Of a stretch of DNA of 64,000 nt, positions 1 through 64,000 are shown one piece after another. A program made the position numbers and the translations under genes. Location of the stretch: positions 60,899,701 through 60,963,700 of the forward strand of contig OY292275.1 in the NCBI GenBank assembly GCA_958496175.1, in the 5' to 3' direction. Source of the DNA: Sisyra terminalis. Its lineage: Eukaryota; Arthropoda; Insecta; Neuroptera; Sisyridae. The notes under the pieces are model-generated. The model saw nothing but the letters and a program-made list of their open reading frames with translations. It made no database searches and was not told the DNA's origin. How positions within the stretch are numbered: position 1 is the stretch's first letter; each line of letters begins with the position of its first letter.

Positions 1-397
1 TCATAAAATTGATGCTTGCGTCAAAAAATTGAAAAAATATTAAAATTTCTCTTTAGTTCAACTTTGACCTCGAATAACTTTTGAAGGAATAAATATATTA
101 AAAACTTATACGAGGCCTTTTTTGTAGATCGTTCAATTTTCTACAAGAATATACGTTAGTCATTCCGAAATATTGTCACCAACGTGAGCTATAAAATTCC
201 AAAGTGCAAGAGAATATTGTTCCCATGTTATTTAAATGGAAAATCGAAATTTGCGATGCGGCACCTCTTAATACTTAATATTAAGAACTTAAATTTTCAC
301 AGAATTTTCTTGTTGTCATCCCCAACAATATTTTCGATATAATTAAGAAAAAAAAAATCATCATTATTTTTGAATCAGTCTAATGTAGATGATCGAG
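1..397 (-). repeat. Dispersed palindromic repeat A, copy 1 (cut by window start)
   Basis: This is one arm of a dispersed repeat found again at 2957-3480, 17815-19375 and 39165-40157. Shared landmarks are AACTTTTGAAGGAATAAATA, a segment reading TAGATCGTTCAATTTTCTAC, CAACGTGAGCTATAAAATTC and a terminal GAATCAGTCTA near 372-382. The shared sequence continues to about 397, because the copy ending near 18490 carries the same TGTAGATGATCGAG extension. The orientation is opposite to the copies that begin TTAGACTGATTC. No transposase is encoded, so it is a non-autonomous or foldback-type element. Confidence 0.8.
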
Positions 398-1785
398 ATG
401 TTTTTCATTTTTCCACTTTATGGATCATTTTCCCAGACGTTCAAATGTTTTTTTTTTCTTCGAGCTCTGTGCACACGTGTGATTGTTGGGTTTCCAGTTT
501 TCCATGCCGGAATGCCACATGAATGGAATGGTCTTGCGGACGGGAAGTTCCCACATAACAATCTTTCCATTGATTAATTTTTCTTGAAACGTTTTTTTTT
601 TTTGCAAGTTGAACCGTTAATATATTGGAATTTCTGTCACAAATATGTCAATGATGACTCAGAATTACCAACCGGAGGTTTTGCACCAATTTTCCTTCAA
701 GAAAAACAACAGAATTCTTTCAAATAGCCAAGTGATTTCACTGTTTTGTAGATCAAATCTCCGATTTGCAAACAATACGTCATTGCATTTAATCGGCGAT
801 TTGTTGCAAGAAATTGCAGTGGAATCGGTGGCCAGAATGGTGGTAAATCTTCCGAAATTATTGTAAAGTGGTAATGGACGGCGGAAGTCCAGCAAAAGCC
901 AATTTAAATCCTGTAAAAGCAATTTCGCTGTGGCCTGTTTTGTGAATAAATGATGATGGCCACACACCGATGGACAAACACACGCGGATAGCACCATCAT
1001 CATCAACGGGCAGCGGCCATAAATAAGCTCTATTAACCATCATCTGGTCGTTTACCATGTTCTCGATTCGAATCGTTGCCATTTGGTCGAAACATTGAAA
1101 TTAAGTTGCCCGATTATTGTCGTCATCGTCGTCACTGAACAAGGAAGACGAGGTGACCAACAAGAACGCACACATATCTTGATAACGGGGATCAAGTATC
1201 ACATGAATCAACAACACCAATATGTGAATGTATATGTATATGTAGCTGAAGAGATTACCAACGCTTATTTACGGCCCTCAAGACTTCTTTCATCTTGTTT
1301 CCGTTTGTAATAAATGCGATTAAACGATTGCACTCGGTTTTGTTTTCCATCACGACTTACCACTTTATCTCTCCAATGCTGGCCGAAGCTTTTAAAATGT
1401 CATCCTCCGTTTCCATTGATCCATGTTGACATTTTTCTTTGATAAACTCCAAAAAACTAATGCCACTTTTCCAGTGCCACCACCTGGAAAGATACAAATG
1501 ACATATGAAATATTGATGCGTAAATGGTGAGGCAATGTGAAGAGCAATTGCTGAAGACATGGCAGATATTTTATGAACTCTTCGACGAGCGTTGTTGTGG
1601 TTGTTGTTGTTTCCCATAAAACGACTTTGATTCGCGTTATTAATTTACACTTAGCGTTCCACACGTCTATCAGAAGACGAACGGGAACGCAATGGACGAC
1701 GTTGAGGAACTTCTTCGTGGCCTCAACATCATGCGTACTTCAATTCTGACAAGAGTGCCTCGACAAGTATTGACGATGGCTATGT
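398..1785. other. Single-copy island, no recognisable exon
   Basis: After a short AT-rich lead this stretch is more balanced in composition than its neighbours, and no segment of it recurs elsewhere in the window. Short open frames of 60-113 aa exist on both strands but show no domain, signal peptide or convincing splice-bounded exon. It could be intron or intergenic DNA with cis-regulatory content. Confidence 0.5.
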
Positions 1786-2830
1786 AAAACAAAAAAAAAA
1801 TAATTGTAAAACCACTTGGTTTTTTTTTGGGGCCCAACATTTAATTGGTGTTACGTGAAAAATGCAGCCCAAGAACTCCATCCGGTACCCAATTATGCAA
1901 CGAAATATTTAAAATTTAAATTTTCCGATTTTTTTTTGGATCAATCGATGGGAGCTTAGTGGTAATTAATTACATAGAATAAACTAATTATTTCGTTAAT
2001 GATATAGAAAGATCTATGAAGATCTATAGGGCTTAAAGTGATATATCAAAACAAAAATGCAGGAAAATTTAGAAAAATATTTTTTAATAGTAAAATCCTT
2101 ATATAGATTTGCCTGATAGATTTTGTAACTAAACAAATATTCCTATTAACTATTTATTGCCCAAAAATTGGTGTTGCATGAAAAATGCAACCCCAGAATT
2201 CTATCCGGTACCCAATTATGCAACGAAATGTTTAGGTTGGAATTTTCCGATTTTTTTTTTTTTTTGGATCAATCGATGGGAATTTAGTGATAATTAATTA
2301 AATACGAAAAACCAATTATTTAGTTATTGATATAGAAAGATCTACGAAGATCTATAGAGCTTAAAGCGACATATCAAAACAAAAAATGCAGGAAAACTAA
2401 CAGAACTTCCCTCTTCCCTCGAACTAAAACATTGAAGAAAAAAAAGGCATTTATGAAATGGATTTTTTTCTTTTGTAACAAAAAATAAATAATTGTGAAG
2501 CCATTGCAGATTGCACTTGATTTTTTTTTTGGGGGCCCAACATTTAATTGGAGTTGCGTGAAAAATGCAGCCCAAGAATTCCATCCGGTACGAAATGTTA
2601 AAGTTGGAATTTTCCGAAATTTTCTTTGATCCATCAATGAGAGTTTAATGGTAATTAATTAAAATACGATAAACTAATTATTTGGTAATTGATATAGAAA
2701 GATCTACGAAGATCTATGGGGCTTAAAGCGACATATCAAAACAAAAAATGCAGGAAAATTAACAGAACTTCCCTCGCCCCTCGAACTAAATTATTGAGGC
2801 AAAAAAAGGTAATTATATAAAATTGATTTT
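1786..2830. repeat. Three-copy diverged tandem array (repeat B, about 325-375 bp)
   Basis: Three units share, in order, a GGCCCAACATTTAATTGG-type block (about 1831, 2158 in diverged form, and 2534), GAAAAATGCA, a TCCATCCGGTAC block, AATTTTCCGATTTTTTT, a GATCAATCGATGGGA block, and AGAAAGATCTA.GAAGATCTA followed by CATATCAAAACAAAAA and TGCAGGAAAA. Unit starts are 327 and 376 bp apart. Small insertions, such as the CTTCCCTC segment in units 2 and 3, account for the length differences. Open frames on the minus strand here are by-products of the repeat. Confidence 0.85.
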
Positions 2831-2834
2831 TTTT

Positions 2835-3650
2835 TCTTACTATGTATTTTCATAAAATTTTCCAATGCTCTTTTTTTTCCTCCAATTTTTGGAGGGGGGG
2901 GGGAAAGAAGGTATGTTAAGTTTTCTTTATTTTTTTTTAAATTTAATTACTAACTATTAGACTGATTCAAAAAAAAAGATGATTTTTTTTTTAAATATAT
3001 CGAAAATATTGTTGGGAATGACAAAAAAAAAATCCTATGAAAGTTTCGATTTTCCGTTTAAATAACATGGGAACAATATTCTCTGCGCACTTTGGAATTT
3101 TATAGCTCACGTTGGTGACAATATTTCGGAATGACCAAAGTATATTCTTGTAGAAAATTGAACGATCTACAAAAATGGTCTCCGACAAGTTTTTGATATA
3201 TTTATTCCTTCAAAAGTTATTCGAGATCAAAGTGGAACTAAAAAGAAATTTTAATATTTTTTCAATTATTTGACGCAACTATCAATTTTATGAGAAAATC
3301 TTATAGGACATTTTTTATATAGCACTTTTTTATCTATAACTTCTCTTTATAAAAGTTTTTGATATTTTTTACAGGTTCTAAATAATAAAAAAAATAATTT
3401 TTATGTTAAAAATATAATAATTCAGGGAATATTATTAATTGAAAACAATAAAATTACGAATATTTTCAGTTTAATGCAAATAACTTAGGAAGTATTAATG
3501 TCCTTATTATGTATTTTCAAAAAAAAATTGAAAATAATAATTTCATCAATGCCCTTTTTATTCTCCACCTTTTGGAGGGGGAGGGGGAAAGAAGGTATGT
3601 TAAATTTTCTTAATTTTGTCTTTTAAATTTTATTACTAACCATAATTGAA
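2835..3650. repeat. Tandemly duplicated flank enclosing a repeat A copy (period about 670 bp)
   Basis: A segment with TATGTATTTTCA, a CTCC..TTTTGGAGGGGG run, GAAAGAAGGTATGTTAA and ATTACTAAC occurs at about 2845-2955 and again at about 3505-3645. A repeat A copy lies between the two. The simplest reading is a segmental tandem duplication, with repeat A in only one of the two joints. Confidence 0.7.
2957..3480 (+). repeat. Dispersed palindromic repeat A, copy 2
   Basis: It starts with TTAGACTGATTC at 2957 and runs through the family landmarks (GGGAACAATATTCTCTG, TTGTAGAAAATTGAACGATC, TTTTGACGCAA-like and CTTATAGGACATTTTTT). It then passes into the inverted half (ATAATTCAGGGAA, TTTAATGCAAATAACTTAGG), where it is truncated. 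The 65-aa minus-strand frame inside resembles the 129-aa frame in the 18.5-kb copy simply because the DNA is shared. Confidence 0.8.
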
Positions 3651-3907
3651 AGAAGAATTTTATTATTTTCATAGTTTTAAACTATTACTGTCAACCCAAC
3701 CAACTACTTTTTAGGGTAAGACTCGAAAACAAGTGGTCGCAAAAATGCAATTTTTAACAAGTGGTTAATTGCAAAATTTAAATAGAAAATTTCAATTTTT
3801 TCAAGTGCTATATATAAAGCAAAATCTCTAGTTTTCAAGAAAAAAAAAATAGAGGTTTAATTATTATTTTTACTATACAAACAAGGCTGTTAAGTAAATG
3901 TATTAAA

Positions 3908-3939
3908 GAGACTTCAATGCTGGGTAAGAACACAAACCC
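3908..3939 (+). other. 32-bp box, solitary copy
   Basis: GAGACTTCAATGC, 12 bases containing GGGTAAG, then CAAACCC. It is a full match to the box shared by several arrays (see findings). The surrounding 3650-4640 region is otherwise AT-rich and unremarkable. Confidence 0.75.
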
Positions 3940-4535
3940 TGATCTTACTGCTTTGGATAACTTTTTAATTTTTTTAATGGTAAGGCCATATAATTGGACA
4001 TAAATAAAGGGATGATATAGTTAAATTAATGCTTCTACCCCCCTTCTACCCCTTCACCAATCTTTCCCCTAGTAAGTCGTAGTGATCTCAATTTGTTCCA
4101 GTTAGGATCATTGGGTTTTTATTTTTTCGTGGCTCATAAAAATTGAAATATTTTTCGACTAAGGTTATTTTAAAAAGGTCTTCCACATCAAATCCGGGCC
4201 AAATTTTCAGGTTTCAAAACATAAAAACGATGAAAAGCTCTTTGGAACTATTTTTCTTATTCCCTTGATTCAGCCTTATATAATGGTTTGCAATGGCTTA
4301 TATTGTAGCTAGGATAGGACAGTTACCAGGGGCAAGGATTTCCTTGTCTTTTGGAAGCTTGCATAAATCATTTTCGTGGTTTATTCGAGGAAAATCGAAG
4401 GGATTCGAAAGATTCTTCGCAATTCTTTTCTTTCCAAAGCTTTTAAGCGCTTTAAGAACCGGGTGAACCCCAAATTTCTTCGATTCAAGCATTTTTATTG
4501 GAGATTTAAATACCTAGGAAAACAAATATTTTAAA

Positions 4536-4567
4536 GAGATTTCAATGCTTCATAAGAAAACAAACAG
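4536..4567 (+). other. 32-bp box, solitary copy
   Basis: GAGATTTCAATGC, 12 bases containing ATAAG, then CAAACAG. It lies in the same orientation as the copy at 3908, 628 bp downstream. Confidence 0.7.
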
Positions 4568-4635
4568 TCCTCAAAAATGTTTCCCCCAAAAATCCTCATT
4601 ACCATGGCTTGTTTTAACTTCCTCATCATGAAAAC

Positions 4636-5186
4636 AAAGAATGCGTTTCTTGTTGCATAACATATTGTTGCATTTGTCACACCAAGTGTGCTAATTGTCT
4701 GGCCAATTTGTACCATTGCCGACGACCAATTTGCAAAACGATGCAAATTACCCCGCGATCTCCCCGGCCACCGGGGTCTTTACCTTGGCGGCCATAAATG
4801 TCTTCGATTTGATTTACGACATAGCCGCAACAACGACCGTTTCAAATAATCTTAGAATATGACATTGTATGTAAATTGCAATTGCAGTAGTATACTATAG
4901 CTACCTATGGAGAGATTTTTCTATGAATTTCTGCTCCGATTATATGAATGGTAAATTACCATGGTAAGTACCATTGGCAGAGGAAAGCGCCCACCCGCCG
5001 CCCGCCGCCACCCTCCGCCATGGGGACGGATAAATCAAACGGATTCCCTCTAATTGAATCGCGACGACCGAACGATTCGTTGCACAAATTTTTACTGCAC
5101 TCGAACTGCACTCGTAATTGCCATTTATTTGTCAGCCGATCTCGATTATCCGGTTATACAAAACCGACTTGGGTAAATCATGGTTA
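4636..5186. other. Single-copy GC-richer island
   Basis: The sequence becomes distinctly less AT-rich. It includes a perfect small hairpin CCCCGG-CCA-CCGGGG near 4763-4777 and a GCC-rich patch near 4990-5020. The 80-aa plus-strand frame at 4948-5190 has no recognised domain. I see no splice signals that would define an exon. The composition fits a regulatory or intergenic island. Confidence 0.4.
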
Positions 5187-5579
5187 TTAAATGTTATGGG
5201 CTTTAAATTTGCCTTAAAGGATTTCCTTCATTGTCTACTTTTTAAACAAAGAACATAAAAAATGCTTTGATCAACGTTAATCGTACGATTTTTCTGGATT
5301 TTCCCCCATAGAAACTATCGGGAAAGTTATTTTTCTTTTAAATCAATTTTCCGAGTTAATAAATAAATAGTTTTTCACTTTATTTGTTTACATCTTCAAT
5401 AGGTAACTTGACACTAAATCAAAATAAGATTTTTTCGCTGACTTTGACCAGTTATACTGTGTATACAATATATAGAATAAATTGCGGTCCAATTTATGCA
5501 ATATAATTTAATATAGGTAATAATATATAAAAATCATACCATAAACATAAGTTTGAACAGAAGTTCAAACAAAAATATT

Positions 5580-5640
5580 CGTGACGTATTGCCACGATAC
5601 GTATTTCGATTGCCAAGCAATCTTTCTCAGTGGTCATCAA
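5580..5640 (-). ncRNA. Penelope-like hammerhead-type motif, degenerate
   Basis: On the minus strand it reads CTGAGAA, A, then GATTGC-TTG-GCAATC and GAAATACGT, followed by ATACGTC about 12 bases on. The layout (CTGANGA, hairpin, GAAA, short stem, GTC) resembles hammerhead ribozymes reported in Penelope-like elements. Here the conserved CTGANGA is altered and an extra A precedes the hairpin, so activity is doubtful. Confidence 0.2.
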
Positions 5641-5957
5641 TTAGTTTGGATCACTCCGATTCTTAATTTCATTGCATTACCTTAATACTTCTTCGACAAA
5701 AGTTTGAACATTTTATTGTACAATAAAAACAATTACCTGTTAATTGGTTTTTCAGATTATTATCAAATCCTGATAAGGTATACAAATGTAGAGGTAACCA
5801 CCAATTTACAATGATTTTAGCTTTGGTTAGGAGGCCAAATTTTAATTAAATACTTAAATGTTTACTCATTGTTTTTGATGAAAGAGCAACTAACATTAAG
5901 ACAGAAATTTATTGTACTCTTGCAAACAAGGGCGGATTTAAGCGGATTTTTAGGGCA

Positions 5958-5998
5958 GATACGTATTTCGATTGCCAAGCAATCTTCCTCAGTGGTCA
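5958..5998 (-). ncRNA. Penelope-like hammerhead-type motif, 5' part
   Basis: On the minus strand: CTGAGGA, A, GATTGC-TTG-GCAATC, GAAATACGTATCTG. The core is better kept than in the copy at 5580. Downstream the sequence diverges (GCCCTAAAAATCCGC) before any ATACGTC, so the motif is truncated. Confidence 0.2.
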
Positions 5999-6722
5999 TC
6001 AAGTAGTTTGGATCAGTCCGATTCTTTATTTCATTGCATTACCTTAATGCTTCTTCGACAAAAGTTTGAACATTTTATTGTACAATAAAAACAATTACCT
6101 GTTAATTGGTTTGCCAGATTATTATCAAATCCTGGTAAAGCAGAAAAATGATGTAGATTGCTTGGAAATCGAAGTACGTATCTGGGCAATACGTCACGAA
6201 TATTTTTTTTTGAACTTCTGTTCAAATTTATGTTTATGGTATGATTTTTATACATTATTACCTATATTAAATTATACTGCGTAAATTGGACCGCAATATA
6301 TTCTATATAGTGTACAAACAGTATAACTGTTCAAAGTCAATGAAAAAATCTTATTTTGATTTAGTGTCAAGTTACCTATTGAAATCGTAAACAAATGAAG
6401 TGAAAAACTATTTTTTTATCTCGAAAAATTTATTTAAAAGAAAAATTACTTTTCCAATAGTTTCTATGGGGGAAAATCCAGAAAAATCGTTATTTTATTA
6501 AATTATACTGCATAAATTGGACCACAATATATTCTATATATTGTACACACAGTATAACTGTTCAAAGTCAGCGATAAATCACTTTTCCAATAGTTCCTAT
6601 GGGGGAAAATCCAGAAAAATCGTACGATTCAAGTTGATCAAAGCATTTTTATGTTCTTTGTTTAAAAAGTATACAATGAAGGAAATCCTTTAAGGCAAAT
6701 TTAAAGCCCATAACATTTAATA

Positions 6723-7230
6723 TCCGCCTAAATTTTTTATATATATTATTATATTAAATTATACTGCATAAGTTGAACCGCAATATATTCTATATATTGT
6801 ACACACAGTTGACACTAAATGAGACTTCAATGCTAGATAAGCGACCAAACGATAGAAATATCTACGTTTTCTATGGTAAAAATGTCAAAAAAAACATTAA
6901 AATAGAAGATGGAGGATATAAATGATCCATTGATACCATAAATCACCAAAAAATCAACAAGTTTCAATAAAAAATTTAGCCAAATTGTTAAAGTTGGTTC
7001 ATTAAAATTCTACAAGAATATTATTTGAACGATAAACTTGTTCAACTGATCAATTGGAATGTTTATTAGAAATTAATCGATCTGTCCGAGTCAATCGATA
7101 ATAATTCCTGTTCATATTTTACGGCATTCGATAAAATATAGATCATTGCATTTTTTTTATATTTATTTGGTCTTCAACATAATTTCCTTCTTTTCGAAAC
7201 GATAATGTTTATAATGGTCTCACATCAATC

Positions 7231-7232
<2 letters not shown>
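6723..7232. other. AT-rich DNA with fragments of repeat C and one 32-bp box
   Basis: A fragment of the GGACCGCAATATATTC family lies near 6775-6810 (here GAACCGCAATATATTC). It is followed by GACACTAAAT and a 32-bp box at 6821-6852. The rest is AT-rich and unique, with no supported gene. Confidence 0.5.
6821..6852 (+). other. 32-bp box, solitary copy
   Basis: GAGACTTCAATGC, then TAGATAAGCGAC and CAAACG-type sequence. It directly follows a repeat C terminus. Confidence 0.7.
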
Positions 7233-7297
<65 letters not shown>

Positions 7298-7312
7298 TAG
7301 ATAGATATAGAG
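7233..7312. repeat. (AT)n microsatellite with GATA tail
   Basis: About 60 bp of uninterrupted AT dinucleotides ends in AGATAGATAGATATAGAGATG. It is a simple-sequence tract and probably variable in length. Confidence 0.95.
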
Positions 7313-7489
7313 ATGAAGAGATGAAATAACTGCAGATCGAATAAGTGCAATCAATGCAGATAATTGAAGATTTTCCCGTGCATCACGTGCAGCAATGCAG
7401 TTGCATCCCGTCTATGTATGGAAGGATCTATTTAATCAATTTAGATCAAAAAATAACGGGCAATTTTTTACACCAAACAGAGAATATGG

Positions 7490-10480
7490 TTTCAGAGGCT
7501 ACACCCTCCACTTGTTGGTGTTTTCAACTCTTTTTTACCACCTGTTGGTGGTAAAAATTTCAAAAATTTCAAGTTATTCAACAAAGAAATTGTTTTTTTT
7601 TTATTTCGATTTTTTTAAAATTTAATTTAAAATTGAAACAAATCGGTAACGTTTTAATGATCTAGAAAACCTTCTAGGATATATTGACTACCCTTATTTT
7701 CTTCTGACTTATCCATAAGGGATGCAAATCTTTTATTTAAGTAGGACTCTAATTAAATTAATTTTTGCAAGTTTTATCGAGGAAAAAAAATTGAAAAAAC
7801 CACCTGTTTACGAGTGGTTAGTGTGAAAATTTTGGTTTTTTTATTTTTCTCTGGGTTTCACCCTTAAATAAATTGTGCATTTTCTAAAGAAATTTTTAAG
7901 CAAATTATGAAAAAAATTATTTTTTTTTGTAGTTAATTTCTCCAGAATTTGATCAATGATGGTAAAGTTTACTGGCAATTACTATGGTAAATTGATATAA
8001 ATATTCTTCTGAAGCATAAGTACTACCCTTATTTTTTCTTAGAGCTTTCCTACGCATTTTTTTAAGGGGTGAAAAATTGTATTGAATTGAACAGAAGAAG
8101 CCCTATTAAAATTTTTCTTTCCTGCATTTTCATATAAAAATTAGATCAGAAAAAAAAGCACATGTTAAACGGTGGTCGAAAATTTTTTTGAAGTTATCAT
8201 CCTTGTACAATCCTATAATTTTTTTTTTGGTCCAACTATCGAAATTTCCAAGAAATTAAACCTAATTTGGAAAAACAAGAATTTTAAAAGACAATTACTA
8301 CGTGAGGGATCAATTTTTATGGTTAGTTTCAAAAAACTTCTAAAGAATGATCTAAATATTATTTCGTATTTAACACACTTCCCTATTAGCCCAAAAATGT
8401 TCATTTAAGGGATGAAAAATCGCAATAAATATGACATAAAAATCACTACTATAACGATTTTGCTTTACTGTTTTCATATGAAATTGGGGGAAAACCCCCT
8501 GTTGAATTGTATTGCAATATTTTTTTGTACAACCCTTAAAATCTTCTTAATACTCTACCCAAATTTCATTCAAATCGATCCACTTGATTTTGAAGAAAAA
8601 AAATATTTTCTCGCTTTTGAATTTTCTGAATTTCTCAAAATCTATTGTCGACAGCAATTTAAATTTTATGGGGTGAAATTTGGTGATTGGGAATCGGAAA
8701 CTCTTGAACTTTTGCTTAAAAATTCTTCTAGAACTCATTTATTTCCTTTTTTATTAGCCCAAAAATGTTCATTTAAGGGATGAAAAATCACATTAAATAA
8801 GACATAAAAAATTACTACTATATCGGTTTTTTCTTTAACTGTTTTTATATCAAATTTGACGATAACCACTTGTTAAATTTTATTGCAATATTTTTTTGTG
8901 CAACCCTTAAAACCTTCTTAATACTCTACCGAAATTTCATTCAAATCGATTCACTTGATTTTCAGAAAAAATATATTTTCTGGCATCTGAATTTTTTGAA
9001 TTTTTCCAAATCAATTGTCGACAGAAATTTAAATTTTATGGGGTGAAATTTGGCAATTGGTAACCGGAAACTCTTGAATTTTTGCTTAAATATTCTTCTA
9101 GAACCAATTTATTGCCTTTGTTGTCCTATACAATATTTTTATAAGGGATGAAAGACTACATTTAATAGAGCATAATAAGAAAAATCATGTTTAATATTAG
9201 CGTTGGAAAAGAACCACCTGTTTCAGTTAATTGCTGTCAAGATGCGGAGCTCAAATTTTGTTATTATTTAACTCATAAATATTTCTACTACCAATCCAAA
9301 TTTCACCCCAATACCTTGGATAGTTTTTAAGAAAAAAATTTGGAAACTTTTAGGGTTTCTCTTTCGATTTTTTCAAAAAAAAAATAAAAAATGATCGAGG
9401 TCTTATAATTGGAGGATTAACGTTTACCTTTGGCAACAAATACTTTTAAAAAGTGATATTCTTCTCGAACTCAAATACTACCCTTATAGTTATGTGAATT
9501 GGTGGTAAGAGGTGGAAAAATGCATTGAGGAAGACACATAAGAATTTTGACGAAAGAAATTACCTAATATTTGCGTACAGAAAAGAAAACACCTGTCAGA
9601 TGATGCAAATTTTTTTCTGGTACATCCCTTAAATGTTCGTTAATATACCACCCAAATTTTCACCAAATTGATAAAGGCAAGTGTGTAAAAAAAATTTTTT
9701 ACGGTATTTTATAATTTTAAATTGAAACTTTGATGGTTGAACAAATACTCTTTAAGAACCAATTTATTATCTTTGTTGCCCTACATAACACTTACATAAG
9801 GGATGAAAGACTGGATTTAGTAGTTATAGAACATAATAAGTAAAATTACTGTCAAAGTTAGCGTTGGAAAAGAACCACCTGTTTCAGACAATTGCGGTGC
9901 TTTATTTTTTTTTAATTCAACCCTTAAATATTTTATTTCTTGTATCTGTCCAAATTTCAAATCAATAGCTTGGGGGTAGTTTTTAAGCAAAAAAAAGTAA
10001 ATATAAACTCTGTTTTTTTTTTCGAATTTTTTCTCCGAAAATTGGAGGATCTACGTTTATATTTGGCATCAAATACTTTGAAAATAAATGATCTTAATAT
10101 TCTTCTAGAATCTATGTACTACCCTTATAGTTGCATAAGTATGTTGAAAGGGATGAAAAACTGCAATAAAAGAAACCATAAAAAACGCAATTTTAAAGTT
10201 GCACTAGATTTTTTTTTATAAAAACAATTTGGAAAACCGCCTATTTCTTGAACTTTTTGCAAAAATTTTGGCCTCCCTCTAACCTTCTTGGTCCAACCCT
10301 TGTATATCTCCATCCATAGATCAATAATCATTTAAATCGGTTGAGCCATTTTTAAGAAAACAAATTGTGAAATTTTTTTATTAAAAATTGAAATTCTGAA
10401 CAGTTGTAAAACTAATAGATCTTTCGGAGATCAAAAGATCTATAAAAAATGATCCAAATATCCTATGAAGATTGAGTTAG
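7490..10480. repeat. Satellite array with about 347-bp units (about 8 units)
   Basis: Each unit carries AAGGGATGAAA or a close variant at 7717, 8064, 8407, 8775, 9143, 9509 (degenerate), 9798 and 10147; the mean interval is 347 bp. Downstream follows ACCACCTGTT or a variant (7537, 7799, 8494, 8865, 9213, 9589, 9874), then a CAACCCTTAAA-type block and TTCTTCTAGAA. The units at 8.4 and 8.8 kb are the most alike, sharing AATACTCTACC, AAATTTCATTCAAATCGAT and TTTAAATTTTATGGGGTGAA. The 123-aa frame at 8412-8783 lies within one unit and is disrupted in the next, so I do not call it a gene. Confidence 0.85.
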
Positions 10481-10489
10481 GATGCTTAT

Positions 10490-11504
10490 TGTTTTTGGCT
10501 TTCGGGTAGGAAAATTAGGAAGATATTAATAGTAGTTAGATTTTTTTTAAAGAATATTCATCAGTATTTAGAAAAGATTAATTTCTTTTGTAGGTTTTTT
10601 AAAGCATTTTGCAAGAAGATAATAAGTCTGATATGTTGAGGAATCTATAGAAGAAGAGCTTAAGAATTATTCGTTGTAAAACGGAAAAGACTAAAAGAAA
10701 ATCTTGGTCTTTATCTTAGGAAATTTGTCGAATGATAAATTATTGATTGAAAAATTACATTTTCATTGGAATTGTTTTGATGGTGGACAATGACGAAGAA
10801 GTCGTATTTGGAGTGGTGAGTTTCTTGGGACCACTCGTTATGGACTTGAAGATTGTATGAAAAGACAATGCGGACGTTTGTAATTCGTTGTTTCTTGTTG
10901 TTGATCGGATGATGAGGAAAAACGAGAACAAGTCAATCATGTGTCACTCACTAACAACACCATCTTCACGCTTCTTACAATCTCAAAGAAATCACACCGC
11001 CATCTCACACTACCATCCAACCACCGCCGGGCCTACATCCACTTTTCGGCCAAAAACGTCTTCTGGGCCTCGATTTTTCGCGCCGCGCTACGTCCCGAAG
11101 GATTTCTGGCTTTCTGGTTTTCTGGTTTCTTGCGCGAAAAGATGGTTGATGATGTTAATATAATAAGACGTGGGCGTTTTTATATCCGTGTAAACGTCAT
11201 GGAATATATGATAAATATCTTGAACTGCAGAGGCGTTTGCATTGGCCCAAGGTCTTTATAGACATTGTCAACGATGGAAAAAATTTCATATTTACTATGT
11301 GTGTAGCCCATTCTCTCTTATATGGCACTATATTAATATCAAATGGCATTCGCAGGCGGGCACCATTAAAGCCCTTGTTGCTAGTCACATAACACGACAC
11401 GAACACCAAATGCATTCCGCCATTCCTATATGCATTTGCAAGAAATCAAAAACGGTAACATCAACGCTTCATACGGCAACAAACCCGACAAAACCAGAAA
11501 CCAC
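10490..11504. other. Single-copy island
   Basis: An AT-rich start passes into more balanced sequence from about 10770. Overlapping frames of 91-106 aa exist near 10.9-11.3 kb but contain no recognisable domain. No repeat of this DNA was seen elsewhere in the window. Confidence 0.4.
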
Positions 11505-11507
11505 TTA

Positions 11508-12885
11508 CCATTCATCACTAATTTGGTTTTTTAGTCTTTGTCCTCTTTATCAGTAAACATATTTTTTAGCCTCCCCCCCTTGTCTTTAGACAAGTTTTAC
11601 TTTAGAAAACCCAAAAAAAAAGCAAAAGTTTCTTTAATTTTCAAAGATGTTCTTCGGCCAGCCTTACTGGTAATTTGAGGTAAATTACCTTTAAATTACC
11701 ATCGAGAACTCTATTTATTTGTTTCTCTTCGTTTACTTCTTAAATGCAGTGCTTAAGTCTTAAGAAATCAGGACTAAATCTATGTAGTTGAAAAATTTTA
11801 AAGTTTTTAAAATTAAGTGTTAAACGACAATGCGTAGCCTAAACCGCTACGTGTAAAAGCATGAAAATTTACCAAAAAATGTTCATATATTATCCTTAGA
11901 GATTCCATGAAAGACTTTTGGAAAATTCATCCCCTAACGTGGTTAAATAAGGGTTGAAAGTTGGAACGATTTTTTTTTTGGAAAATTTCATGTTGAAATT
12001 TTGAAACTTGGTGTTTATCTTTAGGTTTTTAAAGAAAATTTAATGAAATCATAATTTTTGGGATTTCATCCCTTAAAAGCACTAAAATATGAGGCGAAAC
12101 TTTATTCAAAAAGGGTGATACCTTGACGTTGCAGACATAAAAATATTCTATAAAAGTTTAATAAAATTTCTAATTAAAAGTGGAAATTGAACAGCAATAC
12201 CATTCACTAATTTGGTTTTAAGTTTTTATCCTCTCTATCATTACATATATTATTCTAACCTCCCCCCTTGTCTTTAGACAAGTTTTAGTTTACAAACCTC
12301 TAAAAAAAAGCAAAACTAAGTTTCTTTAATTTTCAAAGATGTTCCTCGGCCAGCTTTATTGGTAAATTGAGGTAAATTATCTTTAAACTACCATCGAGGA
12401 CTATATATTTGTTTCTTGTCTTTTACTTCTTAAATGCAGTGCTTAAGTCTTAAGAAACAAGGAATAAATCTATGTAGTTGAAAAATTGTAAAGTTTTTAA
12501 AATTAAGTGTTAAACGACAATGCGTAGCCTAAACCGCTACGTGTAAAAGCATGAAAATTTACCAAAAAGTTTTCGTATATCATCTTTAGAGATTCCATGA
12601 AAGACTTTTGGAAAATTCATCCCTTAACGTGGTTAAATAAGGGTTGAAAGTTGAAACGATTTTTTTTTGGAGAATTTCATGTTGAAATTTTGAAACTTGA
12701 AGTTTCTGAAGAAACTTCAATGGAATCATCATTTTTGGGATTTCATCCCTTAAAAGCACTAAAATGTCAGACAAAAATTTGTCCGAAAAGGGTGATATCT
12801 TGGCGTTGCAGATATAAAAGTTGGCATTAAATATTCCATAAAAATGTAATACATTTTCTAATTAAAAGTGGAAATTGAACAGGAA
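11508..12885. repeat. 690-bp tandem duplication (two copies)
   Basis: Copy 1 (about 11508-12196) and copy 2 (about 12197-12885) share CACTAATTTGGTTTT, CTCCCCCCTTGTCTTTAGAC, AAATGCAGTGCTTAAGTC, CGACAATGCGTAGCCTAAAC and CGCTACGTGTAAAAGCATG. They also share GATTCCATGAAAGACTTTTG, TTGAAATTTTGAAACTTG, ATTTCATCCCTTAAAAGC and AAAGTGGAAATTGAACAG. Each also holds the AAGGGATGAAA box in reverse. Identity is high, so the duplication is fairly young compared with neighbouring arrays. Confidence 0.9.
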
Positions 12886-13560
12886 CTGTTGATGTAGAGC
12901 CTGAAGGCCTTTAGGACATTCATTAAAAATTCCATCACGCATTACCATTTACCGAAATAACCATCCAACAACTACAAGATATTTACTTATCGAACAAATA
13001 TGTTGCTCACGCAACAATTTATTTTGCAAATTCCCGGCGGCGTCCCGATGCTTCCGGGACTCGACCTTACCCATTCCTCCCCCCACCCCGTCTTCGATCA
13101 GATCAATTGCCGATCGTGATCCCCACATTAATTTTAACGTTCAAGACTTCTGCTCAACTCTCGACAATCGCGATTTCGATATCGAAAAAGAGTGCAAATA
13201 TTTTAGCACACAAATGTATCAGCCACGGATATCAAAAACTTAGTCAAAAGGTCCTGGTTTGTCGACCGGAACGCCAGCGATTGTTTGCGACATGAATATA
13301 CGTATGGGGAGCGATCGATAAGGTCGAGGGCTGCCGAAGAAAAAACGCAAATTCCTATTTATAAATTGTAGTACCTATGCATATAAACGTAACATGCTTA
13401 AGACTTTGTTGTGGTGAAACGATTTTCTTATCGTTTTCGTTTTTCGAACGACAGCGATCTGCAGAATGTGGGATCTGGAGTTAATGTATTCGTAGATCAT
13501 CGCGCTTGATGATGACAAAACTTGAACTTCTCCATATCATTGATGGCAGAAAAAATTAAA
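12886..13560. other. Single-copy GC-richer island
   Basis: The sequence is unique and visibly GC-richer, especially about 13030-13350, with purine-poor CCATTCCTCCCCCCACCCCG near 13071-13090. The 62-aa plus-strand frame has no domain. It resembles non-coding islands elsewhere in the window. Confidence 0.4.
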
Positions 13561-14000
13561 CCAACCACATATACTTATTTGCAAGTCAAAACTTTCCATC
13601 ACCTATTATTCCACAAGGCAACAATCATTTTCTACGATTTTCTACATATATTGTTACCACAATTATACGTGAATAACATCATATATCCCCAAAAAAAACA
13701 ACTTAATGTTATGTCTTCAAGTTGGCCAAAAGAAGAAGGAATTTTTTTACAAATTTTTTCAACGCCAAAAATTTTCAAACATTGATTGTTGAGCAATTAG
13801 AAATTCTTCTTAATTTCCTAAAAATCTTATGGTAATCTTTGCCCAGAAACTTCTACTTCCCCTTTAGATCCACGTAAAGATCCACGTTGTTTTACAAGAT
13901 ATTTACCAACAATTTTGGGGCCAAAATGTAACTATAAATCATCCAAGATTTCACACTAACTTCTGAATGAATTTTAAGGACAATTAGCTTAAAATTGGCG
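13561..14000. other. AT-rich DNA, nothing supported
   Basis: Unique AT-rich sequence. An 87-aa frame at 13522-13785 lacks any recognisable feature. Confidence 0.4.
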
Positions 14001-15940
14001 TGAAACTTTTGGCTTTGTTTGGAAACTTCTTTGGGTCATTTTAATGATGATTTAGACCACTTTTATGTCGACAAAAATAATGGTTACTTTGCAAAAATTA
14101 GATTGTTAAAGGCTTAAGACCTTAGAGTGCTTTGGGAACATTTTTTTTTTCAAAGTTACTCAACAATGAAGCTTGGCTCCAGTATTTATTTCAAAAGCCC
14201 CTGATGTATAAGTAGGTGTCCAGAATTGATTTGAAGAAATTAAGAATTGAAGTTTATTCTGTAGTTGTTTTCAATAACTGATCAATATTGAGCTATTTTA
14301 ATCATTGATCCTTCAAATTTAATCGAAGTTTCTTCAAAAATGTTGTGGTAATTTAAAGGTATGATCCTTTTTCACCTTTTTAAGCCCAGTAATTGTTTCC
14401 GGTTATTTTAAAAGGCACTTGTGAAAAAAAAATCTTAAGATATGTCTTCAGGAAATGAAAGATGGCAGCCTAATTGACCAATGATTTTTAACAAACGTTG
14501 GCCTCTAATAATCCTAAAAGCTTTATTCGTCAAACTGTTAAGTTTTTTTTTTCAAAAGTTCCATTTGTTGGTTCAACTTTAGCGAAGAATCGAACCTTAT
14601 TTTTCCCAAATATTACAGTCAACAAATGGCTCAAAAATTCAACCAGGAAAACAATTTTTTTGAGAAAATTGATTTATTTTTTATAAATATAGATCAAAGG
14701 ATAATTTGCGATGAAAATTTTTCCAGGAAAAGCCAATACTGAAACTTTTTTTCCCAATTTTCTTCTCATAAGATTTGGACGCAAAAATTGATTCGAATAT
14801 CTAAAAACTAAGATGAAAAATTTGAGGAAAATTAAATTTTTCTTTAAAAAACTTTTTATTTTATCAAAGTTTATTGCATTTCTGAATTGTTTTCATGAAA
14901 TTTCGTCCAATTTTCCAAAAATGAAAGGAAAAATAAAAATTATTACAGTACTTGAACCAATATTTCTGCATTCATAAAATGTTTTCATGTTATTCAAGAT
15001 TATAGCTGATTCTCTAAATAAATTTTTACAAATTTTGGCTTAAAATAATCTTAAAATTGTTAATCAACTTATAATGGAACTTTTTTATAAAAATAATGCA
15101 TTCGTTTGCTTTAATTTAGCAAAGAATCGAACCTTATTTTCTTATTTATTATCGTCATAAAATGCTTTAAGTTATCAACTAAAAAAAATATTTTTTTGGG
15201 AAAATTAATTTATTTCGTTTATAGCCATAGATCTAAGGATAATTTGCGATCAAAATTTTTCCAGGAAAAGTCAAAACTGAAGATTTTTTTCCCAATTTTC
15301 TTCTCATAAGTATTGGACGCAAAAATTTATTCGAATATCTAAAAACTAAGCCGGGAAATTTGGGAAAAATTCAATTTTTCACTGAAAACCTTTGTACCTA
15401 CATCAAATTTTATGGAATTTTTGCAGATTTTTCCAAAAATGAAAGGAGAAATATAAATTATTACAGTACTTTAACCAATATTTCTGTGATCAAAACATGC
15501 CTTCATATTATTTAAGATTACAGCCGAATGTCCCAATAAGACTCAATAAATTTTGGCCTGAATTTTTCTTGAGAATTTGGCCATGATGCCGCAAAAGTTT
15601 TTTTTTCAAATTTGCCTTTATTTGCTTTAACTTAGCAAAGAATTGAACCACTTATTCCAAAATTTTTTGATATCACAAAATAGCTTTAAGAAATTGTTTT
15701 TTCTGTTAAAACTATAGATCTTCATGTTACTTAAGACTACAGCTTAATGTCCCAATAAGACTTAATTAATTTTGGCCTGAATTCTTCTTGAGACCTTAGC
15801 CATAATGACACAAAAGTTTTTTTTTTTCAAATTTGCTTTAATTTAGCAAAGAATTGAACCACTTATCCCAAAATTTTTTGGATATTACTAAATGGTTTTA
15901 AGAAATTGTTTTTACTGTTGAAACTATAGATCTTAGGGTA
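14001..15940. repeat. Strongly diverged tandem array (about 550-bp and shortened units)
   Basis: A block with ATAATTTGCGAT, AAATTTTTCCAGGAAAAG, TTTTCCCAATTTTCTTCTCA and TAAG, GGACGCAAAAATT, GAATATCTAAAAACTAAG and AATTATTACAGTACTT occurs at about 14690-14960 and again at 15235-15470 (offset about 540 bp). Shorter units containing CTTAAG, AGCAAAGAAT and TTTTAAGAAATTGTTTTTCT (or its variants) follow to 15940. No coding potential was seen. Confidence 0.7.
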
Positions 15941-15946
15941 CTTAAA

Positions 15947-16660
15947 GGGTGGATCACCGTCAAAAAAAAAATATTTCGATTTTTTTTTTCCATAAATGTC
16001 TTCTTATAACATTGAAGAATAACGTGTTAAAAGGATTAGAATAGCTGACTAATGTATTTTCACTGATAAAAATTGAATTAATTGATAATAACATAAAAAA
16101 ATATCTTAAGAAAACTTTCAATGCGTTTTTCTCGAAATCAACTTTTTAAAACTGGGAGACAAGATTTCTCACAAACTATCCAACGGATTGACTTGAAACT
16201 GGAGAGTGTTATAGTTCAACACGTCTTCTTGCTACTGAACTTCTGAAATTGGCAAAACCTCCCCCTTCAAAGTGGGAGAGGGGGAAAGGTCCAAAAAAAG
16301 GTCGTTTTTTTTAACTTTTTTTTCAAAGTCGCGCCATTTTGTGAATTTTCAACTTTTTACGGATTTTCGAGGTTCAATACCAAGAAGACGCATTACCAAA
16401 ACCTAAATTCTTTGGAAAATCATGATCCGACTTCTGGTTTCCGAGAAAACTTGTCTCCCGTTTGCCTCCTCATTTTTGAGGACCATTTTTCAAAGCGCTG
16501 TAAAAGAGGGAGGGGGGGGACATATCGGGGCAAATTAGAAAAAATAGTTCAAAACTTCAACTTTTACATGCTAAAGACCGTTTTTTAATATCTCTAAAAA
16601 AAAAATGGAAGCAGTTTTAAAAAAGTATTTTTTTTTTTACGTTCTGACGGTGATCCACCC
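15947..16660. mobile_element. 714-bp TTAA-flanked foldback DNA element
   Basis: Terminal inverted repeats GGGTGGATCACCGTCA (15947-15962) and TGACGGTGATCCACCC (16645-16660) match over 16 of 16 bases. TTAA lies directly after the right end and one base before the left end, so a TTAA target duplication is likely. The interior is itself an imperfect palindrome: GGGAGACAAGATTTCTC (16154) pairs with GAGAAAACTTGTCTCCC (16443), and CGTCTTCTTG (near 16224) pairs with CAAGAAGACG (near 16381). Both pairs centre near 16305. No transposase is encoded. TTAA targets are typical of piggyBac-like elements, but the termini are not diagnostic, so the superfamily is open. Confidence 0.75.
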
Positions 16661-17814
16661 TTAAGGTGCTTTTTGGTCAAGTTAACTCAAAAATTAAGGT
16701 TCACTCACCATCTACCATTGGCTTTATCCAAATTTGGAACGGACACGTGGTGGAAATCTGCAACAACAAGTAAAGAAAAGTTAATTTTTTTACAATAACC
16801 GCCGTTTATAATTGGACATTTCTATGCCGTTTTTTGCTGTTGGTGATCACACGAAGAATGTGATCGTAAAGTTGAGAAAACCGGCGTCAAACACGTGATT
16901 TTCTCATTGTTAAATACTGAAAAGGACATTTGAATTGTTCGTGAATTAAGTGCATATCTATACATATACTGGTTCTTCGGTATCCGGCCACTGCAACTCT
17001 TCTCGGTCTTCCTTGAATTAAACACAAATGTTGGACATATCGACAGACAGATGTTCACGACATAGTTCGCCAACGTTTTCTGTCTATTGTCTTGTTAGCT
17101 ACGTTTACACTTTATGTGTTGTTATGATGGCATGGCGATCTTAACTTGCGAACTTGTCATTTGAATACGACACGTAGCCAAGAGCTTTTCTTTCCGCGGA
17201 ACTGAGCGATGGGATGAGGGGCGCGGGGATGTGCGCAGCTTGCGGATTTATTGGCCGACTGTTTTGGGGAACCGCCGAGGAACCGGATTTTCTGGATTCC
17301 TTTACGGCGCCTTTACGACACGCATATGTGTCCGCAGCGATTGGAATCGCTTTTGAGCGATTTAGTTGGCAAAGTCCATCAATTAATAATGCGACAGCTT
17401 TGCTCCGGCAAATGTATGGCCACACGGTGCCGTCATTAGATCGAAATTGCGATTAGAGCCGTTTTATATTACGAGCAATGCACTCGCGATGCATACAAAT
17501 CAGAAAATGTGCCACATATATGTGCACTGCAGTGCACAGTAGTGATCCGAGTGAAAAGTACATTGTATAATTGTTGTTGCACACAATGGGAAATTTTCCC
17601 GGGCCGCCGACAATGGCGGGCGAAGACGGGGGAAAATGCCAGTTGCAGATAGCCAACCATTGCTGCCCCATTATTAATGGCTTTGATTCGGCTTTGTTGA
17701 TTTTATCGGTTGCATCGATCGACAATTATCTCGAGTTATTATCTGAGAATGCGCTCCGCATTCACCTCCCGATCTAATCGAGACCTCTTCTCGATAAAAC
17801 ATGATCTATGCATA
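16661..17814. other. Single-copy GC-richer island
   Basis: After a short continuation of the array, about 16760-17800 is unique and among the GC-richest parts of the window. Open frames of 60-94 aa overlap on both strands around 17.1-17.8 kb, as expected from composition alone, and none has a recognisable domain. Dyad-like AT/GC mixed motifs suggest possible cis-regulatory DNA. A missed exon cannot be excluded without transcript data. Confidence 0.4.
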
Positions 17815-19375
17815 TTAGATTGATTCAAAAAAAAATGATGATTTTTTTTTTCTTAATTATATCGAAAATATTGTTGGAAATAACAAAAAAAATCCTGTGA
17901 AAGTTTAAGCTCTTAATATTAAGAAGTGCCGCATCGCAAATTTCGATTTTCCATTTCAATAACATGGGAACAATATTCTCTTGCACTTTGGAATTTTATA
18001 GCTCACGTTGGTGACAATATTTCGGAATGACCAAGGTATATTCTTGTAGAAAATTAAACGATCTACAAAAAAGGTCTCTAACAAGTTTTTGATATATTTA
18101 TTCCTTCAAAAGTTATTCGAGGTCAAAGTTGAACTAAAGAGAAATTTTAATATTTTTTCAATTTTGTGACGCAACCATCAATTTTATGAGAAAGTTTTAT
18201 AGGACATTTTTTGTAGAGCACTTTTTTTTCTATAACTTATCTCTATAAAAGTTTTTGATATTTTTCACAGGTCTTAAGTTATTTAATTAAAATAAAAAAA
18301 ATAATTTTTATGTTAAAAATATAATAATTCAGGGAATTTTCAGTTTAATGCAAATAACTTAGGACCTGTCAAAAATATCAAAAAATTTTATAGATATAAG
18401 TTGAAGGAAAAAAAGTGCTCTACAAAAAATGTCCTATAAAATTTTCTCATAACATTGATCGTTGCGTCAAAAAATGGACGCAAATTCAAATTCCTCGATC
18501 ATCTACATTAGACTGATTCAAAAAGAAAAAGGATGATTTTATTTTCTTAATTATATCGAAATTATTGTTGGGAATGACAAAAAAAATCATGTGAAAGTTT
18601 AAGATCTTAATATTAATATTAAGATGTGCCGCTTCGCAAAGTTCGATTTTCCATTTCAATAACATGGGAACAATATTCTCTGGGCACTTTGGAATTTTAT
18701 AGCTCACGTTGGTGACAATATTTCGGAATGACCAAGGTATATTCTTGTAGAAACTTGAACGATCTACAAAAAAGGTATCGTACAAGTTTTTGATATATTT
18801 ATTCCTTCTAAAGTTATTCGAGGTCAAAGTTGAACTAAAGGGAAATTTTAATATTTTTTCAATTTTTTGACGCAACCATCAATTTTATGAGAAAATTTTA
18901 TAGAGCTTTTTTTGTAGAACACTTTTTTTTCTATAACTTATCTCTATAAAAGTTTTTGATATTTTTCACAGGTTCTAAGTTATTTGCATTAAACTGAAAA
19001 TTCCCTGAATTATTATATTTTTAACATAAAAATTATTATTTTTATTTTAATTAAATAACTTAGGACCTGTGAAAAATATCAAAAACTTTTATGGAGATAA
19101 GTTATAGGAAAAAAAGTGTTCTGCAAAAAATATCCTATAAAATGTTCTCATAAAATTGATGACTGCGTTAAAAAATTGAAAAAATATTAAAATTTCTCTT
19201 TAGTTCAACTTTGACCTCGAATAACTTTTGAAGAAATAAATATATCAAAAACTTGTACAAGACCTTTTTTGTAGATCGTTCAATTTTCTACAAGAATGTA
19301 TCTTGATCATTCCAAAATATTGTCATCAACGTGAGCTATAAAATTCCAAAATGCAAGAGAATATTGTTCCCGTGA
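17815..19375. repeat. Repeat A in alternating orientation (693-bp repeat of a palindrome)
   Basis: A forward arm starts TTAGATTGATTC at 17815 and another TTAGACTGATTC at 18508, 693 bp apart. Each forward arm runs to a TTTTTCACAGGT..TAAGTTATTT block. An inverted arm follows, reading back through AACTTAGGACCTGT, TCAAAAA.TTTTATAGA and AATGTCCTATAAAATTTTCT. The second inverted arm (about 19050-19375) is the longer. Spacers contain AAAATATAATAATTCAGGGA. RNA or single strands from here would fold into long hairpins. The 129-aa frame at 18486-18875 is an accidental reading of the forward arm. Confidence 0.85.
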
Positions 19376-19399
19376 ATTTATGACTTAAACATCCGCTGT

Positions 19400-20880
19400 T
19401 TTCCAAATGAAAAACTCTGGAGATTTTAATACCCGATTTCCACAAACTTCCAAAAAAAAAATCCCATAAGACCATTGATTTTTAAAGAAGATCATAGTTA
19501 ATTTCTTAAACTTTGGTGCATTGCGAAAATTAAATGTAAAATATAATAAGACCAAATATTTCAATCAAAAACTCTAGAGACTTCAATGCTTTAATCTAAC
19601 TTATTTTCCATAAATTTCGAGAAAAAAAGAACCTTAAATTCATTGATGTTTAAAGGAGAAGATCATCCTGAATCTCTTGCAGATTGGAACTTGAAAAAAA
19701 TCTTTTAAAAGTAATCAGGAGACAATTCTTACTATCGAAGTAAGACAAGAGTTAGAAGTAATCGATAGGACCCATTTTATAGAACTATTATAGATCATTA
19801 TATCATAAAAAATTTGTTAAATTACACTTTTCATCAACGAAATCTTTAAGATTTTTTGATTTTTCATTTCCTCCATAGCTATACGTTTAATCATATGTTT
19901 GACGATAATTTAACAGCGAAAAAATGCCAAGAAATTAAATTTTTGTTGACTGAATCAATTCGTTCATTATGTTAATTATTGTTTATTTGCCATTTTGCCG
20001 GCAACGTTCGAAACCTGAGCCAATAATTAGACTAATAGTCACCATATGAAATCAACGTTTTTTGTGGTTCCAAAAAAAATCCGTCTTATTTTTCACATGT
20101 TTCTTCTGGTTATCAAAGAAAAAAAAAGACGAACGACCTGTCCCAATAATTAATTGATGAATTCTCAACATAATCAGTAGTGTGGCTACTTTAAAAAACG
20201 TGGTGTTTACCAGCAAAGAACACCGGTGCAAAAGAAGAAAAAAATGTTGATTTTTTGCTGTTTTCGAGTTGGCTGTGAAGAGTTTTGGGGCTAGGGGACG
20301 AGGCGGAGGATGAGTTGCGTCCAAATATTTTGAACGAGACTCCCATTAATGTCTTTCGTATCTTTTCAAACTGGAAATTAATTATATAGGAAATTAAATT
20401 TCAATCATTCTCAATTTCTCAATGAATAATTTATACAATTTTTTTTTGCTTTTGGGTCTTCATTTTTTCGCTTGTTTCGATCTCAATACCGTTCTGGATC
20501 TTTGCCATAGGTGAAACCGGGATTCAGCTTCCCCTATCCCTTCTTTTCGTTGTAGTTATTAACCCAATTGTTGCCAATAAGTTGGCCCAAAATCAATTTA
20601 ACTATTGATCAAACTATCACCTAATCTTATTTTCTAAATGATTACTTCCAAACGATTTTTTTCAATTTGTTCAAGATCCAATCTGCAAGAGATTCAGAAT
20701 GATCTCCCCATTTAAAAATCAATTATTTTAAGGTATTTTTTTCGAAATTTATGGAAAAGAAGTTAGATTCAGACATTGAAGTTTCTAGAGTTTTTCATTG
20801 GAATATCTGGTCTTATTATATTATTATTTTTTGGTAACTTTTCATTTAATTTTTTCAATGTTCCAATCTTTAGACGATTC
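19400..20880. repeat. Inverted repeat pair flanking a unique spacer
   Basis: The left arm (about 19500-19720: AATAAGACCAAATATTTCA, AAAAACTCTAGA, GACTTCAATG, AGATCATCCTGAATCTCTTG) returns in reverse complement at about 20650-20830 (CAAGAGATTCAGAATGATCT, ACATTGAAGTTTCTAGAG, TCTGGTCTTATTATAT). The spacer, about 19740-20640, is single-copy and GC-richer around 19980-20560, with no recognisable gene. Confidence 0.7.
19577..19608 (+). other. 32-bp box, partial (5' half)
   Basis: GAGACTTCAATGC is intact but the 3' CAAACCC part is not (TTTAATCTAACTTATTTTC). A reverse-complement copy of this diverged box lies near 20773-20790 in the facing arm. Confidence 0.5.
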
Positions 20881-20884
20881 ACGA

Positions 20885-22870
20885 TGGTCTTCTCATATAA
20901 AAATCAATGATTTTAAGGTTGAAAAAATTTCATCCCTTATCATTTCTTGGAGAACTCCTTCAATAAAATATTGCAGTTGCAATAAAATCGTTCAAACCAT
21001 TAAGAAAATATGATTTTTTTTAAATTTTTTCATCCCTCACAATGATTTTTTTAAGGGATGAAACTTGATAAATTGTAAACTTTAATCAATAATTTTCACC
21101 GAAAAAAAAAATCAAACAAATCAATGCAAGAATATCCATTCTGTACTTACATGTACAATCTGTACTAATAAGATATTTAAAAAAAAAAATTCAACCCTTA
21201 CGATGAAATTTTTGAGGGATAAAACTTGATAATTAGTAAGTATAAGTCAATAGTTTTTACTGAAAAAAAAATCAACAAAATCCATGCAAAGATATTTGAT
21301 CTATGCTTATTTTTAAGTCTCATATAGCAGAGATTTCAATGCATGAAGTTACACAAACCCGGGTTCTTCGTATTGCCTTATAGGTTCACAAAAAAAAGAT
21401 TTTTCGTTAAAATTTATTGCACCAAAAGGAAATGGGTCAAATTTTATTAGACTTGGTTGTATCCCAGAAGATTATACATCAAATTTTTAGGGTTGAAAAA
21501 AAATTTTATCCCTTATCAATTCTTGGAGATCTCCTACAATAAAATATTAAAGTTGCAATCCAATCGTTCAAAACATTAAGCAAATATGATTTTTTTAAAA
21601 TTTTTCCTACCCTCACATTGAATTCTTTTAAGGGATGAAATTTGATAAATTGTAAACTTTATTCAATAGTTTTCACCGAAAAAAAATCAATAAAATCTAT
21701 GCAAAGATCTTTGATCTATGCTTATTTTTAAGTCTCATATAGCAGAGATTTCAATGCATGAAGTTACACAATCCCGGATTCTTCGTATTGCCTTATAGGT
21801 TCGCAAAAAAAAAGATTTTTCATGAAAATTTATTGCACCAAAAGGACATGAGAAAAATTGTATTATGCCTAGAAGATTATACACCAAATTTGTAGGGTTG
21901 AAAAAAAAATTCATCCCTTATCATTTCTTGGAGAACTCCTCCATAAAATATAAAAGTTGCAATCAAATCGTTCAAAACATTAATCAAATGTATATTTTTT
22001 TAATTCTTTTTAATCCTCATAATACATTTTTTAAGGGATGGAACTTGATAAATTAAAGGTTTAAATCAATAGTTTTCACCGAAAAAAATCAAACATATCT
22101 ATGCCAGCATATCCAATCTGTACTAATAAGATAATTAAAAAACAAAATCAAACCTTATGGTGAAATTTTTAAGGGATAAAACTTAATAAATTGGAAATTT
22201 AAGTCAATAGTTTTCACCAAAAAAAAAAAAAAAATCAATAAAATCCGTGTGGTGGTATTTGATCTATGCTTATTTCTAAGTCTCATATAGTGGAGATTTC
22301 AATGCATGAAGTTACACAAACCCTGGCTGTCCGTATTGCCTTATAGGTTCACAAAAAAAAATTGACTTTTCATAAAAATTTATTGGAAAAAATTAAAAAG
22401 TGACCAATTTCATTATGTTTTATTAATGCCTTTTTGATTGGAAATAATTTACACCCCAGTTTTTAAGAGTATAATTTGATTTTAAGGGATGAAACTTAAA
22501 TAAATGATTAAATTTATGTTAAGAGTAGTTTCCAAAAAACCAAATGAAATATCTTGAAAATTTTTTTTTGCACTTCGGGAGGCTTTAACGTTTGATAAGA
22601 ACGTAAGCCATGGTTTTCTACTGTTGGCTTCTGATGGATTTTTATGGCAATAATTCGGACCCCATTTTCTAAGAAAATAATATAATTTTAAGGGATGAAA
22701 CTTAAAAATTGATTAAATTTATGTTAAGAGTAGTTACCAAGAAACCAAAAGAGCTATTTTTGCTAAATTTTGGGAGATTTCAACGATTGATAAGACCACA
22801 AACCATGGTTTTCCACAATTGGCTTCTGATGAATTTTGATTGGGATATTTGAGGAAAAAGAAATGGAAAA
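20885..22870. repeat. Tandem array, left arm of a 5-kb inverted pair
   Basis: Units share TTCATCCCTTATCATTTCTT, CGTTCAAA.CATTAA, AAGGGATGAAACTTGATAAA, AATAGTTTTCACCG-type and CTGTACTAATAAGAT. They also share GATCTATGCTTATTTTTAAG, a 31-bp box (21330-21360, 21745-21775, 22293-22323) and CGTATTGCCTTATAGGTTC. Unit starts near 20920, 21490 and 21900 show two lengths (about 570 and 405 bp), differing by loss of an internal block. The last two units (about 22430-22860) are a related subfamily with TTAAATTTATGTTAAGAG, CCATGGTTTTC and a 32-bp box at 22774-22805. Confidence 0.85.
22774..22805 (+). other. 32-bp box within array
   Basis: GAGATTTCAACGA, then TTGATAAGACCA and CAAACCA. It pairs with the reverse-strand copy at 24522-24553 across the central island. 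Confidence 0.7.
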
Positions 22871-24344
22871 GTGGTTAAAAGATACCATAGGAAATGAACT
22901 GTTGATTGAGAAATGATTGTCGCGCCGCATCGGCTTAACGATGCGACAAAAAAAAAATTGCATTCAACATTATGCATTTCTCCATTAATCAGTGGTGTGA
23001 TTTTATATGCAAAGCCTCGAATGCACTTACGTGGGTCTTTCGCTTGGATCCTCCAACTCGCGATGCAGCCCACACGCGAACTCTATCTACAACATTTGCA
23101 TTTAATACGATTACCCAAACCGTTTTTTTTTTTTTCCACTTTTTTCTTTCGATATCGAAACTTTACTGTGTATAACCTTTCAATTAGAGGTTGACGGAGC
23201 TTTTTTCGTTGCACTTTCGAGTGCAGCTGAAAGAGATGTAATTAGATGTCAAATGATGCGGTAATGGTTGTGAGGGCTGCGACAATGACGGAAATGGAAT
23301 TGCATTCTGCAATTGCCATTTACTTTGTTTTGCACTGATTGTAAATCGATCTGATCGAATGTTAACATTGGAGGTACGCAACGATGCTGCACTTTCGCAA
23401 AAAATGCATCGATCGCTCTCCGGCAATGTTGCGATAGATATGCAATTGCAGTGATGAGGATTATGTGTGCAGTTGTGCAGTGGTACGGCCACGCTGGCAG
23501 ATGTACGGATTAAATTGAATACGAGTTTACTGATTTAATTTCATAACTGGAATGCAATTTTTCTAACGACCAAACCAAACAAAAAAAAAGTGCATTACAC
23601 AATTGAGCTTTGGCTCAAAAAATGCCATCAAACCCAAAGCACTACTGCTGCCAGATCATGATTGAAAGTCGGATGGAATCTTTGTACGCGCTGAAGACCG
23701 CCTCTTGAGATATTAGTCGTTGATTTTTTTTTTCCACTTTTCCTTCTGCACACTTTGTCGATATCGATAGCTTTGTGACCGATGGCGAACTATGTGAAAT
23801 ATGTGAGATATGGACGGAATTTTTCGATTCGATTGAGGATAGGATTTTTTTTTTTTTTTGTGTGTGCAATGCAGTAGGAAGACAAGAAGACACTAAACCA
23901 AGTTTAACACAAATCGTTAGTGCAAGAGGAATTGTTCGTTCAAGAAGAATAAAACTTGAAATGTAAATTATAATTATTGAATAAGAAGAGGCCAGCAGGA
24001 GGACGTTCGTTAAAGAATATATAAAACCAATAACTGAGACTATCGATCATATATGCAATTTCCAAAGCTGTCGTTTCGTGTGTGTATTTATTCCATGCAC
24101 AATCATTTCCATTTCGAAAATGGTCTTCGATGCTAAATCAAGAAGTTAATGCCAATGCGGAGGCAAAACCCAATTATTTCCATTAGCCCATTATTCATTG
24201 CAACCTTATCTTGGACCCGAACAAATGTTGTTCAAGAAAATGCCAATATTATTGTTGGGAAATCAAAGAAGTAAACAACTTGGTTCTTCAGTGATATAAA
24301 ACGAAAAGAACTACTTATAGATATAATTTATAGATATTGTAACG
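22871..24344. other. Unique island between two mirrored satellite arms
   Basis: Single-copy sequence, GC-richer than its flanks, lies exactly between mirrored repeat arms. Open frames of 60-102 aa cover both strands around 22.9-23.9 kb, with no domain or consistent splice structure. CGATATCGA-type words occur at about 23150 and 23758. The T-rich tract near 23847 and A-rich tract near 23580 are unremarkable. Confidence 0.45.
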
Positions 24345-25800
24345 TTGATATTTTATTGTAGGAGATCTCCAAGAAAATATAAAGGATGAAAATAATTTTT
24401 AACACCAAAATTTTGATGTATAATCTTCTAGGCATAATAAAATTTGTCTCATTTCCTTTTCCATTTCTTTTTCCTCAAATATTTCCATTAAAGTCCATCA
24501 GAAGCCAATAGTGGCAAACCATGGTTTGTGGTCTTATCAATCGTTGAAACCTCCCAAAGTAGAAAAAAAAAATTCGCAAGAATAGTTCATTTGGTTTCTT
24601 GGTAACTACTCTTAACATAAATGAAATATTTTTTTTTTAAGTTTCATCCCTTAAAATTATATTAGTCTCTTAAAAACTGGGGTGCAAATTATTACCTGTC
24701 AAAAAAATCAAGAAAACATAATAAAATTTGTCACAAAATCATTTTTTTTGTGAACCCATAAGGCAATACGAAGAACCCGGGTTTGTGTATGTTCATGCAT
24801 TGAAATCTCTGCTATATGAGACTTAAAAATCAGCATAGATCAAATATCACCGCACGGATTTTATTGATTTTTTTTCCGGTGAAAACTATTGACTTAAGCT
24901 TACAAATTATAAAGTTTCATCCCTTAAAAATTTCATCATAAAGGCTGAATTTTGTTTATTAAGTATCTTATTAGTACAGATTGTATATGTAAGTACAGAT
25001 TGGATATGCTTGCATAGATTTGTTTGATTTTTTTTTTCGGAGAAAATTATTGATTAAAGTTTACAATTTATCAAGTATCATCCCTTAAAAGTAATCATTG
25101 TGAGGGTTGAAAAAATTAAAAAAAAACATATTTGCTTAATGGTTTGTACGATTTGATTGTAACATTGATATTCTATTGAAGGAGTTCTCCAAAAAAGAAT
25201 AAGGGATGAATTTTTTTTTCAACCGTAAAAATTTGATTTATAATCTCCCAGGTTAAGACCAAGTATAGTAAAATTTGTCCCATTTCCTTTTGGTGCAATA
25301 AATTTTAAAGAAAAATCATTTTTTTGTCAACCTATAAGGCAATTCGGAGAGCCCGGGTTTGTGTAACTTCATGCATTGAAATCTCTGCTATATGAGACTT
25401 AAAAATAAGCATAGATCAAATATTCTTGCACGGATTTGCTTGATTTTTTTTGTGATGAAAACTATTGACTGAAATTTCAAATTAGTTGAGTTTCATCCCT
25501 TAAAATTTCATCATAAGGGTTGAATTTTGTGTTTTAAATATCTTATTAGTACAGATTATACATGTAAGCACAGGTTGGATATGCTGGCATAGATTTGTTT
25601 GATTTTTTTTCGGAGAAAATTATTGATTAAAGTTTACAATTTATCAAGTTTCATCCCTTAAAAAATTCAATGTGAGGGTTGAAAAAATTAAACAAAAACA
25701 TATTTGCTTAATGTTTTAAACGATTTGATTGTAACTTTGATATTTTATTGTAGGAGATCTCCAAGAAAATATAAGGGATGAAAATAATTTCTAACCCTAA
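24345..25800. repeat. Tandem array, right arm of the inverted pair
   Basis: This is the reverse complement of the left-arm units. Landmarks are GCATTGAAATCTCTGCTATA (24797 and 25373), TTTCATCCCTTAAAA, CTTATTAGTACAGATT, GTTTGATTTTTTTT and ATATTTGCTTAATG. Boxes lie at 24522-24553, 24779-24809 and 25355-25385, all on the minus strand. The innermost sequence mirrors 22430-22870 (CATTTCTTTTTCCTCAAATA). Confidence 0.85.
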
Positions 25801-26682
25801 AAACGATGATTATATAAAAACGATAATTATATTTTTTGTGAATCAAGAAGCCTAATGAAGTTACCATACGTAACGAAACGTAGCTAATTGAATAGTAAAC
25901 ATATTAAATAATAAAACCAATCTTCAACAACCTGAATTATCTTCTTATTTAAACAAAAATAAAAGCTGAGATCTGAATTTTATCATTTATAGATGGTAAC
26001 TTGTCCTATAGATTCTAACTTATGGTAAATGTTGAATAAAAATATCTTCTACTTTAAATCTTCAAAAAAAAAAAAAATAACCAAATTTTTTAAGGATGCA
26101 TTTTCGTTACCAAACTTAGCCAACAGTATAAATTCAATAGGAACCTGAAATTATTCGATTTATATGATTTTTTTTTTTGGATAAATTCAATGTCTTCGGC
26201 AACTGTAACAATAAGACAAGTTTACCAATCAAACTTTTTAACCTTTTTATTTTCCTCCACTTCAAAAGTTTCATTCGAATCTTGACAAGTTGATGCAGAT
26301 AAAAGGCGCAAATGATAAAGTCAAACCACTTGATTTATGGTTCATTAACTGCATTGATTTGTACGATGGTGCATATTTTGAAAAAGAGGTTTTTAATTTT
26401 TTAAATTGGCAAATATGTGTACATAGTGCATCTTGCAGAAATAAAAACAATAATTGCCCTTATCATTGCTTCATTGCCGGTGAAATGTTAAGAGACTTCA
26501 ATGCAACTAATCTAATTATTTCAATTATGATGGAGATTTGTATGCGTGAAAATTGTTGAGTTTATGGACTATAAATTTGCTTAAGTGGGCATCTTTGATG
26601 TGTGGTGAAATAATTCATGGACACGAAATGAAGACGTTTACAAATTTAATGTCTCGTTTTGATGTCATTTACTGCGGCTTTG
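25801..26682. other. AT-rich DNA, no supported gene
   Basis: Unique sequence with a partial 32-bp box (GAGACTTCAATGC, about 26492-26504, 3' half absent). An 89-aa frame at 26290-26559 has no recognisable domain and no compositional support beyond chance. Confidence 0.4.
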
Positions 26683-26765
26683 ATCTCTTCTTCTTCTTCT
26701 TCTTCTTCTTCGTCTTCTTCGTCTTCTTCTTCTTCGTCTTCGTCTTCTTCGTCTTCGTCTTCTTC
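26683..26765. repeat. (TTC)n/(GTC)n microsatellite
   Basis: CTTCTTCTTC tracts interrupted by CGTCTTC. It reads as polyphenylalanine/valine in one frame (108-aa frame at 26553-26879), which I regard as spurious. Confidence 0.95.
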
Positions 26766-27154
26766 AAACTTGTTCGTTTTCTATTAAACGCTTTATCGTC
26801 TCAATCGATCTTTATTGACGTACACCACCACATATTTAATGCGAAAAATTTACAAGAAAAAATTTTCTTGTCAACATAAATGGAGTTTTCTACTATCGGA
26901 GACAATATGTAAATGTTTTCCATGTTAATGGCCTACACTGTAATTTCTTATGATAATTTTCATCGAGTTTCTGGGATGAAGAGAAAAAAAAAATGTCCAA
27001 TTTGCATAACCCAAGCGGCTTATAACCATCGTTTTTTTTTTTTGTTTCCTCATAATTTTTGCATTCATCAAATATTTGTGTAGGCCTTTGGATCTATGAC
27101 GCGTTTCGATGAAAACAGGTCAATCAAATCATAAGAAAAGACATTTTTCTAATC
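26766..27154. other. Unique AT-rich sequence
   Basis: No repeat or gene recognised. It is slightly GC-richer around 26790-26830 and 27080-27120. Confidence 0.35.
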
Positions 27155-27735
27155 ATAAATTTTCTTTTCTTCACCCCAAGTGATTATTTGGCCAAGAAAA
27201 AAACATTTTCCCCCTGATTTTCTGGTTAAAAACTCCACTGCAATATCCAGGGATGAAAAAATAAGTTATTCACGATTTAATTTTTTTTTCACCTTAAATA
27301 TGCTCAAAAAAATCCGAAAAAATTCTCACATATAAAGATCAATATGGATCATCTTTGAAATTTTTTTCAAGGCCACTGACCTTGAAACAGGGGTGTAACA
27401 AACTTATTTTTAGTAAAAAAAAACGATTTTTTTCTCAATTAATAAAGACATTTTTCGAATCATAAATTTTCTTTTCTTCACCCTAAGTGATTATTTGGCC
27501 AAGAAAAAAATTCCCTCCTACCGATTTTCTGGTTAAAAACTCCCCTGCAACTACTAGGGATGAAAAAGTAAGTTATTCACGATTTATTTTTTTTTCATCT
27601 TAAATATGCTCAAAAAAATCCGAAAAAATTCTCACATATAAAGATCAATATGGATCATCTTTGAGATTTTTTTCAAGGTCACTGACCTTGAAACAGGGGT
27701 GTACCAAACTTATTTGTAGTAAAAAAAAACGTTTT
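27155..27735. repeat. 302-bp tandem duplication
   Basis: Two close copies start at CATAAATTTTCTTTTCTTCA (about 27157 and 27459). They share TGATTATTTGGCCAAGAAAA, CCGATTTTCTGGTTAAA-type, TAAGTTATTCACGATTTA, CTCACATATAAAGATCAATA and TGACCTTGAAACAGGGGTGT. Identity is high, so the duplication is recent. Confidence 0.9.
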
Positions 27736-28560
27736 TTTTCTTAATGAATATTTTCAATGCCAATAGTTTTTTTAAGCCACCATTTTGTTATATTTTTCAA
27801 AGTTCAGTGATCAAAAAATTGTCTAAAAGCTTAACCACCTGATGATTGATCGCAAATCCCCTTGGAAAGCCCTCAAAAACCATTAAAAAATGGTCAATCA
27901 ATATATCCTTCGATTTTTTTTTAAACAACTGTTTATTATTATAATTTTTAAATAAATTTCATTCTTTTGTTAACAAAAGACAGTCAAACTTATAACTAAA
28001 ATCATCTCTTGTCCATCCAAAAAAAATTTTGGCCTTCATGTTCTTTTTAAGAACTTTAAACACCTGCTAATTGAATGCAAATTTCGTTGAAAAACTCCCC
28101 TAAACAAATTTGAATTTTCAAACCCTTTCCTCTGGCTTTTTGGCAGCGATTTTTTCCTTTTTATGAAATTTAATTCTTTTGTGAATAAAATACATCCAAA
28201 TTAATCACCCCCTTTTCACCCTCATCCCCTATCATCGTTGAAAAACTTACCCAACCAATTTCAAATTTTCAAATCTTTTCCATAGCTTTTTGATAGAAAA
28301 TTTTTTATTTCCCCTAAAATTTGATTGCTTTATTAACAAAACACACTCAAATTAATCACCCCCTTTTCACCCTCATCCCTCTAAACCAAAAAAAAGAAGT
28401 CAAATATAAAATACATTTAAAAAATTTTTTGTTCTCAACTAATTTGGCACTTATACAAGTGATACCCATTAAATGGAAAATCTATCCCCCCACCCTTTAC
28501 CTCACTTTTAAGATTTAACCCTTATTTCATAAATTTTCACCCCAATTCATCCACTTTGCG
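27736..28560. repeat. Degenerate short-unit array
   Basis: Repeated elements are CCACCTG.T.ATTGA..GCAAAT (27836, 28061), TTGAAAAACT.CCC (28090, 28238), AAATTAATCACCCCCTTTTC (28198, 28350) and CACCCTCATCCC. Spacing is irregular, about 120-225 bp. No gene is supported. Confidence 0.6.
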
Positions 28561-29157
28561 TACTTTTTTAATTGACCAACCGAATAAATCATCCAAATGA
28601 GATCTTTATACTTTAGCCGTAAATTATCAAAACAAATGAAAGTTTTTTTTACGATGGTGCATATTATTGAATAGGGGATGAACCACTTAAGGTCCTTAAA
28701 AAAATTTAAGACCACAACCATGATTAGTTGTCCATGGATTGCAAATCTAAATTGGCATTTATTGTATAACTTTTATATAAAAAAAAAAATAACTTTAGAG
28801 ATTAAGAAAACCAAAAATTGTGGGATTCCTCCATGTTATTTGAGTCTTGGTTGAACCATCGATCAAAACATTTATCAATAGAAATTAGATTTCAAACCTT
28901 TAGTGATAATTGACTCTTTTATTTGACTCTTTTAAACGTTGTATTTTAAGAATTTTTTCGATGTCCAAAAAGAAGGCAAATAAAAGAAGTTGCGGGTGAG
29001 AAAAAAATCAATTGTTGGTTTTAAATAATAGCCTAAGGTTTTTTCGTTTAGAAAAAATTAAAGAAAGTAGCAAAGTTTTTCTATAACTGAAGAAAATTAA
29101 ACGTCAATCTCTTTAGATAAAAGCATTTTGTCTAATCCAAAAAAAAATGGGTTTTTA
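28561..29157. other. AT-rich DNA with a solitary GAAGTTGCGGGT word
   Basis: GAAGTTGCGGGT at 28986-28997 is identical to the conserved word of the 34.3-36.3 kb array, with similar upstream AAAGAAG and downstream A-rich context. It may be a stray monomer fragment. Nothing else was recognised. Confidence 0.5.
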
Positions 29158-29165
29158 GCCTAAGA

Positions 29166-29374
29166 TAGTGCTTCTCAAACAAAAGAAAAGACAGTGGGTC
29201 TCCTAAGAGGGCCTACAATTTTTTCCAAGGAGCCGCAAAATATTTCTACAATTATAATTATTGGTTCCCCAAATAAAGGCCTGCTGCTCATTCAAGTCTA
29301 ATTTTTTAGGGAAGAAAATCATGATTTTTTTTGGATTTAAGGGCCTGTGGTATGAAAAACTTTGAGAAGCACTG
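29166..29374. mobile_element. 209-bp hAT-like MITE
   Basis: The termini are TAGTGCTTCTCAAAC (left) and TTTGAGAAGCACTG (right). The right end in reverse complement reads CAGTGCTTCTCAAAG, a typical hAT terminus; the left end has T for the first C. Flanking 8-bp direct repeats are gcctaaga (29158-29165) and gtctaaga (29375-29382), 7 of 8 matching. The interior (GTGGGTCTCC, GGCCTACAAT, GAGCCGCAAAATA) encodes nothing. It shares only the hAT-type terminal pattern with the 42.6-kb element, so it probably used another transposase. Confidence 0.8.
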
Positions 29375-29427
29375 GTCTAAGACTTTAATTATAGTTAAAC
29401 AAATAGTTTTCCACATTAAATAAATTG

Positions 29428-29459
29428 GAGACTTCAACGTTACGTATGAAACGAAACCC
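29428..29459 (+). other. 32-bp box, solitary copy
   Basis: GAGACTTCAACGT, TACGTATGAAAC, then GAAACCC. It is nearly identical, including the upstream TTAAATAAATTG, to the copy at 36551, so these two derive from one longer dispersed unit. Confidence 0.75.
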
Positions 29460-29653
29460 ATTTGTTTCTGTCAGTAAATTGATGAAAGTGTCAATATTTT
29501 CCCACAATAACCTGAGGCCTTTAGTCTGAGGCCTTTAGTTTTCGGTAAGAAATTAAAGCCTTAAGGCTTTAAGGAAGATAATTTGCTCGAAAAAAAATAT
29601 TAAAAAAAGTTTTGACAAGCTAAAGGAGGTAAAAACATGAAGATCTCCTTACC

Positions 29654-29685
29654 AAGTTTGTCGCCTTACCAAGCGTTGAAGTCTC
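29654..29685 (-). other. 32-bp box, solitary copy
   Basis: On the minus strand GAGACTTCAACGC, TTGGTAAGGCGA, then CAAACTT. It faces the copy at 29428, 194 bp away. It is closest to the copy at the right window edge (both contain GGTAAGGCGACAAAC). Confidence 0.75.
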
Positions 29686-30469
29686 TTCTACTGAAACTTT
29701 TAAGGAAAGTTATACAGTTGAATCTTCTTTGTTCCAAATCAAATTCATAATTTCACCGTTGTTTTTTTTTTTTTTTGTTTTCCACTTGGTAATTATATGG
29801 GGAGGTTGTCCTTCGGGAGCGCAAGCAAGTGCGTTAAAGACCAATTGATGCCGAAGAGCATGGTGGATGGCGGCCACACGCTTCTCTTGGTATAATAAGG
29901 CGATGTTTAAACGATTTTATGGTTCAAATTGATAATCGAGTTGGAAAACTACTGAACGCCCGCTGCGTTTATTTCACATTTTTCTTTTCTTTTCTTTCTT
30001 CTCTACATGTTCGTTGGTCTTATATATTTTGAAATTGCCTGGCGGCGAATGAACAAATCAGAAAAAAAAAAACAATCTGATGGTATTATCATGGAATGGA
30101 AATGGTCTTTAAGCGATTATAAGTGTACGCTTGATTTTGAAAAATGGAAATTGCCAACGCCCCAAGTACGAGAACGATTTTTTCTTTTCGGCTGAAATTT
30201 TTCCCCTTTCGTACCTACGATTGAAGCTTACTATCATACATTTATCACTTCCGTGAATCTTGAAGGCGTGTTGGTATGAAACTTAATTTACAAGAGGGCT
30301 TCTGGTTAAGTAATATGTAAAGAATTTTCCGGATTAACATTTACAACTCCCCTTTTCTCCGCTTTAATAAATTAAATAATTTTTATTTTCAAGTACTTTT
30401 ATCAGCATCTATTGAACACAAAAAAACACGATTAAGAGTGTTGATTTTGGGTTAAACAAATGACAGTCG
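29686..30469. other. Single-copy island
   Basis: Unique sequence, GC-richer at about 29790-30000 (GGAGGTTGTCCTTCGGGAGC region), then a 62-aa open frame at 30007-30195 without a domain. No repeat was seen. Confidence 0.4.
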
Positions 30470-32265
30470 ATTAGTGCAATATCCTAACTATAATTTGAAT
30501 AAATTAAAATTTTTCAGCCAAACCCCAGAGCTTTTTGTCAGGTCATCGAAAGTAATATCAAGTTCGGTGGAATTTGAGACACTTTTTGTATACTTCTCAT
30601 TATTAACGTTTGATGGCCAATTAGATTTTTTCAAGAGGTTCAAAATTGGTCTTGATTAAGCTTTTAACCATTGACTTCACCCCATGGTATATAATTTCCA
30701 TCCAAGTTCATCATTCACATCGTAAACTCTTCCAAACCAGCAATCCTTATTTGGTCCGCATTTAGCCCATCAGCGCCCTAAATCATTGACATTTTCGATC
30801 GATATTTAGGTTAATATGGATTCCATTGATCATTGTTTGATCCAAAAAAAAATCCATTTCATTAACAAAGAATTTCCTCAAAACAACTTTTCCCTATTGA
30901 TGAAAAAAGCTAAGACCCCAAACTAAAGTCGCTTTTTTAACGATCTAGAGTGGCATGGGAAAAACAAATGACAATCCAATTAATGCCAAGTCTCAATTAT
31001 AAATTGGATGAACCTGCGACTTCTACTGACCCATCAAAGTCATGTGCAATCAAGATTTATCTTACAGATTAACAGCTCATTTTCGGCGGCTCAATTTTGA
31101 CCTCTACTGGTCAATTGGCAGTTTTTTCATAGATTTTATTGGTCAAAAAGAGGTCTTAAACAAATTTTGACTGTTAAGCTGAACTTAGATACCGAATTTC
31201 GGTCCCAGGGTTAGTGTTTACATTGATAAAGCATTCAGACTCTTTATCTCCATGTTTGGCCACTCTTGGCCACATTAAAACCACTTTTGAGGCTTTAACC
31301 ATTAAAATTTTTGGTTGAAAAGTATTTATTGTTACTTTTTTTGTTAGTAGAGATTATATTTTATTGTTGATCAAACCTTTGGAACGTTTTTCTGGTCATC
31401 AAAGCCGTTTGAAGTCTGAAGTTATTTTGCAGAAAAACAACTCATCTATTATTGGTCAATTCTGACCTCTAGTGACCAACATTGGTTTATTTTTCGATTT
31501 CAGTGGTCAGAAAATGGTCTTAAATAAACTTTTGACTGTTTAACATTAAATTTTGATCCATAATTTTTTTCCAATGCAAGCATTACCATTGATAAATCTT
31601 CCAGACCGTTTATTATTTTTCGATCATCATTTCGACGACTTTGAAAGCTTCAATTATTAAAATTTTTGTTCGAAATCTATTTATTGACACTTACTTTTGT
31701 TTTTTTTTACTAGAAATTGTTTTTTTCATTACCATAAAAACTTCTGGATCGTTTTTCCGGCCATCAAAGCCGCGAAGGCAAAAGTTATTTCTTAACTGAA
31801 CTTCAACTGCTCAATTTGCTCAATTCTGACCTCTGATGGCCAACATTGGTTTATTATTTGATTTTAATGGTCAGAAAATGGTCTTAAACAAACTTTTGAC
31901 TATTTAACATTAACTTTTGATCTAGAATTTTCTTCCAATGCAAGCATTTATATTGGTAAATCTTCCAGACAGTTTATTATATTTCGGTCACTATTTCGAC
32001 TACTTTAAGGGCTTCAACTGTTAAAATTTTTGATCAAAATCTATTAATCGACATTTGTTTTTATTTTTTTTTATTATTAATTTTTTTTTCATTACCACCC
32101 AAACTCTTGGATGATTTTTCCGGTCATCAAAGCCATTAAGGCAAAAGTTATCTCTTAACTCAACTTCAACTGCTCAATTTTGGTCTTTACTGGTCAAATG
32201 GTATATATTATTGATTTTAATGGTCAGAGAAAGGTCTTAACCCGGTCTTTTATCCGGAGGGGGAG
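30470..32265. repeat. Satellite array with about 364-bp units
   Basis: GGTCATCAAAGCCGTT or a variant recurs at 31394, 31759 and 32122 (365 and 363 bp apart). With it go GCAAAAGTTAT, TCTGACCTCTA.TGGCCAA, a TTTTAATGGTCAGA.AATGG block, AACTTTTGACT.TTTAACATT and TCTTCCAGAC.GTTTATTAT. Older units extend back to about 30480 (TTTTTCAGC, GATGGCCAATT). Changes are evenly scattered, with no sign of coding constraint. Confidence 0.8.
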
Positions 32266-33060
32266 GTGAGAGGCTTCATTTTTAATTTTTATCGAGACCA
32301 AATCTTAAAAACTTATTTTTTCCATCGATAAACATTTGCTTTTTACAACTCATTTTTCACCGCTTTTCCAGGAAAAACCTATGGACATTTTCATGTTTTT
32401 TGCATCGAAAACAACAAACAAAGGAATCCCTAATCTAAAACTTTGTTTCCTGCACCGTTTTCCTGGCAAAAAACCCCCGGCAACCTAGTCCAAACGTATT
32501 ACTGCACCCCACATCAGTTGGGTAATTTTTCTCGGTCAATTAACGCATCGAAATGATGGAATTCGACGCAATAAAAACACGCGATTATATTTCAATCTGT
32601 CGGTAAATTTATGTACGTATGCGCTCGTAAAAGTTTTCTTCGAGGCAAATAAATTTTCTTCTATGATAATTAAATTCTAATGTCATGTTGAATGGATAAT
32701 TTATGGAGGCACCGATATGCACCCGAATCGCCCGCCGATATGCACTCACAACCGCCCCCCCCCACCCCCCGTCGCTATAACTAGCACCGCCGATGCTTGT
32801 TTGTTTTGATCGTTGCCTGATTGTTTTTCATTGATTGAAGCCACAGCTTCCATTTCAACTGTTAATAAGTAGTTTATAATAATAATAATAAAATAATAAC
32901 GATTAATGATGAAATACAGATGGCAAGACTGGATCAAAAAGTTCACGCGTGGGTCATAAATCATCTTGAGTGATGACAGAGATCCATTCGATCCATTCGA
33001 CCCATTCGACCCACTCAACACATTATATCTACATATATATATGTGCACACATATGTGGCT
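32266..33060. other. Single-copy island with C-rich tract and minisatellite
   Basis: Unique DNA with a long C-rich run near 32752-32770 and a roughly 9-10-bp minisatellite (CCATTCGAT/CCATTCGAC, four units, about 32982-33018). Next to this is a palindromic ACATATATATATGTGCACAC patch. Open frames here read the minisatellite (Gly-Ser-Asn or Asp-Pro-Phe repeats) and are not credible genes. Confidence 0.5.
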
Positions 33061-34319
33061 TCGGCTTCTTCATTTTATCCGTCCATTGCAGTCGTCTTTC
33101 TCACTTTTTATTCACGTTTTTTGCCCACTTTTGTCACCCCAACAGAAAATACCATTCTTTTCCTATTACCTGACAGTTATTTCCAAAAATTATTCCAAAA
33201 ACTACCCTTTCAATTGCCTAAAACTTAGGGGCAAGTGCTGCTCCATACGAAAATGTTTAAACTAACATTAACTCGTAAAATAAGGCCATTAAAAACAATA
33301 AAACATTGGCGAAGAGTAATTAATCATATTAAATACGATTCTATCTATATTTTCTGCACCGATTTTCACATGTTTTGTCCTCAGAAAAAACAAAAGAATC
33401 TCGTAAAAAAGCCATAAATAAAATAAGAGACATTTTTTCCCCAAATGTATTAGAAGCTTCTTATACGAGCTTTGATGGTACGTAAAGCTTGAAATTTTTA
33501 AATTTTAGGATTGATAAAATAAATTTGGACATCCCTTAAAATCACCAAATAAAAGTTTTTGCCTCTTTACGACTGCATCATACTATAACTTTCAAATGAA
33601 AATACTGGTTTATCAAATTTATATTTTTTTTTGCAAAGACAATAATTTTCGACTTTCAAATAGGCAAAAGCTCAACTAAAGCTTTCAAGCCCTTACAGTA
33701 GATTTCTTCTGGGTAAATAAAGATGTCTTCTGGGCTTTTCAAGCTTTAAAAATGGTATTTTTTTACGCAAAGCGATGCAAAAAAATTAGATTTTAAAAGT
33801 TGATGCCTTCAAGGCATTATTTACGAAAAACTCTAGCTAAAGTCTTAAAAGGGTGGTACCAATTTTGAAAATGATTCATCAAGCAATTTAAAAATGTCTT
33901 CAAGACATTAAAATCATTTACGGAAGCAAGGAAGTTCAGTGGTGGAAAATTTGGAACCAAAAGTTGTTCAATGGCTTATTTTTGTTGATAATAATTACCT
34001 GAAAGGCAAGTAAAAAATAAATTTTTGTCTTGCATAAGAACTGGAGACTCATGAAGGATGGTAACAATAGCTTGAAATCCAAAAAATGTTGCCAAATCGA
34101 TTACTAAATCGAATATTTTCGATTTATATGTTAGTCTCTGTTTGATGAGATCTAGTTGGCGTAGGGCGTTAAAAAGAGTTAAAATTGGTTTAAATAATTG
34201 AAGAGGAATGCTTTTGCATACGCATTGTTGCATTTGTGGTGAAATTTGAATGAAAAATGGCCAAATAACATCAAAAACAACAATAAGATTTTTAATTTGG
34301 TAATATTCTAGTTATTGTT
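33061..34319. other. AT-rich DNA, no supported gene
   Basis: Mostly unique AT-rich sequence. Weak internal similarity near 33640-33920 (CTTCAAG.CATT, CAACTAAAGCTTTCAAGCCC) suggests an old array. An 85-aa minus-strand frame at 33976-34233 has no recognisable motif. Confidence 0.35.
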
Positions 34320-36290
34320 TTGTAAAATAAGGTGGAAATATTTTGGAAAAGTTGCCAAAAGAAATCATATCCCACCCCTTGTAGTTTGTCCATCTTGTAT
34401 CTTCAGACTATCATTTGTTTCAATCAATTTGGATCCAATCTGGATGACCAGGACCCTTAATCTTAGACCAAAGAAAAAATTGTTGGCTAATTTCCAAAAT
34501 GTACCATAAAGCTGAAGTTAAATACTAAAGTAAGGAGTTTCATTACATTTTGTGTATTCTTCAGATGGTGCATCTTCCGATTGTCACTTGTTCCAATCAA
34601 TTGTTCACGACCAAAGATGGTCATTTCGATTTTATGAGGAAGCCAAATAAAAGTGGTAATTTTTTGGAATTTTAAGTAAAATGGTGCAGGCAAATGAAGT
34701 CACGGGTGATTTTTGAAAAATTTTTGGTTCTTTATACTTGCCAATGCTATTTACTCAGAGTTTCATTTGTTTCAATCTTCAGTTCTTTCGATCTTATGCA
34801 GGAAAGTTAAAATGTTGGTGATTAGAGAAAAGTCATGCAAAAGAAGTTGCAGGTATAAAAATGATTAGTTTTAATCCTATATTTGTATTCTTGCGATGTT
34901 GTCCTTCCGATAGCATTTGTTTTCAAATCAATGGTACAGAACTTGGATGACCAGCATTCTAGATTTTATGACCCGAAGTAAAAACTTTGATGACTTTAAA
35001 AAGTGTAAGAAAAAGGCCAAGAAAAAGAAGTTGCGGGTGTCTAAGGAACATTTTTTGGTCCTTAATAATAGCTAACGCATTTTATTCTGAACTTTACTTG
35101 TTTCAATCAATCTTCCACGACCTGGATGGTCAAAACTTTCGATTTTATGAATAAGAAAAACATTTGGTGATTTTTCCTGCAAAAGAAAGTTGCAGGTAGA
35201 CAAAGAAAGTTTTTTGTATCCAAATTATTGTCAATATTGGTTCTTTGGACCTCTATTGGTTCTAACCAGTGCCACACGGACCTGGATGACCCGGTTTTCC
35301 GATATTATGAAGCAAAATAAAAACTTTGGGCGATTCTACCAAATGTATCAAAAAAAAAAAAAGCCAAAAAAAAAGTTGCGGGTGACCAATGACAATTTTT
35401 TGGGTTATCAACAATAGCCAATGCTTTTTTCTTCGATCTTCACTTGTTTTAATCAATGGTACATGATCTGGATGACCAATACTTTTGATTTTATTAAAAA
35501 ATGAAAAAAATTTAGGACTTCGAAACATGCCAATTAAGTCAAGCAAAAGAAGTTGCGGGTATTAAAATTAGGAGTCATACTTTATCTTGTGTATTCCTCA
35601 AATGCTATCCTTTCTTATTGCTACTTATTTTAGTCATTGGTATACTATTCTATGAAGAAGTAAAAAAAAATATGATTTTTTTGTTGGAATATTGAATTAA
35701 AGGCAAGCAAAAGAAGTCACGGGTAATCAATGAAAAAATTTTACGTCGAAAAATAGCCAATGCTATTAACTTAGAGTTTCACTTGTTTCACTTAATGGTA
35801 TATGTCCTGGATGACCAGTTCTTTAGGTTTAATGCTGCGTAGTTAAAATGTTGAGGATTAGAGAAAAGACATGCAAAAGAAGATGCAGGTGTAGAAATAA
35901 TGAGTCTTACCAAAATTCTTGTACTTTTTAAATGTTGTCCTTCCGACATTACTTGTTTAAATCAATGGTACAGGACTTGGATGACCATAATCCTTGATTT
36001 TTTAATGCAAAGTAAAATAATTTGTTATTATACGAAATGTTTCCAAAAAAAAAAAAAAGAAAAAAGAAGACAAGCAACAGAAGTTGTGGGTAAAAATTAA
36101 AAAATTATTGGGTCTCAGTTATAACCAAGGCTTTTTACTTCGACGTTCACTTGTTTCAATTAAAAGTACACGACCTGGATGACCAATTCTTCCGATTTTA
36201 TAAAGAAGATCAATTTATCAAAGAAAGGGTAAGCAAACGAAGTTGCGGGTATTTAAGAATTATTTTTTTTTTGATCTTAAATAGTAGGCA
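34320..36290. repeat. Satellite array with about 171-bp units and a conserved GAAGTTGCGGGT word
   Basis: GAAGTTGCGGGT or close variants lie at about 34696, 34843, 35027, 35185, 35373, 35549, 35713, 35880, 36080 and 36239. Nine intervals average 171 bp and tend to alternate short and long. A second block, CTTGTTTCAATCAATGGTAC followed by A.GACCTGGATGACCA, lies about 60-80 bp away in most units. Between these blocks units have diverged widely. Nine or ten monomers remain. Confidence 0.85.
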
Positions 36291-36770
36291 ATAGTTTCAG
36301 GTAAAAGATTAACCAAACACTTTGTATAATTGAGGAAAATTATATGTTAAGCTCTTGGAATAATAAAAGATTTTTCTGTGAATATTTCCCAATGATAATT
36401 TGGCCTCAAATATGATTCAAATCAATTTTTTTTCTCTTTATTTTGGTGTTAATTATAATGCACTCAACCAATTCGTTAATCTAGAAACGAAAAAAGAAAA
36501 AAAATTTTTAATTAAAAACGAAAAATATAATTTTCCCATTAAATAAATTGGAGACTTCAACGTTACGTATGACCCGAAACCGGCTCTTGCAAACCCATTC
36601 GTTTTTCTAGACCAATTGATCGAAAACTATTGATCTCTTTTACATGGGGAACCAAAATTGAAAATTTCGTCATATTTTTAACATAATCGGATTTATTTTA
36701 AGGTAAATAAAAATTTGCTGGATTATTATTTTTTTTTTTTTGAATTATTGCGTACCGATTAGGAAGAGAA
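36291..36770. other. AT-rich DNA with one 32-bp box
   Basis: Contains the box at 36551-36582 and otherwise unique AT-rich sequence. Confidence 0.4.
36551..36582 (+). other. 32-bp box, solitary copy
   Basis: GAGACTTCAACGT, TACGTATGACCC, then GAAACCG. With its flank TTAAATAAATTG it is a sister of the copy at 29428. Confidence 0.75.
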
Positions 36771-38180
36771 GGCCGATTGATCGATTGGTTGGTCTCGATC
36801 AATCATTTTAATTATGTTTGAAACTTGATTTTTAAATCTGTTGGGGACGATGAACCGATCGATGATCATTTGAATATATCAATATTTATTAGAGATTACT
36901 TAAGATTAAATTAATGCCCAAAATAAATTGCCTTTGTGGTAACCAACCACATACTTTTGGGCGACAATATTTCCCAATGGAATCGAGTGTAATTGAGGCC
37001 ATCTTTTTGGGAAAATTTGTCACTGGTTTCGAGTGCAACTTCTTTGGGTTTGACCCACGAAGAGTGTGCTTTTTGTTGAATTGAAACCAGTAGATTTTTT
37101 TCCATCCAATTTCACGACAATCTTCGGTTATAATTGCGAAAAAATTGAGTAATTAAAACGTGGATTTTTTTGCCTTTAAGTGGAAACTAGTGGTAAGAGG
37201 AGCAACTAATTTACTTAATTAATATCTAATTATCATAACAACCAATAAAAATAATTAAAATGGAAAATAGTTTGAACGCAACACGCCATTGCAGCGGTGA
37301 AAAAAGCAGCTGAAGAACCAGTGGGATTATCGACCGTTTTTTTTTTTTTGCTTTTGCTTTTCTTCAGGTGATCTCTCCTCTGATTGAACAATTCCCATAA
37401 ACTACGCGGATGATAATGCAGGGCCTGTTTAATGCAGTGGTCATCGGCGTAATCGCCGCGCGAATACTCCGCATGCATTATGCATTTTGCACAAATATGA
37501 AGAAAAACTAGTTCGTTTCGATTGTTGTTGAGGAATTTGAAAATTTTTCCTAAACGAATTCAATTATAAAAATCTGCAACGTAAATTATATGAAATTAAG
37601 TGGAACATATTGTTAAGCCATTGATGGAATGTTTGATTCATTATTTTTATGCTTTTGATTAAGTGGCAAGAAGAAGAAGACGAAGACGAAGAAAAAAAAT
37701 CCTGTAGGAAACTTGCGGTTTCATGTTGACGACATTTTTTCCGTTCTTTACAATTTATATGAATTATTTCTTTCTTCCATTTATTAATTATTCATTTTCC
37801 ATAAAATGGGTTAAAAAAGCCATTAGATCGCCATTTTGTTCATTGATTTATTCGTCTTCGACGAAAGAAAAACAATTCTTTCTAAATGTCTTCTCTTCTT
37901 TTAGTCAAAGAAAAACCTTTTTTGCATTTAAATCCCTGAAAAAGGATACCAAATTTTACAAAAAAAAAAAAAATATTTGTGAAAACATTTTCTTTGGAGT
38001 TTTCCTGCCCCATCTTTGACAATACTAATATATTTAGTGAAGAAACAAACCATAATTTTCCAAAGCAATTCTTGGCTTTATCGTATCAAAGGTTTATTAA
38101 GTTTACCAATTTCACGGCCGATTTTCACCCTTTTATTTTTTGGTTTACCCTCGAAAAATATTGAATTTAGTTAAATTTGG
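36771..38180. other. Single-copy island and AT-rich tail
   Basis: Unique sequence, GC-richer at about 36900-37470, with a GAAGAAGAAGACGAAGAC run near 37670-37695. Frames of 60-98 aa show no domain. The 98-aa frame (37723-38019) is Phe/Lys-rich from base composition. Confidence 0.4.
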
Positions 38181-39160
38181 ATTTTCATTGTACCAATTTC
38201 ATCCCTTCCTGCAATACAGGTTTAATTTTTGTCCTCTTAAATTAAAGCTTTTAATTCTTAAAAAGTTTGTTTTTCCACAAAAAATCTTTAGAAATCTTTA
38301 AATTAATTATCAAGCTACAATAGTTGGTTTAATTTTTTTCAAACAACCCTTATTTTATTTGCCGTAGAAATTGGACGACTTGTAGTATTTCAATGATCGA
38401 TTTCGCCCCGTATTTCTGGCTTGATTCCTGAAAATTTTTCACTATACCTAGGGGTGGATTATGTCTTTAGATTGGCATCATAAAAACTACCCTTAGAGAT
38501 TGACGATTTTCGTTCAAAACCTACGATAGAAAGGCGATTGATTTTTTTCTGAAATTTTTTATTTCTCTCGAATTTCCAAACTTTTGCAACAATAGTTACT
38601 ATACTTTTCCTCAAATCATCCTTATTTATCACCATTGTTGTAATTTTCATTGTATTGACACTTTAATGATCAATTACTAATAAAACATCCTTGATTTATT
38701 GGTATTTATCTTTTTTCATAAACTTTGACCACAATCAACTGTGGAACATATCAACAATGAACAATTCGTTTATGTATCTTTAACAACCCTTATTTAATAT
38801 GACCATTGGGTATTAGACATGCAATTAATTTCCAATTTATTTAAGGTAAATTTCATCCCTTAATTTAGGCTTAAATCCTGAAAAACTTATCGATTATCTT
38901 GGGGTGAAAATTCGAAAACTTTTCCAGCAATAATTTGTGACATATTGACGAACAATAAACCCTACAGTTTTCCTCAATTTCAGCCTTTATTTACTACCGT
39001 TATTTTTCTTCAGAAGTTTGATATTTTCTGGCACTAAAATGTCCGATTTCATCCCTTAATTCCAATTCGATTCCTTAAAAATTTTTTAGATTATGTTTGA
39101 GTAAATTGAACCTCTTGATTGGCATAAAATTACTATTATTATTTCTATTATTATTCAATG
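38181..39160. repeat. Degenerate array with TTTCATCCCTTAA box
   Basis: Units share GATTTCATCCCTTAATT (near 38860 and 39045, degenerate near 38205 and 38400), TGATTCCTGAAAA-type, an AGATT.GCATAAAA..TAC block and AACCCTTATTTA. Spacing is irregular (about 190-450 bp). The TTTCATCCCTT word is the reverse of the AAGGGATGAAA box of other arrays. Confidence 0.6.
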
Positions 39161-39164
39161 GTTA

Positions 39165-40157
39165 GTCCACAATTTTTGTAGAGCATTTTTTTTCCTATGA
39201 CTTATCTCTATAAAAGTTTTTGATATTTTTCACAGGTCCCAAGTTATTTAATTAAAATAAAAAACAAATATGTTAAAAATATATTAATTTAGGGAATTTT
39301 CAGTTTAATCCAAATAACTTAGGACCTGTGAGAAATATCAAAAACTTTTATAGAGCTATGTTATAAAATAAAAAATGCTCTACAAAAAATGTTCTATAAA
39401 ATTTTCTTATAAAATTGATGGTTGCGTCAAAAAATTGAAAAAATATTAAAATTTCTCTTTAGTTCAACTTTGACCTCAAATAACTTTTGAAGGAATAAAT
39501 ATATCAAAAACTTGTTTGAGACCTTTTTTGTAGATCGTTCAATTTTCTACAAGAATATACCTTGGTCATTTCGAAATATTGTCACCAACGTGAGCTATAA
39601 AACTCCAAAGTGCAATAGAATATAAAATAATTTTTATGTTAAAAATATAATAATTCAGGGAATTTTCGGTTTAATGCAAATAACTTAGGACCTGTGAAAA
39701 ATATCAAAAACTTTTATAGAGATAAGTTATAGGAAAAAAAGCACTCTACAAAAAATGTCCTATAAAATTTTCTCATAAAATTGATGGTTGCGTAAAAAAA
39801 TTGAAAAAATATTAAAATTTCTCTTTAGTTCAACTTTGACCTCGAATAACTTTTGAAGGAATAAATATATCAAAAACTTGAACTGAGACCTTTTTTGTAG
39901 ATCGTTCAATTTTTTACAAGAATATACCTTGGTTATTCCGAAATATTGTCACCAACGTGAGCTATAAAATTCCAAAGTGCGCAGAGAATATTGTTTTCAT
40001 GTTATTGAAATGGAAAATCGAAATTTGCGATGCGGCACCTCTTAATACTTAATATTTAGAGCTTAAACTTTAACAGGTTTTTTTTGTCATTCCTAACAAT
40101 ATTTTCGATATAATTAAGAAAAAAAAATTATATTTTTTTTTTTAATCAGTCTAATAT
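39165..40157. repeat. Repeat A, composite copy
   Basis: A short forward arm (39165-39250, ending in TTTTTCACAGGTCCCAAG) is followed by two inverted arms in direct succession, about 39300-39620 and 39660-40157. The second ends in AATCAGTCTAAT. Between them ATAATTCAGGGAATTTTC recurs. The order forward, reverse, reverse differs from the alternating array at 17.8-19.4 kb and shows rearrangement by recombination or slippage. Confidence 0.85.
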
Positions 40158-41454
40158 ACACATTAATTTATTATTATTTCGGACGTGATTCCTTCCACAA
40201 TCCTGCCACAATGGTGAGGGAAAATAAAAACAGTATCACTATCGATCAATCGATCGATAAATCTCCAAAAAAAAAAGAAAAAAAATTCAAATACTTTTTA
40301 TTGTTTACTATATATATGTAGAAAGATCCATGAGGATTGGAACGCGCGGAATTCGATCGAAATTGACACCACAATCGCATCGATCGAAATGTATCGGGAA
40401 TTCAAAAGGAAAAAACAAATTGAAATTTCGTTTCGGCATTCGGAATGGAATTCTCACCGTTGAGAAATTGAGGCTTTGACGTCGACAATTCGATTGATTT
40501 CGATATTCGTGTCCCTCCATCCATTCTCCACTGACATCGAGGAGGAATTGATCAAACGTTTTCGTCAATATTTATAATGGAAACAATTAATTTGAGGAAA
40601 TTGATGAAAAATTTTATTTATTTTTTTTCTCACGTGAAATGCAATTAATCATCCAGTCGCCTGACGACCGCTATTCGTTTAATTATGCGTCCAACGATCG
40701 GCTCTTTGTAATTCTTTATATGTTTTATTGATTGGATCAATACCGTTTTTGATTACCGAATTCAAATACAAGAAGATATTAAAACAAAAAAAAAACGTTT
40801 AAAACTTTGACAAAGATTCATTATTTGCTGAGAAGACCATCGAAATGATAATTAAAAATGATAAACTCTCAAGACTTCTTTTCCTTGTGCTCTATAGCAA
40901 TTTAAGATCTTCAATACCGCAAAAATCTTTTCATTGGAGTAGTGAAGGTTTTTGCTTGGAAATTCTATTAAGTAAAAGCTTGAAATTACCAACATTAGGC
41001 CTGTAATTGTGGTGTTTACATCAAGCAATTTCTAAATCGTATAATTTGCCGATAATTAAAAGACATTAAATATTAATTTGAGGTCAAAGATTTCAACGAT
41101 TTTTTGTGTTATAATAAAAAGTTTTAATTCTTCGCGTAGGACTTTGACGACTTAACATTTTTTTTCTTCTAAACTCCTACTCTCTATTTACGATGATGAA
41201 TTCTTAGGCCTTTCTACTTGCATATTTGTACTCCGTTAATTTTCAAAAAAAGCACCGAAAGTGCTACAAAAAGCAATTGAATATTGGCCTAAAAAATGAT
41301 TAAATTGTCATTGAAAATATAAAAAAAAAGGTTCATTATTGAAAGGGTCGGTCCATCCAGGGGTAAAGTGAGGAATATTATGCTCAAGAAGGTCAAGATT
41401 TGGAGAAGAAAACCAAAGAATTATAGATGAACAATTTTTCGTTGAGTCTAATAT
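40158..41454. other. Single-copy island grading into AT-rich DNA
   Basis: About 40160-40760 is unique and GC-richer, rich in ATCGAT words (for example ATCGATCAATCGATCGATAA near 40241). An 86-aa minus-strand frame at 40308-40568 has no domain. The remainder is AT-rich. Confidence 0.4.
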
Positions 41455-42145
41455 TTAATATTGGTTGATATAAGAAATGGGGTACATTTTTTTTCTCTGG
41501 AAAAGAAGGGATGAAATTATTATTTAAAGTGCCAGAAGTCACTTATACTTCAAATCCTGAGAATTCATAATAAAAAAGGGTTGTTTGAGAAGAGCAATTC
41601 GAATTATTTATCTATGAATTATTTTAGAGATTAATATCACAAAAAATTGTTTTTAAATGATTATAAACTAAGGAAGTTTGAGGAAACCACGAAAATTTAC
41701 TTTAATAAACCAGTGGCTACCAAATTTTTTCTAAGAAAAGGTAAAACTTTTGATGAATTTTGAAGAAATCGATAAGAATTATTGGCCTCTTTTATAAGGG
41801 TTTCGAAAATATTGGTTGATATATAAAATGGGGTGCATTTTTTCTCTCAAAAATAAGGGATGAAATCATTACTTAAAGACCATAAGTCTCTCATACTTCA
41901 AATCCTGAGAATTGATATTAAAAAAGGGTTGTTTGAGAAGACCAAAGCGAATTATTTATCTATGAATTGTTTTAGAGATTTATATCACAAAAACTTTTTT
42001 TTAAATGATTTTAAACGAAGGAAATTTGAGGAAACCATGAAAATTTACTGTTATAAACCAGTGGCAACCAAAAAAAATTTTTAAGAGGTAAAAATTTGGA
42101 TGAATCTTAAAGAAATTAATGAAAATTCTTGACCTTTTTTATAAA

Positions 42146-42177
42146 GGGTTTCGAAGCTAGCCACGCATTGAAATCTC
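42146..42177 (-). other. 32-bp box, array copy
   Basis: On the minus strand GAGATTTCAATGC, GTGGCTAGCTTC, then GAAACCC. It is the first of six in-phase boxes. Confidence 0.8.
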
Positions 42178-42486
42178 TTAAATTTCCATAGGTGGCTGTG
42201 ATTTGCCTAACGGCAAATTTAGATTCCCTCATGTAAAGCTATTTACCTTCCATTATATCCTTCGAATTGGGGTACCAAATGTTTTTCTTGTATTTTCCCC
42301 TAAGTTTTCCAATCGAAAGATTCTTCTTCTTGTTTAGTAGGCAAATGATTTTATATTATTCATTTTGTTTTGGATTTTAACTATAAGAAGTCCAATTTTG
42401 ATTTTTATTAAAAAAAACCAAAAGATTTAGCTTAAACATTGATGAATCCTAATGAAATTGGGGAAATTTTTTTACTACTTTGATGA

Positions 42487-42518
42487 GGGTTTAAAAGCTA
42501 TCCGGGCATTGAAATCTC
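42487..42518 (-). other. 32-bp box, array copy
   Basis: On the minus strand GAGATTTCAATGC, CCGGATAGCTTT, then TAAACCC. The hAT element inserted 59 bp beyond its plus-strand right end. Confidence 0.8.
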
Positions 42519-42576
42519 TGAAATTTTTATGGGTGGCTGTGGTTGGATTCTTGGCTTAATGGTATAATTTACGTTT

Positions 42577-42584
42577 GCTTAATA
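42577..42584. repeat. Target-site duplication, left
   Basis: gcttaata, identical to 45184-45191. Eight bases is the size produced by hAT transposases. Confidence 0.95.
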
Positions 42585-42792
42585 CAGTGGTTCTTAACCT
42601 TTTTAGCTACCGGCACCCCTAAAATTTTCAAACAATATTCTCGCACCCCTTACTAGAAATTATTGAGTTATATAAATTAAAAAACAAACATTATGCAAAA
42701 CATATTTTTTATTAATTTTATGTGCGTAACAAATTTTTTATAAATTTTAATTGTTAGCTGAAATAATCAATTATAAATTATCAAAGTTTTTA

Positions 42793-44607
<1,815 letters not shown>

Positions 44608-44655
44608 CTAAAAAAATATTAAACTTCTATCTATTATTGCTATATTTTAGCTTAC
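44608..44655 (-). other. Candidate 48-nt intron in the transposase 5' leader
   Basis: On the minus strand AAAAG|GTAAGC is followed 48 nt later by TATTTTTTTAG, upstream of the ATG at 44574. The donor is strong and the acceptor has a short pyrimidine tract. The size is at the lower limit for insect introns, so this is tentative. Confidence 0.25.
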
Positions 44656-45183
44656 CTTTTGAATTTGACTTTAATGTACCAAATTATATTCTAATAATTA
44701 GAATATAAATATTCAACTAAACTTGTAAAATTAACTTGTATTAATTATTTTATATTAATATTTAACTTTTAATATTCAACACGAAAATTCAAACTTGTAA
44801 TAGTCGACACTAAAATTCAATTATTTTTAAATTTTTATTCAATGTAATGTGCGCATCAACAGTATTTATATTTCTAAGAATAATCGCAACAATCAACTGA
44901 AATTTCGAGGAAATATAAAAATTAGTATAGAAACTAGAAACGCATTTGAATTTTTGTAATTGTAGAAAAAATACAAAAATTAATTTGTCTCGATGGTTTA
45001 TAATTTACAAACATATTTAAAAAATGTTTAGGGAATAAAAAATTTACTAACCAAAATGAATTTTTAAGATTAGTTTTTTATTTTGCTAGCTACACGTGAA
45101 TTTGTAAAATTACAATTTCGCACCCCAAAATATTCAAGCTCGCACCCTTAAGGGGTGCGTGCACCACCGGTTAAGAACCACTG

Positions 45184-45191
45184 GCTTAATA
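45184..45191. repeat. Target-site duplication, right
   Basis: gcttaata, an exact match to the left copy. The satellite unit resumes directly after it (CAAAGAAGTGG, then CCACTTGTTGGCTTC). Confidence 0.95.
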
Positions 45192-45418
45192 CAAAGAAGT
45201 GGTCTACCACTTGTTGGCTTCTTAAAATCGGTTCATAATTATTTTTTTTTTTTGGAGTTTTTCGTCAAATTTCCAATAATAAGGTTGTTTTTTTTCTATT
45301 GAGAGTCCAAAATATTTGATACAGATTTTGTTTTAGAGTAAATATAAGAAGTTATAATTGGTATTAAGTCGTGAAAATCTGAAGAAAATTGATAAATATT
45401 CGTGAATATTAACTGTAA

Positions 45419-45450
45419 GGGTTTGAAAAGTAGCCCAGCATTGAAATCTC
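45419..45450 (-). other. 32-bp box, array copy
   Basis: On the minus strand GAGATTTCAATGC, TGGGCTACTTTT, then CAAACCC. Confidence 0.8.
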
Positions 45451-45769
45451 TTTAATATTTATATAGATGGCTATGATTTGATCGGATCTGTCGTCTACCC
45501 TAAAGAAAGTTTTAGTCTTCCTCATCTAAAATTGCCTACCTTCTGTGGCATCCTCCAACTCTGGATCTTCTTTTTTCGATATTTTACTTTAAAATTTTCA
45601 CTAAAAAAAATCCTCCCTGATTTTGAGGGTGCAAAAGGACTTATACATAGTTTTTTTTTTGAGGGGATTTAATTATAAGAAGTCCAACTTTCATTTTCGA
45701 TCAATGAAACTAATATAGATTAAGTTTTAAATGTGATAAATCTTTATAAACCCTTGGCCATTTTTATGA

Positions 45770-45801
45770 GGGTTTGGAAGTTATTCGGGCATTGAAATCT
45801 C
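45770..45801 (-). other. 32-bp box, array copy
   Basis: On the minus strand GAGATTTCAATGC, CCGAATAACTTC, then CAAACCC. Confidence 0.8.
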
Positions 45802-46110
45802 TAAAATTTCTATAGGTGGCTATAGGTGTTCCGATTTCTTGCCTAAAACGGCCGTTTTTGTCTGCCTTATCTAAAGCTGCCAACCACTTGTTGGCTTCGC
45901 TAAGTCGGTATTTATATGTTTTTTTGTGTTTTACTTCTCAAAAGATTTTTTTTCTGTTGAGAGTGTAAAAAAATTAAACCAATTTTTTCAGATTTCAATT
46001 ATAAGAAGTTCTACTTTCGTTTTTTGTTTGAAAAAAAAAACTCCTTAGATTTAGTTAAAATTTTCACAAATCCTAAAGAAATTGGCAAAAGCTCTTAGCC
46101 ACTTTGAAGA

Positions 46111-46142
46111 GGGTTTTAAAGCTAACCAAGCATTGAAGTCTC
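46111..46142 (-). other. 32-bp box, array copy
   Basis: On the minus strand GAGACTTCAATGC, TTGGTTAGCTTT, then AAAACCC. Confidence 0.8.
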
Positions 46143-46300
46143 CTCAAATGTACAGAGGTGGCTTTGATTTTATGTTGTGATTTATAGTTTTCCTCGTCCA
46201 AAACTATCAACCATCTGTTATATTTTCCAAGTCTATATAACATTTTTTTTTTTTTGATTTCCCAATGAAAGTTCTTTAATGAAATTCCTCTTATCTTTAT

Positions 46301-46497
46301 GATCATCACAAAGCAGTTATACGGAGTGATCCAAACTACTTGATGACGACTGAGGAAGATTGCTTGGCAATCGAAATACGTATCTGGGCAATACGTCACG
46401 ATTTTTTTTGTTTGAACTTCTGTTCAAATTTATGTTTACGGTATGATTTATATGACATAAATTGGACCGCAATATATTCTATATATTGTACACAGAC
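46301..46497 (+). mobile_element. Repeat C copy with Penelope-like terminus
   Basis: Matches the right half of the 5.2-6.7 kb structure: GTGATCCAAACTACTTGATG, the CTGAGGA motif, TTGAACTTCTGTTCAAATTT, and TTGGACCGCAATATATTC to TGTACACAG. It is inserted between the fifth and sixth boxes of the 342-bp array, which explains the longer gap there. No reading frame of note. Confidence 0.75.
46350..46397 (+). ncRNA. Hammerhead-like motif, best copy
   Basis: CTGAGGA (46350-46356), one extra A, stem GATTGC/GCAATC with TTG loop (46358-46372), GAAA (46373-46376), then stem ACGTAT/ATACGT ending in GTC (46395-46397). The order of parts is that of a type I hammerhead as reported from Penelope-like elements. 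The extra A before stem II, a two-base offset before stem III and the lack of an evident stem I argue for a degenerate or non-cleaving version. Confidence 0.25.
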
Positions 46498-46524
46498 TTA
46501 TGCACTTATTTTAGAGGTTTTGAA

Positions 46525-46556
46525 GGGTTTTGCAACTATCGAAGCATTGAAATCAC
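46525..46556 (-). other. 32-bp box, array copy
   Basis: On the minus strand GTGATTTCAATGC, TTCGATAGTTGC, then AAAACCC. It is the sixth box, displaced by the repeat C insertion. Confidence 0.75.
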
Positions 46557-47289
46557 CGATTGGGTGATTTGATAGAGAAGCATTTTTTTCTTTTTCGATC
46601 GATAGTGAAAAATCGATGCGGTTCGAGGCGATAATTATACATAGCGATGGCGACGCGGTGGTTGGTGTGGGGCCGCGGGGTGAAATCGACATTTAATTAC
46701 ACAATAATTATCAAGTGCACCTCATTACGAACTAACTATTTTATCATAAACGGAATGCGCTAACGAGGCTAACGTTGGTGGCTGTTTTTTTTTTTTTTGG
46801 AATTTCTTCTTGACGTCTTGTAGTGTGGCATTTTTCCGAATCGCAGTTGAATAATAATGCAAATGTGCATGCGATGAGGCGCGCGATTGGCCCCCGGTGC
46901 TGATTTAAAATGCACCTTTGGCACCTACATTCGAGAGGCTGTTAATCTAATTACAAACGGAATTGGCCAAGCGAGTTTCAATCGTTTTTTATTGACATTT
47001 GAGAAAACACATTGGAGAAATTGCCGGGCAAGTGTGGCGGGCGTGGTCGCCTCCTCGGCCACTCTATTTTACTTTCCTTCTAGCACACTTTTAGTTCACT
47101 GCGTTGCCTTATCAATTAATTATGTTTTACCTGTTGCTCTATTGCTCTATTATTGCTTCAACCGATTTCAAAGCGCTGTAATCTCTACAAAGATTTTTTT
47201 CCGAAGACCCAAGAAAAAGATGGAATTAAATGGTGCAAGAGTTTCAATGGTTGATTCTCGGTGATTTAAACTCTTTCACCACGGAAATT
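46557..47289. other. Single-copy GC-richer island
   Basis: Unique sequence, GC-rich by local standards (ATGGCGACGCGGTGG near 46645, GATGAGGCGCGCGATTGGCC near 46873). The 125-aa plus-strand frame at 46887-47264 has no recognised domain. It could be chance in less AT-rich DNA. Confidence 0.4.
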
Positions 47290-47378
47290 CATTGAGAAAA
47301 CTTATTCTTCACCTGCTCTTCTTCAAAAAGCAAAATCGGCTCAGAATTCCTACCAGAGCTTTCAAAAGTTTCGAAACA

Positions 47379-47542
47379 ATCCAAGCATTCAAAATAAGAT
47401 TTTTTCGCTAACTTTGAACAGTTATACTGTGTATACAATATAAAGAACATATTGCGGTCCAATTTATGTAGTATAATTAAAATTATACTACATAAATTGG
47501 ACCGCAATATATTCTATATATTGTATACACTATCCAAGCATT
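47379..47542. mobile_element. 142-bp palindromic insertion (47390-47531) with 11-bp target duplication
   Basis: Direct repeats atccaagcatt lie at 47379-47389 and 47532-47542. Between them is a near-perfect hairpin built from the repeat C end: ATTGCGGTCCAATTTATG faces CATAAATTGGACCGCAAT, with AATTAAAATT at the centre. The duplicated 11 bp are part of a 32-bp box, so the insertion split a pre-existing box (minus-strand GATTTCAATGCTTGGAT on the right side). Confidence 0.85.
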
Positions 47543-47840
47543 GAAATCACCAAAATATCTAATGAAATTTCTACCATTAGTCTTGCTACTGAAAATAATA
47601 TCAATTTTAAAAATAAGAGGAAGAATTTTACATTTTTTGACCAAAACTTTATGGCCAATAATCGTTGAGGTAGCTGTGCAGAAAATTTTTATAGACACTT
47701 TTCTGAAGACATGGAAAAAATTAACATTTTCAATTGGATATTTAAAAAAACTGGCCTTAAAACATTTCAAAGAAAAGTAACGAAATTATTGGTAAAATGG
47801 TCTCCTACCATAGGAAAATAGCGCAAAGAGAAAAAAAAAA
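47543..47840. other. AT-rich DNA between box remnant and array
   Basis: Unique sequence. A 79-aa plus and a 95-aa minus frame overlap with no domain. Confidence 0.35.
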
Positions 47841-47844
47841 TATT

Positions 47845-50000
47845 AAGAAATGTAATTCCCCTGTCAATATTAAACTGTTATCAGGTGATTTTGAGTATAA
47901 ACCTCAATCTAAGGTCTGGATGGATCAAAGTACAGTTTTTCCTCATTTAAATATGGATAAAAACATGTATGCAATTCACCAAATCACGACTTTAGTTATT
48001 CCCCTGGCCACATTAAACGAGGTTAAGATATGTAATTCCCTTGTCAATATTAAACTGTTAACAGGTGGTTTTGAGTATGAAAATCAAAAGTGTGCAGTGA
48101 AATTTGAAAACCTCAATCTAAGGTCTGGATGGATCAAAGTATAGTTTTTTCATTGAAATATGGACAAAAAAATGTATGCAATTCACCAAATTGTGGCTTC
48201 AGTAATTCCCCTGGCCACATTAAACATTGGTAAATAATTAGGTGTTTTGCTCTATACTTTCGGTCAAATTAGGGCACAGAAAAGTCATGGCTTGACCAGG
48301 TAATTGTTACCAATTAAATTTTAAAAAAAAACATGCAATTTAGTAGCAATTACTTTCTCATTGTAATTCCCCTGGTAACATTAACTTTTGACAAAAAAAT
48401 GGGGACAAATTGTAAAATTTTGCCATTCATATGACTAAATAAATGCACAAAGAATCTCTAGTTTGACCAAAAAATTCTTTTTATTTTACTCAAAAAATGT
48501 AACAACAAATTATTAATGGAATTCTCAAGCACATACGTTAATCTACTAATAATCCTATGTAATTCCCCTGTCAACATAATTCTGATAAAAATGGGAAAAA
48601 AGTATAAGGTTTTCATCTTCATTTGGCCAAATAATACGGAAAGAGGTTTGAACAATTAAGTATTTGCATAAAAAATACATTGAAAACGCAGATGGAGGTA
48701 ATATTCTTAAGGATTCACTATTGTACCAATGTAATTCCCCTGGCATTATTAAGCCGAAAAAAATGAAAAATGTTGCTCTTTATTTGGTTTTATACGGGCA
48801 CAAAAAAGGTCATGGCTTAATAGCTTAATGTTTTTATAAAAAAAAAAAAAAAAACAAAAAAACATTCAATTCATTAGGTGTTAGGTCAACCATACCCATG
48901 TAACTCCCCTGGCAATATTAATTTCGACAAAAAATTACGAAAAAAGTGGAAGATTTTGATCTTCCTTGGTTCAAATAACGATGCGAAGAAAAATTGCGGG
49001 CCTCACCAAATAAATTGTATGCATAAATCAGTGATGAAAAGTAAATGGAGATTATTCATAAGTCTTCATTGCTATCGTTATTCATATGTAATTCCCCTGG
49101 TTACATTAACCAAGCAAAAATATGATGTTTTGCTCTTCATTTGCTCAAATCCGGGTCCATAAGTCGTGGCTTGACCTGATAAATGTTTCTTACGAAAAAA
49201 AAATATATAAAAGTATATGGAAATCATAAGCACTTATTAGCATTCCCATGTAATTCCCCTGGCAACAATAACTTTGAAAAAAAAAACTTTGAAAAAACGA
49301 AAATCACTGCAATAGGTGGTTGCGTAACGTTAAGCGAAAACGTACAACTACGAAATTATAAAGTTTTATTCAAAATCCTGGCTTAACCGCGTAAAATTTG
49401 CCATCATAAAAATCACCACCTAGTAAGTAATTCCCCTGGTTCATATTAACTGAGAAAGAAATGCAAAAATGCAAAATATTCCTTCTTCCTTGATCAAACA
49501 AGGATACAAAAAAGGCTTGACTAAATCATATAAGTTTTTGTTAGTTAAAATACATTCAATTTATAAGTAGGTACTTACTATCTTCCATTCCTATGTAATT
49601 CCCCTGGTAACATTAACTCTGATTTAAATGGGAAAAAAGTATAAGGTTTTGATCTTCACTTGGGCAAATAAAAGGATTATAAAAATAATTTGAGGTTTGG
49701 GTAATTAAGTTTTTGCATAAAAAATACATTGGAAAAGTAGATGGGGATAATTTTCATAAGGATTCACTTTTATACCGATGTAATTCCCCTGGCAACATTA
49801 AACTGAAAAAAATTCCCCGGGTAACAATATATGATACAGGCAAACTTTGATCTTCATTTGTTTTAATTAGGATATCTACCACGAAAAAAATCGAGCTTGA
49901 CCCACTTCATTTTTTTTTTGGACATAAAAGAATTCATTAGTTATCACTATCAACTATTCCCATGTAATTCCTCTGGCAGCGTCAATTTTGCAAAAAAATT
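47845..50000 (+). repeat. Satellite array with about 176-bp units and a GTAATTCCCCTGG box
   Basis: The box or a one-base variant begins at 47852, 47995, 48032, 48202, 48363, 48559, 48731, 48900, 49088, 49250, 49437, 49595, 49780 and 49974, all on the plus strand. Apart from a 143/37 split at the left, intervals are 158-196 bp, mean about 176, tending to alternate short and long. The box usually extends to GTAATTCCCCTGGCAACATT. The rest of each unit is much more diverged, keeping only traces such as a GATCTTCA.TTGG.CAAATA block. Frames reading CNSPG arise from the box itself. Confidence 0.9.
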
Positions 50001-50489
50001 CGAGAAAACTTGTAAAAATTTATCGCAAGTCCACGAGTGACCAAATGGTCAAGGTGGTCACTTTAAAACTGCAAGGTGCAGGATCCTTGTGTAAAGCAAA
50101 TTTTCCTACTTTATCGATTTACGCTTTTTATTCAACTCTTGAGTACCTAAAATTCTTGCCAGTCACAAAACGACGATTAATTACAAAAAAAAAAAACAAA
50201 ATTTTATAGAATTAAGCTCTTGAAAGCTTAATCCTTACATATACAATGGGCAAATGTGAAGAACAAACTTTGATGCTTAATTTCATTGTTTTTTTTTTCG
50301 ATTGAAAATCGAAAAGCACTACAACAGGTGGTTGTGTAAGGCCCACTTAAAAGCTCAAATATAAAATGAGGAAAAGCTTTACTTCAAAATTCCAAGTTAT
50401 AGAGCTTTAAAGTTCAGTCCAACTGTTATGATTTTACGATCGAATTTATCGCTTTTAGGGAAATCGTAAAAGGCGAACGACAACAGGTG
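50001..50489. repeat. Degenerate transition sequence with ACAACAGGTGGTT
   Basis: AACAGGTGGTTGTGTAAG (near 50323) and AACAGGTGGTTTTAT (near 50482) recur about 160 bp apart; a relative, AATAGGTGGTTGCGTAACG, lies at about 49311. The word is the reverse of ACCACCTGTT in the 7.5-10.5 kb array. No gene was recognised. Confidence 0.5.
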
Positions 50490-51236
50490 GTTTTATTTAT
50501 ATTTTCAATGAAAGCTTTAAGCTCAACATTTTATTGTTGTAACTTGAAAAACAGCAGGGGAAGAGCTTTTGGGTCAGGCTTTCAATATTTGACTTTCTTT
50601 TCGGGGAAATATTTTTCTTGTCCATTTCTTAAGGCCTCAAACGTTATTGAGGTAAGGAGGACTGAGCTTTTTGGTGGTAAAAGATCCGACCAGCTTTAAG
50701 CTCAAAATTTTATTGTTGTAACTTGAAAACCAGCAGAGGTAGAGCTTTTGGGTAACGCTTTAAATGTTTGACTTTCTTATCGAGGAAATGTTTTCCTTGT
50801 CCATTTCTTAAGGTCTTAAACGCACAATTGAGGCAAGCAGGATGGAGCTTTTTGATGGTAAAAGATCCGACCAGCTTTAAGCTCAAAATTCTATCGTTGC
50901 AACTTGAAAAACAGCAGAGGTAGAGCTTTTGGGTAAAGCTTTAAATATTTGACTTTCTTATCGAGGAAATATTTTCCTGGTCCATTTCTTAAGGCCTTAA
51001 ACTCTATTGAGGTAAGGAGGACTGAGCTTTTTGGTGGTAAAAGAGCCAACCAGGTTTAAGCTCAAAATTTTATTATTGTAACTTCAAAACCAGCAGAGGT
51101 AGAGCTTTTGGGTAAAGTTTTAAATTTTTGATTTTCTTTTCGGGGAAATATTTTCCTTGTCCATTTCTTAAGGCCTTAAATGTTATTGAGGTAAGGAGGA
51201 TTGAGCTTTTTGGTGGCAAAAGATCCGACCATCGAC
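50490..51236. repeat. 180-bp tandem array, four units
   Basis: CTTTAAGCTCAA (or GTTTAAGCTCAA) starts at 50515, 50694, 50875 and 51054 (179, 181, 179 bp). Units share TTGTAACTTGAAAA.CAGCAG, AGAGCTTTTGGGT, TTGTCCATTTCTTAAGG-type and TGAGCTTTTTGGTGGTAAAA. Identity is high throughout the unit, unlike the neighbouring 176-bp array, so this array is younger or more homogenised. Confidence 0.95.
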
Positions 51237-51738
51237 AAAATGAAGATTAATTCCACTTTTTTCAATCGTTAATGCCCTTAAAATGGCTTCCAATTTATCT
51301 GCTCCATGCACTGGAATCTGAAGTCGACTTTTGAGCGACTTATTCGATTATCGATAACGACTGTTTATTAACGCCCATGTAATCGAATCGATTTACACGT
51401 AAAAATGTGTGTTTCACATTCTTCGTACACTCCGCAACCATATCATGGTAAATGGTTGAATCATTTAATTTTAATTTACGACAAATTAATCATAAAACTT
51501 ATTATACACATTGAAAAGGATAATAATCTGATTAACGACGGTTGGTACCACTGTACGGGTGAAATCGATAAATTAAAATGAAAAATTTCTCGTTTAGAAA
51601 ATGGGGAGAGTGATTGGCTTTGCGCTATTGAAATTTTAATTATCATTAATTAATATTTCTCATCGTTGGCGTTAATGGTTCAGCCCCGGATTCTGGTGGA
51701 CAGTGATGAAGAAGATCCGCCCTTTTCCGTTCGGATGA

Positions 51739-51813
<75 letters not shown>

Positions 51814-52245
51814 GTATAAGTGTATTTGTGACGCAAAGATTGTAACGACAATGAACTTGTCTGACACCTTTTAGAGACACAAGAGATGGAATTCTCAGCT
51901 GAAGAGAGAGTTCTTCTCGTCGAGACGTCTTTAAAGTCACATTTTATTTTACCATTTACAATTTAATTAGTGTACGTTTAATTTAATCATTTAACATGTT
52001 TGTATTTGAAAACGATGCCACCTAGTGAGCGTGAAAGGCACTAGTGTGTGTACAAGCGGTAATTGGAGATATAGGTGACCACTTCCGGATTGTTTGCAGA
52101 AACGTTTCCGGTGAGTGTTGGGTCAATATCGTTGGAAAAACTCGAAGATTTGATTGGCGTTTTTGGAAAGTTTTATGTCTGCTGGTTGGCGCATTGAAAT
52201 CAAACAATGGTGAAGGAAAAATCTAAAATAATGAAGGAAAATAAT
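51237..52245. other. Single-copy island with (AT)n tract
   Basis: Unique GC-richer DNA on both sides of an (AT)n run at 51741-51810. Frames that cross the run (Ile-Tyr repeats) are artefacts. A pair of 60-61-aa frames at 52.0-52.2 kb lies on opposite strands without a domain. Confidence 0.45.
51741..51810. repeat. (AT)n microsatellite
   Basis: Nearly pure AT dinucleotide run with one AA interruption near the left end. Confidence 0.95.
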
Positions 52246-52249
52246 AAAA

Positions 52250-53780
52250 GAGTTTAGCGTTAAAAAATTAGAGTATAATCGATGGATTTTAAAAGTTTGA
52301 AGGGTGGTTATGGATGATTTAAGGATCTAAAATTATCAGGGAACATTTTTTATTACCAAAGGGTTGAAAATTTTGGGGTTGAAACCATTTTTATTGACCT
52401 TTTATGGAGATTTTCGTGGTTCAAATTGATTTTGAACGACTAAATTTGATATCCGAGATTTCTGCAAAAATTTACTTCAAAAAATTAGAGTATAATCGAT
52501 GGATTTTAGAGATTTGAAGGGTGGCTATGGATGATTTAAGGACCTAAAATTATCAGGGAACATTCACTCTTACTAAAGGGTTGAAAATTTTGAGGTTCAA
52601 ACCATTTTTTTTGACATTTTAAGAAGATTTTTGTGTTTCAAATTGATTTTGAACGACAAAATTTGATATTTGAGATTTCTGCAGAAATTTCTTTCCTCCA
52701 ACAGTAGATGATGGCTTATTTTAAAGTTTGATCCATATTTAAAAAGTAAAAAACATAAAAATGTTAAAGATTTGGTGATCTCAATGTCCAAACATGTCAA
52801 AAGTTCTGAAGGATTTCCTTGAATTCAATGGAAATAATAGAAGTTTATCTTAAAATAAATTAGGATAAAATCGTTAGATTTTAATGGTTTTAAGGGTGGT
52901 TTTCGATGGTTTTTAGACCTTAAATTTTCAGGTGATATTTTTTCGTACTAAAGGGTTGAAAATTTTGGGGTTGAAACCATTTTTATTGACCTTTTATGAA
53001 GATTTTTGTGTTTCAAATTGATTTTGAACGACAAAATTTGATATCCGAGATTTGTGCAAGAATTTACATACAAAAAATTAGAGTATAATCGATGGATTTT
53101 AGTGATTTGAAAGGTGGTTATGGATGATTTAAGGACCTAAAATTATCAGGGAACATTTATTCTTACCAAAGAGTTGAAAATTTCGGGGTTGAAACCATTT
53201 TTATTGACTTTTTATGAAAATTTTTGTGATTCAAATTGATTTTGAACGAACAAATTTGATATCTGAGATTTCTGCAAAAATTTCCTTCCCCAACAGTAAA
53301 TGATGGCTTATTTTAAAGTTCGATTTATGTTTTAAAAGTAAAGAACATAAAAACGTTTAAAAAATGCTGGTTTCAATGCCCAAACACGTCAAAAGTTCTG
53401 AAGAAGTTCCTTGAATTCAATGGAAATAAGAAAAGTTAATCTTAAAATAAATTGGGGTAAAATCGCTAGATTTTAAAGGTTTTAAGGGTGGTTTTCGATG
53501 GTTTTTGAACCTTAAATTTTTAGGTGATATTCTTTTGTACCAAAGGGTTGAAAATTTTGGGATTTAAACACTTTTTAGTGTCATTTCATTGGGATATTTG
53601 GACTCCAAATTAGTTTTCAACAACAAAATTTGATATCCTCAATTTCGGCAGCAATTTTCATTCCACAACAGTAAATGATATCTTATTATTAAGTTCGATC
53701 CATATTTTTAAATTCAATAACAAAAAAACGTAAAGAAATCGGCGATTTCAATGCACAACCACGACAGAAACATAAAAGAA
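52250..53780. repeat. Higher-order satellite array (592-bp unit = about 218 + 374)
   Basis: ATTAGAGTATAATCGATGG or the variant ATTAGGATAAAATCG lies at 52267, 52484, 52859, 53078 and 53451. Spacings are 217, 375, 219 and 373, so short and long subunits alternate and two 592-bp higher-order units are present. The long subunit ends with GGTGATCTCAATGTCCAAAC, TTTCAATGCCCAAACACGTC or TTTCAATGCACAACCACGAC (near 52773, 53369, 53737), a diverged 32-bp box. Confidence 0.9.
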
Positions 53781-54162
53781 ATTATTCAAATTTTTAACGG
53801 ATTTGGCAATATCAATGCCTCAAATCGGCAAAAACAACGTGCATTTCTTATGAAGGAAAATTTTTTTACGACCAAACCAGAAATTAAGGCCTTGATTTGA
53901 AAGTTCCTCACAAGAGAAATATTCAACTTAGATTTGAAAATTAATATTTAATGAGTTTAAAAATGCTTTAAATTCTTACTTTTACAAGTCGCTGAAATCT
54001 TCAGAAAAATCTGAATTTCTTAAAGATTTAAGACGCCATTTTTTGAAAAATTTTGAAGAAAAATATTTTCTTTATCATTCTATCACTTCAAATCGGATCA
54101 TTTCCCCATAATTTTACTTTAAAACTTTGTTTGAAAAGTCTATAGACGAAAGTGCAATATTC

Positions 54163-54194
54163 GGGTTTGTGTTCTTATCGGGCGTTGCAGTCTC
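54163..54194 (-). other. 32-bp box, solitary copy
   Basis: On the minus strand GAGACTGCAACGC, CCGATAAGAACA, then CAAACCC. Confidence 0.7.
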
Positions 54195-54546
54195 TCATGT
54201 AAGGGCTCATTAAAGTAGCCGTAACTATCATATTTTCACACCGATTTCAATGTTTTTTTTTTCGTAAATTTTCATTGGCATCATATTGAAATTTTTATAG
54301 CTAACACCCCTTAAAAATTAACTTTTTAGGGGTGAGAATTATTTAAAAAAATATTTATATTTTAAATGCATTGACTGAAGTTTTGTTTCAACTGCCTAGC
54401 AGGGAATCAAAGAAAAATTAATTTATCCCTTAAAAAAGCAAATTTTAAGGGTTGAAATATTATAAATGCTATTGTTTCAGTAGTATCTACTTATTGTTGA
54501 AGCAAAAAGTACAAATTTATTTCCTTATCGAATCGATTTGATTAAA

Positions 54547-54578
54547 GAGACTTCAATGCGTCGGAAAGAACCTAAACA
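54547..54578 (+). other. 32-bp box, solitary copy
   Basis: GAGACTTCAATGC, GTCGGAAAGAAC, then CTAAACA. The 3' part is shifted by one base. Confidence 0.65.
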
Positions 54579-55091
54579 CCTAAACAAAGGTCTTATAATA
54601 AAATTAATATAAATGACTTACCCAAAAATGGTGCACTATAAAGTTCTGCAAAAAAAGGAAATTATATTTAATTTAAAACCAAAAAAATTCCTAAAAAAAA
54701 AATTAAAACGAACTTTCAATGTGGAAGATGCAATGATTACAACTGTCTTTCCTGCACTATGCTACCTTCTTCAACAATACAGCAAGAAAAATATTTTTTT
54801 TACTAAAATGACGTTTTTTTGGTAAAATTAAATCCAGAATCAAAGACGATGCATCTATTTTTGCCGCCCGGGGCGGCCATCCAAAAATTCGCTGCCCTCT
54901 ATTTTCATTATTAGTCAAGAAATTTAGAAAAAGCCAAACCTCTTTTAATTCTTTCATCACAGTAAAATCTTTTATAGACTTCACATTGTCAATATGCCAC
55001 CCCATTTTCATGTGCCACCCGGAGCTATGCTCCCTTTCCTTCTGCACCCCCCATTCTATGCTAATGTCGTGAATTATGAACAAAAATTTAA

Positions 55092-55123
55092 GAGATTTCA
55101 ATGATTGATAAATGCCAAACGAC
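55092..55123 (+). other. 32-bp box, solitary copy
   Basis: GAGATTTCAATGA, TTGATAAATGCC, then AAACGAC. It resembles the 22774 copy in its TTGATAA centre. Confidence 0.65.
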
Positions 55124-55130
55124 CAACGGC

Positions 55131-55690
55131 CTTTGGTTGAATTTTACCGTATAAAAAGCTTTAAATCTTAAGTTCATCATATGGTGAGGGAAGGGAAGAA
55201 TTTTCAAAAAGTCACATAGTAAAACATGGCGGAGGAAGGCAGAGGATATTCTGAAAACAAGCATCAAGTTTTTGATATTTGTTTAGATGAAGAAACTTTT
55301 GGGGAAATTTTCTTCAACTCAAATGATCTTTGGTTAATTTTGGCCTTTTGAAAGACTTTAGATCTTAGATCCATCATGAAAAGAGTAAGGGGTGATTCCC
55401 AAAAATGTGATAAATGAAACACAGGGGAATGACGGGATCTTTCAAAAACTGGGGTCAGTATTGTTGAAAATTTTTAGAAGAAAAATAATTTTGTACAGAT
55501 TTTTTCATTACAAATGATCTTTGGTAAAGTTTGACTCACAAAAGGCTTTAGATCTTAGATCCGCCATAAAGGCGCGAGGAATCTGCAGAAAAGTGATACA
55601 GAAGATCGTCGTGCAAGAGGAGATCTTCGAAAAATAGACGTCAGCTTTTTAAGACTTGATTAAAAAACAATAATAATGTAAATTTCTTCA
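55131..55690. repeat. About 200-bp tandem array, three units
   Basis: CTTTAGATCTTAGATCCATC or relatives recur near 55150, 55360 and 55547, with AAATGATCTTTGGT, GTGATA-type and GGGATCTT.CAAAAA blocks between. Units have diverged moderately. Confidence 0.75.
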
Positions 55691-55699
55691 TACATTTTT

Positions 55700-56385
55700 T
55701 TGTTCTTATAAAATAAGTATGGTTTGTTTTTCTCCTTAAAAAGAATTCCTCGAAGTTTCGAGCGTCTAAAAGAAGAAGAATCTTTTAAAATGTTGACCGT
55801 ATTGGACCAACAGAAGGAGGAAATTAAAAAGGTTCTTTTGCAACCAAAAAATAGATGATTTCTTTAACTTAGGAGTTAACAAAGACATTTCTGGAGGTTG
55901 TGGATGGTAAATGAAACGTGGAAGAAACAACCGATTTTAGTTGGAAGGACCTCGAGGACATAGACGAAAGGACGAAAGAAAGAGTTGAACTGGGCAAAAA
56001 ATTGAAATAGATTTCATCAAGAAATAACGAAGGACGTACAGAAAGTTCTTATAAAATAAGTATGGTTTCTTTTTCCTCTTAAAAGGATTCCTCGAAGGTT
56101 TGAGCGTCTAAAAGAAGAGGAATCTTTCAAATTGTTGACCGTTTTGGACAATAGAAGGAGGAAATTAAAAAGGTTCTTTTGTAACCCAAAAAGTTGATGG
56201 TTTATTATACTTAGGAGTTGGCAAAGACATTTCTGTAGGTTGTGGATGGTAAATGAAACGTGGAAGGAATAACGGATCTTAGTTGGAAGGACCTCGAGGA
56301 CAAAGACGAAAAAAAGAGTTGAACTGAGCAAAAAATTGAAAAAGATTTCATCAAGAAATAATAAAGGACGTGCAGAAGTTATGGG
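55700..56385. repeat. 343-bp tandem duplication
   Basis: TTCTTATAAAATAAGTATGG starts at 55703 and 56046. The copies share GGATTCCTCGAAG-type, GAGCGTCTAAAAGAAGA, GAAGGAGGAAATTAAAAAGG, AAAGACATTTCTG, TGGATGGTAAATGAAACGTG and TTGGAAGGACCTCGAGGACA. A 104-aa minus-strand frame exists in copy 2 only and is broken in copy 1, against a coding role. Confidence 0.9.
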
Positions 56386-57072
56386 GAGTGGTTGCCGTAT
56401 GGATAAGGCAGAAGATCGAGCGATGGTAACGTGAACGAGGAATAAATTGATTCATTATTCGGTAAATGTCTTCGTTTGTTGAAATGCCATTGGGAAAACA
56501 TAATGTTTTAATAAAATAATAGTCATTAAGTGATGAAATATTTCGTGCTGAATAATGCATGGAAAAATGTGCAAGAAGTTCACGGAAAACGCAATGTTTG
56601 GGTCGTTTGCGATGTTTGGCACGTTTGTCGAGATGTCGTTCAACGCGTTGTCATTACATATGTCGTCCCGCTTCGGCCAACATACTGATTTTTTTATTTT
56701 TATTTTATTTTTTTATTGTTGCTCTTTGTCTGCCTCGTCCTCTCAACATCCCTATGTGACATTGGCTGTAGTAGGGGAAGGTGGGCAAAAAAAGGTTGCC
56801 GTATCGATGTCGATGAAGAAGCAGCACGAGATGATGAGACTCAAGGAAAAGAAATACAATCAATAATGTTCACTTCCCATGTCAAATTATATTAAGCCTG
56901 ATATGGCAGGGTCATGTTCATTAGTGCTGGCCGTCATCGATCATGTCGCCAGTTAGTATTTCTTGTGGACATTTGCCGTGACGTGCTCCACATTCGAAAA
57001 GCGATCACCAACCATTTTTTCGCTTCTTCGAAATATCAATTCTTAATTCCTGTCCACAGCTTTGCATCCCAG
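56386..57072. other. Single-copy GC-richer island
   Basis: Unique sequence with overlapping frames of 62-103 aa on both strands around 56.55-56.87 kb and none with a domain. Confidence 0.4.
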
Positions 57073-57508
57073 TTTGCAGTGGTTCAAGTATCGATAGATC
57101 TTCGAAAATTAATCTTACGTCCAATACACATCTGATCCATAAATTATACCCTTTTAAAATGCATCTATAGACTTCCGAATCACCTCTATAATCAATTTAA
57201 GTCCTTAGTATTTTCAAATGAAATTTTTCTGAAATAATCCATTTAAAATCCCGGTTGCTCTCATCCATGGTGTGGTAAATAATTAATAATGCTCTTGAGA
57301 ACTTGGATTTAAATAATCACACGTTATTTTTCAAATTATCTCAACGTTTCGTTGGTATTTATTTTCAACTTCTTCAGGAAAAATTTTTGATATTAACATC
57401 TTCGTTGTAAATTCTGGCTTTTTATCAGGATTTTAACAAGATAACCGAGTGAGTACGCTAGCAGCAATTATACTGACACATACATGATAGTATGACTATA
57501 TTGATTAA

Positions 57509-57620
<112 letters not shown>

Positions 57621-57934
57621 CCTGTTAAAAAGCCAGAATTTACAGTGTCAATATATAATTTGACCAATTTAGACTTTCACCCTTGCATAAATTCCCAACA
57701 AACTGAAAATATGCATTAATAATATGAACACTATTAGAATAAAATTGTGAAAAGCTCTGCAGGTGTGCAAAAAATTCTTTTTTGAATTTTTCAAGGATTT
57801 TTTTTATAACATAGTGTTATAATAATTGAATTTATTTTTTTAAGTAATTGACATTTAAAAGAAGTTTTTTTTACACTATGAAGTATGAACTATGAGTCAA
57901 ATTTACAACGAGGATGTTAATATCAAAAATTTTC

Positions 57935-57970
57935 CTGAAGAAGTTGGAAATAAATACCAACGAAACGTTG
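57935..57970 (+). ncRNA. Hammerhead-like motif in insertion terminus
   Basis: CTGAAGA, one extra A, stem GTTGG/CCAAC around AAATAAATA, then GAAACGTTG. A reverse-strand copy lies at about 57345-57378. The part list matches the repeat C motif, but no GTC cleavage site or stem I is apparent. Confidence 0.2.
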
Positions 57971-58869
57971 AGATAATTTGAAAAATAATCCAAGTTCCTA
58001 AGAACGTTATTAATTAATCCATTTAAATATTTGAAATTCATATCTTCTGCGGTCAAGCTTCGATACAACCCTTTAAACCATCCCTCCCTCACTCTTCCAC
58101 CCCATAATGTCCATGAAATGTGACATCAAATACTAAATACTAGTAAGGATAATACATTTTTTATAAGACAAAATAATTTGTGATGTAAGTTACTGGAGGA
58201 AAAGTTTTTAGGCTAAATGTTTGGGAGCCACTGACTTAATTTTTTTATTTTTACTTTCTTTTGTTTTAAAAGCATTTGTCTTAAAAATTTTCATAAGTTT
58301 ATCCCCTAGAGAACAACTAAACTTGATGAAAAAATGAAAAACCCCTACCCAGTTTGCAGTGGTTAAAGTATCGATAGATCTTCGAAAATAAATCTTATGT
58401 CTAATACACATCTGATACATTAATTATACCCTTTTAAAATGCATCAATAGACTTTCGAATCACCTCTGTAATCAATTTAAGTCCTTGGTTTTCAGGTTTT
58501 CATACATGAAATTTTTCCGAAATCATTCATTTAAATATTTGAAATTCTTGTTTTCTTTGATCAAGCTTCGATACCATCCTTTATGGCACCTCTTCCTCAC
58601 TCTTCCACCCCTTAATTTCCATAAAATGTGACACCAAATAATAAGGACTAGTAAGGATAACCCATTTTTATAAGATAAAATAATTTGTGATGTAAACTAC
58701 TAGAGGAAAAGTTTTCAGACTAAATGTTTGGGAGCTACTGACTTTTAAAAATTTCTTTTCTTTTCTTTTGTTTTAAAAGCTTTGCCTTAAAAGTTTCCAT
58801 AAGTTTTTCCACTAGATAACACTTAAACTTGGTGAAAATACCCTATTAAAGTGGTGCCCAAAAAATGGG

Positions 58870-60117
58870 ATATTTTTTCGATTAAAAGCCCATTTGGAAT
58901 GAAAAACTTTGGTAATTTCAATGCCAGGGTAAACATACTATAAAGTAATTCCTCTGGTAGCAATTTTTTTGTCGAATCTCAAAGGAATTAGTATTTATAC
59001 GGAGAGTATATGCTAAAAATTGGGAAGAGATTTCAATGCGTCGATATATGACGAACCCGAAGAATTTATTGCAGGGAATGGATTAAAAATTTGAATTGGG
59101 CGATTGCAATCATTAACGCTCAGCTTTTAATCGGTAAGGGAAGGCTTCGCCTTCCTCTTCCGGAAATTTGAAAATTCAAATATAAAAAAAGTAATTCCCC
59201 TGGCCGAAGATCGGCCGAAAATTCATAACGTATGATAGAAGTAATACAAATGAGGTATAAAGATGATTAGTTCTATTCTTTACATAAAGATAAATTTAAA
59301 CTTTTTTCTTGGGAGGCACTGAATAAAAATCTTCCATTGAAGACTTTTACCATAGAAATTTGCATAAGTTCTTCCACTTAAGTAAAAAACGTATTGGTCA
59401 AAAAAAAAAATTGTACCAAAGTGGTACCAACTTAACACCCGTTGAAATTTTCTTCATAAAAACACCGAATTGGAACGAAAAACAGAAGAGGATTTCAATG
59501 CCAGAGTAAAAAAAAATGAAGAGCAAATATAACGTAATTCCCCTGGAATGTGTTTTTCCGTTGATAATCGATGGAATTTACCGATTTTTAAGAGTATATT
59601 GCTAATTTTGTACGAAATTTCAATGCATAAATACATGGTCAATCTTTGCCTGAAGAATTTGAGCTGAAAACTATAATGGTAAGTGTCACCATTTATTGGC
59701 TAGAGATAATAATTGGCCCAAATTTTTTTCGTGAGATTGTAAAATTGGTAACTCTTGTGTTTTAAGTAATTCAATTGAGGCAAAACTGATTTTTTCCAAT
59801 GTCAATGAGAAAATTAATAAAATTAATTCTTCCGGTATTCTCTAAGAATTGATGGACAAGTAGATGGACAGAAGCACTACTGAAATATTTCAATAAAAAA
59901 TTCGTATGTTAAATGATGGAAAATTAATTGGATTGGTGTGAAAATTAGTGGTGGATTGACCAATATTTGAAATTTCAATAGCAGGGCAAAGAACGAAAGA
60001 AGTAATTCCCCTGGCTGGCCGTTTTTCATTGAATATTGATCGATTTTCAAGAGTGTTAAATAATGGAGACTGGTAGCATAATGAGGAGATTTCATGGCGT
60101 GGATGTGCAACGAACCC
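58870..60117 (+). repeat. Composite units: 32-bp-type box, GTAATTCCCCTGG, second box
   Basis: Three units start at TTTCAATGCC or TTTCAATAGC (58916, 59493, 59973). GTAATTCCYCTGG follows at 58945, 59534 and 60002, and a second TTTCAATGC-type box at about 59031, 59616 and 60090. An extra GTAATTCCCCTGG lies at 59191. The second boxes in units 1 and 3 are full 32-mers (59027-59058, 60086-60117). Sequence between boxes is poorly conserved apart from AGAGT.TAT. A perfect hairpin GGAAGGC-TTC-GCCTTCC sits at 59139-59155. Confidence 0.8.
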
Positions 60118-61320
60118 CATTAACAATCGACCATAATAGTCACTGAAAAATTCAATTATTGCGGCCGTTTTCTCGAGGAGTGAAATTATAGATTTTTCTG
60201 GACGGCAAGATGGATGAGTGACGTGGATGGTAGGACGTTGGGGCCACAGCAGGACGCCCATCAGGCCACATGTTCGACGACTTGGGTGTGCTTCGTGTGC
60301 TCGATGGCTGCTTCTGGCCTCGTCAATGGTTTTTTTCCTTCCGCGTCACCATCCTCCAGTTCATATTGGCCATACTCCGAAAAACAAAAAACCAACGATT
60401 TTGATAAGTGTCTGGTATGTGTCGATCAATGTCGATCAATATGCCCGATCAATGTCAATCGTTCGTTTTTAAGTTCAAAGAAAATATAACAGATACGTTT
60501 TTTTTTTTCTTTTCGAAGGCAACTCTTGTGAGATATTGATGTACCATCGAAGATTTTTCTTTGTAGAAACTTGCTGTAATTGTTTGAACACTTTTATCGG
60601 TGGTTTGCAAAAGTAATTAATTCTTTTGCACTGTTAACAATGAAATTTCCAAAGTTCAACCAATCAATAATTATTGCCAATGCAACAGTCGTAAAGTCCT
60701 CCGACCATTTCTGCATATGATACCAATAATTAGCGGCAATAAATCTTCAAATTGCACTCTCGACAAAAGCGCGCTAGAAGAAGACATTAATTAATGATCG
60801 ATAAAATAGACTTATCGGTTGCGTTGGCGTTGCAATTATTGTCTCTTCTATTTTCACCGTTGTATAATTGAAGATTTTTTTTTGTTCTTCGGCAAAATTA
60901 GATTGTGCAAGAGGTGAGGGGACACGGCGGATATATCGTGGGATATCCGCTCGTTAACACAATCTCCGTCGGCGGTCCTTCCATATATACAAAAGTTGTC
61001 TCCGATCGCATAAACCATTCGGAGCTTTCGAGGTCTGCAAGTCTTCGGCGTAACTAACCATCTTGACTTATGGCCGATTATATTTCTGCTTCTGGGATCA
61101 ATCAATGACTCAATAACTTGCACATGCACGCATATCTGTGTCACCGGCAATAAAGAAATCTGCTCGATTTTATCGACGCTTGAGGTTTTACAACTTTATT
61201 GCCACCGAAGAGATTTCATCTCTCAATCGATTTTATCGCTCGTGTAAAATATTTTAAGCGATTTTATTTTCGGGGCACAAGAGATGAGAAAGTTAATGTA
61301 AACTGGCCAATACCATATAA
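60118..61320. other. Single-copy GC-richer island
   Basis: Unique sequence with overlapping frames of 84-123 aa on both strands. None shows a domain, and their mutual overlap in less AT-rich DNA argues for chance. About 60900-61150 is the GC-richest part. Confidence 0.4.
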
Positions 61321-61328
61321 ATTGCCCA

Positions 61329-61360
61329 GGGATTTCAATGCATAGATGTGCCACAAACCC
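61329..61360 (+). other. 32-bp box, solitary copy
   Basis: GGGATTTCAATGC, ATAGATGTGCCA, then CAAACCC, at the edge of the island. Confidence 0.75.
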
Positions 61361-61504
61361 TTGCCTAAAGAACATAGGCTGTAATAAATCTCAATACTTT
61401 TGCTCCCTTTACTCCCTTATACTTTCCCGTTGAAAATTATTGTAGTTTATGGCTTATAGATTATACGCAAAACGTAAAAAGATCCAAGAAAAAAATAACA
61501 GAAA

Positions 61505-62800
61505 AATTAAAGCCCGGATTAGAACCAGGGGCACCAATATTGTGGTAGGCCAGAGGAATTTGAAAATTTGAAAATTTCTTCTCAAATTTTTTTGGAAAAA
61601 CGATTGTAAAATTGGCCAAATTAACTTTGTTCTTTAAAATTAGCGTTCCCTAAGTAAAATGGTTAAAAAATGGTGACTTCAATGCAGGGAATTATCACGT
61701 ATATCATCAATGTAATTCCCCTGGTAAGCATTTTATTCGGTCAGAACATATAGATTACATTCAAATTGTCAGGAAATTTCAATCTGTAGACATTTAGTGA
61801 CCCCTGCAATCTTCTTTAATATTAATTTCATGTAAAGCTCACTTGATTAGAACCAGGGGCACCAATATTGTGATAGGCCAGAGGAATTTAAAAATTTGAA
61901 AATTTCTTCTCAAATTTTTTTGAAAAATGATTGAAAAATTGGCCAAATTAACTTTATCCTTTAAAATTTGCGTTCCCTTAGTAAAATGGGTACAAAATGG
62001 TGACTTCAATGCATGGAACCATCACGTATATCATCAATGTAATTCCCCTGGTAAGAATTTTTTTCGGTTAGAACATATAGATTACATTCAAATTGTCAGG
62101 AAATTTCAATCTGTAGACATTGAGTGATCTCTGCAATCTTCTTAAATATTAATTTCATGTTAAGGCCCGGATTAGAACCAGGGGCACCAATATTGTGATA
62201 GGCCAGAGGAATTTGAAAATTAAAAAAATTCTTCTCAATTTTTTTTGAAAAACGATTGAAAAATTGTCCAAATTAACTTTGTCCTTTAAAATTAGTGTTC
62301 CCTTAGTAAAATGGTTAAAAAATGGTGACTTTAATGCATGGAACCATCACGTATATCATCAATGTAATTCCCCTGGTAAGCATTTTTTTCGGTTAGAACA
62401 TATAGATTACATTCAAATTGTCAGGAAATTTCAATCTGTAGACATTTAGTGACCCCTGAAATTTTCTTATATATTAATTTCAATTTTAGGCCCGGATTAG
62501 AGCCAGGGGCACCAATATTGATAGGTCAAAGGAATTAGAAAATTTGAAATTTTTTTGGAAAAACGATTGAAAAATTGACCAAATTATCTTTAACCTTTAA
62601 AATTAGCATTCCCTTAGTAAAATGGTTAAAAAATGATGACTTCTATGCATGGAACCATCACGTATTTCATCAATGTAATTCCCCTGGTAAATATTTTTTT
62701 TTGTCAGAACATATAGATTACATTCAAACTATCAGGAAATTTAAATTTCTAGTCATTTGGTGACCCCGGCAATCTTCCTAAATAATAATTTCATGTTTCA
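61505..62800 (+). repeat. About 325-bp tandem array, four units, with linked boxes
   Basis: The unit start GATTAGA(A/G)CCAGGGGCACC lies at about 61517, 61848, 62170 and 62494. Each unit carries GGTGACTTCAATGC or a variant, then GTAATTCCCCTGG at 61712, 62039, 62364 and 62675, followed by TAAGCATTTTTTTCGG-type, AACATATAGATTACATTCAA and TGTCAGGAAATTTCAATCTG. Three units keep an open frame of about 60 aa across the boxes; the first is frameshifted. Confidence 0.9.
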
Positions 62801-62849
62801 AATGAGGATTCCCCCCCCCCGAAAGTCAATTTTGGTGAAGAAGTAAAGG

Positions 62850-63245
62850 GATGCGATCGAAACTAAGTTTTTTTTTCGATTTTCCACCAAATTTTTCATG
62901 GTTTAAGTAAATTTTTTTTTCAAAAATTGGCGGTTTAATATTTCACCATAAAGCTTAGAGCAAAAACAATGGATCATCCCTTGTTTTCCACCCTTAAAAA
63001 TCGATTTGAAATTTCCAAATTTAAATGGGACAATCGTTGACGAATTTCTTATTTAGCCATCGAAACTAAGTTTTTGTTCGATTTTCCACCAAATTTTCCA
63101 TGGTTTAAGTAAATTTTCTTTTTAAAAAATTGTCGGTTTATCTTTTCACCATAAAGTTTTGTGCAAAAACAATTAATCATCCCTTGTTTTCCACCCTTAA
63201 GAATCGACTAGAAATTTCCTATTTTAAATGGGAGTTTCGGTGTTG
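62850..63245. repeat. 203-bp tandem duplication
   Basis: CGAAACTAAGTTTTT starts at 62858 and 63061. The copies share CGATTTTCCACCAAATTTT, CATGGTTTAAGTAAATTTT, TTTCACCATAAAG, CATCCCTTGTTTTCCACCCT and GAAATTTCC.A.TTTAAATGGGA. Confidence 0.9.
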
Positions 63246-63969
63246 TATTTCTTCTTAAGCCTCATAAAATATCAACGTAGGTCAATTAACACCCTTAATT
63301 TTCAACCCTTTAAAAAGGCAAAAGTCACTTGATGCATTTAAGAAGTTTCATTGGTACCAAAAACTTTTGATCTTCCGACAAATACTTCTTAAATTTCAAC
63401 GAAAAAAAAAACCCAGTGATATTATTGCATTTTTTTGCTGTTGCATTTTGGTGACTTATGGCCCACGCAGGTCGTTGCAACCAGCCGATATGCCGCCGTG
63501 GCAAACTGGTAATTAATTTTTCCATAATTGCATGTGCAGAATTTCACACTGCTGGGACACGGCCGAACCATGCAATCCCACAACATATCGCACATCGTTG
63601 CAAATCTTAGGTATAGTAGTTGCCCCATTGTTGCATGCATAAATTAATTAATTTCGAACGGGGACGTCTCTTCCTGCTGTGATCGAACAGCATGCCTCGA
63701 ACCCGGGCCATTTACCACGCTCAAATTCGCCGCCAATTTGCCGACCCTCGTTATTTTAATTACAAATTATTTCGCATCGTGAAAAAAAGAAATTCGTTGG
63801 CGTTGGTGTTTGGGGAAACGATTTTACCATTGGATGCATGTTTGAGTCTTATTTAACAAGGGTGGGAGAGGGAGAAAGGATTAGTCTTCCTGGATATTAG
63901 TTGTAACTCAAAATATTTCAAGAACTTCTAATTTTTTTTGGGAGAATTATAGGGAATATCAAGAGGACA
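63246..63969. other. AT-rich DNA, then single-copy GC-richer island
   Basis: About 63430-63850 is unique and GC-richer. Short minus-strand frames (66-72 aa) have no domain. A GGGTGGGAGAGGGAGAAAGG patch lies near 63860. Confidence 0.4.
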
Positions 63970-64000
63970 ATGTTTGTCGCCTTACCTATCGTTGAAATCT
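63970..64000 (-). other. 32-bp box cut by the window end
   Basis: On the minus strand (first base beyond the window) AGATTTCAACGA, TAGGTAAGGCGA, then CAAACAT. It is closest to the copy at 29654. Confidence 0.7.

Follow-up and report, generated by a model that had tools for sequence, protein, structure and literature searches.

What keeps a short stretch of sequence recognisable in repeats that otherwise have little in common? The question is raised by 64,000 nucleotides of the genome of the spongefly Sisyra terminalis (hereafter the window), in which a box of roughly 30 bp recurs both within local arrays and in solitary copies. The original prediction read it either as the binding site of a sequence-specific protein, perhaps a long zinc-finger array or a dimer, or as the core of an ancient dispersed element. 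Here we find that the spongefly genome holds hundreds of copies of this box, termed box A, in a fixed two-part layout and in mostly unrelated surroundings.

Box A has two blocks, a fixed spacing and sharp edges

The unit of box A is 33 bp long, RGAGAYTTCAATGC-N12-CRAACCC, with an additional subfamily one base shorter. Its 14-bp block RGAGAYTTCAATGC and 8-bp block (A)CRAACCC have centres about two helical turns apart. The lengths first proposed (32 bp, and 31 bp in the subfamily) are thereby corrected, and the constancy of length and the existence of a short form stand. All 26 copies originally placed in the window carry box A on the strand given, 24 of them exact to the base; the minus-strand short-subfamily copies at 24779 and 25355 contain the box, but under a 33-column reading their best-scoring position is one base lower. 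The list was nonetheless incomplete: a matrix scan added the copies at 11455 and 53742 (Table 1), together with fainter ones, in most cases left halves, at 19577, 26492, 47519, 59614, 61673, 62000 and 62325.

Table 1 Copies of box A in the window (confirmed, copy listed in the original prediction and confirmed here)
Feature	Coordinates	Strand	Remark
Box A, exact consensus, solitary	3907..3939	+	confirmed
Box A	4535..4567	+	confirmed
Box A	6820..6852	+	confirmed
Box A, overlooked originally	11454..11486	+	matrix score 23.8
Box A, short-spacer subfamily, within tandem array	21329..21360	+	confirmed
Box A, short-spacer subfamily	21744..21775	+	confirmed
Box A, short-spacer subfamily	22292..22323	+	confirmed
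Box A	22773..22805	+	confirmed
Box A	24522..24554	-	confirmed
Box A, short-spacer subfamily	24779..24810	-	confirmed
Box A, short-spacer subfamily	25355..25386	-	confirmed
Box A	29427..29459	+	confirmed
Box A	29654..29686	-	confirmed
Box A	36550..36582	+	confirmed
Box A, array 42.1-46.2 kb	42146..42178	-	confirmed
Box A, array 42.1-46.2 kb	42487..42519	-	confirmed
Box A, exact consensus	45419..45451	-	confirmed
Box A, exact consensus	45770..45802	-	confirmed
Box A	46111..46143	-	confirmed
Box A	46525..46557	-	confirmed
Weak box A, overlooked originally	53741..53773	+	matrix score 22.1
Box A	54163..54195	-	confirmed
Box A	54546..54578	+	confirmed
Box A	55091..55123	+	confirmed
Box A, exact consensus	59026..59058	+	confirmed
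Box A	60085..60117	+	confirmed
Box A	61328..61360	+	confirmed
Tandem array, period 325, left-half copies at 61673, 62000, 62325	61672..62356	+	matrix scan
Box A, truncated by window end	63970..64000	-	confirmed; completes in next contig bases

The assembly spans 376.6 Mb, and its COX1 placed it in the genus Sisyra (97% to S. aurorae), which a hAT protein and a cuticle-like protein could not do. Across it, the exact pattern occurred 57 times, with a further 38 in an AACGC form (95 in all), and the reversed pattern was absent; with up to 3 mismatches allowed, 545 sites were found versus 26 in the control. Copies thus greatly outnumber those of the arrays listed initially; a count explained by those arrays was one of two outcomes named as refuting the prediction, and it did not occur. 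Within the window, GAGAYTTCAATGC was present exactly 17 times and with at most one mismatch 26 times, compared with 0 and 0.5, respectively, in ten simulated order-1 sequences. Matrix matches above 12 bits in the window plus 200 kb numbered 175 (0.6 in order-2 Markov sequence, 0 with the reversed matrix), where the matrix was derived from those very sites and the 200 kb is DNA around exact matches, hence of a density not typical of the genome. Twelve loci picked without regard to box A (41.8 kb) contained no copy.

The layout is rigid. Among 139 sites selected by their left half, the exact right half followed at a spacing of 12 in 40 and of 11 in 4, each of the other 18 spacings tested yielded at most one, and 20 sites had no right half. 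The 11-base spacer form was found six times genome-wide, in a search whose right half was less strict than that behind the 57 matches, and four of these six lie in the window arrays at 21.3-25.4 kb. Position 0, left unspecified in the search, was a purine in 37 of 37 exact matches. Information content was computed over 82 representatives, of which 66 came from families in the sampled regions and the other 16 from elsewhere in the genome. It was 36.8 bits inside the box and fell to 0.041 bit in flank columns, against 0.032 bit in random columns, confirming the predicted sharp edges and the decay of the flanks around a retained box; flanks as conserved as the box, the other outcome named as refuting the prediction, were not seen. 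Because copies were collected by similarity, ascertainment accounts for part of the information within the box. Four lines are free of it: the right half, the spacing, the position-0 purine and the flank-paired test described below.

The two blocks diverge more slowly than their surroundings

For this test, units were paired by their two flanks with exactly 33 bp required between them, giving 57 paralogous pairs from 16 families. Divergence was 0.199 in the flanks, 0.097 in the left block, 0.193 in the spacer and 0.098 in the right block; the outer blocks therefore diverge about half as fast as the flanks, and the spacer about equally. The family-bootstrap 95% intervals of the ratio to the flank were 0.27-0.71 (right block), 0.73-1.21 (spacer) and 0.18-0.92 (left block); the pairs are few, and the left-block interval extends up to 0.92. 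A single family with high left-block divergence reflects a one-base register slip, so the left-block value is an overestimate.

The bipartite layout, rigid spacing, sharp bounds and slow outer blocks fit a protein binding site. Guided by these features, we favour with moderate confidence the reading that box A serves as a bipartite, 33-bp recognition site of a putative sequence-specific DNA-binding protein, maintained by selection on binding. Suitable binders would be a multi-finger zinc-finger protein or a transposase-derived, two-part helix-turn-helix protein. Selection on binding would keep the sites while their surroundings turn over; roughly half of them or more would sit in short local arrays with fast duplication and divergence, the others being lone copies. 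We infer that bound arrays may in turn mark chromatin, as heterochromatin, piRNA source loci, insulators or meiotic contacts, by analogy with the CENP-B box and with the sites of insect ZAD zinc-finger proteins.

A possible satellite ancestry: arrays and shared flanks

A serious but less probable alternative is that box A is the functionless last recognisable stretch of an ancient satellite with monomers of about 320-360 bp, the arrays being re-amplified pieces of it. In line with this, 113 of 132 neighbouring pairs lie on the same strand, at a median spacing of 362 bp with a peak at 300-400 bp (31 at 300-399), and 96 of 158 sampled boxes fall inside local tandem duplications, a class covering 33% of the sample. 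Some flanks, though few, recur beside the box at loci on different chromosomes. Of 19 loci elsewhere in the genome, 4 have their adjoining flank in common with another box locus (identity 85% for L044-L045, 75-82% for L043-L022 and up to 79% for L056-L029), indicating that some of the spread was ordinary duplication. Local arrays, in which many copies sit, and the flanks shared between chromosomes mean that box A may descend from an old satellite, and to that extent the suggested core of an ancient dispersed element survives, in weakened form. Against a mere relic, grouping 149 sites by flank gave 72 families, 49 of them singletons, with most family flanks unalignable; 12 of the 19 loci elsewhere had no flank match in the compared DNA. 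In the window, just 14 of 29 boxes lie in arrays, which cover 37% of it. Furthermore, a relic should decay evenly, whereas both blocks are nearly intact and the spacer is not.

Two further analyses addressed duplication. A role for box A as the breakpoint of local duplications was not convincing: of 158 boxes, 35 lay within 10 bp of a breakpoint versus 30.9 expected (p 0.23), 49 within 20 bp versus 39.8 (p 0.04) and 61 within 40 bp versus 54.0 (p 0.07). A census of one-flank homology (among the listed units, box score above 15 in 190 of 455, between in 9 and none in 256) is too noisy for use, as most of its signal comes from satellites, faint AT-rich matches and a MITE next to single boxes.

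Other identities are improbable

A role for box A in driving or processing the transcripts of numerous small non-coding RNA genes, each transcript unique and downstream of its box, appears unlikely. Nematode 21U-RNA (piRNA) loci have an analogous layout, and a conserved short upstream-like element, unique sequence downstream and megabase clusters would suit such a role; yet in the 82 representatives the 150 bp to each side of the box contain no further conserved column, and the window yielded no Rfam match at gathering score. No tRNA was found in the window either. Even less probable is an origin as part of a mobile element family, whether from its end or its interior, or as a mobile 33-bp insertion. 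Copies are dispersed with partly shared flanks, as a mobile element would leave them, but flank columns are near the random level and neighbours are co-oriented, not inverted. Moreover, 242 junction-spanning matches gave 16 candidate empty sites, none genuine: at 14 a box or its decayed remnant adjoins the junction (scores 12.0 to 43.6), and the remaining two are an AT simple repeat and a MITE copy whose AT-rich sequence matched by chance. Lacking a conserved body, an inverted layout and a genuine empty site, box A does not fit a transposable element family. Finally, an origin in the GDFNA motif of LINE endonucleases (GGN GAY TTC AAY GCN), suggested by several variable left-block columns at third codon positions, is refuted by stop codons, which number about two per 90 bp to either side whatever the frame, by a frame 0 open over -60..+60 in only 5 of 149 copies (5 and 1 in the other forward frames) and by A at position 0 in half of the representatives, which would read Arg.

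Comparison with known systems

The CENP-B box is a short protein site with core TTCGnnnnAnnCGGG that occurs in alpha satellite and other, unrelated satellites. Box A, at which binding is putative, resembles it as a short site maintained in tandem repeats of otherwise unrelated sequence, but is 33 bp rather than 17 bp long and has many solitary copies outside arrays. The two are not the same, as TTCGnnnnAnnCGGG was found on neither strand of the 82 boxes with 10-bp margins and nowhere in the window. The pairing-centre motifs of C. elegans, bound by the HIM-8/ZIM zinc-finger proteins, are likewise short, clustered towards chromosome ends and set in unlike flanks; each is confined to one or two chromosomes, whereas the 95 exact sites in this insect occupy six, excluding a chromosome-specific motif of that type. 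The RAG/Transib recombination signal shares with box A two blocks, a 12-bp spacer and an A/C-rich second block. Its heptamer requires CAC, whereas columns 6-8 of box A are TTC in 77 of 82 representatives, and a scan of the window for recombination signals stayed at chance level. Among insect proteins, Kipferl is reportedly linked to satellites and to a G-rich motif, and box A is much longer and sharper than such a motif. Kipferl is a Drosophila ZAD zinc-finger protein guiding Rhino to piRNA clusters (eLife 2022, PMC9531945), and the likeness lies in an insect zinc-finger protein that selects chromatin loci. Literature searches with GAGATTTCAATGC and other motif strings returned mostly human TP53 and other human genes, with none on insects or repeats among the titles and abstract openings.

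Chromosomal distribution of box A and of shorter boxes

Exact sites are confined to the six large chromosomes (C2 55, C4 11, C5 10, C6 7, C1 6, C3 6, C7 0), and a single 2.7-Mb stretch of C2 holds 51 of the 95. When clustered, 23 of 32 clusters lay within 10 Mb of a chromosome end versus 37% expected (p 8e-5), and 20 of 29 did so without C2 above 60 Mb (p 7e-4), in a test devised post hoc after inspection of the map. At 5 Mb the bias was weak (10 of 32, p 0.07; 7 of 29 without that part of C2, p 0.47). Spread over six chromosomes with one dominant cluster could reflect history instead of function.

Two shorter boxes are also over-represented, one of them within a 335-bp satellite. Box B is CCAGGGGAATTACW; 26 bp past each left-half copy of box A in the 61672..62356 array lies its reverse complement, GTAATTCCCCT. 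Box D, TTTAAGGGATGAAA, occurs in 334/335-bp satellites that open two small contigs, a period that also suits the satellite ancestry considered above. There is perhaps a further box C, AACAGGTGGTT.

We tentatively suggest, as an idea that is rather improbable on present sequence evidence, that boxes A, B, D and perhaps C form a vocabulary of putative protein sites, each with its own fast-turning arrays of about 320-360 bp in outer chromosome regions; the combination of sites would differ from region to region and make up a positional code. If true, such a code could serve homolog recognition, heterochromatin nucleation or the marking of piRNA sources. Within this genus, segregation of the sex chromosomes without chiasmata is reported for males of S. 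nigra at least (PMC12734326).

Boxes conserved in unrelated repeats have usually been argued from one satellite family; box A is one sharp-edged, rigidly spaced box of about 37 bits that a single genome carries in dozens of families which cannot be aligned with one another. It offers concrete bait with which to isolate a protein that binds repeats in a non-model insect, and a way of testing whether proteins that read fast-evolving repeats hold those repeats in place.

Box A is a rigid bipartite motif with sharp edges

On rereading the window, we found box A at all 26 of the places listed in the original prediction, each on the strand claimed (26/26). Its left half, GAGAYTTCAATGC, occurs there 17 times exactly and 26 times with one mismatch allowed, versus 0 in ten simulated sequences and 0.5 simulated, respectively, indicating that the abundance of box A is not a matter of chance. 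The predicted length of 32 bp gave way to a unit of 33 columns, whereas the rigid spacing held, with 12 bases between the left block and the right block (CRAACCC) and a minor class of 11. At 139 sites picked by the left half only, CAAACCC followed exactly at spacing 12 in 40 and at spacing 11 in 4, and at each of 18 other spacings in at most one.

The 33 columns held 36.8 bits across 82 representatives, a value inflated by the picking of copies by similarity. These comprised 66 from families of the sampled regions with a best score >24 and 16 loci elsewhere; L045, which nearly duplicates L044, and the short-spacer copies L056 and L058 were excluded. Information dropped at the edges of the box, where flank columns carried a mean of 0.041 bit (maximum 0.15), slightly above the mean of columns made of random flank bases (0.032 bit, 99.9th percentile 0.158). 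Column 0 was a purine in 37 of 37 exact sites, though the search pattern left it unspecified, and is an independent check on the box. Similarity selection could not have produced the edges, the purine at column 0, the fixed spacing or, at sites picked by the left half, the right half.

Box A is clustered locally in the genome

The assembly totals 376.6 Mb in 11 contigs: six are large chromosomes, one measures 22.7 Mb and four are small, among them the mitochondrion (C11). The COX1 on C11 is 97% identical to that of Sisyra aurorae, ahead of Nevrorthus (94%), Nipponeurorthus (93%) and stoneflies (at most 91%). S. nigra has 6 autosomes and an X, the longest chromosome being 64.28 Mb (PMC11162525), and its lengths differ from those of this assembly, which thus probably belongs to a congener; going by the S. 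nigra karyotype, we guess that the 22.7-Mb contig may be the X. The exact pattern RGAGAYTTCAATGC-N12-CRAACCC occurs 57 times in the assembly and the AACGC form 38 times, both with 0 in the reversed control, and the spacer-11 form with a looser right half occurs 6 times. At up to three mismatches from the originally predicted pattern, 545 matches genome-wide versus 26 in the control confirmed that boxes exceed the arrays originally listed. C2, the contig holding the window (60,899,701–60,963,700), carries 55 of the 95 exact sites, and 51 of these fall within its stretch from 60.9 to 63.6 Mb; sites off C2 lie on C1 and C3–C6. None of the 95 is on C7, which is not telling, as C7 is 6% of the genome and the sites form 32 clusters. 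No box A was present in 41.8 kb from 12 loci picked independently of the box, 8 kb of it within the C2 stretch, so the clusters are local.

In the 264-kb sample (the window plus 200 kb picked around box A matches), local tandem duplication makes up one third of the DNA and encloses 96 of 158 boxes (14 of 29 in the window); its ends had no clear association with box A. Neighbouring boxes <2 kb apart shared a strand in 113 of 132 pairs, and the co-oriented neighbours were spaced by a median of 362 bp (300–399 bp in 31 of 113, 200–399 bp in 49 of 113). Flanks were mostly unalignable, as predicted: flank alignment divided 149 copies into 72 families, 49 of them single. Genes lie in the C2 clusters and in one locus on C6 (Table); the ABC transporter was read as white.

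Table. Features in the window and in loci sampled elsewhere (L numbers) on contigs (C numbers)
Feature	Position	Detail
Shared flank	L044 / L045	85%
Shared flank	L043 / L022	75-82%
Shared flank	L056 / L029	up to 79% over about 100 bp
ABC transporter gene	L014, C2 cluster	PF00005 in two exons
C2H2 zinc-finger gene	L020, C2 cluster	
Angiotensin-converting-enzyme-like peptidase gene	L025, C6	PF01401, 218 bits
MITE-like repeat beginning AAGGTTTATAAAATACACAGGTGG	L017:7591, L021:1819	directly abuts right edge of box A
Same MITE-like repeat	L036, C7	
Box B	window 47852-50008 and genome-wide	unlike flanks, often co-oriented
Box C	window 48060, 50323, 50482	unlike flanks
Box D	window 22483, 25514, 41854 and others; L037, L038	
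A left-half copies near box B	window 58912-60015, 61673-62350	20-26 bp from box B, inverted CAGGG/CCCTG arms
A left half, then box B reverse complement	window 61,673, 62,000, 62,325	26 bp on
hAT-like ORF, 604 aa, open	window 42793-44607, minus strand	

Both blocks of box A diverge less than its spacer and flanks

Paralogous units were paired through both flanks, so that the second copy was not picked by its box. Clean pairs, those with exactly 33 bp separating the flanks, numbered 57 and came from 16 families; their divergence was 0.199 in the flanks, 0.097 in the left block, 0.193 in the spacer and 0.098 in the right block; a left divergence of 0.79 in one family reflected a one-base register slip. 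Both blocks thus diverge about half as fast as the flanks and the spacer does not, consistent with the original proposal of a box kept while its surroundings decay. In a 166-pair set that takes in truncated alignments, identity of both blocks exceeded that of the flanks in every flank-identity class, and spacer identity was only slightly above the flanks, or not. Together, these comparisons indicate slower evolution of the blocks, which is the main support for a candidate binding site; the bounds on the left/flank ratio are wide (0.18–0.92).

Alternatively, box A might be the relic of an old satellite, which we regard as rather unlikely. When flanks of 19 loci from other genome parts (18 plus L001) were compared with the sampled DNA, 12 had no match and 4 had box-adjoining flank in common with another box locus; L001, L049 and L055 hold dispersed-repeat pieces or a second box. 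The four shared flanks favour a satellite relic, and because of them we weighted it up and the binding-site reading down slightly. Apparent empty sites (16 of 242 matches spanning the box junction, each inspected) proved to have a box or decayed box beside the junction in 14 cases, the others being one AT repeat and one MITE copy. A coding origin was rejected, since stops occur about twice per 90 bp whichever frame is read through the box. A CENP-B box and a recombination signal were rejected because the core and the heptamer, respectively, were not found in examining the window and the 82 representatives. No Rfam families or tRNAs were found within the window.

Further words recur in unlike flanks

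An unbiased word count revealed further words in unlike flanks, including the shorter, unrelated boxes B, C and D. Box B (CCAGGGGAATTACW) occurs exactly 710 times genome-wide versus 7 reversed. Positions of the first 100 of these 710 cover C1 and part of C2; among the matches listed, 53 of the 65 on C1 lie beyond 59 Mb (its last 12.4 Mb), and merging at 50 kb gave 35 C1 clusters, of which 21 fall within the final 10 Mb and 4 within the initial 10 Mb. Lying near box B (Table), the A left half may form a possible composite site with it. Box C (AACAGGTGGTT) occurs 21 times exactly in 264 kb versus 0 reversed (49 versus 9 at one mismatch) and is joined to box D in the L037 satellite. Box D (TTTAAGGGATGAAA) has 5,416 copies genome-wide versus 24 reversed, the 100 listed all being on C1, often in 320-bp steps; its form TTAAGGGATGAAA has 42 copies at ≤1 mismatch in 264 kb versus 2 reversed. 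Since its first 13 bases belong to a 334/335-bp satellite, which occupies the opening 1,000 bases of both C9 and C10, an ordinary satellite accounts for much of box D.

The hAT-like ORF in the window scored 21.6 bits for the Pfam hAT dimerisation domain (cut-off 21.4). A protein encoded on a 3-kb contig in other collections matches it at 99% identity over 98%, and mammalian proteins named FAM200C/ZBED8 match at 61–63%, perhaps through recent horizontal transfer, or through insect DNA within those collections. Five canonical telomere-type repeats were absent from four sampled contig ends (C2 right, C1 and C3 left: L009, L011, L012; C2 left: L010), and three of the four carry different short satellites, which suggests non-canonical ends or incomplete assembly.

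A candidate protein-binding box

We lean towards box A being a bipartite site for a putative sequence-specific DNA-binding protein. This protein would contact the box through two surfaces separated by about two turns, and selection on binding would preserve both blocks while arrays duplicate and drift. Dispersed copies often have CG where the C2 clusters have TG or CA: among the 82 representatives, columns 11–12 read CG in 11 cases and TG in 69, whereas columns 26–27 read CG in 11 cases and CA in 48. One possible cause is the deamination of methylated CpG.

The logic of a conserved protein box within unlike repeats is already known. In mostly open literature, papers containing the motif strings concern neither insects nor repeats, going by their titles and abstract openings; to our knowledge, a rigid 33-bp bipartite box with many lone copies, alongside other boxes, is new. 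Our first guess is that bound arrays may mark chromatin in the manner of CENP-B or Kipferl; the boldest is that they would mediate meiotic contact.
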